Assembly: GCA_014871385.1 (NCBI GenBank)
Contig: CM026426.1
Location: forward strand, 108,398,565-108,462,564
Origin: Ceratodon purpureus
Lineage: Eukaryota; Streptophyta; Bryopsida; Pseudoditrichales; Ditrichaceae
Reading direction: 5' to 3'
DNA length: 64,000 nucleotides
Numbering within the stretch: the first letter of the stretch is position 1; every line of letters starts with the position of its first letter. The notes under the pieces are model-generated. The model saw nothing but the letters and a program-made list of their open reading frames with translations. It made no database searches and was not told the origin of the DNA. The translations under genes were made by a program, and so were the position numbers. Of the stretch, positions 1-64,000 are shown one piece after another.

Positions 1-1692
1 ATACACTAGTTAGTGCATTAATTTATGTATCAAGTTGATTAGAAATGTATGCAAAAAAATTTGCAATAACTTATGTATCAATTCGTGCTTAGATTTACGC
101 AAGAATTTTTGCATTAATTAGTGTTTTGATTTTTTGCAATACTTGGTGTATTAGTTTAAGAAGTGAGGATTAAGAAGTGAAGCTAAATAAACACAACATG
201 GCTTAAGAACCTGTGTCCGTGTCCTCTTGCATGGAGCCCTGTAAAATAAACAGGGAGTTGCAAATCAATCAATAAACATCAAAAGTGAGAGTGTTGACGA
301 GATAACAGGATGATTTAGTCAAGCATTCTTACATCTCCATGCCTATCCCACAACAAGAACTGCCGGCTCTACAAAGACTTCAATGGTGACAGAGGTGTTA
401 AGTGTAATATGATCGACAGCATTAGAGTGAGAGTTGTTATGTGTAATGTGATGAACACATCTACTAGTGATTCGGCGCAAATGAAGAAGCATTTTATCGC
501 TCTCAAATAATCCACATCTGGAAAATGATGATACAAATGTCTATGGTCAAACGATTAAAATTTTAAAAAGCTTAAAAAGAAATGTAAAATTGGGATTGAG
601 AAATTGAGACAAATGCGCAAGATAGAAAATTAACAAAATCAAAAAGACACTACTTCACGAAGATCCATTGCGACCCAAATGTTAGATTATTGAAGCATTA
701 GAAATATAAAATTGGAACTGAGAAGTTGAGAGAAATGGACATAGATAGATTAAAAAAGCATCAAATGATATATGAAAATGAAAAGCATGAATTGCATCAA
801 TGATATTCAAAGATGCCAAAAGCTACTTAAACAAGTAATCACTAGATCCTTTTAAAAAAAATTAAAATTAAATAAAAGTATGAAATGTAAAAAATAATAT
901 TTAAAATTGTAAAAAAACAAAAAAACAATCATTGAATGAATGAAAAGAACAACGAAAAATACATAAAAAGATGAAGACAAGGAAATGAAATTTAAGAATG
1001 TCACACAAAAAGAAAAAGAACCAAAAGCATGTAGAGCGTTTTAAAAATTAATCATTAGATCATATTAAAAAATAATAAACTCAATTAAAAGAATGAAACG
1101 AAGCAATAGATATTTAGAAAAACCCAAAAAATAAATAAATTATTGAATGATCTCTACGAACAACGGAAATTCCATAAATACTGAAAACATAGTAAAACAA
1201 TATTTGTTTTTAAGAATGTCGCAAAGAAAGAAAAGAACGAAAAGCATCAAATGAAAATTAAAGTCTCATCCAAAAAATATCATCCAGTTGGCACAGTGAT
1301 GACAGTGCAATTGAGTGAAACGAGACAGCTTGAGGAGTTCAGCTCAAGACAATGGCGGCTTGAATGAGTGAAATCAAGCTGTTGGCATCAAGAGCAGCAG
1401 CTAATGAATTCCTCCCAACCCCTCTAGACTCTGCGACACCAAAGATCGCATTGCAAGTTTTGGGGTTTCAAACAACGTCTACAATCTCTGCCGCACCCAA
1501 CAAGCATCGTTGTGGCTGCATTGTCGTATGCATGAATAGGAGAGAGATTGGCTTGAGTATGTGATTGAATGGAGATCTGTCTATTATATTGGCAATTCTG
1601 TTTTCTGCAGTTTTGGTGGTGTAGTGAGTACTTTGTAATGATGCTTATACGATGTGTTTTGAGATGTCCAATTTCGTTTTAGGAATGCTAGA
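1..1692. other. AT-rich region without a convincing gene
   Basis: No gene can be supported here. Roughly 540-1260 is AT-rich and contains diverged tandem copies of a unit of about 200-250 bp; compare 930-1030 with 1140-1250, which share blocks such as TTTAAGAATGTC and AAAAGCAT. Positions 1490-1520 and 1610-1640 resemble sequence at about 8750-8870, so this is the left flank of a local repeat family that continues on the far side of the LTR element inserted at 1698. A 66-codon ORF at 1364-1564 has no recognisable domain. Confidence 0.6.
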
Positions 1693-1697
1693 ACTTG

Positions 1698-2153
1698 TCG
1701 TAAAGGGAGGATTTAACCACTAAACCCTAGCCTTCACAATCCCATCAAAACCCAACAAAATCCAACTAAACTAAGTTCTCCAAACCCTCATAGAATGCTG
1801 GAAATGTACAATGCAAGTGCAAAAAGCGGTCCAAACTGTATAAAATGGGTCAAAACAGCCCCAAAACATGGTACAGCAGCTCCTAACAACTCTCAAACCT
1901 CTCTGACTCTACCTGCTCTAGTGTAGAATGATCTCCCAAAACCCTAAACCTGCCTCTTAAACCCCCTGAAAACGGACAGAATCATCCAATCGGCTTCGAC
2001 AGAGTTCATCCACTCGGCTCCGACAGAGTTCATCCAGCCGACTGACAGAGTTCATCCGCAGGAAGTGGATGATTGTCGGGACACTTCCTGGATGAAACTG
2101 AGAGGAGACTGGATGGGATTAAAGGGAGAGACCGGTTGGGTCTCCGTTTAACA
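1698..2153 (-). repeat. 3' LTR of the TR-GAG element
   Basis: 456-bp copy of the LTR, about 97% identical by eye to 7090-7521. It carries an extra 24-bp duplication of a CGGCTYCGACAGAGTTCATCC unit near 2010-2035 that the right LTR lacks. Confidence 0.88.
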
Positions 2154-2172
2154 TTATCCCCTTTTTCCGGTA
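2154..2172 (-). other. Polypurine tract of the TR-GAG element
   Basis: Immediately next to the 3' LTR, the minus strand reads GGAAAAAGGGGATAA, the expected plus-strand primer for an LTR element transcribed leftwards. Confidence 0.65.
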
Positions 2173-2556
2173 GTTCTGCCCTCAGAATGCATGGAGACTA
2201 AGAGAAAGGGTGGTAAGTGGAAAGAAGGCTAAGCGGCTTGTAGTAAAAAATCTGACTATACTAGTAAATGGTGGAGAAGAAAACTAATCTTTGGTATCAA
2301 ACACATGGAACCCCTTCCTAACTAGCAGTAATGCTGGCTGCTGTCGTGAAGTCGTCCATTGGTGGTGTCGCTCTTCCTTGGGCCCATTGGTGGAGCTTAA
2401 GTTTGAAACAATCGGCTCCATAGAAGTCGGCTGTGTAAAAGTCGGCTCCGTAAAAGCTAGAGTGGCGCTCTGATAATCATCCTAAGAGCTCTCTGAAGAA
2501 GGCTATGGCGAGCGGCTCTGTAAAGGAGTTGGCTTGAAGAAGCCACCTAGGGAGCT

Positions 2557-5500
2557 TCATCCTCGAAGTGGGACCTCACTGTCTAAAACAGTTGGGCAGT
2601 GAAAATCCTCCTGCCGTGCTGCTATCTGCTCTGCTGCTAAGATTGTCTCCCTCAATGCCGTGTTGACAAATAGCACCAGCTGCTTGAATCCAATGGCCTC
2701 CTGTAACGCTGGTACCGTCACCTTCTCCTCTTCTGTAATCAAGCTGACTGTAGAGCCCTCTTCCAGAAGTACGTTCTTAAAGGTCAAATCCTCCACTTGT
2801 ACAGAAATCACAGGGCAACCAAGATCAATATTCACAGCTCCAACAACCACCGTAGGTTGTATCCTTGGATCATTGGAGACCCTTGGAATCAACTCAAGTG
2901 AACCCTGTTTCACGGTCGGCTCGGTATGGTCGGCTGATACAAGCGGCTCAATCGAGTCTACAGACGCAGTCGGCTCGCACGCACTTGCTCGGAACACTTG
3001 ACTCTTCAAGTACTCTGTGAGAGTAGGGGCCACTGCCGACAGTTGTCCTAACGATACTGTAATCGGGGTCTCCAGGATTTGGCGGCTAATCTCCTGCACC
3101 AAAGCTTCTAGCTGGGTTCCGGGAAGACTCTCCATATTTGTGTCAGGCGCCTTCTTTGGGATATCCTGTAGACAATTAGGGTTAATAATACCAATCTAGT
3201 CACCATCCAAAGTTGGTGCCGTAGGTGCGTTGGCATCCAAGTTGGTTGTTGTGGCCCCTTCAAGCTCCTCTGGTGCCTCTTTGTCTCCCAACGGAAGGCC
3301 TACATCCAGTCTTGCTTCTCTGGTCAGAGAAACTGTCACCTCAAATGGCTCTTGCAATTCCAGCTCCTCCACTTCCAGCTCCTGCAGTTCCACATTATTG
3401 ACACCCACAGTATCACTATCAAGTTTTCTAGATGCCACAAACTACTCAAACCTCAACTTGTAAGGACAGTTGCGCATTTGATGGTCGGTCTCGTCGCAAA
3501 TATAGCAAGTATCGATTTGGCCATAGCCATCATGCTGGTACCCTCCAGGTCGGCTGTCAACAGGTCGGCTGTCAACAGGTCGGCTCGAGTTGCTGCCGTG
3601 TTGCTGAGCAGTTACGTCGTCGACCCCCACAATGGGTGTACCTTCAGGTCGTGGAAGTTTATTGTTCGGGTTGGCTGGGTTGAAAAAATAGTAAGCATTG
3701 TCATGGCCGTATTTCTTGCAGACTGTGCAATACCTCCCACTATCTGACTCTGCTCCCTCCGCCTGAGCTGATAAGGTAGTCGGTTGTCCACTAGTCGGCT
3801 CTGTATGCCGGGCTTGAAAGTACAGTTCCTCCCCTAAGGTATTGATGCAGTTGGTTTCACAGCGCCGAGCTACCTCCTGCAAATCAGCCAGAGTGTTGGC
3901 TGTATGGGCGCTTGTGGTGACCTTCAGGTAGTCCAGCAGGCCTGCCCTAAAGTAGGTCAGCTTGAAGCCTTCTCCAACATCTGTTTGCAAACACTTGATT
4001 AGTTTTGTAAACCTCTCATAATAGTCTTGAACCTTCTCCCCCTCACCTTGTTTGAAGGTCCTTAGAGTCATGAACACCTGTTCATCAGAATCTTGCTCCC
4101 TAAACCGCATCTTGAACGCTTCCTTTGCCTCTCCCAAGTACAATTGGGATGATGATCCAGCCAATCATCAAACCAGGTCTGGGCCTTATCAACAAGGGTT
4201 GTTCCAAACAGGAGGATGATGACAATCTCATCTGTCTCTCCATTGTACCAAACACACTTGTCAAAATGCCTCAAGTGAGCATCAGGGTCAGTTCCCTCCT
4301 TGTATGCCCGGTACGGTAATTGCTTCCGCTTTGCACTGACTGGTGGCCTTGGAGGAGCTAACTTAAAGTCGGTTGTGCGCACTACTGGTACTAAAGAGGG
4401 ACATCCTGCCAAAGTGGCCGGATAAGTCGTCTGTATTTTAGTGGCAGTCGGCACTGCCCGGTCGGCTCGCGAAAGATCACCAAAACTATAGCCCGGAGGT
4501 GCTGGAGTAGGCCGAGCATCAAGTGACCGGGCTACATCAATTGGACCAGTTATTGAGTCTCCAACAGCTGGCTGTGCAGATTGCCCAAGATACCACACTG
4601 ACTGAGTCGGCTGTTGTGCGTTTTACACATCACCTGTCCGGCTCCCCAAATATCTAGAAAACTTATGTGGTGTCAAGGTCAGCTCTACAAGCAATGGTCT
4701 TGAAATGCTCTTGCCCGCAGTTGACTCTAAATGAAAAGTAGATAATTCAGGCGGCCTTGCTGGTATCTCTCCAATGCGCTCATACTCTTGCCTCCTTTTC
4801 TGCTCCTCCCACAAATCCTCAATTCATGTATGCTCATGCTGCTCTCGTTTGAGCCCTTCTTGTTCCCTCTGCTGGGTAGCCAACTACTGTGCTGCCAAGT
4901 GTTGCGCTGCCGACTGTTGTACTGCCAACTGATGTGCTGCCAATCTCTGCATTGCTTCTTCAACACGGCGGTCAAAGTCGGCCTTCTGTGGTGTTGGATT
5001 CTTCTCTGGCCACTGTGGCTCTGTATGCCAGTGGTGCAGTGATGCCACTCCCGATGCTGCACCTTGTTGCAAAGCCTCTAGCTGCATGAGGTACTTTCCT
5101 GGGTCTTGCCTGCCTTGGTTTTGACTTGCTTGGTGTTGCCTGGCACTTTCCTTCTAGGCCAGTAAGTCCGCCGCAAAGGCCTCCAGTGCCCATTGGTCCT
5201 CTTCTTCCAGCTCCCATCGCGACTGCAGTCGAAATTCATCCAAGAAGTGAACATTCTTGCCAGGTATACTATCTTCGTGGTTCACTTGCCCATGCTCTTG
5301 AGCTGATCGACTCCTGGTTTCTTCCAACTTCTGCCTTAAGTTCTGAAATGCCGCTCGCAGCGTCTCTGGAGTTTTTGGCAGGTGCCCCGGAGATACAGGT
5401 CGGCTGTGTAGCCGGGTCGGCTCCGCTTCTATGTCGGCTCTGCCAGTGACTGTGCTTGGCCACTGAGTCGGCTCCGCAATGACCTCCTTTGTCTGACGTC

Positions 5501-5888
5501 TCTCCTCATAGAATGTGTTGTTGTCGTCCACTGCAGGGGAGAAGTCCCCCTTGAATGACGCAGTCCTTCTCTTGTCCTCATATCTCCAGGGAATGTTGGC
5601 TTGATCAGGATGACTGTCCAGTCTATCCCCTTTTTCGAACTGCCTTCCCTCTTCAAATCGGCTCTCCTGTGTCCTCCCATCTGATGTTGAAATGTCATCT
5701 TCGACCTCCATGTCAACGAGTTCACCTTCATGCATAGCTGCACTGCCCTGCGAGCTAAGTCGGCTGCGTACCTCAGGTGACGTCGGCTCTACTGTCTGCT
5801 CCTCATGTTGCAGCCAACGTTTGTACCTCTCTATGGCTTGTCTCTCAGCTTGCAGATCATTCGAGTCACCTTCTTCCATGGGTGTCAA
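2557..5888 (-). pseudogene. Degraded Ty3/gypsy-type gag with zinc knuckle and altered aspartic protease
   Basis: Read leftwards, the region holds an acidic, Gln/Glu-rich leader (5888-5154), a capsid-like segment (4598-4068; RAYKEGTDPDAHLRHFDKC), a Retrotrans_gag-like segment (4164-3450; TFKQGEGEKVQDYYERF), two cysteine clusters (CTVCKKYGH and a zinc knuckle CYICDETDHQMRNC near 3470-3510), and a protease-like segment (3135-2557; PVISVQVEDLTFKNVLLEEG, where families of this type have D-[ST/G]-G). Several frame changes separate these blocks. Gag packages element RNA; a gag-only element would borrow reverse transcriptase and integrase from a relative. The Asp-to-Glu change at the protease active site and the frame breaks mean it is probably dead as a protein source. 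Confidence 0.72.
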
Positions 5889-5989
5889 CGGCTGATACTG
5901 TCAGTCGGCTGCGTTCAGTCGACTGTGTGTTCTTCCGAGTCTTGGCGGCTGTTACAACCTGTCTGCTGCGGTCGGCTCTGCTCGGCCTC

Positions 5990-7076
5990 CTCCAATCAGT
6001 CAGCTACCAATACTTGGCACCTTCCCTTAAATTTTTGTAGTCCCTGCCACTTTAGCACTCATCGACCTTACAAACGGCTGTGTGGCCTAATTAGTGTTTA
6101 CAGACACTTTTTTTTTTTTTTTTTTGGAAATAGGAACAAACCAAGGCAGTTCAGTAATATTGCCCCTAACTAGTTCTTATCCCCCTTTTCACACTGTATT
6201 GAGCCTTAGAAAATTCAGTCCAGTGGTTATAGTGCTAGTTACTGTTCTGACAATATTTGAAACAGAATTCACTCTGAATCTGCCCAAATGCACTGAGCAA
6301 CCCAAATTACCACTATGTTCTGGCCTGTGCCAACCTCAGGTCCAGGTCCCAAATGTCCACCGACGTCCCCAAAAATGACGTCCCACCGCCGACCCAGATT
6401 CCCAAATCCAGGTCTGCAGAGCCGACCGAGGTCCCAATTGAGGTCCTCAAATATGAAATTCAAAATTCAAATTTTTAAGATCCTAAATTTTCGGACCTGA
6501 AATTTGAAATTTGAATTCCTAAAATTACGGGTTACTTACCTTTCGCCCCTTTTTACAGTGGGAATACAAATCTAACATGTAGTTGCCCTATCCCCTTTTC
6601 GCTCTTGAACTGCCCTCAGTTCACAGAGATTGACGCCAAGGCAAATCTGGCCCTCCACCTCGTCACAGCATCTGCGCCCACCAGCCTGCAACAGAGCCGC
6701 CCCTGCTGCTACTGCTTCCTGGACACGTGCTAGACTGCCACCGTTGTTGCACCAATGTTTCCACCTCTGAAAACACCTGAAACTCTTTGGCCGCCACTGC
6801 CATCTCTACTGCAACAGTCTTGCTATACTTCAGAAGCCTTGGGACCCTGCCAGTGACTAGACAGCACTCTGCTGACCGATTCTAACACTGCAGTGACTCC
6901 TTACACCCAACCAGCAACTGTTCAGCACCTCAGATTACAGTAACATCAGTTCTCCACCCCTAAACACTCCTGACAGTCACAGCTGCACCTCTGCAGACCT
7001 AATGTGTGTACTTCAAGACCTCTCTAGTGTGTAGAAGAGCCTATAACTAGCCGGAGATCAAATGGTACAAACTAAA
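5990..7076 (-). other. Untranslated leader of the TR-GAG element
   Basis: No coding sequence recognised between gag and the 5' LTR. It contains a T run at 6108-6125 and a Pro/Ser-biased GC-richer stretch at 6640-7000. On the minus strand this is the 5' leader of the retroelement RNA. Confidence 0.5.
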
Positions 7077-7088
7077 GCATGGTCGCCA
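7077..7088 (-). other. tRNA primer-binding site of the TR-GAG element
   Basis: Two bases inside the 5' LTR the minus strand reads TGGCGACCATGC, complementary to a tRNA 3' end of the form ...GGTCGCCA. TGG right after the LTR is the hallmark of an LTR primer site. The tRNA species is not assigned. Confidence 0.6.
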
Positions 7089-7089
7089 A

Positions 7090-7521
7090 TGGTAAAGGGA
7101 GGATTTAACCACTAAACCCTAGCCTTCACAATCCCATCAAAACCCAACAAAACCCAACTAAACTAAGTGCTCCAAACCCTCATAGAATGCTAGAAATGTA
7201 CAATGCAAGTGCAAAAAGCGGTCCAAACTGCATAAAATGGGTCAAAACAGCCCCAAAACATGGTACAGCAGCTCCTAACAGCTCTCAAACCTCTCTGACT
7301 CTACCTGCTCTAGTGTAGAATGATCTCCCAAAACCCTAAACCTGCCTCTTAAACCCCCTGAAAACGGACAGAATCATCCAATCGGCTTCAACAGAGTTCA
7401 TCCAGCCGATTGACAGTGTTCATCCGCAGGAAGTGGATGATTGTCGGGACAGTTCCTGAATGAAACTGAGAGGAGACAGGATGGGATTAAAGGGAGAGAC
7501 CGGTTGGGTCTCCGGTTAACA
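7090..7521 (-). repeat. 5' LTR of the TR-GAG element
   Basis: 432-bp LTR copy that pairs with 1698-2153. It is followed by the second copy of the ACTTG target duplication at 7522-7526. Confidence 0.88.
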
Positions 7522-7544
7522 ACTTGCAAAAGGTATTCTATTCA

Positions 7545-7640
7545 CTATAGTATTTTAGAACCATTGAGCTTGCTGTAGATGTTGAAGTGCCTCGAATCTT
7601 GTTGTCATCGTTGCCACTGTTGCAGACTGTCATCGTTGGA
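7545..7640 (+). repeat. Local direct repeat, copy 1
   Basis: Resembles 8757-8850. Shared blocks include ACCATTGAG, AGTGCCT and the stretch CTTGTTGTCATCGTTGCCAC. The pair brackets the p115-like exon. Related sequence also occurs near 1610, left of the LTR element. Confidence 0.6.
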
Positions 7641-7740
7641 ACTGTTGCTAATTTCAAAGGTATAGTTAGTATTTGTGTTAGGCTTGTGTGGTTTGATCAT
7701 TGAGCACTTAATAGAGATTAATTACCGTTTTATATTTCAG

Positions 7741-7791
7741 GACTGTTTGGAACTTCTCAACAACCTCCTACGTTGTAATCCTTCCAACCAG
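7741..7791 (+). pseudogene. Isolated exon of a p115/Uso1-type vesicle-tethering gene
   Basis: A 51-nt exon lies between a good acceptor (TATATTTCAG) and donor (GTCAGC). It encodes exactly 17 residues, DCLELLNNLLRCNPSNQ, in phase 0 at both ends. This matches the armadillo-like head of p115/Uso1 (golgin candidate 6 in plants), a Golgi transport tether. No neighbouring exons were found on either side, so it is a copied gene fragment rather than a gene. It sits between local repeats and just outside the inverted-repeat end at 8981, so capture by a transposon is the likely origin. The family name rests on the conserved QDCLxLLNNLLRxNxSNQ signature from memory. Confidence 0.55.
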
Positions 7792-7799
7792 GTCAGCGT

Positions 7800-8756
7800 T
7801 GTTACCATGCTTGTTTTTTTCCTTTTGTTGGAATTCTCTTGTTGGTTGATGATGGGTTGCACACGAGCTAATCTAGCGAAGGTGGGTATGGAGCGCTATA
7901 TTGTCTTTCATCTAAATCGTGTGCACAGTGTCAACTTGCAGCTGTTGAAAGTAGATACAGAGTCTTCTTTTTGGATCGCATGTCTTTATACATTGCCTCG
8001 GTCTTTGAAGGTGTTAGCATAGTTAGCTGTCTTGAAAGATGTGCGTGTTTCCAACTTAGGCAACTTCCGCTCCGATTTTGCCTTTTAATTGTGCAGTTCG
8101 TGTCTTTGATAGTTTGTTTACATGCTGATTTAGTTTAGTGATGCATGCAAGCGTTTGCAGTTTACGATTCAGACGATTGCTCTGTAAGAAATTCAATGAA
8201 CTGGAGATGGTTTTTTGATTGCAGTTTATTTCATTACAGAACTTAAGCCCTTTGAAGATTCTAAAGTCTGTAGTTGTTTGTTTCCTTTCAATAAGAGATG
8301 GCAGGAATTCAGGTATGGTAACTTTCAGATATACACTATGAAGTGGTTGTGATTGCTCTGCTGGATATGGAATTCAGAGCATTGGTTTTATGAGTCCTTG
8401 GAACTCTTTTGCTACGAAAGGGGTCTAACATCTCATTGATGAGAATACAGTTGATTTCATTTTTTGATGTGGCAAACTATCTTATGTGAGCCATGAATGA
8501 ATGGGGTGGTTGAGCTTGGTTCAACTGATTTGGTGAGTTTTTTGAAGATTCTAAAGTACTCATTGAGATTGTTTGTTGGTTTTGTGGTTGTCATGGTTGC
8601 CACTGTTGCTAACTGTCATCGTTGCCACTGTTACTAATTTTAGATATCAAAGCGGACAGTGAACTTTGAAGCCAAAGACTAGTGTTTTGGACTGTTTTTA
8701 TGGGCGGGATTTGTATGTTGCAGGTGTTGCTATCTCCATTTTTGTCTTGTCCTTTT
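7800..8756. other. Repeat-derived spacer
   Basis: No convincing gene. The motif TCATCGTTGCCACTGTTGCT recurs near 7590, 8590 and 8830, showing that the whole interval 7.5-8.9 kb belongs to one locally duplicated repeat family. Confidence 0.45.
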
Positions 8757-8870
8757 GGTGGTATAGTGAGTATACTATTTTATAACCATTGAGCGATAGT
8801 GTAGATATTGAAGTGCCTTGAGTCTTGTTGTCATCGTTGCCACTGTTGCTAATGCCGCACCCAACAAAGA
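8757..8870 (+). repeat. Local direct repeat, copy 2
   Basis: Second copy of the unit at 7545-7640. It continues into CGCACCCAACAAAGATCGTTG, which also matches about 1493-1512. Confidence 0.6.
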
Positions 8871-8980
8871 TCGTTGCCACTGTGTTGGACCATGTATGAG
8901 GTGTTGCCAGCAAACGCAAGGGACATTGACTTTTTTCATTTCCATGTCGCAGCTACCGACTGCTTGGGGAAAGTTCGTAT

Positions 8981-9084
8981 GTGAGCGGAGAGCGTAGAGC
9001 GGAGAGCGGAGAGCACAGAATGGAGAGCACAGAATTGACAATTAGCAAAATTTTCAAAAGCAAAGTAGACCCTATAACCGTGGA
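8981..9084 (+). repeat. Left terminal inverted repeat of the giant element
   Basis: Begins with repeated AGCGGAGAGC-type decamers and ends in the conserved block ACCCTATAACCGTGGA. Its counterpart at 29463-29655 is in opposite orientation. Confidence 0.65.
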
Positions 9085-9735
9085 AAATTTCTAAATTAAG
9101 GCTTGATTTTGACACTTTTTTTAGGAAAAGAGTATATTACCGTGGAAATCAGGATTATCTCTGGTAAGAATTTATTACGTTTGTTCTCTAAGATACAAAT
9201 TAGGGCTGATGTTATGATGACGTCATGCATATATTTTGTTATATTTCTCATGGATTTAGGCAAGATATAATGATCAGGCGTTAAGTTCTAGATCAAACAA
9301 TTAATTATTTCATAGGTTTATGTAAATGCAAAAGGAAAGAAACAAATTTCACAGAACATAAAGGAGGCAAGGTTTGAAAACTTCTTGGAATATTTCAAAA
9401 TTCGTGTATAATATCTTAACTGCTGAAACCAAGATATACCTTGTTAGAGTCCTTGTCTTCATCGAAGATTACTCTCTCTTCGTAGGCAGCAAAGCATCTT
9501 CATTTGAGTGATACAAGTAGGAGATTTTCATCATCAAACAACACTTGGTAAGCTGGGTTACAGAGAAGGAGGTCACTCTTGGTTTCTTGAGCTTGTCTGT
9601 AGGTGGCGTATTTGGATAGTGACACAGTCCTTGGCATGCTCTGCTGTATGCGAAGGTAGCATAGGAGTTCAGGGATGTCAATCTACAAGCTTGACTGTAA
9701 CGTTTGAAGACTACAAGAATTCTGTGTGTTGCGCG

Positions 9736-10122
9736 ATGCCGAAGGTGTGTAATGCGAGATCCAGGAGGACGAGAGCGGCTGTAGGTTTGCTCCCAAAGGC
9801 ACCGGCGAGTTATGAGGAGCTGCGGCCGTGGCTGCTGGAGGTGGAGCGCGCCAGGGAACGAGGAACGCGGCCGTGGCTGCTGGACTTGCCACCGTTTAGG
9901 CACATCGGAAGCCTCCATGTTGGTGAAGGTGAATGGCGTTGGACAGTGCTGTGTACCAATGAGCTTCTCCGTATTATGGAGTTGTCCCTAATCCCGTATC
10001 CCTTGCTATCGAACGTCGATGAGAATCCAGTTGTTCAGCTGCCCGAAGTGATCATATCGGATGGCGAAACTTGCTGGTTTGATATGGACAAGAGTTGGAC
10101 TGTATATCCTTCGAAGGATTAG
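9736..10122 (+). CDS. Short unknown protein (128 aa)
   Basis: Open from an ATG at 9736 to TAG at 10122; the frame is also open upstream to about 9508, so the true start may lie in an upstream exon. The protein begins MPKVCNARSRRTRAAVG (basic), then has two near-copies of RPWLLxVxR/RPWLLDLP (one following PASYEEL), and a C-terminal part with WFDMDKSWTVYP. No family was recognised. It is the first ORF inside the left inverted repeat and points towards the ParB/methylase-like gene, with which it converges. Its codon use looks like real protein, but function cannot be assigned; it could also be a captured exon. Confidence 0.4.
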   Translation: MPKVCNARSRRTRAAVGLLPKAPASYEELRPWLLEVERARERGTRPWLLDLPPFRHIGSLHVGEGEWRWTVLCTNELLRIMELSLIPYPLLSNVDENPVVQLPEVIISDGETCWFDMDKSWTVYPSKD

Positions 10123-10129
10123 TACTGTG

Positions 10130-10571
10130 AAGTCTAGTGGGGTGTTCGAATACATTCCTTTAGATTTAGGAATAAGAGAACTCGAAACCAACTAAAAGAG
10201 ATGGTCTTCAAAGTTCGTGGAATATTTCAGAGTTCGTGTAGAATAATGGAGTAGAAGAAACCAAGATGTACACCAAGTCAAGAATAGGTAACATGGCTAT
10301 GGAAATGTGGGATTTTGAATGATTAAAATATAAAATACAGCGCAATTAAAATTTTGAGCATTTCTTTTGTAACATTTCATTCTTCATATTATATTTTGAG
10401 CATTACGGTTGTGACATTTCATCCTCTACATAGGAGGAGACGATTTGGAAATGAGAATCGTAACAAGTATAGATTCAGGGTAGTAGAGTAGACGAAGGAT
10501 TACGCAATGAACTCCAATTAAATCAAATCAAATCCAATGAGAACAATGAAAGACCAAAGCCTCCTTCAGAC
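10130..10571. other. Intergenic spacer between convergent genes
   Basis: AT-rich; no gene seen. The near-repeat TTCGTGGAATATTTCAGAGTTCGTGTA (10210-10240) resembles TTCTTGGAATATTTCAAAATTCGTGTA at 9383-9410, so the short ORF is flanked by two related sequences. Confidence 0.45.
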
Positions 10572-13500
10572 TCAGAACATGCTACCATCGCTACTTCCAC
10601 TCTCAGAACTAGATGACTCTGAATCTCCTTCTACCGCCTCGTCATCGACGAATAGAAGGGCCTTGGGATCAAAAGTAGTTGGCCGACTAGGAACATATGT
10701 AAGGGCTCCAGATTGAAACGCCTGTGCTAAGTCCTCTGCGTAGTCCGGAAGTATGAAAGGCTGAATCGGGCTGGAATGAAGACGCCACGATGGAGTGGAC
10801 ACTGCTCTTGGCCCACGTGGTGGTGTTGCTGAAACTACTCTGCAATAGAGAACCGGTTGTGGTTAGATAGAGTACGTAGAGCTGGAAAGAGAAGTAATGA
10901 TTGGATAATTTGAACAAAGAATAGAAGACTTACACCACTTGTCAGGTCTTGCTCTCTTTGGAGGCGCTTCGCCTGCTGCTGCCGGCCTTGGATGTTTAGG
11001 AGGACCCATGGCGGATGGTTTGAGAAGGGCGTTGAATATGGCTTCGTCATCCTCAAAAGCGAGAATGTGACGACCAACAGCCTGGGCGGCCTTGATGGAG
11101 GCCCCTGAAACTCGGAGAGAAACAAAGAAATGAGAAACTGTGGGAAAAACGAGAGGAATAATTAAGCAGAGATATGTAAGAAGAGTTACCTGTCCCAGCA
11201 TTCCAATCAAGGACTATGTCGCCGGGCTTTGACAGCTCCTCAATTATGCCCTGCATCATCTCAGGGGATTTCTCCCTTGGGCCTCTCCACGGCACCTCCC
11301 CATTCATGAGCTGCGAGTCCAGATCGGTGAGGTTGAAAATGGCATCACTCTCGGTAATGTTGAGGAGCCCATGTATCAGCTCTTCCTTCTTCGTCTGGAA
11401 GGAGAAAGTACTGCCACTACGAACGTAGACGCGAATCCAGAACCGCATAGTCTGCAGTCAAGCAAAAGTAGTGAGTAAAATTAAGCGGAAGGGTTATCAG
11501 TAAGCGAAGAGAAGGGCATGTTCAGGAAAAGTACCAAGTTCTCGGGGTTCGTTGGAGAAGTGAGGCCGAGAACATTGACGCCCCACCAGTCCTTGAAGAG
11601 CACGTAGTCACCACCAGCAGCTTCTTCGTCGATATCCTTAGCCAGCTTCTGATCAGTGTTGTAGATGAGGCAGATGGCACCATCTTTCTGCAGGAATTCA
11701 TCTGCAAAACGGAAGATGTCGAACACATAATCCTTCTCGCGAGAGTTCCAAGGCGGAATACTCGTGGGGGGAACGGAAACGGATGGGACAGGAAGATTCT
11801 CAGGGATGTCGGCAATGATCAAGTCGACTCCCAGATGGTTCTCTTGTTTGCACCGGTCCGGAACTTCGTTTTCACGGCCTGCTCCAAACTTGAGCAAACA
11901 AGAAAGCAGAGTTAGTAACTACATAGCGAGTAGAGGTGGCAGAATCCATTAAATGTCAAAATATAGGAACAAACCTTGCGAATGAAGTCTTGAGTCTTGA
12001 TCCAATCCGGGTCGCCACCTTTTCTCTCCTGTCTCCTATTTCGCCGTAACATGGAATCCACAGATGAGTTGAAGACGGAAACATGTGTGGAAATCGAAGC
12101 TCCAGCGGAAGAAGTTGTTTGAGGATATATTTTGGCCTTCCTCTGCTGAAGGAGACCTCTGGTGATCTCCGAAGCACTGATCGAGGAAGGACCCGGTGAA
12201 GAAGTTGAAGAAGGCTTCGTAACGACATTACCCGGAGAGGGCTCTGGAGCCATCTGCTCTGGAGCGGAAGACGCCGCACCAGTTTGCTGTGAAGCTTGTG
12301 AAAGTGATCGCAAAGATTTCAGCCGCCGAGCTCTCCCTTTCTTCGGTGGAGGAGCCGATGATTGGTCTTCAGGGCCTTTGTCATCTTCAGGACCATCCAC
12401 CGTCTCTTCGACCACCACCTCACCCCCATCGTGTAAAGTCTTGATGTCCACCTCAGAGTCAATTGTGAAACCGCGAGAACAATCAAGGTACCAGCATCCA
12501 GCATCCAAATGAGGAGCTTTGTACCTTTTCAACTGCTGTGGAGAGTAGATACACTGGTCCGAGGTTGTCTGCGTCCAAGAAGGGAAGTAGCTGGGGAGCT
12601 GCTGGACCGTGATGGCCCCCTTCAAAAGAAGCTCTCGCTTGAAGTACCTAAGGGAAGAAATTTAGAAGGTTAGTAGCATAGAAAGCAATAGCGAATTATA
12701 ATATGCAAATCCAATACAGTTTCGTGACATACCGGAATATAACCCTCTTGACAACTTTAGCGGTTCCGAGGAATTTAGCGAAGTTGGACTTCTTGTCAAA
12801 GGGCTTCTCAGCCTTCTTCCCAATGAACGTAGGGAAGGCCTTGTCCCATAACATAATACGTGAACTCTCGACATAGTCGCCCGGCTGTTGGACATCAGGA
12901 AATGCCCTCCAATCGATATCGAGGTTCTCCGACTTGAATATGTCCTCGACCTCGTTGATGACGGCTTCCTCCAACTGTAATACAGAATTCAAATAAGTAC
13001 CAATGAGAGAAGAATTGAGAAAGCACTATTTAATTGGTAAGGCATATTTCGAAACCATACCCCAGCCCAGAATGAAGCCCTGTTCAACCAGGGGTCGAAA
13101 TCAATATCCTTGAATCCGGGCTTTGGAAATCTGTATGATAGTCTGGAACTCAGAGATGAGTTCCACCACCTCAGCCACCGAACCTTGTATTTGGGCTCAA
13201 CGGCCGCCGGACAGATCTTCTGGAGCTTATCGAGGGACATCTCAGGTTTTGAGTTCTGACTGTAATGCCGATTGATCTGCCAGGAGTAAAGAAGTATTAG
13301 AAACTATAATTGCATAATGTTGTAACAATTCAAAATACTATCTGAAATTAGATGAAGGTGACACCTCATTCAAGAAGTCGTCACCGTTCTTGGGATTTGC
13401 AATTGCCAAGTACTTGGTGAAGTCCTTATTCTTAATGGAGTCCACCATTTTCTCAGACGCTTCATTCATGATTTCCCAAACCGCAGATGCAGTCTGTTCA

Positions 13501-15246
13501 TCCGCCGGTGTCTTCTCCTTGTAGGCCTTAGCTGCTTCATCGGAGGCTACAGCAATTTCCCGCTGTAGAAGGATAATCATTTTTTAGGGAAATCATAAAT
13601 GAACGAAATAAAGCATTCAAAGAATGAGAGGAGATAAAACGAGCAAAGAGAGGGAGGAGGTAAAACTTACTCGGTAAAGAAATGCGATGAAAACTCGAGT
13701 AGTTAAGGGAAACCATGACGGGTTCGGTGGCTTGTTCTTCAAACAAGCATCGTATTCTTCCGGGTACAGGAGGTCCTTGAACTCCTCCAGCTTCATCATT
13801 CCGAATGAGCGGATTCGAAACAGTTTTGCTGGGAGATTATTCTTCACGTGGTCATTCTCAGTCGACCTGAGTATCTAATTAGTAAGTAAGTGCCATGAAA
13901 TATATTAGAAAAAGACTTCAAATGGATAACAAATGCTCAAGATTTTTGAACGTACCAATTGATGTCGTGCATGGCGTGCAAGAGATTGCCCACATGGCCA
14001 CGGGGGTCAAGTACAATGCAATGCACAGAGATGTGCCAGGATGGGTCGTCTGCATGGTGCTTGTTGATATGCCTTAGCCATGCGGAAAGGCGGTGATTAC
14101 CCTCCCAGACATAAAACACCTTGTGCGAGAACTGCATCAACTCCTCGTCCCCAGAGATCTCATCATCAAAACGATCACTCGCTGCCCTCCATAAAGGGCT
14201 CCAAGTGGCCATGATCTCCGCCGTCACATTCTTCGTTTGCTCTTCAATGTTGTACATGGAGATGTACATGACGCGGTCCCCATCTCTATATCCCTTAACA
14301 AACTCCCGCTCCAAGTGTTGTACCCCCATTTCACCCATTGGTCTAATCTTGGCCATTGGGATCATCCTGCATAGGGGCACCAGCATTCGCGACTTATGCG
14401 TGGGTTTGATCCTGAGGTTGTTGATGACGGCATTGGAGTCCAGCTTGTATTGTATTCGATGCTGCAATTCCCCTTCCATAGCAGTCTTCAAGTCAATCGG
14501 GCAAGATGGTTTTGCCAACACATCTTGTGTTTGAGTAACCTGCGAAGAGGTGTGCGAATTGAGAGAGGAATCACAATCAAAGGAAGTCATGCAAAGAAGA
14601 CAAGTATGTCAAAGAAAGTAACAATATATCTTCATACTGTCATCTCTTTTGTAACAAGTCAGAATTCATCTGCGCTTGGGGGAACTATCTACGTGATGCT
14701 CGACTATAGTACTCCTTAGACTGTCTACAGTTCCAGTGACGGCGCCTCCTCCAAAACCGCCTGGTTTGCTGAACCGGGCAGGGCAGAATTGCCGGTAGAG
14801 CGAACACCACATGCGCTGGCCTTCTCACTCTAATAGGCGATGAAGGAGAGGGTGGAGACATAGGCGGTGAGCCCTGTAGAGGGGAAGTAGGCATGTAGGC
14901 CGGGGACGTAGGCTCATACATTGGTGAGGTAGGCATGTACACGGGAGAAGTAGGCATGTACTGTGGAGAGTGGACCTCGAAAGGTCCACTATCTCCAACT
15001 ACAGGGTTGGCTACATCACAGGTACAATAAGGCTGATCAAATGAATCCGAGAGGTCGGAAACATTGATAACTGAAATGGGGGAGGTCGCGGACATCTCAG
15101 GAGCATCTGAATATACCTAGAGTAGAAGAAATGAAGAGAGGGTTATTTTCCACCTTTAAAAGAGTTGTAAGCAAAAAATTAAAAATAAGAGACAAGTAAT
15201 GTACCTCGGTCTCAGCTGGAGTTAGAACTTCACGTTCGCTCCCCAT
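10572..15246 (-). CDS. Multi-exon ParB-like / N6-N4 DNA methylase-like protein with CTD-like heptads
   Basis: Twelve exons can be placed by GT-AG signals and matching phase: 15246-15205, 15116-(donor unresolved), 14539-13956, 13866-13671, 13562-13365, 13276-13061, 12974-12733, 12647-11975, 11888-11535, 11451-11190, 11104-10934, 10837-10572. That predicts roughly 1,150-1,200 aa. The ATG at 15246 has an in-frame TAG upstream. Order: four RNA-polymerase-II-CTD-like heptads (exon 2), a ParB/sulfiredoxin-like segment (exon 3, [10 protein letters not shown]), linkers, a disordered Ser/Pro stretch (exon 8), a methylase motif-IV-like ADIPEN (exon 9), and motif I LDWNAGTG followed by [13 protein letters not shown] (exons 10-11). 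Motif IV before motif I fits the permuted beta class. The motif-IV aromatic is replaced (DIPE instead of DPPY), so activity is doubtful. The exon 11/12 join and exon 2 donor are uncertain. Confidence 0.7.
14877..14960 (-). repeat. Four tandem RNA polymerase II CTD-like heptads
   Basis: In frame within exon 2 of the ParB/methylase-like gene: [28 protein letters not shown], followed by an SP-rich tail. The RPB1 consensus is YSPTSPS; here Tyr1, Pro3, Thr4, Ser5 and Pro6 are kept in all four and position 2 is Met or Glu. Confidence 0.85.
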
Positions 15247-15448
15247 ATTATCCTCAGAAGACTCCTAATTCATACACAAAGAAATCGACTATCAGTGATA
15301 AAACAACTGTAAAGACAATTAAATGTGAATAAACATCCATCAAACCTCCATTCAAAATTATGGGTTAAGACAAATCTACAAGAAATATAACCAGAAGCTC
15401 AAGCCAGAGAACAAGGAAACTCCATCAATGTAACACATAATAAGAATT

Positions 15449-15528
15449 TTTCATTAAAAATTGAGGCCATCATTGCTATAGCTTTCTAGGCGTAGCTCCG
15501 GCCTGGGGGAATCGAACCCGATACTCTC
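15449..15528 (-). repeat. tRNA-like SINE fragment, copy 1 (inverted)
   Basis: The minus strand contains GGGTTCGATTCCCCCAGGCCGGAGCTA, a tRNA 3' half with a pol III B box (GGTTCGATTCC), followed by a tail also found at 15828-15908 in the opposite orientation. The 5' half with the A box was not seen, so this is a fragment, not a tRNA gene. Confidence 0.5.
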
Positions 15529-15539
15529 TACAAATAATA

Positions 15540-18500
15540 AACATTAAGCCCCAAGCCAAACAGCCCAAGGCAGCAGCATGCGATCAAACATCACCAATTC
15601 AAAGAACAAATAATGACCCGCACCCCTACTGTCGTCACAGACAGTAGGGTGCAAGGTCCATTTATACATTTAAAAATTCAAATCTTTAATCATCTAAAAG
15701 CAATAGAAAATCAGAAAATTAAAAAATAAAATAAAATAATAAACATTAAGCCCCAAGCCGAGCAGCCTAAGGCAGCAGCATGCGAGCAAACATCACCAAT
15801 TCAAAGAACATTTCAGTATGAAGAGAGTATCGGGTTCGATTCCCCTAGGCCGGAGCTACTCCTAGAAGGCTGTAGCAATGATGGCCTAAATTCTTAATGA
15901 AAAATTATTTCCCCTTCAAGTTTAAGAAAATGAAAAAATTAAAAAAAATAAAAAAATTAATAAACAATAAGCCCCAAGCCGAGCAGCCCAAGGCAGCAGC
16001 ATGCGAGCAAACATCACCAATTTAAAGAACAAATAATGACCCGCTCCCCTACTGTCGTCACAGACAGTAGGGTGCAAGGTCCACTTATACAGTTAAAAAT
16101 TCAAAACTTTAATCATCTAAAAGCAATAGAAAATCAGAAAATTAAAATTAAAAAAAAAATAATAAACATTAAGCCCCAAGCCGAGCAGCCCAAGGCAGCA
16201 GCATGCGAGCAAACATCACCAATTCAAAGAACAAATAATGACCCGCTCCCCTACTGTCGTCACAGACAGTAGGGTGCAAGGTCCATTTTTACAATTAAAA
16301 ATTCCAAACTTTAATCATCTAAAAGCAATAGAAAATCAAAAAATTAAAAAAATAAATAAATAAATAAACAATAAGCCCCAAGCCGAGCAGCCCAAGGCAG
16401 CAGCATGCGAGCAAACATCACCAATTCAAAGAACAAATAATGACCCGCTCCCCTACGGTCGTCACACACAGTAGGGTGCAAGGTCCACTTATACAATTTA
16501 AAATTCAAAACTTTAATCATCTAAAACCAATAGAAAATCAGAAAATTAAAATAAAAAAAAATAATAAACACTAAGCCCCAAGCCGAGCAGCCCAAGGCAG
16601 CAGCATGCGAGCAAACATCACCAATTCAAAGAACAAATAATGACCCGCAACTACTGTCGTCACAGACAGTAGGGTGCAAGGTCCACTTATACAATTTAAA
16701 ATTCAAAACTTTAATCATCTAAAACCAATAGAAAATCAGAAAATTAAAATAAAAAAAAAATAATAAACATTAAGCCCCAAGCCGAGCAGCCCAAGGCAGC
16801 AGCATGCGAGCAAACATCACCAATTCAAAAAACAAAAAATGACCCGCCCCCCTACTGTCGTCACAGACAGTAGGGTGCAAGGTCTAATTATACAATTTAA
16901 AATTCAAAACTTTAATCATCTAAAACCAATAGAAAATCATAAAATTACAAAAAAAAATAAAAATAAACATTAAGCCCCAAGCCGAGCAGCTCAAGGCAGC
17001 AGCATGCGAGCAAACATCACCAATTCAAAGAACAAATAATGACTCGCAACTACTGTCGTCACAGACAGTAGGGTGCAAGGTCCATTTTTACAATTAAAAA
17101 TTCCAAACTTTAATCATCTAAAAGCAATAGAAAATCAGAAAAATTAAAATAAAAAAAAAATTAATAAACACTAAGCCCCAAGCCGAGCAGCCCAAGGCAG
17201 CAGCATGCGAGCAAACATCACCAAGTCAAAGAACAAATAATGACCCGCCCCCCTACTGTCGTCACAGACAGTAGGGTGCAAGGTCCACTTATAAAATTTA
17301 AAATTCAAAACTTTAATCATCTAAAACCAATAGAAAATCAGAAAATTAAAAAAAAAAAAAATAATAAACAATAAGCCCTAAGCCGAGCAGCCCAAGGCAG
17401 CAGCATGCGAGCAAACATCACCAATTCAAAGAACAAATAATGACTCGCTCCCCTACTGTCGTCACAGACAGTTGGGTGCAAGGTCCTTTTTTACAATTAA
17501 AAATTCCAAACTTTAATCATCTAAAAGCAATAGAAAATCAAAAAATTAAAATAATAAATAAATAAATAAACAATAAGCCCCAAGCCGAGCAGCCCAAGGC
17601 AGCAGCATGCGAGCAAACATCACCAATTCAAAAAACAAATAATAACCCGCTCCCCTACTGTCGTTACAAACAGTAGGGTGCAAGGTCCACTTATACAATT
17701 TAAAATTCAAAACTTTAATCATCTAAAACCAATAGAAAATCAGAAAATTAAAATTAGAAAAAAATAATAAACATTAAGCCCCAAGCCGAGCAGCCCAAGG
17801 CAGCATCATGCGAGCAAACATCACCAATTCAAAGAACAAATAATGACCCGCTCCCCTACAATCGTCACAGACAGTAGGGTGCAAGGTCCACTTATACAAT
17901 TTAAAATTCAAAACTTTAATCATCTAAAACCAATAGAAAATCAGAAAATTAAAATAAAAAAAAAATAATAAACATTAAGCCCCAAGCCGAGCAGCCCAAG
18001 GCAGCAGCATGCGAGCAAACATCACCAATTCAAAGAACAAATAATGACCCGCTCCCCTACTATCGTCACAGACAGTTGGGTGCAAGGTCCACTTATACAA
18101 TTTAAAATTCAAATCTTTAATCATCTAAAAGCAATAGAAAATCAGAAAATTAAAAAAAAAAAAAAATAATAAACATTAAGCCCCAAGCCGAGCAGCCCAA
18201 GGCAGCAGCATGCGAGCAAACATCACCAATTCAAAAAACAAATAATAACCCGCTCCCCTACTGTCGTCACAAACAGTAGGATGCAAGGTCCAATTATACA
18301 ATTGAATATTCAAATCTTTAATCATCTAAAAGCAATAGAAAATCAGAAAATGAAAATAAATAAACAAATAATAAACACTAAGTTCCAAGCCCAGCAGCCC
18401 AAGGCAGCAGCATGCGAGCAAACATCACCAATTCAAAGAACAAATAATGACCCGCTCCTCTACTATCGTCACAGACAGTAGGGTGCAAGGTCCACTTATA

Positions 18501-21500
18501 AAATTTAAAATTCAAAACTATAATCATCTAAAACCAATAGAAAATCAGAAAATTAAAATAAGAAAAAAATAATAAACATTAAGCCCCAAGCCGAGCAGCC
18601 CAAGGCAGCAGCATGCGAGCAAACATCACCAATTCAAAGAACAAATAATGACCCGCTCCCCTACTGTCGTCACAGACAGTAGGGTGCAAGGTCCATTTAT
18701 ACAATTAAAAATTTAAAACTTTAATCACCTAAAACCAATAGAAAATCAGAAAATTAAAATAAAAAAAAAAATAATAAACATTAAGCCCCAAGCCGAGCAG
18801 CCCAAGGCAGCAGCATGCGAGCAAACATCACCAAGTCAAAGAACAAATAATGACCCGCCCCCCTACTGTCGTCACAGACACTAGGGTGCAAGGTCCACTT
18901 ATACAATTTGAAATTTAAAACTTTAATCATCTAAAACCAAAAGAAAATCAGAAAATTAAAATAAGAAAAAAATAATAAACATTAAGCCCCAAGCCGAGCA
19001 GCCCAAGGCAGCAGCATGCGAGCAAACATCACCAATTCAAAAAACAAATAATGACCCGCCCCCCTACTGTCGTCACAGACAGTAGGGTGCAAGGTCCACT
19101 TATACAATTTAAAATTCAAAACTTTAATCATCTAAAACCAATAGAAAATCAGAAAATTAAAATAAAAAAAAAATAATAAACATTAAGCCCCAAGCCGAGC
19201 AGCCCAAGGCAGCAGCATGCGAGCAAACATCACCAATTTAAAGAACGAATAATGACCCGCTCCCCTACTATCGTCACAGACAGTTGGGTGCAAGGTCCAC
19301 TTATACAATTTAAAATTCAAATCTTTAATCATCTAAAAGCAATAGAAAATCAGAAAATTAAAATAAAAAAAAAATAATAAACATTAAGCCCCAAGCCGAG
19401 CAGCCCAAGGCAGCAGCATGCGAGCAAACATCACCAATTCAAAAAACAAATAATAACCCGCTCCCCTACTGTCGTCACAAACAGTAGGATGCAAGGTCCA
19501 ATTATACAATTGAATATTCAAATCTTTAATCATCTAAAAGCAATAGAAAATCAGAAAATGAAAATAAATAAACAAATAATAAACACTAAGTTCCAAGCCC
19601 AGCAGCCCAAGGCAGCAGCATGCGAGCAAACATCACCAATTCAAAGAACAAATAATGACCCGCTCCTCTACTATCGTCACAGAGAGTAGGGTGCAAGGTC
19701 CACTTATACAATTTAAAATTCAAAACTTTAATCATCTAAAACCAATAGAAAATCAGAAAATTAAAATAAAAAAAAAATAATAAACATTAAGCCCCAAGCC
19801 GAGCAGCCCAAGGCAGCAGCATGCGAGCAAACATCACCAATTCAAAGAACAAATAATGACCCGCTCCCCTACTATCGTCACAGACAGTTGGGTGCAAGGT
19901 CCACTTATACAATTTAAAATTCAAATCTTTAATCATCTAAAAGCAATAGAAAATCAGAAAATTAAAATAAAAAAAAAATAATAAACATTAAGCCCCAAGC
20001 CGAGCAGCCCAAGGCAGCAGCATGCGAGCAAACATCACCAATTCAAAAAACAAATAATAACCCGCTCCCCTACTGTCGTCACAAACAGTAGGATGCAAGG
20101 TCCAATTATACAATTGAATATTCAAATCTTTAATCATCTAAAAGCAATAGAAAATCAGAAAATGAAAATAAATAAACAAATTATAAACACTAAGTTCCAA
20201 GCCGAGCAGCCCAAGGCAGCAGCATGCGAGCAAACATCACCAATTCAAAGAACAAATAATGACCCGCTCCTCTACTATCGTCACAGACAGTAGGGTGCAA
20301 GGTCCACTTATAAAATTTAAAATTCAAAACTATAATCATCTAAAACCAATAGAAAATCAGAAAATTAAAATAAGAAAAAAATAATAAACATTAAGCCCCA
20401 AGCCGAGCAGCCCAAGGCAGCAGCATGCGAGCAAACATCACCAATTCAAAGAACAAATAATGACCCGCTCCCCTACTGTCGTCACAGACAGTAGGGTGCA
20501 AGGTCCATTTATACAATTAAAAATTTAAAACTTTAATCACCTAAAACCAATAGAAAATCAGAAAATTAAAATAAAAAAAAAATAATAAACATTAAGCCCC
20601 AAGCCGAGCAGCCCAAGGCAGCAGCATGCGAGCAAACATCACCAAGTCAAAGAACAAATAATGACCCGCCCCCCTACTGTCGTCACAGACACTAGGGTGC
20701 AAGGTCCACTTATACAATTTGAAATTTAAAACTTTAATCATCTAAAACCAATAGAAAATCAGAAAATTAAAATAAAAAAAAAAATAATAAACATTAAGCC
20801 CCAAGCCGAGCAGCCCAAGGCAGCAGCATGCGAGCAAACATCACCAAGTCAAAGAACAAATAATGACCCGCTCCCCTACTATCGTCACAGACAGTAGGGT
20901 GCAAGGTCCACTTATATAATTTAAAATTCAAAACTTTTATCATCTAAAAGGAATAGAAAATCAGAAAATTAAAATAAAAAAAATAATAATAAACATTAAG
21001 CCCCAAGCCGAGCAGCCCAAGGCAGCAGCATGCGAGCAAACATCACCAATTCAAAGAATAAATAATGACCTGCCCCCCTACTGTCGTCACAGACAGTAGG
21101 GTGCAAGGTCCACTTATACAATTTAAAATTCAAAACTTTAATCATCTAAAACCAATAGAAAATCTGAAAATTAAAAAAAATAAAAAAATGATAAACATTA
21201 AGCCCTAAGCCGAGCAGCCCAAGGCAGCAGCATGCGAGCAAACATCACCAATTCAAAGAACAAATAATGACCCGCTCCCCTACTCTCGTCACAGACAGTA
21301 GGGTGCAAGGTCCACTTATACAATTTAAAATTCAAAACTTTAATCATCTAAAACCAATAGAAAATCTGAAAATTAAAAAAAATAAAAAAGTGATAAACAT
21401 TAAGCCCTAAGCCAAGCAGCCCAAGGCAGCAGCATGCGAGCAAACATCACCAATTCAAAGAACAAATAATGACCGGCCCCCTACTCTTGTCACAGAGAGT

Positions 21501-22245
21501 AGGGTGCAAGGTCCACTTATACAATTTAAAATTCAAAACTTTAATCATCTATAAGCAATAGAAAATCAGAAAAATAAAAAAAATAAAAAATAATAAACAT
21601 TAAGCCCCAAGCCGAGCAGCCCAAGGCAGCAGCATGCGAGCAAACATCACCAATTCAAAGAACAAATAATGACCCTTCCCCCCTACTGTCGTCATCAACA
21701 GTAGGGTGCAAGGTCCAATTATACAATTGAAAATTCAAATCTTTAATCATCTAAAAGCAATAGAAAATCAGAAAATTAAAATAAAAAAAAAAAATAATAA
21801 ACACTAAGTTCTTAGCCGAGCAGCCCAAGGCAGCAGCATGCGAGCAAACATCACCAATTCAAAGAACAAATAATGACCCGCTCCCCTACTGTCGTCACAG
21901 ACAGTAGGGTGCAAGGTCCACTTTTAAAATTCAAAATTGAAAACTTAAATCATCTAAAAGCAATAGAAAATCAGAAAATTAAAATAAAAAAAAAATTAAT
22001 AAACACTAAGCCCCAAGCCGAGCAGCCCAAGGCAGCAGCATGCGAGCAAACATCACCAATTCAAAGAACAAATAATGACCCGCTCCCCTACTGTCGTCAC
22101 AGACAGTAGGGTGCAAGGTCCATTTATACAATTTAAAATTCAAAACTTTAATCATCTAAAAGCAATAGAAAATCAGAAAATTAAAAAAAAAAAAAAAATA
22201 ATAAACATTAAGCCCCAAGCCGAGCAGCTTTAGTTAGCAGCATGC
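15540..22245 (+). repeat. Satellite array: about 33 units of ~201 bp with a conserved palindrome
   Basis: Each unit has a GC-richer core (AAGCCCCAAGCCGAGCAGCC, then GGCAGCAGCATGCGAGCAAA), a perfect hairpin site CCCTACTGTC-GTCACA-GACAGTAGGG, and an AT-rich spacer ending in an A run. Unit spacing is about 195-206 bp. Subsets repeat at 604 bp (19489 and 20093) and at 1812 bp (18281 and 20093), showing three-unit higher-order structure and internal segmental duplication. The early units are interrupted near 15830 by a tRNA-like fragment. Short ORFs across the array are only reading frames through the repeat. The array lies between the ParB/methylase-like gene and the SWIM transposase, inside the giant-element candidate. 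Confidence 0.9.
15828..15908 (+). repeat. tRNA-like SINE fragment, copy 2
   Basis: GGGTTCGATTCCCCTAGGCCGGAGCTA followed by a tail ending ATGAAAAATTA. It is inverted relative to 15449-15528 and is inserted within the first satellite units. Confidence 0.5.
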
Positions 22246-22807
22246 GAGCAAAGACAAGCACAAATGTTGAGAATGTCCAAGCAGCATCAAGCAAAGCCAA
22301 ACCCAAATACCGAAGCGAAACCCCATTAAAACCAAGAAATTCCCAAGGGAAACCCTATCAAAAACCCGAATACTGAAGCAGAATCCTTGAGACCGCAACC
22401 TCTAGAAACGCCTTAATCCACTTTCCTCAATCCAGAACACCAATTTCAGACTCATAACTCGAATCACAATGATTTCTACAAAGACAAACTCTGTCGACCC
22501 GTACAACATGCTTGAATGACCAGAATTCAATACCCCAAGGCTTCATTTCCGTGCAATCGAGTACTGCTCCAACATTCAAACCCCAGCACATTTGAAACGA
22601 GTATTGACCCACTCCCCCCACCTCCAACCCGCAACCAAGAAAATATCGCAAGCCACTAACCCACAACCCAGACAACCCACAACCTAGATCACATCAACAT
22701 CGATTGACTCCAAGTCAAACCCAATCAACCCGTACATTGGAATCCGTACAGCCTCAATTCATGACCCAAGATCCGTACAGCAAAACATTCAAACACAAGC
22801 TTCTTAC
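22246..22807 (-). other. Probable intron or spacer downstream of the acidic exon
   Basis: No ORF of interest. On the minus strand this follows the donor GTAAGAAG of the exon at 22808-22999 and looks like a plant intron that runs into the satellite array. No downstream exon was identified. Confidence 0.4.
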
Positions 22808-22999
22808 CTCCTCCTCGCGGTCTTCCTCCCCATCGTCCCCGTCCGTCCTCTCCTCCTCCTCATTCGCGTCCACGGGAAGCCCTAGCTGCTCCACCTCTTC
22901 TCCTAGCTCCTCCGCGGCCATCTCAAGATCCTGCCCTGCGGCCTCTTCTCCGTCCAGCTCAACAGGCCCGGCCCTCACCTGCTCCTCTCTCGCAGCCAT
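22808..22999 (-). pseudogene. Acidic first exon of an unidentified gene (64 aa, then intron donor)
   Basis: From an ATG at 22999 the frame encodes MAAREEQVRAGPVELDGEEA and continues as a strongly acidic, Glu/Asp-rich segment (EEEERTDGDDGEEDREEE). It ends in phase 0 at a good donor, GAG|GTAAGAAG (22808). The frame is open upstream for another 28 codons without an ATG. No matching second exon was found; the sequence continues through an intron-like stretch into the satellite. It looks like the 5' end of a host gene that was captured or interrupted. No domain was recognised. Confidence 0.4.
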
Positions 23000-23288
23000 A
23001 GCCTCGCCCCCTTCACCTGCTCCCAATATCTCACTCCTCGCCCTCCTCGCAATAACAAGCAGATGTTCGAGCTCGCCACCCACTGAACCTCTACACGACT
23101 CTCCTAATACCCTTATCCTCTGGTTACTCTACGCATATTTTCAAAAAATTTACAACCATTTCAGTTCCGCGGCATTTACGTGAGGTTAAGCAGATCATTT
23201 GTTACTTTCCCAAAATTAATATACATTTTTTAAATAGTGATGCTTCTACTCTTTAGAACACTTAATTGATTTAAAGAATGCACAGCAG

Positions 23289-23759
23289 TCAAGACGGTGT
23301 ACAAAAGCTTACCTGCTCGGAGTTGAAATATAAATCTGATTGAGAATCCGGCTCCCCTGTCGAAAATTCATTGAAAGAAATAGAAGGTTGCGGTGACTCT
23401 ACTCTTTGACTACAATTAAACACTAATTCTTCCGTCATGGCCTCACGAGCATCTCTACTTCCAAGTACCTCCTGTTCCTGCTCTTGATTACCGACTACGG
23501 TGTTCTCTAAAAACTCTTCCTTCTCCTCCACTATAGAGTCTAGAATAACTTTGCGAATGCTAGAAAACTTCAAAGCTACTGGCAGACCTGCTCCTCTCCT
23601 TTTCACGGGTGCATTCAAATGGTCACCTTTCAAACATAACTTCTTACGAGACTCTCTTCTCTTCCTCGCTCTTCTATCCGTAAAATCTGTACGACCTGGT
23701 TTTCTTCTAGGTTTAGGAGTGACATAAGTAGAGGGAGATGGACCTCCACTCTGCTTCAT
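23289..23759 (-). CDS. Small basic-to-acidic ORF of the giant element (156 aa)
   Basis: ATG at 23759, stop at 23289. The N-terminal third is very basic, with PKPRRKPGRTDFTDRRARKR and a second cluster APVKRRG that look like nuclear localisation or DNA-binding signals. The C-terminal half is acidic and Ser/Glu-rich (VEEKEEFLENTVV...). It lies about 0.6 kb upstream of, and divergent from, the SWIM-finger transposase, and resembles in size and layout the other small minus-strand ORF at 28298-28750. Accessory transposon proteins are often small, charged and nuclear, but no family was recognised; that role is inference. Confidence 0.4.
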   Translation of the reverse strand: MKQSGGPSPSTYVTPKPRRKPGRTDFTDRRARKRRESRKKLCLKGDHLNAPVKRRGAGLPVALKFSSIRKVILDSIVEEKEEFLENTVVGNQEQEQEVLGSRDAREAMTEELVFNCSQRVESPQPSISFNEFSTGEPDSQSDLYFNSEQVSFCTPS

Positions 23760-23819
23760 GTGTCTAACCAAAAAGACTCTCTCATAAAAAGGCTCTCTGG
23801 AGAACTTCCTACGTGCTTA

Positions 23820-24364
23820 AATACCTTTATCGAACAACTATTTTAATACAACCATAAGAACATATAGAATATTAACCGCTGACACATGTATTACACTCTT
23901 TATATTAGGATTACCAATAACAATTCTATAATTAAAGTACAGTTTAAAATATCATCCTTTAAATACAAAGAAGAAATCCGAGCACACTAAAAATTAAAAG
24001 ATTTGAATCAAGCACTTCAATACATGCTCCTTTTTTTATTTATTGTCTTAAATGTAGAAAATAAAAGACGGCTCATTGTACTCTTATAATATATCATAAC
24101 CAATAGAATCCGCTTCACGATTCAAATTGTTAAAGTACAGTTCTAAAATACTTAGACCTGCAAAAAGTGGCATTGTAATTAGTTAGCGCCGTCTCTTTTA
24201 AATCTTACATTCGTTACCTAACAGAATGAATCATTCTCCAGCTGTTCACGTGGACATTCCGACCTGAATAAAATGATCAACAGCGATGCATCATTCCTCT
24301 CACTTTGCACTCGCGATACGGCATTGCTAATACACTCTCTCTTGTACTCTTTGCGTCTGCAATC
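23820..24364. other. AT-rich divergent spacer
   Basis: No gene seen. It separates the small minus-strand ORF from the rightward transposase gene and would contain both promoters; no clear TATA element can be singled out in the AT-rich background. Confidence 0.35.
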
Positions 24365-27300
24365 ATGGGGATGGTCTGTCTGTACGCCCAAGGCATGGGC
24401 ATCCCTCTTAGGTTTCGCGTAGATAACGATGGTCTAGCTATTGTTTCCTCTCTTCGCCTGAGTCTCAGATTCCATTTCCGTGAGGACACCATCAGTATAG
24501 AGGAGGAGATCTTTGATAACGTTACTGCCGAGGTTACCCACACCCTCGGGCAACCTTCAGTGAGAGATGAGAACAACATGTTGCAGTGGAGACTCCTCCC
24601 TGGATCCTATAGAGTCTATGGTCTTACTAATTCTCTGATGGCTGCATCCACTGAGATCCTCACCCCCCGTCGCTCTTCTACTTGCACAATTCAGACTCCC
24701 TTACCTCGTGATGTCAAAGTCAAAGTCGAGCCTGGTACCGAGACTTCAGATGTAGAGAAACCTCCTCCGACCGTCATATCTCTCTCTTCTGATGACGAAG
24801 TCAGTCCCGTCAAGTTGGTGCCTAAGGTCCACGCAGATGCTCCTCCTTCCAATGTGTCTCCTCCATTGTCCCAGGTCACAGTTAGCATTGTTCCGCTCCT
24901 TAAAGAGATTGCTAAGACGCGTGGGTCAAAAAACATTTTGAAGAAGATAGACTATTCCACTATTAGACACGAGAGAGTTGAGTACTTGCCTGCGAAGTTT
25001 GATGGTCCGGTTCTTTTTGAGTTGCCCCCAGCTGCTGCAGGATCCTCTAAGCTCGCCGCCAAGTCTATGCAGGGAATGGACAAACGATACGACGGACACT
25101 TGTGGACCAAGACCATCACAACAAACATCAAAAACGACTTCGGACTCTCTTTTCGAAGTTCCACCTGCGTCGGATGGCTCCGCTGCAGCAACCCGGAGTG
25201 TGACTTCCTGAAGCGTGTTCCGAAGATCTTCGAGGTTAACGAGACTGAGTTCGAAGGCTGTACCCTGCAAGCTTTTGTCATGGACCAGCCTCCTCCATCT
25301 GACTCCACGCTAGTGTGCAAGGTATGTAAAGAACCTCCATCATGTGTAGCTACATGCGAGGCTAAGATTTATTACGTTGTGGGCAAACCGAATCAGACTA
25401 GAGCTTGTATTCACATAGGAACACATGATCATCCAGTGAAAGTAGGAGACTACAGAGACTCTAAAGCAGAGATTAGTAGCTTAATAGAAGAGCAGGTAGA
25501 GATGAACAACAAAGCAACAAAGAGCGCCGTTGTCCTGGAGGCGAGCAAACTCCTCATCGGGAGCTACCTGCTACAGCCCGAGGATGCACCACCGAGGAAG
25601 CTGACGATGGAGGAGCTGGTTCCTGTTCTGGATCGCTGCAAAGACATGGCGTCACCAAACATCCGCAACAAAGTCGCCACCTTCAAAAAATTCAAAAGGT
25701 ACGGAATCATGGACGGTATCACCAAGCTCCGTGGTAACAGTCTCTGGGCATATGTCCAAGAGAATAGGTTTCCTGGTCAGGGATCCATGCGTGACAAAGT
25801 CTTCCTCTTCAAGATGTCGGAGGTCCGCCCGGGAAGTGGTGTCGACTTGGTCAGCCGAATGCAAGCTGGTGGCGACTTGGAGAACGCATGGATCATGTTC
25901 GACCATGTAAAACGCGTCAAAGATTGGTCGACGATGGCGTGCCATGTGTACGACGCCACCTACTGCCGCGTGATGACAATCGCCACTTGCGACATGCAGT
26001 CCGAGGACACGGAGGCCCAGCTCGTCTTCTGGAAAAACCTGAACCTGGTCATGGAGATCAATGGCGTTGCAGCGCCGAACTTCAAGGGGTTCATGGCGGA
26101 TAACGCACAGGCGAATTGGAATGCAGTGCGAATCCTTTACGGCAATGGCAACAAAGAGGACCCAATGGAGGACCGGGAGAGGTCGTGCTTGTTCCACTGG
26201 ACTCAGAACATGGTGGCGTATACGCAGAAGCACTTCCCCGAAGAACTCTGGGAACAGCACAAGAAGATGTGCACTCAGTACAAGAATGCGACCAGCATGG
26301 CAGAGGCGGAAACTCTGTACCACGCGTTGCGAGCATGGTGGGCATCCACCGGGGTCGTTGGCGAGAGCGGGCTCATCAAACTCGATCAGTGGCTGTCATT
26401 CTGGCACCACCGCTTCCGCCAGTGGGGGGGATTCATGACCGAGGTATTCTCTCTGCACTCTGATTTGATGTTTTTGATACTGGTTTCCTATCCCAAATCT
26501 ACAAAACTCTAATCCAAGAATCTAACGGCACCTACTGTCAAAACTGCAGAAATTCACGAAAGAGGAACTCACAGAGATGTCCACCTGTAACCTCGCCGAA
26601 ACAGTTCACAACAAGTGGCTCCAAGCTTCAGGAAACAACGGGAACGACCTCTACGTTGCTACCGTGGACGATTTTGTTTGGGCTTTTCTACAGGTTGTCA
26701 ACTACTACCAGTTCCTCAAAGGTGACGTCGGCGGAACAGGACCATCGAAGAAGGAACTCCGGCTCCAGATGGCTGAACGCAACGCAAAGAAATGGGGAAA
26801 TCCTACACTGCTCGATAAGCCCATGCTCGATATGCCAGGCGCGGATGAGTTCTGCACCCGTCAGCCTATCATGCCTGGAGCGGAAGTCTTCGGTTCACAG
26901 AAGCGAAAAGCCGACGTCCCCATCGGAGCTGACGAGGAGTCTCATCGCCCGGACAAGACAAACTTCTCACGCCCAAGAGGCCCAAGACGTGCCGTCAGGG
27001 CTCGCCCTATGCAGATGCCCGTCATTGTGGAAGACGACTCCGAACACGACACCGAGGTACAATGTACCCAACCTCGTGCCCAGGAAGTTGATTCCCCTTT
27101 ACCTTCACCTGTGAACAAGGGCGGCATTCGCCATGTCAACGCGGTTGAGGAAATGAAGGTCGACGTGAAGGAATGGCACATTTCCAGACTTCACAAACTT
27201 TCTGCGAAGTGCTGCTGGGCCCAAAGAGCTGAAACGAAGAAGAAGTGCACTGAGAGAATCGTCAGAGGGCCCCTTTGCACAGCTGCACCGACCTACACTG

Positions 27301-28043
27301 GGCTGTGGACTAACTATCGCAGGAACACAGTCGAGAAGACAGAGTTCTTCTTCTACTCCGACGATATTGAGCGCTGCGTGAAAGGCTCTAAGCGCAAGTG
27401 GGTAGCGCACTACTCAAAGGACCAGGAATTCCCCTCCATTCCTGAGGTCTGGCCAGTGAAACTAGGTACTAACCTAAAACTGACTGAGATTCTTGCCCTC
27501 GAAGCAGCGGGCTTTCAACTTCCGCCGAAGAAACCCGTTTCCCCAAGACGCCTGTTCTCTTCTGCCCCGGCCCCTGCAAATCTCAGCTCAGTGCCAGTCC
27601 CTGCAGACGCTGACCGCTACCCAGGCAAGAGAGACGGCAAGATGATTAAGCGCACTGCCACTCGTCCCAATCCGGCGCAGGGACTATCCATGGGCTCCTC
27701 CGAGTCTCTCAAAGCGCGCCTCCGTTCCGTCACCATGATACCTGAGCCGGGCCACGGTTGCATCATTGGGCTGGATTCGGGCGTCGCTCCACACATCACA
27801 CGTTACGAGATTACCATCAGTTCTTACCCTGGTTGCACTTGCCCAGCATTCAAGAAGACGATGACTACGTTCAAAGGCAGGACTCAGTTCACGTATTGTA
27901 AGCACCTTTACTACATACTCTTGAAGGTCTGCAACCGTGATCCCGAGGCCGAGCTTTTCATCCATGCGCCTACCTTTAGCTTGAACGAGGTCAAGCTTCT
28001 CCTAGAGAGTGGAATCTTGCGTCACCCCTTGGCGAAGAAGTAG
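24365..28043 (+). CDS. MULE-like transposase with SWIM zinc finger
   Basis: Two exons, 24365-26443 and 26550-28043; the 106-bp intron (26444-26549) joins ...FMTE to KFTKEELTEM in frame. About 1,190 aa from the first in-frame ATG. Order: N-terminal region with a SUMO-site-like VKVEPG (about residue 118) and SUMO-interaction-like VISLSSDDE (about 135); a cysteine module CVGWLRCSNPECDFLKR; the pair CKVCKEP...CVATC; and a transposase-like core with HVYDATYCRVMTIATCDMQ, then FMADNAQANWNAVR and CLFHWTQ, which I read as the D...D region of an RNase-H-fold MULE-type enzyme. A C-terminal SWIM finger follows, CTCPAFKK...FTYCKHLYYIL (CxC...CxH). Such enzymes cut and paste DNA at terminal inverted repeats. 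The frame is open throughout, so it may be functional. The catalytic Glu is not assigned. Confidence 0.72.
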
Positions 28044-28049
28044 GTAGCC

Positions 28050-28290
28050 CTCCTACTTTAGAACTGCCGTTTCCACAATGGCCATTTGTCACGTAGTGAA
28101 TGATTTTAGTAATATACCATGTACTAAGTCAGCTATTCAGAAGCTGTATTGACTTTTTCATTATATTAAAGGCTTTGTCGTTCGCATTGATTGCACTCTA
28201 TTTCAATACATTCTATCTTGAAGAAGTGTAATATATACCTCGTATCCCCTGACATGTACCATTTATTACGGCAAACATATACTTGTTATT
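28050..28290 (+). other. 3' flank of the transposase gene
   Basis: AT-rich, no ORF; contains ATTATATTAAA and AATATATAC stretches that could serve for polyadenylation. It separates convergent genes. Confidence 0.35.
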
Positions 28291-28297
28291 AGATGTC

Positions 28298-28750
28298 TCA
28301 ATCTTCGAACCTAACACGTTTAGGGTTGCCCACTACACTATCAGCAGGACTGCCAGCCTCTGACTGTACTACAGGACAAACTACATTTGCATTCACTTTC
28401 GTTCCAACACTTGGCAAGTGTCCTTGGTATGAACGTTTCAGCAATGGCCCACCTCCCCGCCTCCGATTCACTGATTCCCTGGAATAGGTTCCCCTTGGGA
28501 TCTTTCCAACCCTGGAGTATGCATGAGTTTGCAAAGGCACATCTGCGTTCTCCTCTAGCACTCTGATATCATCCGAATTTTCTGAACGTAGAGGTTCAGC
28601 TCTTACATCCGGTTGTACGTCAACATCCGTTGTCAAAGGACGCCCTTGGCTGTTGGCCATCACCTCTTCTTCGTCCTCGACCTCAACATATGGTTGAAAT
28701 GGACAAACACCGTCAGCAAGTGATACAACAATATCTCTAACGTCTTCCAT
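28298..28750 (-). CDS. Small charged ORF of the giant element (150 aa)
   Basis: ATG at 28750, stop at 28298. The N-terminal half is acidic (VEVEDEEEVMANSQG), followed by a Ser/Asp-rich middle (SENSDDIRVLEENADV) and a basic C-terminal half with VNRRRGGGPLLKRSYQGH and a final NPKRVRFED. No domain was recognised. Converging on the transposase and similar in size, orientation and charge pattern to 23289-23759, it may be a second accessory protein; both may be first exons only. A loosely similar small charged minus-strand ORF lies at 62340-62798 in the CpG-rich insertion. Confidence 0.4.
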   Translation of the reverse strand: MEDVRDIVVSLADGVCPFQPYVEVEDEEEVMANSQGRPLTTDVDVQPDVRAEPLRSENSDDIRVLEENADVPLQTHAYSRVGKIPRGTYSRESVNRRRGGGPLLKRSYQGHLPSVGTKVNANVVCPVVQSEAGSPADSVVGNPKRVRFED

Positions 28751-28759
28751 AACTGCTGT

Positions 28760-29462
28760 CCCGCACTACGGAAAAGAGCTTCACAAAACACCAACAGAAA
28801 AGAGGAAGAGACATACAATAATCCCACCTTAAATATCCGTGAAGATGATGCTTGGCGCCCTTGAAAACCGGCTTTTCATTGATTCGAAAGTTGTCGTCCT
28901 AAAATGAATGAAAAAGGATGAGGGTTGAGCAGAAGTCATTTAGCATTTAAAATTTTAAATAAAAAATTAAAAAAAAAAAAATAAAAAAATAAAATAAAAT
29001 TATAAAAAATGAAATTAGAAAAAGAAAAGTAAACAAAAGGAAAAATAAATATTAAGGTTGAAAAAAATATGAAGGCGATTGAGAAAATAAAAGAGAAAAT
29101 AAAATGAAAGAGAATTAAAGGATAGGACTCTTTTGACCCCTTTAACAAGATAGATAGAATAATGGAAGTTAATATAAAAAATAAAAGATAAAAAGTTGTA
29201 AGGCATGTAGACTATGGCGGATGAATTCTAGCAATGTTAAGAAAATGTTAGGAAATTAAATGTTACTTGATTCCTTTTAAAAGGTTCAACACCAGTACAT
29301 TTTAAGTAGTAATTTGCATATAAATTTGAGGAGATAAGGGAAATTAATGTATGCCTGAACTAGTTAGAAGGAGCTGGAGCATAATAATTGGTGCACACTA
29401 AAAAATTAATCACCAAGAAAAGAGAAAACGAACTACAAATTCAATGAAAATACTGTAATTAA
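28760..29462. other. AT-rich subterminal region
   Basis: Long A/T runs (28955-29110) and no coding sequence. It lies just inside the right inverted repeat. Confidence 0.4.
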
Positions 29463-29655
29463 TCCACGGTTATAGGGTCAATAAAATTACTAAAATTAGT
29501 AACTTTCTAAAAATATACTAATAATATTCGAATCTTCTAATTTTATAATTTATTTTTAGTAAAAAAATTGCTATTTTAAGGTTCTGTCCCCCATTCTGTG
29601 CTCTCCGTTCTCCAAATCTGCGCTCACCGCTCTCCGCTCTGCGCTCTCCGCTCAC
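29463..29655 (-). repeat. Right terminal inverted repeat of the giant element
   Basis: In reverse complement it reads GTGAGCGGAGAGCGCAGAGC, then GAGAGCACAGAATGG, and ends at ACCCTATAACCGTGGA, matching the left end at 8981-9084 in order. The spacer between the second and third blocks is about 90 bp longer. Confidence 0.65.
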
Positions 29656-29700
29656 GTACAAGCTACGTCCATTTGTGCATGGCTCGTGAATTGATTTCGG

Positions 29701-30000
29701 CATGTTGTTTTCTTGCTCTGTGTTTAACTAGGGAAACACCCTTCCAATGAACTCACAAATCTGATATGGGCCACATTGCATTTGATTGAGTCTTGACTGA
29801 TAATGTTGTTGTTGTTGTGATGTAAAGGTCTTGGGCGGCCGAGGGGAGTTCGAATTGGAGCAGCCGGGTCTTACGGTTTCAAGGAAACTGCTAGGTATGT
29901 TTAGAAATCTATTACCTTTGTTGCCACCGCCTGCCTTCAGTACTCAGTGGCGTGACTGCAGCTAGGATGTTCATGTTGTTTTCTTGCTCTGTGTTTAACT
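29701..30000. repeat. 29-bp direct repeat bracketing an exon-like segment
   Basis: A 29-bp string starting CATGTTGTTTTCTTGCTCTG occurs at 29701-29729 and again at 29972-30000. Between them, 29828-29894 is framed by AAAG| and |GTATGT and encodes VLGGRGEFELEQPGLTVSRK in one frame, which looks like an isolated exon of unknown origin. 29925-29965 contains pieces matching 33503-33530 and 36164-36186 in reverse, so the segment is a mosaic. Confidence 0.45.
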
Positions 30001-30108
30001 GGAGATAATAGTTTACTGATCGGACGCAACGTCCAGTTTAGTTAGAAAATAGTTTTTTAGGATCAAGAGGGAATGGCAATTCCATGATAAACCTATTTGT
30101 GCAGCAGA

Positions 30109-32493
30109 ATGTCAAACCTATTTGTGCAGCGGCGATCCAAATCTTTGGTGAAAGGGAAAGCTGTGGCACAAGAGGAGGAGCTGCGACGCGATTCCGTGAA
30201 GGGGAAAGGGAAAGTCGTGGCACAAGATCTGCCGAAGGTCAAGACGGAACCAGGGCCGGAAGGGATCACCAGCTATGAGTGGGAGACTCCCTTCAATCTG
30301 GATGGGATTCCACAAAAGCTATGTGAGCGCCTCCAGACTAAGGCTCCGTTGCTGCTGGGGAGGGACGACGCCAGGTACTCATGAACCTTTTTCGTGGAGG
30401 CGTTCGGGCTCAGCAATGAAGGACCCATGCCCAACAAGGTCACGGAAGCTATGGTGCCTCGCTCTTGGTACGATCAGATATGGCCTCCTGGCGATGGTGC
30501 CAACAAAAATCGACACTACTTCAGAGACTGCTGTGATGAAGTAGCCTTGATGAAGTACAACCAATGCTACATGGAGGTGTATGGGGAAGCTCCGGACAAC
30601 AAGGCCTTCAGTCAATCATTCTTGCGGGCTTGCATTTACCATTTCAAGGAGGGGCACCCAGTCAATTGGGCTGGGGCAGCGGCTCAGATTCTGGAGGAAC
30701 GTTTCCAACATGCAAACCTAAATCCTCTGAAGCTGCGACCCCCAGCTCTCCGTTACCAGGTTGAGCGAATTCTCAAGGAGGTGGCACAGTTCTTGAAGGA
30801 TGGAGGATGCGATACTTGGGGTGATGGAGTTAGGGCCGCTTCTATTGGCAACGTCAAGGAACCGCACCAAGAAGGAAGTACTGGTGGAGACACGAAAGGC
30901 TGTGCTACCACTAAGCTCCAAGAATTGCTCGAGGAGGTGGTGCGTAAGACGGCCGAGCTTCAAGCTGTAGAGAAAGAGCTGGAGACGAAGCAGCAATCCC
31001 TGTTGCAGATGGATGAGAGGATTTGCCACTTTGAGGCCGAGGATGAGCGCCTCCAACAGCATGCAATGCTCTTGCGGAAGAAGAGTAAGGAGCTACAGCG
31101 GGCCGGGGATGTAGAGGAGAAGATGCTGAATGATAGGGAGATCCGCAAGGTTGGGGGGGAGATTCAAGCAAACATCTTGGAGTGGGATGCGGCTGACCTT
31201 GCCAGGACTTCAGCAAAGGAAGATGTGGATGTGGCTGCAATGAAGTACAAGAAGGCGGAGGAGGAAATCGCAGACCTCCAGGAGAAGTGCAAAGCCGAAA
31301 AACTTGCTCAAGCCTCCATCAAGCCAAAGGCGGTTGATGGAAACAACGGAGGAGAGGCGGGTGGAGACCCTGTTCTTCACCTGGACAAACCTTGTCCTCG
31401 GTGCCACCTCAAGTTTGTTGCGAACACCGTCTTCCCTTTTTCTTGTGGTTGTTTGTTCCACCCTTGGTGTCTGTGGGCAGAGCTTCTTGCAGGAGGTCGT
31501 GTTTGTCCTTTGTGCAAACAAGAAGGTGACCCTCGCTGGATGGCAGCATGGGGGTTTGATGTGTCGGCACCAAAGCCACAAGCCTGCGAAGACACCTCTG
31601 CCAACATGTCCTCTACACCAAAGCCAGAAGTCGGCAAAGACACCACTATCAACGTGACCTCTACTCCAGTTGTGGACCCGTATGCATATGAATCTGACGA
31701 AGACGCTGACATGCCTCTCTCAAGGAAGAGACCAGGGTCTGGTTCATTCGAGTGTGAACTGCCTCTAAAGATGGCGAAATTGGATTCAGAGCCCACCCCT
31801 ATGCCTGGTGAGGGTGAATCGTCTCAGGCTGGAGCGACATTGAACTCAGAGCCCTCACCTGAGCTTGGTAAGGCTCAACACAGAATCTCCACTCCTTTAT
31901 CTTGTCCTACAGAATACATTTCGGATTTTCCTTGTTTTCTGCCCCCCCTAAAACTGCCCGAAGAGCTTCCTTGTTTTGAGACACTACAGCTAAAACCTTC
32001 TAACAAGAAAACGCAAATTTCTTTTAAAAAGATAGAAGCGGTTGCTAAGGCTGTGGCGTACTTATCTCTTCACAGTACGTTCCTTGTCACACTTTTTAGT
32101 TTCCACCATAGTTATTTGTAGCCAGTTAGTTGTAGAGCTCTTTGTTTTCTCGGCTTGTAACTATAATAACCGTTATTGTTGTTGGAAACTCACTTACCAT
32201 AGGTTGTTGCTAATGTCTGGAATGGGTCTGGTCTGTTTCCAACAGCAAATGAGCAGGTAGCCGAGGGGGAGGAGGAACATGGCATATCAATGGGTGAGGA
32301 GGTAGAGAGGCAAAGTGGAGGGCAGTCGGAGCCGATGGAGGTTGATGTTACCGTGGCCAAACCTATCACTGTAGGACTCCTTCGAAGACTATCTATTCAA
32401 AGTGGAATAGTCGCGGATATCCGCATCGGAACTGACCGAGCACAGGGTCTTCGCGCGGAGCCTCCAGTTCCCGTATCTTCACGCTCAGAGTAG
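30109..32493 (+). pseudogene. Coiled-coil / RING-type zinc-finger protein with one in-frame stop
   Basis: From ATG 30109 the frame runs to TGA at 30382-30384, continues in the same frame to 32074, then crosses an intron (32075-32245) and ends at 32493, about 740 codons in all. The N-terminus is basic, with a SUMO-site-like VKTEPGPE. A globular region (SWYDQIWPPGDGANKNRHYF...) follows. A long coiled coil spans about residues 265-405. A RING-like finger has CPRCHLKF...SCGCLFHPWC...CPLC. The tail is disordered and acidic. RING proteins usually act as ubiquitin or SUMO ligases. The single TGA is the only obvious lesion; read-through or recent inactivation are alternatives. A 41-bp intron that would remove it is implausibly short. 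The family is not recognised; it may belong to a transposon, since it sits next to the giant element. Confidence 0.55.
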
Positions 32494-32499
32494 TCTCCT

Positions 32500-33372
32500 C
32501 AACGTGGACAGTAGAATGAAGCCAGGGACTCTAGAAATGACGCACCAAACAATCAATTTTCTTTATGTAACTGTCTACACCTATTGTATGCTAGGACAGT
32601 CTACCAGTGTTTCAGTAGTTTTGTGTTTGGTACACTTGCTATGATCTTGGCCCTCGGGTGTTTCTTTACCTCTGACTGATGTAGGGTTTTCAGAGACTCT
32701 TCAGTTTTTTAGCACCATTCTCGGATTTGGTACATATCATGGTCACATTTTACTTTGAACGTAGATGTCTTGCTTGAACTTCATGCTGGTTTCTGAAGCA
32801 ATCTTGCAATTGAAAAAGCAAGCACGGTTTGAATTCACCTCCTGATCATTCTTTTCAATCATCGGCTTTATCACCTAGTTGTCATTTTTGTTTCGAAGTG
32901 CTCATACTGTTGAGAATTCAATAGTTCTTCATGTTATCTTGAATTTGAAATTACTATGTGTAGAATTTTGGAGGTTTAATCTAAACGTGGATGAATTATA
33001 ATAATGGACTTATGAGAAAGTATATATTGAATACGGTTCTGATAAATCGTAGAGGATGTTGATGCAGAATTTATGTACATTAGCATGCTAAGGCACAAAA
33101 TAAATGTTTGAAACTATTCGAAGAAAATTAGAAAGCTGGGACTTTTTACTTTCTAAACCCTAAAGCTGGGACTTTTTACTTTCTAGAACTTAAAATTTGC
33201 CAATAATAAGTAAAAGTGGAAAAGTAAAACTCAAAGTTTATTTGCAAATCAAATTCCAGGTATGAGTGGAAATTGGCCTCTTCAGGATTTACATTGGAGT
33301 CTAAAGCTAATGCACAATTACTAATTAATCAAGCAACATTTTACTTGGAATTAATCATTAATCAAGAAACAT
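32500..33372. other. AT-rich intergenic DNA
   Basis: No gene or structured feature found, apart from a 22-bp direct duplication AAAGCTGGGACTTTTTACTTTC-like at 33133 and 33161. Confidence 0.4.
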
Positions 33373-33611
33373 TATACTTTTGGTGAATTTTGGCATTGAG
33401 ATCTTTTAGAAAGATATTTTAGAATTAGTACTGTTGGGAACTCCGGGAAGTTGAACTGTCGAGGGATTCTTAGATATAGTGAAATGTCAAGGGGCAAAAC
33501 AATTTACTGAAGGCAGGCGGTGGCAACAAATTTGAATTTTTTTAATTTTTTTAATTTTTTCTGTATTTTTATCGACTCAATTTGGATATAAGTAAAATCA
33601 CAAAATCTGAA

Positions 33612-33771
33612 TCATCGATGAAAGCCTTGGTGGCTTGGTGATCCGAGGCTTCGGATTCGAACTGTCGTGGCAACCCTAAGGTGCTTGTGCCGGGTTCGAA
33701 TCCACCCTCCGACACTCACCCCACCACGCTTTCCGATGTGCAGTTGACGGTGCAAACTTTCTTTTTTTTAA
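33612..33771 (+). repeat. tRNA-derived SINE
   Basis: Pol III box-A-like TGGCTTGGTG (33631-33640) and box B GGGTTCGAATCC (33692-33703) are followed by a T-rich tail ending at about 33770. A target duplication was not identified. Confidence 0.55.
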
Positions 33772-33778
33772 ATTTAGT

Positions 33779-33843
33779 GGAGTTCCCAACAATACTAATT
33801 CTAAAATATCTCTCTAAAAGATCTCAATGCCAAAATTCACCTG
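33779..33843 (+). repeat. Extra copy of the inverted-repeat arm
   Basis: GGAGTTCCCAACAATACTAATTC followed by CTCAATGCCAAAATTCACC. It is the same orientation and sequence as 35128-35190. Confidence 0.6.
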
Positions 33844-34056
33844 CCACATAAGAAATTTTGCCAAAATATCACTCAGCCACATATGAAATTTTGTTTAGCC
33901 ACATCCCTTTTTGTAGCCTCAGTCAAGCCCAACACTTTCAAACGCAATTTTTCTTCATCAGAATACTTGGGTAATCATTGTTGATGATATATTGGATCAA
34001 GGGGGTGGATCAATGACCAGAAAAAACATAACAGACCGATTCAAGACTGATTAAGG

Positions 34057-34232
34057 TCGATGGAAACAGAGGCAGACTAATTCAAGGTGGTGGAAACAAA
34101 GGCAGACTAATTTAAGGCGGTGGAAACAAAGGCAGACTGATTTAAAGGCGGTGGAAACAAAGGCAGACTGATTTAAAGGCGGTGGAAACAAAGGCAAACT
34201 GATTTAAAGGCGGTGGAAACAAAGGCTTACAC
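34057..34232 (+). repeat. Minisatellite, ~32 bp x 6
   Basis: Six near-identical units of the form GGCGGTGGAAACAAAGGC + AGACTGATTTAAA. The first units are slightly diverged (AGACTAATTCAAGGT). No ORF. Confidence 0.85.
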
Positions 34233-34234
34233 CA

Positions 34235-35084
34235 AAGATCGTAGCCATTCGGTATAAGGATTTAAAGAACTTAGAGTTTTCATTTGATTGATGAAAACAT
34301 TTAAATCTATTGTTGATAATTAATAGTTGGTTTACTCAAGGTGTACACATGACAAGGGTAAAAATACCATCCACGAATTAGCTTAACATAACATTTGCTG
34401 TGGAAGCTTTGTAGTAAACTGAATGGGGAATTCAAGGAATACAATCTGTAATGAAATGAATGCAATTTGTAATGAAATGAATACAATCTGTAATGAAATA
34501 AACAGTATGAAATGAATGAGAAGGTGATATTCCTAGCAATAGTTGGCGTTTTTTTTTTTTTTTGGCGTTTTGTTTAGAGACCGCTACTCTGTTCTACAAC
34601 TGAATTCTAATTGAGAATGGTACATGAACGACAAAAAGAAGATTAAACAGAATGTTTTGGAAAGATTAAACAGAATTTTAGTCTAAAAACACCATCCATG
34701 ATACTCCTAGTCAATTCTGCACGATGTTGATAAGCACCATGAACTCATTTTTGCAAAATGAACTATTCAAGTGCAGTGAACATTGTTCCAAGTCTGAAGC
34801 AGATCTATATTTCAAGTAAAGGCATCTTCGGAATAATAGGTAATTCGGATTCATATTTGACATTGGCATTTGCTTGATGGGGAAATTAGTACATGAATTA
34901 GTACATTAGCAGGATATCATATATGCGTTGGAAACCTGCCAGCACAAGAATTAAATCTGGAAACAAGACTTTTGCATATTGTAATGCAATTTCATATTCC
35001 AAATAACAAACTGAAAACCACAAAACCAACCTGCTCTTGTTTGTCATGAAAAGTTCCTAACGGAAAATTAGTAGCCTCACTTTC
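34235..35084. other. AT-rich interior of the inverted-repeat element
   Basis: No coding sequence. 34440-34505 carries three copies of a ~22-bp unit AATACAATCTGTAATGAAATG, and 34551-34570 is a short T-rich run. Confidence 0.45.
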
Positions 35085-35267
35085 CACCAACTAAGTCCAA
35101 GAGTCCCTCGTGACAGTTCAACTTACCGGAGTTCCCAACAGTACTAATTCTAAAATACTCTCTTAAAGATCTCAATGCCAAAATTCACCAAAAGTATAAC
35201 CATATAAGCACATCCAAAGGGATCAAGGTTTAAGCTTTGGACTCCAATGTGAAACCTCAAGAGCCCT

Positions 35268-38200
35268 TCACTTCAATGGTAAACAGTTTGCAACCTTGAG
35301 GTAAACTTTAGACTTAGTATCATCATCGCTATTTTCTATGTGGCTTTGTTGATCTTCGGAGGACTCCACGTTGCCAACAACATTGTTATCGACGGAATCT
35401 TCTGTCACGTCCACCCTAACCCAAGCTCTGCCAACCCGTGTTCTATCTTCCCTCCACCTTCTTGCTCCCTCCACCGCATCTGATGCGTTATATGCCATCC
35501 TCTTTTTCTGCAATGCTGCTGCTATGAACTCGTCATTTTCCACTGACCTAACGTTGTTGATTCTTTGCAGTCGTTCCTTCTTTGCAAACCGGTGCTGTAT
35601 ATTCCGGTACCAATGTTGATATTGCTGAACAATAGTACTTGTCCTGTCCTTAGTGCCGTTGTGTTGAGTGTGGTGTTGATTAGCAGCCTTAGCTGCATGA
35701 TGCGATTTTTCCATACCTTGATTGTTCCAAACAGCAAGGCTCCCATATGTTTCCACATACCAAGGACCGTGCCTCACAAGGTTATGCTACAAAAAAAGCC
35801 AGTTTCATGAAGTATTAGTACATCCTAAACAACATGGTAGTAATGACTAGAACTGTTAGCAACAATTAAGATCAAATAGTAATGGTGGTTCAAATCCAGA
35901 ATCATACCATATAATGAGTGACGTGGTCTTCCCCAAAACACTTCAAGTAAAGGCGCCCCCATTTCTCAATTTTAGGCCTAAAAGTGCTGATCTGCTCCTG
36001 ATTCAAGGTAAGGCCCACCAGATATGGAAACACTTGTTCCAACGCTTCCCACATTTCCACCCTATCTAGATATTGCCTACCCTGATCTAGGGGGTTGTTT
36101 TCTGAGCGCAAAACATCCTTCTACACTCGATCTTGCCCTGACCAAGTGGACGGTTGGAACATTCTAGCTGCAGTCACGCCACTGAGGGAAGGTTTGATAG
36201 GGACACTGTTGGAAGCACCGCTGAGTGTTGCATCCTTCATTATGCGCACGTTCCCACCATGAAGCCCAGCTGCAGACAGTGTCTTTTCCATATTCTCTAT
36301 AGCAGCATGTTGACGGACTTCATTCTCCATGTTCCAAATGAACATGAAGTGCATGTGAAGAATTTTCTCAATCATTCTTGTCAAAGCATGCAATGTACAA
36401 ATATGGACTCTTTCAAGTGGAATAGGCAGTATAGGTTTCCATCGCGATTCTTCTACAATAGGAGACGGGTTGGATCTGATATTACTTGCAAATAGACCTC
36501 CATGCCACGTATGCTTTCTTCTCTTTGCCTCAGAGGTGGCACTTGCCGCTATTCCCACCACAGGTTTTGTCCTCTCTTGGTTACAGTAGATGCAAGAATG
36601 TTTCGCGTTGGCGCCATGCTTCAATCCATACAAGCATTTGATTGTCTTCATATCTGCAGATAAGTGCCACTCGACTTTGAAGTTGCCAACACCTTCAACA
36701 GAAAGCAGCTGGCCCCCTTCTTGAGCTTTGATCAATGCTGGGAACGCAGTAAGTTCAAACACCCATTTGACGACCTCATGTGATTCTTTGGCAACCTCAA
36801 AGCAAGCAACAGGCCATATTTCTGTTTCTGACTGAACCAAAAAATACCTATCGTCGCTTTTTTCAATGCTGGTGTCTAAGGCACGATTCATAATTGTCAA
36901 ACTAACCCTTTCATACTTCCTTCCATGCATAATCTCAGCTTCGTCCATCTTCAACACAAAGACCAAAGGCGTGTTTCCAAGTTTTGCACATCCCAAGTTC
37001 CCAACAGCTACCACATTTGAGCACGATGCAATCATGACAAAGCGTAGAATTGCTAATCAATAAGAAACCCGTTGGGAACACATAGCTAACTGTCCATACT
37101 TGTCTACGGTTGCTTCTGAACGAAGTAGTTACCTTTGGTGGTAAAACCGTACAGCTTCACCATACTCCGTTGCACAGCTTCGATGTCAACAAACAAAGAA
37201 TTTTTTGATGTCAAGACAACTCTTTCAATCTCTAATTTCTTCTTCTTTCCTTTGGTCATTGGAACTTGTGTTACCAGCTCCAGTGTATTATCTATGGAGT
37301 AATAGTCACCAACAAGATCTTTCAACTTTGAATTTAATTCTGTTCGCAACAAACTGACATGTTCAATGCATTGCCCAGAGTTCAATTTTAAAAGTTACAC
37401 AACAATCACATGCATGCATGTTATTTGATTAGAACCAATAAAATGGCAAACCAGATGATTTTTTCTCACAAATTCTAGTTCCCAACACTGTTCTCAACAG
37501 TAAGACTAGTCTCAAGGTTAACTAGTACTCTGCTTCAAAATCAGTGTTCCCAACAAGTGTTACCACGTACCTTGTGAGGATTTGGCAAAAATGTTGCCTT
37601 TAAGCGTTTGTCAACAAGCTGCACTCTCCCTTTAACTGTCTTATAGATCTCACCGTATCCTTTTTGAGAGACTCCAGTCATATCACATGCTGCCAGAACC
37701 GCTTCTGTTCCTAGCTCCTTCCCAATTCTCTCAAGGTAGTAGTTGGTCATCCTGGTCGCAGCAAAACTATTTCGCGGATTTGACACCAATGCCACTGTTT
37801 CTCCTTGTGACATTATTTGAGCAAGAGCATGGCCTGTCCCCTCTTGTATGTCCCTGTCGCCACACAACCGCTTCCTACCTTTTGATGTCTTGTTTCCATC
37901 ATGTATGGATTGAACTACCCTGGGTTGCAACAAGCTTCTAATTTTGGCTATACGAGCTCTTGCAGCTCCACCAGTCTTGGCTAATTTAGATAAACCCTTG
38001 GATGCTCTCAATTGTGCTCCTAGTGGAGTACTAATCATTCGTTCAGTTTTCTTCCTCAACTTCGACAAAGCCCTCCTCGCTTCTGTCAGTTCATGTTGCC
38101 CGTCCGCAAGTTGTTGTTGGTGCGCTTCACGTACTTGTCGCAAACCATGGGTTGCTTGCAACATTGCCAACGATATTTCTTCTGCATGTTGATCAGCCGC

Positions 38201-38806
38201 TTCTTGTCCCTGCTGTCGGAGGTGTAGTAAGTTGTTCCTATAATTGTACTCGTTACGCTCCAACTGATCTTCCAGTGCTACACATCGAGACCTCAAAGAT
38301 TCAGATTCGCTCTTCAACATATTAATCTCCTCTGTACTACCGGCAAGAAGGTCAGCTGAACGCATTGCCCATCTGCTATTTGCAGCATCAAGTTCGGACT
38401 TCAGATTGGCAACGGAATTTTGCAAGCCAACCTTTTCACGGATACAATCAGTCCTTGCCTTTTCTAGCTCTTGTTCCAACCCCACTATTGCATCGTTGGT
38501 GCTAACAAGGCGTTTTGTATATCCTAACAGGCCAGATTCGCCATGACAAAGGAATTCCAAACAACTCTTCAACGTCCCAAACTGCGGTGGCTTCCTAGTG
38601 AGTGGATCTGTTGGGTACAAATTTCCATCCAACCACAGATCCATGTTGGTGGCACCAGATGCTCTCAAGACTGGAAATTCTAATCTAGAGACTTGTTGAT
38701 CAAGTCGAACCCCTTTCTTGACAATAGGTGCGAACTTGCTATCAAGAGCTACAGATGCCGTGTATCCACTACCCCTTCCCGTGTTGGCAACATCCTGAAG
38801 CGCCAT
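35268..38806 (-). pseudogene. Transposase-like gene of an unassigned family, one nonsense codon
   Basis: Read leftwards from ATG 38806. Exon 1 (to about 37566, HK|GTACGT) encodes an N-terminal domain and a coiled coil (roughly residues 100-270). Exon 2 ends TTKG|GTAAC at about 37132 and joins in phase to AILRFVMIAS (about 37053). The third exon has CLYGLKHGANAKHSCIYCNQ and PLERVHICTLHALTRMIEKI, then an in-frame TAG at 36121-36123, and continues in frame to EDHVTHYM|GTATG (about 35910). This joins HNLVRHGPWYVETYGSLAVW and the GMEKSHHAAKAA motif. The layout resembles a widespread uncharacterised transposase-like family in non-seed plants and invertebrates, from memory only; I cannot assign the DDE residues or a superfamily. 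The nonsense codon implies recent inactivation. Confidence 0.55.
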
Positions 38807-38996
38807 CTCTAACAACAAAACTGAGACAATCAAGTGGCCACCTGGAAAGAACCCTGTATAGGGCGGGAAAGAATTCTATTTGTAGAACAAAGTCTGGACA
38901 TGGCTGGGATTTGCCGGGAAACATTTTCATTGGTTTTGTCCCCAATGGCGGGAAATTTTTACATGTCCACAACAGTACCTCGACCTGTCCACATCT

Positions 38997-39222
38997 CTCG
39001 GCCATTCTGTTGGTGGCAACACACACACACGTGTTGGCACCATGTGTACCATATATAATACACTCATGTCTCCACATGACCACATGGTGCCAACATAAAT
39101 GATCCCAGATTAATGTTGGTGGCAACACCCACGCACATGTTGGCACCACGTGTACTGTATATAGTACACTCATGGCTCCGCATGGCCACGCGGTGCCAAC
39201 ATAAACTAATCCCAGTTTAATT
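38997..39222 (-). promoter_or_regulatory. Two tandem ~112-bp units with internal palindromes upstream of the transposase-like gene
   Basis: Each unit has GTTGGTGGCAACAC, then GTTGGCACCATGTG, a TATATATA-like core, and the inverted CACATGGTGCCAAC before a spacer. The second unit has parallel changes in both arms (ACGTG/CGCGG). They lie 190-420 bp upstream of the minus-strand ATG, so they may be promoter elements, transposase-binding sites, or both. Confidence 0.5.
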
Positions 39223-39539
39223 TGATGTACATTTTCCCAAAAACGATGTATCAAGGTTAAATACATAATATATTTGGCTTGATATTTTATTTTATCCCAG
39301 GTTCTCATTACTGTTACCAACGCAGTACATGCGGGACAACCCAAATGCTGCCAACAAGGCCCACTACTTTCCCACACAGTGCCAACTTCCCCATGGCTCC
39401 ACATTTTGATTGGTCGATGGATTTGATGGCAACTTGCTGCAAGTATTCAAACTGGCCAATTTCTTTGATTTTCGGAAAAGTTTAATTGCATTTCCAAGCC
39501 AAAAGTACTGGACACTCCTTCACCCAAAAGTTTCTCTAA

Positions 39540-40680
39540 TGCTTCAAGGAGTGAGTAATTACTACACATGGCAACTCAAGATGAAAGCTTCTTACGCAGA
39601 TTAAATGTATGGGAATTGACAAAGCACCATGTCACCCTGGCAATATTTCCAGTAGTAGTTTTTGTGAACTTAGTATACTGAAAATTCAATGAGGAAGGCA
39701 AAGAATCTTGACTTATCACGTATCCAACTATCCTTAGCCGACTGTCTTCTTGGCTTCATGGCAATTTTCAACGACCTTGCTCTCGCTTGGAAAGCGCTCC
39801 GTCTCAACTACTCCTTAGGTAACCAGTCTCACAAACTGTTGCTTTCAAATCAGCTGCATGCTTTGAAGATGCTGGAAGGGAGCTCCATGGCGGACTATGT
39901 GAACAAAACCACTGACTTGAAAAACAAGTTAGCTATCGGGGATGCAATGAGTGACCAAACAATATGCCAACTCTTGTTGAATGGCCTGCAGAGGAGGTAC
40001 AAAGGGGTTGTCCAAACTGTGAGCAACCTCAACATTGTTTTAAAAATTTGATCAACTTATGACCTGTGTGTTGACCGAAGTTGCGCGCTAGGAGCAACCT
40101 ACATTCCAACTGGGAGATGACTAAGCCCTGGCCGCAGATTTCAAATACAATCGCATGCCTTCAGGGACACACACCTCAACACAAGGTCAGTTTTCAAGTC
40201 CAACTTTTCAGCAGTTCAGAGGATTTCTCCGGAGAGGTACTATGATAAGAGGAGGTAGAGGACAAGGACTGTCTTGCACACAGATAATCTACTACCAGTG
40301 TGGAAAATCCAAGCATATAGCTAGAGACTGTTTCTCAAATACACAGCCTCAACGAGGCTACCCAAACAGATTGGCATATGCCAATGCAGTTCAGAACCTT
40401 GAAGTAGCCATAGCACAATTGCAGGATTTGAATGTCAATGGCGCATGGTACATAGACACTAGAGCTTCTACTTATGTCACAAGAACTAAGGCACATTTGA
40501 CTGAGCTAACCAAGTCTACCATAGGGAGAGTAATCAAGGCCGCAGGAGGAGAGAGCCATGTTGTATATGGCATAGGAAATGCCTCAGTTAACGCAGATTC
40601 TCGTGCAATAAACATGACAAACGTTTTATACGTCCCAAGCGTCAAGAAGGGCCTCGTGTCATTTGGTTCATCGACTGACT
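39540..40680 (+). pseudogene. Copia gag and protease remnant
   Basis: Gag begins near LMLQGVSNYYTWQLKMKAS, breaks at stops around 39600-39690, then resumes (39689-40051) with MLEGSSMADYVNKTTDLKNK, typical of the UBN2/copia gag family. The zinc knuckle reads YYQCGKSKHIARDC: the first Cys is Tyr, so metal binding is compromised. The protease motif is YIDTRAS where DSGAS is usual. These changes and several frame breaks make the region non-functional. Confidence 0.78.
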
Positions 40681-40948
40681 CATGATGTCTTGTATATTTC
40701 ACAACAACTCATTGTTATGTATTAGACAACACTAGTAGGAACATTATAGCCTCGTGACATTGAGACCAAACAAATGGCATATAGGTTAACAACAATGCAT
40801 GAAGCCAACAACTTAGAGGACGATGGCAAACTCTTACATAGGACTTTGGCACTTAATCAGTCACAACAGAGTCTCAGGCCTTCCCAAGATTCCCCTCGTA
40901 AGCACAATTTGCAAAGAATATTTGGCAGGGAGGTAGCATAAGAAAAGA

Positions 40949-41413
40949 TTGCCTCGAAAATCTGCTCACCGAGCTAAAGGGCCAGCAGATATGATCCACT
41001 CAGATTTGGTAGGACCACGTCCGGTTCCATCACTTGCAGGCTTCGAATATTTTGTCGTCTTTACTGACGACTATTTCCAAAAATCCTGGCTATACTTTCT
41101 AAAATCAAAAGCCAAAACTTTTAGAAAATTTGAGATATTCGAGAAGCACATAGAAACTAAGACAGGCCACAAAATCAAGATATTGCGTACAGATCGCAGA
41201 GTACAATTTCTATCCCGAGAATTCACTCTCCACTGCGAGCTACATAGGATACTCAGACAGTTAACTCAAGCTCTCACACCGCAACAAAACAGTGTCTCAA
41301 AGCGACGGAATCGAACCATTATAGAAAGGGCCAGATCACTAGCATCTTACTCTAGTCTACTCGGATTTTTATGGACAGAAGCGGTTGCCACCGCAAATTA
41401 CCTGGTGAACTGA
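40949..41413 (+). pseudogene. Copia integrase core remnant
   Basis: Contains IHSDLVGPRP (first Asp kept), ILRTDRRVQF (second Asp kept, but the usual DNGGE is lost) and TPQQNSVSKRRNRTIIERAR, where the catalytic Glu of AERKNR is Lys. The third catalytic residue is therefore missing and the enzyme is dead. The downstream GKFGxxx-type chromodomain-free tail continues to about 41700 with stops. Confidence 0.78.
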
Positions 41414-41572
41414 AGTCCAACTACGGCAAACAAAGGTACCACACCAAAAGAAAAATATTCAGGTACAAAACCTCATGTTCATGACTTCAGAATTTTTGGA
41501 TGTATTTCCTATCTTCATGTTCCCAAGGAGTCTTGCAAAAAATTAGATTCAAAAACCCGCAAGTGTTTATTT

Positions 41573-42316
41573 TTGGGGTATGATGAACAAAGCAAAGTTT
41601 ATAGAATATATGACTCTATCAATAGGAAAGTCCTACTTAGCCGAGACATCATATTTGATGAGTCAAAGGTTGGCTACACTCACCTGTTTTTGAGCTCTCT
41701 ACCTCCTGATGACACCTTCCCTGCCTTTCTGCACAAGTCATCTCTGTTAGATTTTTCCGAACCTTTAATACCCGAACAATCCACTAATGTAGAGTTGCCT
41801 CATGTTCCACCCATAGCTCAATCTAGTTCACCACCTAGCTCACCAACCCCACCGGACCAGCCCTTACTAGAGCCCACACCACAGCCTCGTAGGAACCCCG
41901 CTCGCACCAGAGCTCCATCTCAAAAGCTCAAAGACCATTATTGGACCTTGGTCATAGAGATTGATCGTGAGCCTACTGATAATGTTACAGTCGCATCAGA
42001 TCCGCGTTGGACTCATGCTATGCAACAAGAGATCAACTCAATAGAAAAGAATAAGACCTGGGAGGTTGTAGACAGACCATTGGATAAGATACCCATAACT
42101 AGCAAATGGATATACAAAATCAAGAAGGGGCCACACGGGGAAGTACAAAAGTTCAAAGCTCGTATTGTGGCACAAGGATTCAAACAGACAGCTGGAATTG
42201 ATTACTTTGATACGTTTGCACCAGCAGCCAGATTCTCGACTGTCGGAGCAATCCTATCTATTGCAGCACAAAGAAAATGGCGAATTAGGCAAATGGATGT
42301 TAAAACCGCTTTCTTA
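41573..42316 (+). pseudogene. Copia reverse transcriptase, part 1
   Basis: Open frame covering the integrase tail (GYDEQSKVYRIYD), a Pro/Ser linker, and the start of RVT_2: W.HAMQQEINSIEKNKTW, SKWIYKIKKGPHGEVQKFKAR, IVAQGFKQTAGIDYFDTFAP, RQMDVKTAFL. The frame then runs into the piggyBac element exactly at TTA of TTAA (42314-42317). It continues at 48947 with no loss of phase. Confidence 0.88.
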
Positions 42317-42364
42317 ACCCCTAAACGCCTAAACGACCAAAAACTGGTCGATTTCATTCTTTGA

Positions 42365-43838
42365 CCGCCCGTAGCTGTCATTCAGTCGACGTTTTTTCAT
42401 CCGGGTAATTTTGTTTCACTTTAGGATGGTGAAATCTATCCAAAACAGTTTATTTTGAAGTAAAATTCAATGTTTGTGATTTTTGAGACCCCTCCAAAGT
42501 GCAAAACCTCAATACCGCGCAGTCCATTTTTTCAATCTGGAGTTTGGTGTGTGTGTGGGGGCAGTAGCTTTGGGATGTAAAATCTGTGTTTACCAAAACT
42601 TTTTACAGCCGCCCGGGAGTGCAAAATTCGTTGAGCGGGCAGTTGGAAGTTTTAGGGGCAAAGGAGAAGAGTGTGAAAAAGTGAGCCATGTAAGCACCCA
42701 CGGTGGTGGAGGGGAAGGGTTCCCTCTAAAACAAAGCCTCCACATGGCACAACTACATTCAAACTCACTCAAATTCAAAACAAGGAGCTTGGTTGAGGCT
42801 AAGAAGGGGCAGCAACCACTAGAGCATTCAAAGAGCAATGGAATCCAACCTTGTTGATGCAATAATGGTGCAAAAGGGGGAGATCCTTGTAGCCTCCAAA
42901 ATCAGTATACAATCAAAGTTACAAAGCTAGGATTCTAAGAAGTGATTACTTCCTGACAATGCCAAAACAGTCACACAAATGAATTGGCCGTCACTTCCAA
43001 AGATGCCGGCAAGTGAGCAAAGGGGTCATCAATTCTAGAAATGCAAATGAATCTGTGAGGGTCAGCAAATTCGCAGCTTGCCCAAGTTCCAATCTGCAGA
43101 ACAATGAAATCAATGTTCAAGGCACAATTCCGGTTGGGGGCGCAGGAGAGTAGATCAGTGTGAGGTGGAGAGGGTGGAGGCAGGGAGCATTCGGAGAGAG
43201 TGAGGCGGAGAGGGTGGAGGCAGGGAGCATTCGGAGAGTGTGAGGCGGAGAGGGTCGAGGCAGGGAGCATTCGGAGAGGGGGAGGTGAGGTGATCAGAGA
43301 GACGAGAGAGGGAGGGGTGCTGCGGTGGAGACTTGAGGGGGAGTTGCAGGGGTGAGGGGGAGAGAGGAAGAAAATTGCAAAAGGTGGCTGCAGCAGGGGG
43401 ATTCGGGAGGACAGCAGGGAGTCGGGGGGGAGAGGAGTCGGGGAAAAGAGAGGAAGGAGGCCGTGAGAGGAGACTGCAGGGACTGATAGTGGATTTGGGA
43501 GGTGAGGGTGGGAGGAGGTGCAGGAAGAGCGAGCTGACAGAGGGGCCGAGGGTGGGGGTCGGAGGGGAGAGAGGACCAGGAGGTATTCGAGAGAGGGGGA
43601 ATTCGAGTGAGAAAGAGGGAGCTGGGAACAAAGAGGTTGAGCAGAGAGGGGGGGGCCGAGAGAGGTAGCAGCCGACAGGGAGAGAAACAGAAATTGAGTG
43701 AGGAGAGTTTGGGGGGGGGGGAGAAGGGGGAGATCTGTGGGCGCTTCGAGGCTGCAAGCCAAGTGTAGAGACGCAGTTGGGAGAGATTCGGGGCAGTAGC
43801 GGCAGATCTGCAAGAGTGAAAAGAGAGTGAGTAGATTG
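42365..43838. other. 5' non-coding part of the piggyBac element
   Basis: No supported gene. 43140-43740 is strongly purine-rich on the plus strand and contains three ~54-bp repeats of the form GTGAGGCGGAGAGGGT(G/C)GAGG + CAGGGAGCATTCGGAGAG. The long antisense Pro/Ser ORFs here are artefacts of that composition. Confidence 0.6.
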
Positions 43839-46800
43839 ATGTTTGGGATGGCATACGCTCCAAGCCGCTTCATGTTCCCAACCCCACCGGCGCCACCACA
43901 AGATCTAGCAGAGCATGCAGTAGCAATAGCACATTGGTTGAGAGAAGTTCAAAACGCAAGTGAGTATCAAACATCATTGGTTCTGAGGTTGCTTGAGGAG
44001 ACTTACTTGAGGAGACTTCCTGGGTTTGTGGGAGAGAGGTGGGGGAGAATCCAGGACAGTAATCGAGGGCTGCGTTACGCCTTTCGCCGCCATACTGCAT
44101 ACATCTTGAGGTGGGAGGAACGACGTGAAGAAGGTAGGGAAGATGGATTCCCAGATTGGCTTAATGAATTGCTGCGGAGGTACATCTGGCCGGACCCAGC
44201 TACCTCCGCTAATGGAAGGGATGCCTCAAGCAGCATTCGCCCATGGACGCTTGGACTTCGCGGAGGGCTCTCACGGCATCAGGCAATCGGAGATGGAGAT
44301 CAGGGAGGAGACCGAGTGGTGCGAGGGGCTCGATGGAGGGCTGCAGCCAGGGCCCGGCGAGAGAGGGAGTTGCAGGCCTCGCAAGGCTCTGAGACTGCAG
44401 GGGGCTCAACAGTGGTCGGCGAGGCCAACGGACTGCAGGGAGCACCGCCGAGAGGGGCAGGGGGAGATGTGCAGGAGCAGGCCAAGAGCGGGGGCGGGCG
44501 GGGAGCAGGGCCGCGAGACCCTGCAGCGGCACCGGCAAGGGGTGGACTCGGGCTGGGACATGCAGGTGGTGGCGCCGAAGGAGGCCGTGGCAGGCAGCTC
44601 GCGACTGTGGAGGCCAGAGGAGGAGGCGGGGCGCTCCGGGTTGTCTACATCGGACCGGATGGAGGCCTACAGGGAGCAGCCGGGGCGGTGGAGGGGCGCG
44701 GCGCCGACGCAATCACGTGGGGAGCCGGGTACGGGCGGAGAATTCTTCCAGCATGGGCGACTGCAGGAAGAGCACGGGGGGCAGGCAGCCGGGGGCGCGC
44801 AGCAATTCAGAGGGGAGGACGTACGGGGCGTGGAGTCTCCCCACCACCGACCACTGGAGGGGGCCGGAATGCAGGTGCGTGACTCTGAGGAAATGCCGGG
44901 CGCAATCTCCGCTTGCACTCCAGGGGGCCATGGATACCTGAAAATTACCAAGGAGAAGGGAGTAGGAGAGACAAGCATTAGAAAAATTTGCAAATACATG
45001 AATTCTTCAAGTGAGGATTCCGAAACTGAGTCAGATGAGGATGTAGGAGGAGAAGATTGCAATGAGTGGGGAGGAAAAATGGCAAGAGGGGAGGGGGGAG
45101 GCTTACTTGTGACGTTGACAGGTCGAGGGAGAGGGAGAGGTGTGGAGATTCAACCGGGAGCAGGGGGGAGAGGTCGGGGAAGGGGGAGAGGGAGAGGTCG
45201 TGATGCAGAGAGAGGTAGAGGGAGAGCGACAGTCGGGGGCATCGGGAGAAGAGGGAGAGGGCGGGGGCGGGGAGAGCCGCAGGAGGAGGGCGGGGTGAGA
45301 GGACAGATTGCCGAGTCGGGGAGGGAAGAGGGGGCTGAGACTGCAGGGAGGGAGCCGAGCGAGGAGAGTTCAGAGCGAAGCGATCAGGCCGGGAGAACGA
45401 GAGACGAGGGAGCTGGGGGAGAGATGAGGGTAGGAGAGTCGGAGCGGGTATTGGGAGGGAGAGGGGCTCGAGGGCGAGGGAGAGGGGGAGGGAGAGGGAG
45501 AGGGAGAGGGAGAGGGAGAGGTGGGGCTGGGGAGGAAGAGTTGCGGGCTGTTGAGGAATTGGCGGGTGGGGCCGCTGGTGCCCTTCCACTGCGGGGCCCG
45601 GGGTCAAGGGGAGGGCGAGGGGCTCGTGGGGCAGGGTCCAGGGGGGGGCGAGGGGCTCGTGGGCGGGGTGAGGGGACTGTGGGAGATGAGGGGGCTGGGG
45701 TGGGCCGTGGCAAGGGATTGACTGCAAGAGGAAGAGGGAGAGGAGCGGTTGGGGCCCCCAAGAAAGCCAAAAAAATTGTTGCAGGCTCCATTGAGGATTT
45801 ATTTCGCCCAGAGACATGGGTACCAGAGGGGGATTCCTACAGCCACGACACTTCTACATTTTCAGGACCAGAGCCCGGTGTCAAGGTTGATTTTGACAAG
45901 GTGCCATCACCTTTGGGGCTTTTCCATAGGTTTTTTCCAGTTTCTACTTTGAAGGAGATAGCAAAGGAGACTAACCGATATGCACTAGAGGTTATCCGGG
46001 AGGATGGTAGCACTAGAGGTGGGGCAAGGTGGATCCCCGTGACCCATAAGGACTTAGAGGGTTACTTATCCATACGCATGTTCATGAGCCTCAAGCGCTT
46101 ACCCAATCTTCGTTTATATTGGTCAAGAGACCAAGTTCTTTATCACTGTGCAATTCTTTCTTCCATGATGTCAAGGGACCGGTTTGAGTCCATTACCAGG
46201 TGTTTGCATCTCACTCCAGATTCTGTGAGGGAAGGAGATAAGACCGATCCGAATTATGACAAGATCTGGAAGGTTAGATGGATAGCCAATGATGTCCGGG
46301 ATGCATGTGCCACGTTATGGAATCCCAACGTGGCACTAACTGTGGATGAAACAATGATTCGATACAAAGGCAAATATTGTCCCATTAGACAATATATGCC
46401 TAAGAAACCCACCAAGTTTGGGGTGAAGGTGTGGGTGTTGGCAGATTCCTGGGCCAAGTATGTGTTGAATTTCGATATTTATTGTGGAGCAAGTTCCAAG
46501 TATGGGGAGAAAAAAAAAACTGGAAGTGGTAAGGGAGTTGGAGCACAAGGTGGCGACGTGGTCAAGAACTTGGTGAAGGACTTGCACCATAGAGGGCACC
46601 TTGTAGTGGTAGATAATTTTTTCACTAGCATCCCGTTGTTTACTTCACTTTTGGAGGTGGGGATTTTTGCCACGGGGACGGCACGGGCCGATAGGAAGGG
46701 GCTTCCTCCTTGTTTGACAAACAAGGTTGAGAATGCCAAGCATGATCAGGGATGGCATGATTTCAGGTGGCATTCTAGTGGACAAGTGTGTTGCTTAGTG

Positions 46801-47355
46801 TGGATGGACAAGAAGCCGGTCTTGCTCTTGTCCACCCATGCCTTGCCACGGAGCCCCGTGGGGAGACCTATGTATGTATGGAGGTTGGTGGATGGGGAGA
46901 GGAAGAAAATTCCTACCACCCCCATGCATCTTGAATATACCAAGGAGATGCGAGGCGTTGACGTAGCGGATCAACTACGGGGGGCATATTCTCTACTCTC
47001 GAAGAGCCACAAATGGTGGCATAGAGTCCTTGACTTCTTACTCGACACGGCCTTCATCAATTCCTGGATTATTCATTCTGAGGTTTCTTATTGGTACGGA
47101 GTTGAGCCCCTAACTCATCTTGACTTTCATTTGCAGCTTGCTCAGCAATTAGGGGCCTCCATTCCGGGACCACGACTTTGCACCTCCACAATATCTCCAC
47201 TTGAGCCACTAGCACATGGAACATTGACATCAAAGAAGAAACGGGTGTGCATTGTATGTGGGGTGCGGACAAACAAGACATGTCCCGGGTGTGCTGGCCT
47301 ATTCATTTGTGAAGGGGATTGTTATTTTTCCATTCATAGAGTATATCGGAATTGA
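43839..47355 (+). CDS. piggyBac transposase with RGG-rich N-terminus
   Basis: The transposase frame is open from 44125 to TGA/TAG at 47355 (1,076 codons). An overlapping frame from ATG 43839 (MFGMAYAPSRF...) probably supplies the N-terminus through an intron with donor AAG|GTAGGG at about 44135; the acceptor is not resolved. The middle is Arg/Gly-rich (GRGRGRGRGR, about 45120-45760). The DDE_Tnp_1_7 core starts at SIEDLFRPETWVP (about 45790) and keeps the catalytic Asp residues: LTVDETMIRYKG (D at 46345), VVVDNFFTS (D at 46612) and RGVDVADQLRG (D at 46960/46969). The cysteine-rich C-terminal domain reads CIVCGVRTNKTCPGC. The enzyme excises precisely at TTAA. No internal stop was seen. Confidence 0.85.
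44300..45760 (+). repeat. GA-rich low-complexity coding stretch
   Basis: Polypurine-biased plus strand; 45480-45525 is a near-perfect GGGAGA microsatellite encoding repeated Gly-Arg. It is part of the transposase gene. Confidence 0.7.
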
Positions 47356-47517
47356 GTTCTTGGTGAGCTTGGCTTTTCTCTTCAAATTCGGGAAAGTTCA
47401 AAAGGAGGGGAGACTGATACACTAGCTTCAGGGAAGCAGCCATCCATCATATGCACTTGAAGGAAGAGGCCATCCATTATATGTGTTTTTTTGTACACAC
47501 AAAAAAACAAAGGGACT

Positions 47518-47632
47518 GAAACAAGGAAACAGTGGACTGAGAAGAGTGAACAGAGGGGGAGAGAGGAACAGGAGGTTGAGGGGCCGAGGGTCGAGGCAGC
47601 AGCAACTTTGTTTTCCAGTTGATGACAGAAAG

Positions 47633-47670
<38 letters not shown>

Positions 47671-47797
47671 AACAAGGAAACAGTGGATTGAGAAGAGTGA
47701 ACAGAGAGGGGGAGAGAGGAGCAGGAGGTTGAGGGGTTGGTGGGGTCGAGGCAGGTCGAGGGGTTGGTGGGGTCGACGCAACCGCTACTTTGTTTTC

Positions 47798-47845
<48 letters not shown>

Positions 47846-47960
47846 AAGGAAACAGTGGATTGAAAAGAGTGAACAGAGAGGGGGAGAGAGGAGCAGGAGG
47901 TTGAGGTGCCGAGGGTCGAAGCAGCAGTTACACTATTTCTCAATTGAAAAATGAAAAAAA
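47518..47960 (+). repeat. Triplicated unit separated by poly-A runs
   Basis: Three copies of a unit containing ACAAGGAAACAGTGGA, GAAGAGTGAACAGAG and GGAGGTTGAGG (starting about 47520, 47668 and 47844), separated by A runs of about 25-45 nt at 47633-47665 and 47799-47844. They lie 3' of the transposase stop. Confidence 0.75.
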
Positions 47961-48946
47961 AAAAAAAAAAGTAAAAATAAAAAGGAAAAAAAGGAAAAAA
48001 AGGAGAGCTTGAGCGGACAGAGCGGACTGTTGGGGGCGGAGGGAAGCTGCTGTGAGAGGGAAAGGGAGAGAGAGGGGGTAGGGCGGGGAGAGGCTGAGGG
48101 CGGGAGAGGCGAGAGAGGGGCCCACGCGGCAGGTGGTGAGCATTCGAAGGAGCGGGGGGGAGAGGACCCCAACGGCCTTCCAGCTGACGGAGCAGCCTTG
48201 GACTCATGAGCTGGCGGGGGACTTTTTGGGGGAGCCATAGCATGGGCAGCAAGGAACTATTTCGGGCCGCGACTTTGGGAACTTTGTCCCCCTCATCTGA
48301 CACTGCCCGCCTTCCTCGGGGTTTGCTCCCTTCCTTCAGCTGCAAGCCGAGCTGCGTGGGGCAGCCCACATGCCCCACCTTCCATTCGGAGGTGCAGATC
48401 ACACACTTTTTGGATCCAAATGTAGTGAGATTGATGCTCATTTGCATTCTAATATAATCCCCTTTGTGTATGAGTGGTCCGATTTTGAAAATCAAGCATG
48501 TGTTTTGTTTTGGAAGTGACTTTGTATTCACAAACTGTTTTTAGAGCATAAGAGTGGCTGTGATTGCAAGGCCGATTTCTCTCATTCTATAATAGCTTTT
48601 GAGGGGATTTTTTTTGCAAAAGGTTCTCTTATACTTAGACTATGATTTGCATCATCCAATTCTACCGTGTACGTGAATCTGGAGTCCCTAGATTAGATTT
48701 TCTCTTGCTGCCCTGCTTTAGTCAACTCTTTATTTGAGCACTCAATCTTAGTTTTTGCACTATTGCACACCTTTTTGCACCTTCAATCACTGTAGGGATA
48801 TGGAGTAGTGCTTCCTTTACACCCTCCATCAATTAGATTCGCCAAACTGCTTGAATCCATTCAATCAAGGAGCCTGATTTCAGTTTTCACGGCCATAGGC
48901 ACACTGTGCGACTTGGAGCCACGGTTACAGGACGGGCGGTTGGGGG
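47961..48946. other. 3' non-coding part of the piggyBac element
   Basis: GA-rich (48000-48160), then unremarkable sequence. ORFs here read through low-complexity DNA and are not supported as genes. Confidence 0.5.
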
Positions 48947-48950
48947 TTAA

Positions 48951-49197
48951 ATGGCCAATTGGGGGAAGAGGTTTATATGGAAATTCCACGAGGTTTCAAA
49001 TCAGTCTGCAATCCAACCAAGGTCTGCAGACTGAACAAGGCATTATATAGATTAAAACAAGCACCCAAAGCCTGGTACTCGAAGATAGATTCCTGGTTAC
49101 CGTCCCAAGGCATGACCAAAAGTCATGCCAACCCAAACATGTATTTCAAGAAGGCCCATGGAAAAACCACTATCATCTTGTTATACGTGGATGACTT
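48951..49197 (+). pseudogene. Copia reverse transcriptase, part 2
   Basis: Continues from part 1 as NGQLGEEVYMEIPRGF, CRLNKALYRLKQAPKAWYSK and ends ...TTIILLYVDD at the catalytic motif, where a CACTA element interrupts after CTT (49195-49197). Confidence 0.85.
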
Positions 49198-51595
49198 CAC
49201 TAGAGCAGAACAACATTTTGTCCTGTGTTAAACTGCGTCATCGGAAACGTAAACCTAGATTTATGGAAATTAGTGTGGAAATGTGATCCAAATAAACATA
49301 TTGCACGTTAAACGTTTTAACATGCACGCGTCACTTCTGACATTGCTTTAACGGCTTCTGTCAAAGAGTGTTAACTTGAATTTTGAAGTGACGGTTCAAT
49401 GTTAAAAATAACATGAGTGACATCGCGTCAACTTAAACATAAATCTGCATTGTGGAAAATAACTTTTTTGGAGAGTTTTTTACCTTACAGTAGTTTTTTA
49501 ATGGTTAAATTTAGTCACATTCCACGTCAGCACGTTTCTTTTAACATAGAGGGCGTTTAGGGTGACATAGGAAACATTCAACTGTGTTACTAAAAACATA
49601 TTAACAGATCCTACGTGGAATGCCCTGCTGACTTGGAACAAAGTCGTGGAGGATACGGCTAACCTGGAACGTAGGGTTCGGATCCTAGAGGGTGTCAATA
49701 GTAACGCCTACGTTCTGAGTGACATAAAAACGCGTTACACTGCGTTTCAAGAAACATATTGATATAGCTGATGTGTCCCCTCTACGTGTAAACTAGAGCT
49801 GACGTGGCGGCTAGATTATGACCTGGTCTACATCCTAGGGGGTGTCAATAGTGACGCACATTTTGGGTGACATAAAAACGCGTCACACTGCGTTTCAAGA
49901 AACATATTGACATAGTTGACGTGTCACATGTCCATGGAGGCCGTGACTAACGTAGCGGCTATGGTTTGACTTGGTCAACATCCTAGGGGGGGCCAATAGT
50001 GACACGCGCGTTTAAAGTGACATAATTTGCGTTAAATTGTGTTTCAAGAAACGTAATCACATAGCTGACGTGTCGGATGTGTGTGGAGGCTATGGCTGAC
50101 GTGGCGGCTAGGATTTTGGTGATGTACATGTTAACTCATGTTTCCATTGTTCATTCTTTAGTGGAAACATTCATCCATGAAGGTCTTAGATTAGGGCTTT
50201 GAGCCTTGGTAGGGTTAGGGTGAGCCGCCACTTTGGCGGCTTCTTATCTTGTATTTGAGAGCTTGTTTTCAAGCTTTTTGTGTTTTCTTCTTACTCCATA
50301 GAGTGTCTCCCCTTGTTTTCCCTATCAGTCCCTCATTTCTTGTTCAATTACATTGAGATGAAAAAAAATTGTAGATCTGTTGTAGGGCTTTCCAATGGTA
50401 GGAAGCACGTCCAATTCTGAGTTATAGGGAGTGAGATATTGCCTCCCGAAGTTGGGGTTGTTAAAGGAGTGCGGCTAGAGAAAGGGTCTCGGATTTTAAG
50501 CAATCAGTCTTTGAATTTTGATCCCATGATCGTGAGAATTTGAGGGTAGATGCACTATCAACTCAGCTTTCCAAAAATCTAAGGCACGCTTTAATCCGAG
50601 CTAGTATGGAGTAATGGCGACCTATAAATTAAATGGTACTTTAATAAAATCCGCCGGTAGAGGGGCGGGGGGGTTTCTTCTAAGTTTATTCTTGTTCTCC
50701 ATCTTCTTCTTGTCTCCATTCTTCCCTTGTTCCTTGGATGATGTGTTGCATTGAACTCACTGTGAGTGATTGATGTGGGGTGTATAGATTAAGAAGGATT
50801 CAGCATGAGCAGCCCCTTACGTTACGTCATCCTATGTCTAAAGACGTTTTCCGAAACGCGTCAAAATATGTGACATATGTGTTTATCAACGTCAAGTTGA
50901 ACACTACATTGTGTTTCTTTTGACACAAGATTCAAATTGAATGCGTCACTATTGACGTGGCAAACATCATCCTACGTCTAAAGACGTTTCCGTAAACGCG
51001 TTAAAATAAGCACATGTGTTTATTAGCGTCAAACAATGTCAAAGTTAACATCTGAGACGCACTTCCAAAACACGTCACACTACGTTTACATAAACACAAA
51101 ATAACACAAATCCCAAATTTGATGCAAAAATATATCCTCAAATCACAATCACTCCACGTGTCACAATCTTGGCCATTGGAAACCTAAATGACACGTAAGA
51201 TTTCCATGCCACATCATCAAATTTTTCATCCATCAGGACGACGGAGCCTTGTCCACGTCATATCTGACCTGGAATTAATTAACATTGGAAAATGTCCATG
51301 TCACATGCAACGTGGAATGCAAAAAAGAGGGAACTGCTCACGTGGCAAAAAACTTACTCTCGAAGTTAGTCACCCTGGGTAACTTCCATAATTTGTGTTT
51401 GCGTCACTTTTGACGTAGCACGTTAAAACACGTTAACTGGTTTAACATGTTTTAACGCAACACATTAAACCAAAACGACGTCCGTGACCTTTTTGGCATT
51501 TTTGCGTCACTTTTTACTGTCCACGTTAAACTGCGTTAAACCGCGTTAAAACCCGCGTTAAACGATGTCACTTTGGACACTGTTCTGCTCTAGTG
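49198..51595. mobile_element. Non-autonomous CACTA element inside the copia YVDD motif
   Basis: Perfect 15-bp terminal inverted repeats, CACTAGAGCAGAACA (49198-49212) and TGTTCTGCTCTAGTG (51581-51595), are flanked by the 3-bp duplication CTT (49195-49197; 51596-51598). Removing the element and one CTT gives GAT GAC TTA TTC ATC ACC, i.e. YVDDLFIT. Subterminal zones are packed with GCGTCA/TGACGT and GTTTAACGC/GCGTTAAAC motifs in both orientations, as in CACTA/EnSpm transposase-binding regions. No transposase ORF is present; 2,398 bp in total. Confidence 0.92.
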
Positions 51596-52485
51596 CTTAT
51601 TCATCACCGGGGATGATAACAAAGAGATACAGTACATTCAACTCGCCTTGGCGCAGAATTTTGAAATGACAAACATGGGAACCGCAAAACTCTATTTAGG
51701 AATAGAATTTGCTTACTATCCATCGGGTATCTAAATTCAGCAGAGAGCTTACATATGTAAACTTCTGCATTGTTATAATATAGAAAATTGTCTTTCTAGC
51801 ACAGTTCCGATAGAATGAGGGTTAATCTTGTAGAAAAACTCCAGTGCCCCGAAAGTTGACCCAAAACTATACCGATCAATGGTAGGGAGTTTGATTTAGG
51901 TCACAAATACAGGCCTTGACTTAAGTTACGCAGTCATCTGCGTAAGCCGCTATATGAGCAATCTAGATGAAAGTCATTTACAAGCAGCCAAGCAGATTCT
52001 CAGATACCTTAGAGGCATGATAGATTTTTCCGTTCACTTATCCAGTAAAGGGGAAGAGAAATTTCACACCTTCGCAGATGCGGATTGGAGTTGGGATTTG
52101 GACACTTGACGTTCTACCTCAAGGGTTGTGTACAAACTCGGTGACACAACGGTACATTGGACGAGCAAACTCTAGGAAGTAGTGTCATTGTCCACCACCA
52201 AAGCAGAGTACCGAGTACTCTCTGAAGCCACCGCAAGAATTTGCCATCTCCAGAAAATCTTTGCAGACCTCGAAGTTAGTGCCTTAACACCAACTCCTCT
52301 CTACAATGACAATACCTCATGTATAAGGTTGGTAGAAAATCCGGTACTACGTGAGAAAACAAAACACATTGATCTCAGAGCTCATTGTATTCGAGAGAAG
52401 GTACACACGGGGGAAATTGCAGTGCAATTTGTACACACGACTCGGACTTGCTTAGTTAACCTCTTAATGCAACCAAGTTTGCTCT
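51596..52485 (+). pseudogene. Copia reverse transcriptase part 3 and RNase H
   Basis: The frame resumes LFITGDDNKEIQYIQLALAQ, KLYLGIEFAYYPSG, then a stop. Further downstream come the copia RNase H landmarks ADWSWDLDT*RST, VVSLSTTKAEYR (52165-52200) and LRAHCIREKVHTGEI. At least three stops and frame changes are present. The sequence ends at MQPSLLS where CACTACAAGG begins. Confidence 0.8.
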
Positions 52486-52983
52486 CACTACAAGGAAATA
52501 GGTGTAAAACCTACAAAAATTTTACAGCAAAATGTCTAAAATGACAAATCAGGCTAAGAATTGTGAATTTTTGTCATTTTTTATATTTTATAACTTTTTG
52601 TCATTTACTTGTCATCATTTTGTCAATTAATTGACAACCTTTACACGTGGAGCTCAATTTCATTTTCTCTCTCACCTTTTTGTTAATATTTACTTTTTAT
52701 TACTCAAAGGTCAAAGTAGATTTCCAACTTACTACTTCCAGCGGTGATTGGAGCTGGCTGTATTAAAAACAGGACCCTCTGCCCCATATTGGGCACGGCA
52801 ATCACATCTCATCGAAAATTCTAACCCAATCTCCGCACTCCGCCTTCACCACCCCTTCCCTTCGCAAGCTAGACATTCCAATTCCCATCCCAATGCAACC
52901 AACTCACGCATCTAACTCACTACACTCCTTCTCCAATTCTTCACTCTCACAAACCTACCAATTCACCATCACGCTCTCACCAC
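52486..52983 (+). mobile_element. Probable left terminus of a second CACTA-type element
   Basis: CACTACAAGGAAATAGG is typical of plant CACTA ends, and the following 200 bp carry repeated TTGTCATT/AATGACAA motifs in both orientations, which look like subterminal binding sites. It truncates the copia element, with TCT as the possible target triplet (52483-52485). The matching right end CCTTGTAGTG was not found, so it may lie past 64 kb or have been lost. Confidence 0.45.
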
Positions 52984-52986
52984 TTA

Positions 52987-53499
52987 GAGCATCCTAGTGA
53001 GCTGTAACCTGTAAGCCTGTAATTATAAGAACGTCGTTCTCCCAAACCTGAGTGCTTTTCCGAAGCAAAACATTCCAAAACCGTTTACAGATTTACAGGT
53101 TTGCCCCAAAAAACCTTCCAAAATGAGGTTTCGACCTATAAATTACAGTCTTACAAGCTCGAATACAGGCTGAACTGCAATTCACGTCTTTCTACATCTT
53201 TCCGATTACAGGTTTACGGTTCAGGCCTGCTCTTAGAGCATCCCCAGTAAGGCCTGAACCGTAAACCTGTAATCGGAAAGATGTAGAAAGACGTGAATTG
53301 CGGTTCAGGCCAAGCCTGTATTCGAGCTTGTAAGTCTGTAATTTACAGGTCGAAACCTCATTTTGGAAGGTTTTTTGGGGCAAACCTGTAAATCTGTAAA
53401 CGGTTTTGGAATGTTTTGCTTCGGAAAGGCACTCAGGTTTGGGAGAACGACGTTCTCATAATTACAGGCTTACAGGTTTACAGCTCACTGGGGATGCTC
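52987..53499. mobile_element. Foldback element, PIF/Harbinger-like (TTA target)
   Basis: Two arms of about 240-270 bp form a near-perfect inverted repeat with the axis at about 53225; the ends are GAGCATCC...GGATGCTC, with TTA outside both ends (52984-52986; 53500-53502). A second TTAGAGCATCCCCAG lies at the axis, so it may be two head-to-head copies. No coding capacity. The TTA duplication and GAGCATC start resemble Tourist/Harbinger MITEs. Confidence 0.75.
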
Positions 53500-53557
53500 T
53501 TACCAATGACCAATTACAATCTGAGAAACCACCAATCTCTTCAGGGATTTACGGATA

Positions 53558-54256
53558 GTGAGCTTGGAGCCTCAATCCGCCAAGGAAGGGGACGCAGACT
53601 TCGATTGCGGGGGTGGGTTGCGCTGCTACGGGGGGTACTTTGTTGGTTGCGTGAGGCTAGGGTTTCAGGGATGGGGTTTGGGGAAATGGCGTCCGCACTT
53701 CTCATGCCGGCGCACGCACCGTGGCGGTGCTCGGGACCGGGGTGGGCTGCTCGTATCAGGATTCGCCCGTGCTGACGCGGAGGGGCGGCACCGGGGTTCG
53801 GAGGGTGTGAATTTAAGGGGGGATAGGTTTGGATTACAGAGGGGGAGTGTCGCGGCGGCTTTTGGATTGCGGAGCGGTGGTGGGTCGCAGCAGGTGGGGT
53901 TTCGGGGGAGAGTGGGAGTGGTGGCGACGGAGGATGTATTGATGGAGGGGTTGGAATTGACGGAGGAGAATGTGGAGCTGGTTTTGGATGAAATGCGGCC
54001 TTATTTGATATCAGATGGTGGGAACGTGGCGCTGCATGAGATTGATGGCTTGGTTGTGAAGTTGAAGCTGCAGAGCGCATGTGGCTCGTGCCCTAGCTCG
54101 ACGATGACAATGAGGATGGGGATCGAGCGGCGTTTGATTGAGAGGATACCGGAGAGTCAGGCAGTGGAGCAGATTATGGACGAGGAGACAGGGTTGGCGC
54201 TCAAAGACATGGCAAAACCAAATCGCACTCTTGAATTTGATAGTCAATGTACCTAG
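53558..54256 (+). pseudogene. NFU iron-sulfur scaffold, first domain (plastid NFU2-like) fragment
   Basis: The conserved segment [20 protein letters not shown], then [19 protein letters not shown] and the cluster-binding CGSC of [16 protein letters not shown], match plastid NFU proteins, which assemble and donate Fe-S clusters. A probable transit peptide ([18 protein letters not shown] 53686) is in a different frame, so a frameshift lies near 53700-53770. After DEETGLAL the sequence leaves the NFU family. Its second NFU domain reappears at 55168 after inserted lipase exons. Intron structure of the surrounding fragments indicates DNA-level capture. It is non-functional as drawn, unless a spliced chimeric transcript exists. 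Confidence 0.75.
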
Positions 54257-54324
54257 GAAGGGTTTCATGTTTTGTAGGAAAAGAATAACAATTTTGAGAC
54301 AAAAACTGCCCAAATAACTTTCAA

Positions 54325-55109
54325 GGGTTTTGATTCATCCATGTGGCCTCCCCCTCCTGCTTCTAGGTCTGTTTTGTAATTCTTACCCAACGTATTTTCG
54401 GGAGATTCTTGCTTATTTCAAGGACATTGGCCTGGAATGTGAGTTTGCTCACATCAACACTAAGGTACGATCATACTCACCTTGCTCGAAATTCTCGTAC
54501 AGCATTACAATTCTAACACTTTTCTCTGGAGCACATGTTGAATTAAATTACGGCTTATTTCTTTCAGTGACTCTGTCCAGGGTGCTGTAAAATCCAATGC
54601 GACGGCGGTGAAGGATATAATCGTAGCACAATATGAGCAGTTTGGCAAGAAGGTGGTCATGCTGGGACATTCCAAGGGAGGCACGGATGCGGCCGCTGCG
54701 TGCGCCATGTACTGTACTAAATTGAAAGACTAAGTCCGAGGATTGATCATGTTGGAGTCCCCTTATGGAGGGACACCCCTCGCTGCGGATCTTCTCAAAG
54801 AAGGCGAGTTTAGAGCGTTGAATTCCATTTTCTTGGGCAAGCTTGCCAGTTTTTCAAACCCAGATGTAAGTTATATTTTCAGCACTATCAATGTTTGCAG
54901 ACTCATAGAGTTGAATTGGTGAATGCTTTTTTGAGCAATGTGGTAGTATTAGTATTTGGAAAACCTAACTGAGATCTGGCTATGGCCATGGAATTTGTTG
55001 CAGGGAACTGTTGATGCTATCAAAAACTTGACTTACAAAAACCGTTGTGCATTTCTGGAAGAGTATACCCTACCTAGTGATGTACCAACGCTCTGGAGTC
55101 TACTCTAAT
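54325..55109 (+). pseudogene. Alpha/beta-hydrolase (lipase-type) gene fragment
   Basis: First exon (to 54462) PLLLLGLFCNSYPTYFREIL ... FAHINTK before GTACGA; second exon (about 54568-54866) SDSVQGAVKSNATAVKDIIV, VVMLGHSKGGTDAAAACAMY with the GxSxG nucleophile elbow, then an in-frame TAA after KLKD and continuing homology VRGLIMLESPYGGTPLA to NPD|GTAAGT; third exon (from 55005) GTVDAIKNLTYKNRCAFLEE ... then a stop. Introns are retained. The stop and missing ends make it a dead copy. It lies between the two halves of the NFU copy, so it was joined to it by capture or insertion. Confidence 0.7.
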
Positions 55110-55167
55110 TTCCCACCTGATTCCATTACACAGTTCAAAAAATATATGCTTAAGGAAAACCTAGTAG

Positions 55168-55302
55168 AAGGTGGATGTTGTGTTGTCGGAGATTAGGCCG
55201 TATCTGGTGGGCAGCGGGGGCGGAGAGCTGAAGCTGGTGAAGATTGACGAGCCCGTGGTGAAGGTGAGGCTAGGACAGCCAGCGGCTTCAGTGATGACAG
55301 TA
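55168..55302 (+). pseudogene. NFU second domain fragment
   Basis: Encodes [38 protein letters not shown] and ASVMT before a donor-like GTAAACAAGG. This is the degenerate second NFU domain that in intact plastid NFU proteins follows DEETGL directly; here it is about 0.95 kb away, beyond the lipase exons. Confidence 0.7.
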
Positions 55303-55674
55303 AACAAGGAATCTTGGTTGCCGGGAATGGAGTACTCGATCGGTTACTCTCCACTCTCACTACCACCGCTTGCTGCTGCTCGGAGTCAACCGTGTTCTCA
55401 GACGTGATTTCTCGCGCAATTGGAGATCTTGATGCTCGTGAATGCATTGTATGTGTACCTCATGTGAAGCAAATTAGGGTGAGTGGGCTTCTTTGTAACG
55501 TGACCTTTATTTATGAACATCACCCATAGATCGGACATACATCAAGTGTTAGGTGCCGCAGATGTCTTCAATAGTTGTGTGAATAACAACTTATGTGAAA
55601 GGTTGTATTTTTCAAACAGATTTCACCTGGAGGAGGCACGCTCATCATTGCCTAAGACGATGTTTGGGATGCCC
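55303..55674 (+). other. Unassigned fragment downstream of the NFU/lipase chimera
   Basis: An open stretch (55314-55529) encodes [16 protein letters not shown] and [17 protein letters not shown]. No family recognised; possibly a third captured fragment. Ends at the TTAA of the second piggyBac. Confidence 0.3.
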
Positions 55675-56582
55675 TTAACCCCTAAAGCATGTTGCAGCCC
55701 CATATGGGCTGCGGTTTGTCGTTTTGAGTAGTTTGAGGGCTGTTGCTTACTGGATTTGCATATTGGTGTCAAAGAGGAATTGTGGGCATAGTTGTGTGGA
55801 TCATGACTGTATTTTTAAAAAAAAATAAAAAATCCAACACGCTCTGTGGACAGCCTCGAAAGTGGTAGTCTACGTATTTCCAGGGAAAAGCTGTAGCGAC
55901 GCCCCCTAAATCTATGCGTCCACTGGCCTGACAGTAATTCATCTAATCTAGGCAATGATGACCGGTCCGACAGGTAACTTAGCAATTAGCCTACTCTAGG
56001 GATACGAGAGTTCCAGCATTGGATCAAAGAGCTCCTCTCTCTCTCGACTTGAAGATGGTTGCTCTGAGTTTAGGGAAGCTTGCTTCGAAGTCTGAGATGC
56101 GCTTGAGGAATTGACGGTAGGGAGGTTTGAATGGTAGCAGTGGCAGTTAGATTGAGATCCCTTCTTCAATGCACTTGGAGTCACCATGGCACAGAAATCT
56201 TGGATCGGGGAGGTGCTCGTGGTCGAGTACAGAGAGATTAGTTTCTGTTTGCGCTTGAATCCCTTGATGGAGTGCATTCCTGCGCGGGTTGATTGCCGAG
56301 AGGATCCAGACAGAGAGGTCGAAGTGGAAAAACTTCGAGCTTGGGTGAGAGGGCAGGGGCGTTCAGAGGGAACATCATCGACGATCGTAGCTCTGTTACA
56401 AGTGGATTCGTTGTTGTCGGAGCCGCGATCGAGGTCCTGGTTACGCAGAGGAAACTTTGAAGAAGAAGACAAACTTCGGTACCTGTGGTACCGGCACGCT
56501 GCAAGGTTGCTCGGTTAGAAGGAGAGGCAAATATTTCTAGGATTTGTATCAGCGCTCTTGAAGAGGCACACTTTCCGGAGCC

Positions 56583-57349
56583 ATGGAGTCATCGAAGTTG
56601 CTGTCGCTCAAGAAGCAGGCAAGGGCGCGTTCCATGCTAATCCCAGAGTCCATGCTTGTGGGGGAATTAGCGCCGAAGGTCTACACCATGGCGAGGGTGA
56701 CGCCAGGCATGGTGGGCGTGGCGCTCTTCAGGGATCAGGTATGAGACTTCGGGGTTTAGGAGGGCTGGGTTTATGTGTGAGGGTTTAGGTCTTCTGTCGC
56801 TACATCTGTTAGCACTCGTCGATTTTGCTGATTTGATTTGGATTGCCCCGTTCCCCGTCGAAATGGATAGAAGACAAGGGTCGGATCTAAATTACGTAAG
56901 AGGGAGGGAAATGTGGGAATTCTCTGATAATGGGGGGGTTGGTGTGTGCGTGGGGGGTTATTTTGCAGCAGGTTGGGGACATCGACCACTCAGTCCCGGG
57001 AGTCGAGGCGGAATTGGTGACAGTAAAGAGGAGACCTGGGCGACCAAGGAAACAGGCAATTCCGGGAGCCCCTCAGGAGGGAGGAGTAGGGGAACCAGCA
57101 CAAGTAGAAGGAGAGAAGAAGGCGAGGGCACCAAGGAAGAAGAAGGGGGAATTGCCCGGGCCCTCAGAGGTGGGAGGGAGTGGAGCGGTGGCAGTTTTGG
57201 TACCAAGGGAGGTGCATGCGGAGAAGAAGGCACCCGCGACGAGAGGGAGAAAAAAAGGCGTTGCCGATGAAGGGGAGAATGGAGGCGAGGAGGTATTGGA
57301 GGGGGGCGAAGCACTGCTCTCTGGGGTTGTTGCGAACCAGGCCAAGTAA
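56583..57349 (+). CDS. AT-hook protein exons of the second piggyBac element
   Basis: Exon 1 (56583-56738) encodes MESSKLLSLKKQARARSMLI ... VALFRDQ and ends in phase 0 at CAG|GTATGAG. Exon 2 starts after TTTTGCAG (56968) with QVGDIDHSVPGVEAELV, contains an AT hook KRRPGRPRK and a second basic KKARAPRKKK, and runs to TAA at 57349. A further exon-like piece (57706-57903; TGTGCAG| then KSKAKPKKPKTW) ends in TAG. AT hooks bind the minor groove of AT-rich DNA. These exons may form the N-terminal part of the downstream transposase gene or a separate protein; the link is unresolved. Confidence 0.5.
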
Positions 57350-58585
57350 CGCCGTCGGAGAGGGAAGAATGTGAGCGTGGGTGAAGTTGGAGGGGAGGGG
57401 ATTGAGCAGGCTTCAACGAGGCTAGCGACAAAGCGGAGAAAGAAAGGCGAGCAAATGCCGACTACACAGGTGGACACAGTTGGGCTGGAAGAAATTCAGC
57501 ATCGGCCGGGACATGACAAAGGTGAGAGGGGTTCATACCTGGGCTTGTTTTTGAATAATTTGATGATAGGTGGAATTCGCTACTTGTTTCATTTGCCGTG
57601 GTGAATGAATTTGGTTTTTCGTCTTAATAGGTGCCTGTTTCTGGATACAATTTGCTAATATCTTGACCGCTGCTCTTTTGATGAATGTTGTGGGTAACTT
57701 GTGCAGGCCGAAGGGTACCCCGGCTAAGGAAGGAAGAGAAGGGCAAGTCGAAGGCCAAACCGAAGAAGCCGAAGACTTGGCTACCACCAACTAACATCAG
57801 ACCGACTGCGGCGGTGGGAGTAACGACACGAGCAAGGAGAACCTTAGAATTTGAGGAGCAGGAGAAGGAAGATGCCGATGCAGCCATTTGGAACGTGCTG
57901 TAGTGCTACCAGCCTAGCCAATCTCAGCAAACACTCGACAACATGGGTACTCGGAACTTGGTGTTTGATGAACACCAGTTTGAGGAGGTGGCGTGGACTG
58001 CCACTACACCGGTGACGAGGGGGGGTAGATCTGGAGGGGGGACCCCATGGGTCTCATCGAGTCGGAGAGTAGGATACGAGACCAGGTGGAGGAGATTGGG
58101 ATGTTGCTCGTGCGGGGTGGCCTGTTCTCATACCGAACAGGTTCATCTCCGAGTATTCTTTTCATACAATGGACACGCCATCTTGAACATGGGGAGATGT
58201 CGTTGCAGAGTATGAAGATGTCGAAACGAAGACGGCAATGGTGGTGGTTGAGTTGGGCGGTTCACTGGGCTCCATGCATTTCCCCGCATGTGACGTTCGC
58301 ATGGCGAACGGGAAGGATATGCGGGCGCAAGGGAGCGAGGGTGGTCACGGCTATGGCTGGGCCAAGCGCCGACAAAACTTGGGAGCGCAGGGGGTGAATC
58401 ACGCGGGCTATGGATCAGGGGCTGGGGTCGGGAATGGAGTGGGCGGGGATTCAGAAGGGATGGCCGACAACGGCTCAGCGAGAGAGCGGTGGGCGACACA
58501 GCCAGTCGAGGAGTACGTGATGCCCGAGGTTGTCGAGGCGGCAGAGGGAACCTAGGACTCAACAGCGCGCACCGTTTTCCCACAA

Positions 58586-59402
58586 GTGAGCAAAACTCTC
58601 CCTGAATACATGCTGTGGGATGAGAATGACGGATTCATGGGTGATTGTGGGGCAGCGCAGCAGTGCGAGGCCGCAGCCTCATCCGGTGAGGAGTGGATTC
58701 CTGCCTTCGAAGACGACCTTGGCAGTGACGAAGAGTTCCCGGCGGATTATGTCCCGGCCCGACCTCCTCAATCCCGGGACTTCCTGGAGTGGTGCCAAAG
58801 TGCTTACTCTTTCCTTCCGGGGCACATGGAATTGCACCAACTGCAGGCTTGGTACAGAGCTCAATCGTGGAACGAAGACAAGGTGTCGTTGCTTGGGAGC
58901 AGGGACAACTTTTGTGGCCCGAAGCCTGGGTACCGTCGAGGAGGAGAAAGGGTGCCAGGAGTTACTGAGGTGATCGATTTATACTGGACTCCCGAGACGC
59001 TGCGAAGGATAGTGGTGGAGACGAATCGCTATGCACGAGAGGGCAGCGGAATAGCGAGCGATTCAAGGACCAAAGGGGGGCCACGGTGGAAGGACGTTAC
59101 TGTGTTGGAGCTACGGGCATGGCTGGGTGTTTGTATCCTCATGGGCGTGAAGAGATTGCCCGCGATTCAGCATTACTGGCTGCGAGGAGAAGGTTTCATC
59201 TACTGTAATCTAATCTCCAGCGTCATGAGCCTAGCCAGGGGGTTGGAGCTGCTTCGGTGTTTGCATCTTGTAGACAACCAGGAGGTAGTTAGGGACGTAG
59301 GTTCCCCACGGTTTGACAGAATTGCAAAGACGCGATGGGTGATAGAAAACTTCGTGGAGGTGTCTAAGGAGATTAACAACCTAGAACGCGAGATCACAGT
59401 CG
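58586..59402 (+). pseudogene. piggyBac transposase, N-terminal two thirds only
   Basis: Continuous frame with an acidic leader (EEWIPAFEDDLGSDEEF), then the DDE_Tnp_1_7 N-terminal region: VIDLYWTPETLRRIVVETNR, ELRAWLGVCILMGVKRLP, HYWLRGEGFIYCNLISSVMS, LLRCLHLVDN, IAKTRWVIENF, and LEREITVD, which corresponds to LTVDET in the intact copy. The usual continuation (ETMIRYKG) is absent; instead the frame enters an unrelated CpG-rich sequence. The second and third catalytic Asp residues are therefore missing. No initiating ATG near 58586 (it opens with GTG), so an upstream exon is expected. Confidence 0.78.
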
Positions 59403-59994
59403 ACGTATGCTTTCTATTCGGTCGCGACGTGACCCTCTCGCGTCATAATGTCGGGACGTCACGACGGTTTACAGTCACGACCGGACGTCCCATTCGGTCT
59501 TTATCGCAACGGCCCGAATATTTACAGCAACATTTTCACTTTTACATTTCCGCCCCGGCGACACCTCGGACAGTCGATGCTCACCTCTGCGATAAAAGTG
59601 GTCTGATACTGGTGGGCCCCAGTACCAGTCCGCTTCATCCGCGCCACCGTGTACGATCCGATACCCAGTCCGATGTCCGATCTGACATCCGCTTTCCGCC
59701 GGATCGATGCCCCGTGGTCCGACGGGCTAACGTGATCTCGTCCGCATTCCGGCATCCCTCAATGCGCTTATCCGCCATCCGATTGCTGTCGGCTCCGATG
59801 AAGTCCGCCACGTTCTCCTGCACTCCTCGTCGTCGGACCCATGTTCGGCCACTATCCTGACATCGTACCTTCGACTGCCAAGTTCCGACCTGAGTTCGGG
59901 TCCGACGCATATCGAATCTCGATGTCCGGCAACATATCCCGGTTCGCCTCCCATCAAATGGACTGGCGTACTATGCTACGCCTGCTTTATCTTC

Positions 59995-60378
59995 ATGGTC
60001 GTTCTAGGAATCGGTGCATTATCTTCCACTTCGCATAGCGGCAACGGCTCGTTGAAACGTGACACTTTGAATGCATTTCAGCGATGGCTCACAGTGCTCG
60101 GATTCGAGGGAGTCCTATCGCCTTGTTCGGGCCAGCCCAGTTTAGGAACGATTCTAAACTTTAGCGACGATGAAGAGTATTTGGCGATCGTGGAGATGGG
60201 GACGAGAGTCAGGCCGAGTTTCTTACCTGCCATCCCGGGAGACGTCTCGGAGGGCATCATCTGGAAGATGTTGATGGTCGAGGACGACGAAATCAAGAAC
60301 TACAGAACATGCACTGTCCTCCGTTGTGTTTGCAGGGGGTGGAGGAACTTTGTGGATATTCAGCCACGTTGGTATTAG
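59995..60378 (+). CDS. F-box-like protein (127 aa)
   Basis: ATG at 59995, TAG at 60378. The C-terminal 50 residues fit the F-box pattern: FLPAIPGDVSEGIIWKMLM, a short acidic loop, then LRCVCRGWRNFVDIQPRWY (LP...VCRxWRxxV...P.W). F-box proteins bring substrates to SCF ubiquitin ligases through SKP1. Here the box is at the end of the ORF with no recognition repeats after it, so the gene is probably a first exon or truncated. The N-terminal half has no recognised domain. It lies in the CpG-rich insertion and may be a captured host exon. Confidence 0.5.
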   Translation: MVVLGIGALSSTSHSGNGSLKRDTLNAFQRWLTVLGFEGVLSPCSGQPSLGTILNFSDDEEYLAIVEMGTRVRPSFLPAIPGDVSEGIIWKMLMVEDDEIKNYRTCTVLRCVCRGWRNFVDIQPRWY

Positions 60379-60384
60379 AGCCGA

Positions 60385-61123
60385 CTTGCATTCAACCTAC
60401 GGCCTTATATGGATTCTGAAGACGAGTCCTAGGATATTGTTCGTTGAAACACTAAGGTGTAGGGTACCGAACATCGCAGTTTAGTACATCAAGACCTGGA
60501 AGGCTTAGGGTTTAGCGTAGTTGCAGGTCTGCAATGGTCGGATTGGTGTCGACCATTGTCCGGCACCTATCGGACAACGGGTCGGACACTGCATTGCAGC
60601 CGAATAAGGGTGGTTTATAATGATATCGAATCCTTAAGTATTGGAATCATGAAACTTTAATTGTTAAAGCATTGATGATACTGTAATCATAATTGTACAT
60701 GCGTGGTCACTAATAAGTTCATAATGCCAATACATGTCCGGGGGCGACTATCAATTCTGTTCTCGAGTGATACTGGTGTGATAGGGTGTATTATGAATGA
60801 TATCATAATCCCTAGACGTATCGAGCGTGTTACGTTTTATGATTATACCGTCGGCCCTGTTATAACTGCGTGTACGTCTGTTCGCAATTTGGGATTGATT
60901 TCATAATCCAAAATCTAGGTGGATTAACAGTTTTATTGCAACTGAGAGGGAAAATTAAATGCTCATTTGGAACTATGATGATCATCGCCTCCCTTCTTCT
61001 ATGTGTTGAGCGCCGTTGGTAATGCAACACCATTGCGGAAAACGTTTTTCCTGGGTGTTGTAGCGTTGTCTATTCTCCGCACGCTGACCTGCACCAACCT
61101 CAACTCATTTTGAGCCGTGCCCG
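60385..61123. other. Spacer in the CpG-rich insertion
   Basis: No supported gene. Contains two short CGGAC/GTCCG clusters at 60540-60590 and AT-rich DNA after 60600. Confidence 0.4.
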
Positions 61124-61963
61124 ATGGCTTGCTCGCACGAGTGCCCGCCATCTTGTATGGAAGGGAGTAGCCGGTGCCTAAGCGAGTTTCTCCGATCGGA
61201 CTACGAATCCGCGGATTTGCCAGTGTGGGCTGATGCAGCGAGGAGAAGGAGAGGGGAGTATCAACATGCGAGAGATGTGCCGAGATCCAAGGAATGTCTA
61301 CGGACTTGGCTCGAATCCGTCGACGCGTTTCAGGAAGAGTATCGCCTCTTGTGTCCCGACTTCTCCGCCGTGCGCCTCATGGAGACCCGCCTGTGGGCGT
61401 CGAACTGGGACCCAGTCGCAGTGTTGCAGTTCCAGTCCGTGGCGCACTGCACAGGCATCATGCATCCGATACGCGTGCGCATTCCAGCGGAACGGGTGGT
61501 GCAAAGTGGGGTCCGGGGGGAGGAGGGGGGTCGGAAGATCGTGCGGACACGGACTGGGGGTCCATCGAGCGATCGAGTGCGTGAGGGGTGTGCATGCGCG
61601 CATGCCCGATGGTGGAGGGCTGGAAGTCGGACGAGGACGACGCCACTCCGCCGGGATAGAATCAGAGGAGTTGGCCAGGTTTCATTGCAGATGGAAGCGG
61701 GAGACGCTGCGCTGGAATCTCGTAGATCCATAAGGGCGGATGCAGATTCCCCTAATGCGACACGCGAATCGTTCGGTGATGCTAAGAAGCATAAGGTGGA
61801 CGAGGAGGAAGACGACTCGGAGCATGAAAGTGACGAGACTCGCGAGATGACGGACGACGAGTTCCAACGGTATTGCTGGAGAACGATGCCTTATCTCGGT
61901 GAGATGTCCAATATTGTGAATAAACAGGAGGGTTTTTCGCAGGGTTTTTGGGAAAACGCTTGA
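61124..61963 (+). CDS. Unknown protein (279 aa)
   Basis: ATG at 61124, TGA at 61963. N-terminus MACSHECPPSCMEGSSRC is Cys-rich; residues 40-110 look globular (CLRTWLESVDAFQEEYRLLC, RLWASNWDPVAVLQFQSVAH). The middle is Arg-rich and probably disordered. The C-terminus is acidic with a KKHKVDEEEDDSEHES nuclear-signal-like stretch, then DDEFQRYCWRTMPYLGEMSN. No family recognised. A GT-AG intron in the Arg/Gly-rich middle (about 61500-61690) is possible. It follows the F-box ORF in the same orientation. Confidence 0.42.
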   Translation: MACSHECPPSCMEGSSRCLSEFLRSDYESADLPVWADAARRRRGEYQHARDVPRSKECLRTWLESVDAFQEEYRLLCPDFSAVRLMETRLWASNWDPVAVLQFQSVAHCTGIMHPIRVRIPAERVVQSGVRGEEGGRKIVRTRTGGPSSDRVREGCACAHARWWRAGSRTRTTPLRRDRIRGVGQVSLQMEAGDAALESRRSIRADADSPNATRESFGDAKKHKVDEEEDDSEHESDETREMTDDEFQRYCWRTMPYLGEMSNIVNKQEGFSQGFWENA

Positions 61964-61969
61964 TTTTAA

Positions 61970-62339
61970 TAGACGAGTGTTGCCGCTGATAATGATTCTG
62001 CTCACTACCAATCTTGGAATGCTTAACTCTGGCCTTCTCTTTCTCTGACTATTTTATATTTGGGACGAGAATTTTCGTAAATTTTCGGCCTTACTATAAT
62101 ATTTATTCCCCGTTTATTATTATGCTGATCTTCCAATGATCAGAGTTTATTTATGTTTTATAAGGACGGAGCTATTCCGTACGTCCCCCGTAGTTTGATA
62201 TCTCCTTTCTGTTTCGGAAATATCCATCCAGTGCAGTTTCTAAGCACACATGCATCTTCCAACCTCTTATCTAATTGCCAATGCATTGCGTCGATAACGG
62301 AGATCCTCTGTGTTTAACCGAATACTATTTACTTCTGAA
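61970..62339. other. AT-rich convergent spacer
   Basis: No gene; separates the rightward unknown ORF from the leftward small ORF. Confidence 0.4.
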
Positions 62340-62798
62340 CTAGCTAGATTTCCTAGCTTGTTCGATGTCATTCTTTAGTTTCAGGTACTTGGATGGCCAA
62401 ATCGCCTCCAGTTCCTTGACGTTAGTCTTAGGCTTTGAAGTTTCGGTCTCTACGGATGCGGCTGGCCTCCCCCGCGTGTTCCTTCGTATCGGACCTATCG
62501 CGGTCGTAGCAGCGGTGGAATGCTTCCTTCCCTGTGCTGGGGATGACCTCCCATTACTACTTCCTCCGCGCTTCCCGTACTCATTGTTGTCCTTCCACTT
62601 GCATCCCTCGTTAGCTGGAATGCATAGACCTCCCCCCAATACTTGTACCTTGTCTACGCCGATGTCGTTGTCTCCACTGCCCGCTCCTGGAGCAGTTTCC
62701 TTATCACTGTCCCCAACGACTTCGTTCCTCTCGGGATTCCAAGAGAGCAAGAACTCTAATACCTCATCCTCTAGACTAGTGATGTCACAAGGATCCAT
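62340..62798 (-). CDS. Small charged unknown protein (152 aa)
   Basis: ATG at 62798, stop at 62340. Acidic N-terminus (MDPCDITSLEDEVLEFLLSW), Gly/Ser/Asn-rich middle, basic patch IRRNTRGRPAAS, and a C-terminal helix-like VKELEAIWPSKYLKLKNDIE. No domain recognised. Size, minus orientation and the acidic-to-basic pattern recall the small ORFs flanking the SWIM transposase at 23289 and 28298, but I see no clear sequence identity. Confidence 0.4.
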   Translation of the reverse strand: MDPCDITSLEDEVLEFLLSWNPERNEVVGDSDKETAPGAGSGDNDIGVDKVQVLGGGLCIPANEGCKWKDNNEYGKRGGSSNGRSSPAQGRKHSTAATTAIGPIRRNTRGRPAASVETETSKPKTNVKELEAIWPSKYLKLKNDIEQARKSS

Positions 62799-62889
62799 CT
62801 TGAAACTGGGGAGGACTCGTCTACAATAACTTGCGGACTAACTGCATTAAAAGGGACCCGTGTTATCGCACTTCCCGTTTATATATCAT

Positions 62890-63620
62890 CGCATACCTCG
62901 CGCACTATAGTCCGCCATTCGCCCTTTGTCGGACGACGCTGCCTCGGATTGAATCCGAACGTACGATGCCTGCTGCCCCTATCCGACCGTACCGGATCAC
63001 CATCCGCGCGAGACCGGACCGGCACAATTTCCTGCCAAAGGCCGGATGTGCGAGGTTCGTATTATCCGGCGCCGTTTTCACTGTCCAGACACAATCCGTG
63101 TGTCCGAAGTCGGATTACGTTTCGCAAAGTTCCGACCCCTGTCCTGTGCTCTAGAAGAACGACGGGATATTGTTTGATCGTCCATGTAATCAACTATGTC
63201 CGCCTTCGCCGCAGTCCTGCCCGGAGGTCGCGTCCGACCGATTCCAGAACGCGCACGTTCCGATCGGCGGACCACGTCCGAGCCTCTAATTCGTCGGGGT
63301 ACCTCGTCCATGTCCGATTGCGGAGTGACCACATTCCGCAAATCGATCGGATTTGAGGTAGTCCGCCCGTCCGTGGTTGATCCATCTCCGTACATGGGCC
63401 AATCTCACGGAGTGCGAACCACCTCCGCGATGTCAGCACACAAGTGCCATATATATGCAGATCATGACCATCTTTTTCCTACAACGCGGACCAAAATTGA
63501 AACTGGTTACTGGACCGCCATCGATCCCGCCCTCGTCCGACCTCCTCCGCAACACCCGGAACAACGTCGCAACACCCGGAACAACTCCGCCATGTTCCGC
63601 TTCCTGGTCCCGGACACGCT
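62890..63620. repeat. TCCG-rich block
   Basis: Dense TCCGA, CCGGA and CCGAC words in both orientations, similar in composition to 59560-59980. Two adjacent copies of CAACACCCGGAACAAC lie at 63552-63585. Overlapping ORFs on both strands reflect composition. Confidence 0.5.
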
Positions 63621-63934
63621 CGGGGAGTGCCATAAAAGATGCGACTCACGACGATCTGTTCTCCCTTTCTTTGCATTGCGTGTCTCAGGACTTTGGGGTC
63701 TCGTCTGAGGTTCCTCTGCATGAGACCCAAGTGTGCTCGAGGGGTCAAGCATAGCCCACTGGAACGGACCGTCCGAACTCCATCGGAGATCTGGAACATA
63801 ATCAAGGCAAGTCCATCCCTCCACCCTCATTCAACGACGCTAGAAGTGCGTTGTCGGGTGCAATTTCTGTAATAGGTCCATCTCGCCTTAAATAGTGCGT
63901 TCACCCTCTAGATTCTTGCTTTCTGTCGCAGGCA

Positions 63935-64000
63935 TGCCGCGAAGAGTAGAGGCGTGGGATCTGTGGTGGCAAGACTTGGGCGTGGTGGGTGCGAGGCCTC
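63935..64000 (+). CDS. Possible start of an ORF running off the window
   Basis: ATG at 63935, just after an acceptor-like TTCTGTCGCAG, opens MPRRVEAWDLWWQDLGVVGA and is still open at the window edge. Too short to assign. Confidence 0.22.

Follow-up and report, generated by a model that had tools for sequence, protein, structure and literature searches.

Structure of the element

The window analysed here is a 64,000-nucleotide stretch of Ceratodon purpureus DNA, and its contig (110.5 Mb in a genome of 362.5 Mb) is, judging by size, probably a sex chromosome of this moss. The window contains an element of 20,705 bp (8966-29670) with facing inverted ends, which encloses a large accessory gene on the minus strand, a transposase gene on the plus strand and a satellite array. 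Comparison of the inverted ends revealed three blocks common to both and in the same order, namely 8972-9019 paired with 29617-29664 (88% over 48 nt), CACAGAATGG at 9014 and 29591, and GACCCTATAACCGTGGA at 9068-9084 and 29463-29479. Aligned in inverted orientation, the ends scored 66.2 bits at best, whereas 200 dinucleotide-preserving shuffles did not exceed 31.0 and 68 further pairs of window blocks did not exceed 45.5, confirming the three ordered blocks described in the initial annotation, and each end used as a query against the whole window gave strong matches at the two ends only. That annotation had proposed a giant inverted-repeat transposon of about 20.7 kb, which is supported except that the true termini, as determined from other genomic copies, are 8966 and 29670, 6 bp outside the ends first given.

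The left terminal inverted repeat (8966..9035, plus strand) starts with GGGGAAAGTTCGTATGTGAGCG and continues into heptad repeats (GAGAGCG-type), its terminus being set by target duplications elsewhere, and the right terminal region (29463..29670, minus strand) contains heptad repeats, CACAGAATGG and CCCTATAACCGTGGA, with ...GTACAAGCTACGTCC outermost. The subterminal CCCTATAACCGTGGA (9071) and a second ACCGTGGA (9139), within 9068..9150 on the plus strand and with a minus-strand counterpart at 29463, are candidate transposase-binding sites. Two further open frames have no assigned function: one of 204 aa close to the left end (9508..10122, plus strand), a stretch found again at 92-95% DNA identity in six fetched elements, and one of 155 aa (28298..28765, minus strand) lying tail-to-tail with the transposase gene. 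By the gene coordinates, the two main genes diverge from an intergenic region at 23760..24364, which may serve as a promoter for both.

The transposase and accessory genes

MULEs generate target duplications of 8-11 bp, and their transposases carry DDE residues, a C2H between the second D and the E, and a SWIM zinc finger. The transposase gene of the element (24365..28043, plus strand; exon 1 24365-26443, exon 2 26550-28043) encodes 1,190 aa with D530, D578, C608-x2-H611, E710 and a SWIM motif (CxC..CxH, 1122-1145), in agreement with the SWIM-type transposase noted initially; the DDE with C2H, the SWIM zinc finger and the 10-bp duplications described below are those of a MULE. The position of its intron is conserved. 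There were 131 database homologues, and in an alignment of transposase relatives the first D was present in 108 and the second in 100 of 121 rows, with gaps counted as misses; the E and the SWIM motif were compared with P0032 only. None of 30 transposase rows (the window and 29 relatives) matched the Pfam MULE profile at E values up to 10. One of the 30 rows showed a weak match to PF00872 Transposase_mut (0.18). Searches of viral contigs and GTDB genomes yielded no relatives of the transposase or of the ParB-like exon of the accessory gene.

The accessory gene (10572..23759, minus strand) was modelled with 14 exons encoding ~1,420 aa, with no break in the frame between ATG and stop. The model comprises two acidic/basic N-terminal exons (23759-23313 and ~23128-22808), a short exon (15264-15205), an exon of YxPTSPx repeats (15116-14829), a conserved ParB-like exon (13956..14539) that was the basis of the family analysis, five middle exons (13866-13671, 13562-13365, 13276-13061, 12974-12733 and 12647-11975), three methyltransferase-domain exons (11888-11535, 11451-11190 and 11104-10934) and a last exon (10828-10572). 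Predicted features of the model are the exon-2 start, the 14829 donor and the connection of exons 1 and 2 to the remainder, and support for joining the charged exons to the ParB-like exon comes only from the reading frame of the window. The small charged ORFs of the initial annotation are present at 22.8-23.8 kb and may represent exons 1 and 2 of the methylase gene; likewise, the preferred reading of the cargo is a single gene of 14 exons together with the transposase, in place of the several genes proposed there. Exon 2 was looked for and not found in C6_274, C10_54 and C9_33A, and in C11_05 and C9_33B the base that follows the exon-2 match does not agree with the window, where a strong donor, GTAAG, is present. 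The YxPTSPx exon was compared in eight sequences rather than nine, since the C9_33B row is the same DNA as C9_33A.

Copies of the element and target duplications

Other copies with both ends present were found elsewhere in the genome, as the initial annotation had suggested looking for. The left end had at least 40 genomic matches at 98-100% identity and the right end at least 40 at 97-100%, own copy included in each case. Among the matches listed, and again with the own copy included, the expected orientation was seen in 3 left-right pairs (flipped control, 0), 5 left-ParB pairs (flipped control, 0) and 7 ParB-right pairs (flipped control, 1). Linkage by matching the contigs of the homologue lists, which gave one common contig (674,632 bases), was dropped for these direct genome data.

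The two-ended copies (n=12) ranged in size from 9.8 to 34.7 kb. An initial scan for target duplications gave no signal over background. Perfect 10-bp target duplications flank 11 of the 12 copies, within the 8-11 bp anticipated at the outset; the copy in the window, alone among the 12, has none (4 of 10 bases match). A one-base difference at the left end shifts the boundary in C12_235, C1_183, C7_69 and C5_184; with all seven copies of this set anchored at GGGGAAAG, each showed a 10/10 duplication. C12_748 was excluded from the count because its left end lies outside the fetched stretch. At C9_33, one copy is inserted within the transposase gene of another, so that a filled and an empty site are both visible within this genome. 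Matching inverted ends thus occur at many genomic sites together with target duplications, as in DNA transposons, and the element in the window belongs to a family of giant MULE-like cut-and-paste DNA transposons that is present in high copy number in this moss.

The missing duplication raises the question of whether the window copy has a composite origin, with ends from separate insertions that recombined, perhaps in the array. We regard such an origin as a serious possibility, somewhat short of even: copies differ in a mosaic fashion from one gene module to the next (C10_54 has 95% identity in the ParB exon versus 59% in a methyltransferase exon) and the window copy stands alone among the 12, but deletion of one flank would explain the missing duplication equally well, and copies elsewhere have the two ends and the two genes in identical order, with perfect duplications. 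A composite origin would in any case bear on the history of this one copy, not on the family.

The satellite array and its palindromes

The palindromic satellite noted initially is present as an array of 33 units of 201 bp (15532..22252, no strand assigned) within the 7.5-kb second intron of the accessory gene model. The array of the window contains 11 exact matches to CCTACTGTC-N6-GACAGTAGG and 32 near-matches (up to 3 mismatches), none of the 32 being outside the array, and shuffled half-sites gave at most one. The same slot holds an array in 26 of 28 copies, no array being detected in C10_54 and L042, and in C12_127 there are only 2.9 units without a clear palindrome. Across copies the arrays range from 1.9 to 41 units, with units of 117-441 bp. 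The exact CCTACTGTC-N6-GACAGTAGG palindrome occurs in 20 of the 28 copies, a version with one mismatch in two and other palindromes in five, and this class-1 palindrome (~24 bp) is common to monomers that are otherwise unmatched. A wholly private satellite for each copy was dropped as a description, given the related arrays in close copies. Overall, the monomers turn over and the ~24-bp palindrome is usually kept in a conserved slot.

The palindrome classes broadly track the tree of ParB exons. C6_274 and L045, which have sister ParB exons and related arrays, differ in their best palindromes; since both are nested in the class-1 clade, protein and site are not matched one-to-one, which weakens a strict pairing of ParB sequence with palindrome. 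Within a real transposon, the array could also be passive, its intron repeats growing by slippage or unequal exchange and its dyad kept for hairpin-promoted expansion or folding of intron RNA rather than for binding by a protein. Hairpins are possible at the dyads of array units, array length is highly variable, and in C6_274 and L045, whose 128-bp arrays are related, a dyad of differing sequence appears, by eye, to be kept paired through paired changes. Nevertheless, we consider a passive array unlikely, because class 1 keeps its sequence, and not pairing alone, in monomers sharing little else, and a single motif across unrelated monomers is not what expansion driven by hairpins would predict.

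The methyltransferase-like domain and the ParB-like exon

The gene initially labelled ParB/methylase-like does encode a methyltransferase domain, matching PF01555 N6_N4_Mtase (1.8e-7; 31.7 bits, cutoff 26.7) over profile positions 163-217 of 221 only, with the AdoMet motif included, and a search of phage records with the methyltransferase matched 72 records. In the exon at 11535..11888 (minus strand), ADIPE stands where DPPY would be expected at motif IV, a position read from motif order. The catalytic motif (S/D/N)PP(Y/F/W) of beta-class N6/N4 amino-methyltransferases was absent, DIPE being found in 13/13 aligned sequences and in 8/8 genomic copies having the methyltransferase exon, own included in both counts; methylation activity may therefore be absent. 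By analogy with bdelloid N4CMT and with restriction-modification, the accessory protein might instead be an active DNA methyltransferase that would mark the palindromes of the element as self (4mC or 6mA). The Pfam match above cutoff and a DWNAGTG at the AdoMet-motif position in 5/8 copies are consistent with this, but the invariant DIPE makes it quite improbable, the more so as a change of SPPY to APPA in N4CMT is reported to have abolished 4mC addition (PMC8885841).

For the ParB label, no match was found in Pfam, NCBIfam, PHROGs or PDB sequences, and comparison of phage records with the ParB-like exon gave weak matches only, with E values of 5 or more. This exon has 69 database homologues and at least 150 genomic matches, of which 129 lack stops among the matches listed, so that the gene is not single-copy. 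The median dN/dS was 0.154 (175 pairs of 22 sequences; 175 of 231 pairs were kept after removal of pairs with dS outside 0.03-1.5, and C12_127, one residue short, was removed). The 23 compared exons were mostly selected among matches without stops, and some of the fetched copies, none with a stop in the ParB exon, were hand-chosen from the ParB list; the finding of 0 stops in 23 is thus partly an effect of selecting the sequences, and the dN/dS value may be too low. Among the open copies compared, the ParB-like exon is under purifying selection. The view that both genes, methylase-like and SWIM, are ordinary genes of the host lying between unrelated repeats, as a large multi-exon gene unusual in transposons might lead one to think, is contradicted by the dispersed matches, some correctly placed and oriented with respect to the ends, and by gene-end pairs in fixed relation, leaving this reading virtually no probability.

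Proposed mechanism and comparison with known systems

Taken together, we think it likely that this giant MULE-like transposon encodes an accessory protein recognizing its own palindromes, in a manner comparable with VANC/VANDAL anti-silencing. The accessory protein, with its ParB-like region and altered methyltransferase-like domain, would bind the palindromes in the intron of its own gene, and binding of many sites at once would allow its own lineage alone to be recognized and coated. By analogy with VANC, which acts on Arabidopsis VANDAL tandem repeats by binding them and removing DNA methylation, coating could ward off silencing marks from the divergent promoter region or could help the transposase. 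Escape from host small-RNA silencing would then favor replacement of monomers while the bound palindrome is retained. A bolder reading, tentative and in our view rather doubtful, is that of a eukaryotic transposon with its own partition-like or self/non-self module, made of a ParB-like, catalytically altered methyltransferase and 24-bp palindromes arrayed in an intron; the lineage of the protein and the class of palindrome would co-evolve and the remaining satellite would be replaced from copy to copy, each lineage addressing only itself.

Bacterial parABS would offer a likeness in its ParB-like protein and clustered palindromic sites, if the ParB label holds; the moss protein gave no ParB profile match, no ParA was noticed, and the setting is a eukaryotic transposon. 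With maize MuDR and Pack-MULEs the family shares terminal inverted repeats, a DDE transposase and a target duplication of 8-11 bp. In the KIU/ULP1-domain MULEs the extra protein has a protease domain, in contrast to the methyltransferase-like protein of the moss, and we know of no intron satellite in them. The extra conserved gene within a MULE is nonetheless a point of likeness with the KIU-carrying Vandal and ULP1-domain elements (PMC13317346). VANC proteins are reported to act on the tandem repeats of Arabidopsis VANDAL MULEs with family-specific recognition, demonstrated there and proposed here, and the VANDALs described are likewise Mutator-type elements with an accessory gene beside the transposase and fast-diverging noncoding tandem repeats with short motifs (PMC10398659). 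The moss satellites also diverge fast, are noncoding and conserve a short motif; they differ in having units of 117-441 bp, up to 41 of them, that are intronic in the model and palindrome-bearing. The terminal inverted repeats of VANDALs are described as degenerate and those of the moss family are clear, and the moss accessory protein has a methyltransferase domain. According to a review, the Pack-MULEs of Jiang et al. were all no longer than 7 kb, in contrast to the 9.8-34.7 kb moss copies with a large multi-exon gene, and the enlarged En/Spm elements of Chondrus crispus, at 16-20 kb with 4-5 ORFs, are by description similar as giant DNA transposons but of CACTA type (PMC6431247). Bdelloid N4CMT is likewise a eukaryotic protein with an N6_N4_MTase domain, and its targets include transposons; it is described as a rotifer gene encoding an active 4mC methyltransferase with SPPY and a chromodomain (PMC8885841), whereas the moss protein is transposon-borne and has DIPE.

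In the moss family three subjects meet that are usually treated separately: giant DNA transposons, the methyltransferases of bacterial type that occur in eukaryotes, and the question of how satellite DNA arises. Its copies form a natural series in which satellites change around a fixed motif, so that the target of selection within such an array can be tested directly, one genome supplying the protein variants as well as the candidate sites. A dispersed transposon of this kind may also be a source of new satellites, on the sex chromosome and the autosomes alike.

Terminal repeats, target duplications and mobility of the family

The initial annotation described a giant transposon whose facing ends share three ordered blocks, and comparison of one end against the other in the window bore this out, with a best inverted score of 66.2 bits compared with at most 31.0 in 200 shuffles and at most 45.5 in 68 other block pairs of the window. 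The outer part of the ends is a heptad run of the GAGAGCG type. While an element with facing ends was confirmed, its termini, as set by other copies, lie 6 bp outside those first proposed, with GGGGAAAGTTC at the left. The left 129 bases have genomic matches at 98-100% (best 40 of 1,062 candidates), the right 201 bases at 97-100% (best 40 of 1,340 candidates), and the ParB-like exon of the accessory gene (13956-14539, minus strand) has 150 full or nearly full-length matches at 81-100% (best 150 of 1,899), the window's own copy being included each time. Among the matches listed, correctly ordered and oriented pairs numbered three for left-right, five for left-ParB and seven for ParB-right (the window's own pair in each), compared with none, none and one when one partner was flipped as a control.

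Seven loci picked from the left-end matches were fetched and compared, one of which contains two elements (C9_33A and C9_33B); C12_127, C6_274 and C9_33B were read in part, not end to end. The proposed search for other genomic copies with both ends was successful: C11_05 (15,609 bp), C8_91 (22,840 bp) and C9_62 (14,806 bp) carry both ends and both genes, and C9_33A (9,815 bp) retains part of the accessory gene and lacks a transposase gene of its own. No transposase was found in the 30 kb read of C10_54. Target duplications, proposed at 8-11 bp, are perfect and 10 bp long in 11 of 12 two-ended copies, namely C11_05, C8_91, C9_62, C9_33A and seven further copies read at their ends only (ends 11,887 to 34,683 bp apart). 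An empty site was provided by C9_33A, which is inserted within the transposase gene of another copy: the same ten bases flank the insert on both sides, and the matching site in the window's own transposase gene (25908-25917) is uninterrupted. The 10-bp duplications, together with the nested insertion and its uninterrupted counterpart, establish that the family transposes with a 10-bp duplication.

Of the 12 two-ended copies, the window copy (8966-29670) alone lacks a target duplication, its flanks agreeing at 4 of 10 bases. It has probably been rearranged since insertion; perhaps it is a recombinant of two insertions, a reading that concerns this copy only.

Transposase

The annotated SWIM-type transposase was recovered as two plus-strand exons (24365-26443 and 26550-28043), which join to encode 1,190 amino acids with a single stop at the end. 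It contains a SWIM finger (CTCPAF..YCKH), the first two aspartates, a C-x2-H pair and a glutamate within NLAETVHNKW; of 121 aligned rows, with gaps counted as misses, 108 retain the first aspartate and 100 the second. The relative P0032 (1,278 aa) matches both exons with about 75 residues between the matches where the intron lies, which is what a frame running through the same intron would give, and a public-data relative shows 98.6% identity across 694 residues. Profile searches gave no significant Pfam match for this family. The order of motifs in the window transposase presumably fits the MULE type, and because of this order and the 10-bp duplication we call the family MULE-like. No stop interrupts exon 1 in the window, C11_05 or either part of C9_33B; there is one each in C12_127 and C6_274, and two each in C8_91 and C9_62.

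Accessory gene and selection on its ParB-like exon

In our gene model, the methylase, the ParB-like exon, a YMPTSPV-repeat exon and two charged exons form one 14-exon minus-strand gene (~1,420 aa), in which the lone stop is at the end and all thirteen introns have GT-AG borders and preserve the frame; for the exon 2 start and for the donor at 14829, one of several options was chosen. The charged ORFs (22.8-23.8 kb) are present as annotated, and are read here as the first two exons instead of separate small ORFs. They could still be a separate gene, in favor of which charged exon 1 was found in six of eight other elements and exon 2 in five of eight, and the strong donor after the window exon 2 was not seen at the match end in C11_05 or C9_33B.

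The label of a ParB/methylase-like gene held for the methylase part, since the C-terminal part of the 14-exon product matches Pfam N6_N4_Mtase (1.8e-7, above cutoff) and phage methyltransferase profiles, while the ParB label found no support in profile searches. In beta-class enzymes motif IV precedes motif I, and the accessory domain has this order. Motif IV reads DIPE in 13/13 aligned sequences and 8/8 genomic copies, and the conservation of this change suggests a function that is kept but altered. The exon with YMPTSPV-type heptads (14829-15116, minus strand) resembles the tail of RNA polymerase II, with a Pfam RNA_pol_Rpb1_R match (E 0.0026) that stays under the cutoff, and is kept in 8/8 distinct genomic sequences. 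Compared with the window, the accessory gene of C10_54 (L021-L023) is 95% alike in the ParB exon and 59% in a methyltransferase exon, a mosaic that would represent module exchange between elements.

For the ParB-like exon, 23 copies free of stops and gaps were examined, most of them preselected from stop-free matches; the median dN/dS was 0.154 (range 0.08-0.58; 175 pairs, 22 sequences), with 0.29-0.40 in the closest pairs with the window. As judged from these substitution ratios, the exon is under selection. Stops were present in 21 of the best 150 of 1,899 matches and absent from 129. Hence, in the majority of the matches listed, the accessory gene stays open as it multiplies.

Satellite array and its palindromes

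The palindromic satellite noted in the window was borne out (201 bp x 33) and lies in the second intron of the accessory-gene model (15265-22807, minus strand). Of 28 copies read at this position, 26 have a tandem array whose period is 40 bp or more, and C10_54 and L042 have none of that period, demonstrating that the intron is an array slot. Periods (best row) were 117, 128, 129, 171, 191, 201-203, 209-214 and 441 bp, and unit numbers ran from 1.9 to 41, counts affected by several fetched stretches that stop inside the array. Monomers are related between close copies; some distant pairs are ~70% alike across part of the unit, and others match in a short stretch only or not at all.

The short stretch common to otherwise dissimilar monomers is the palindrome CCTACTGTC-N6-GACAGTAGG (class 1), exact in 20/28 copies when a spacer of 4-7 is allowed and present with one mismatch in L041 and C10_54. 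Among the best dyads (palindromic pairs of half-sites within the monomer), with half-sites read by eye, we found GGC(A/T)TTC-N6-GAATGCC in C11_05 and C9_33B, CAAGTGTC-N6-GACACTTG in C6_274 and GGCTCTGCC-N6-GGCAGAGCC in L045; the best dyad of C8_91 is longer, and those of C12_127 include no clear palindrome. With up to three mismatches, class 1 occurs 32 times in the window, always inside the array, compared with at most one for 40 shuffled half-sites. The fetched loci of at least 2 kb numbered 47 and totalled 286,118 bases, with some overlap; allowing up to one mismatch, they gave 158 matches, of which 154 fall inside detected arrays or no more than 250 bases away, and the remaining four are in slot stretches of L042 (two), L046 and C10_54. 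These data demonstrate conservation of the palindrome. Beside the array, an inverted 91-nt pair (15442-15532 / 15819-15909), which recurs in several related copies, contains GGGTTCGATTCCCC, which we take to resemble a tRNA B box.

Protein lineage and palindrome class

In the ParB-exon tree (23 copies), C11_05 and C9_33B form a supported clade (100/99), as do C6_274 and L045 (100/99), the latter pair nested in a supported clade of 19 whose other members are all class-1 copies; C8_91 and C12_127 stand apart. A strict match between protein and site is weakened because the 128-bp monomers of C6_274 and L045 are related (66.5% identity) but their best palindromes differ. In the six fetched copies having transposase exon 1, this exon is 96-98% identical to that of the window and the ParB exon 69-93%; the ParB-like part and the array vary between copies that have the transposase in common.

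Genomic setting

The window lies on C6 (110,524,308 bases), one of 151 contigs in a genome totalling 362,488,568 bases. A review lists the sex chromosomes of Ceratodon purpureus at 110.5 and 112.2 Mb (PMC9273592), and because the size of C6 fits, we infer that it is a sex chromosome. Stops in the ParB-like exon occur in 14/57 matches on C6 vs 7/93 elsewhere (Fisher p 0.006; best 150 of 1,899 matches, ranked by score); perhaps copies on the presumed sex chromosome are decaying faster. Directly beyond the right end of the element is a RING-like frame, identified by eye (30109-32121, plus strand) and broken by an in-frame TGA at 30382. The window also contains copia-type frames (RVT_2) at 40-42 kb, two plus-strand piggyBac-type transposase frames (DDE_Tnp_1_7; 44110-47355, with a long arginine/glycine-rich part, and 58556-59860) and, as the clearest host-like gene noticed, an NFU-type iron-sulphur scaffold gene identified by eye (53525-54256, plus strand).

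Proposed role of the accessory system

We propose that the accessory protein would bind the palindrome; both this binding and its purpose are put forward as a model. Rival explanations are that the array arose from hairpin-driven repeat growth, or that the accessory protein performs active methylation. No description of this combination was recognised in the open-licence literature, as far as titles and the opening lines of abstracts show. The moss family is a MULE-like transposon, a known kind, with an accessory system lacking a counterpart found in that literature. In the VANDAL MULEs of Arabidopsis, noncoding tandem repeats carrying specific motifs are bound by VANC proteins, which also induce loss of silencing marks, and these repeats diverge rapidly (PMC10398659). 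Although its accessory protein is a different kind of protein, the moss family would, by analogy, fit the same logic.
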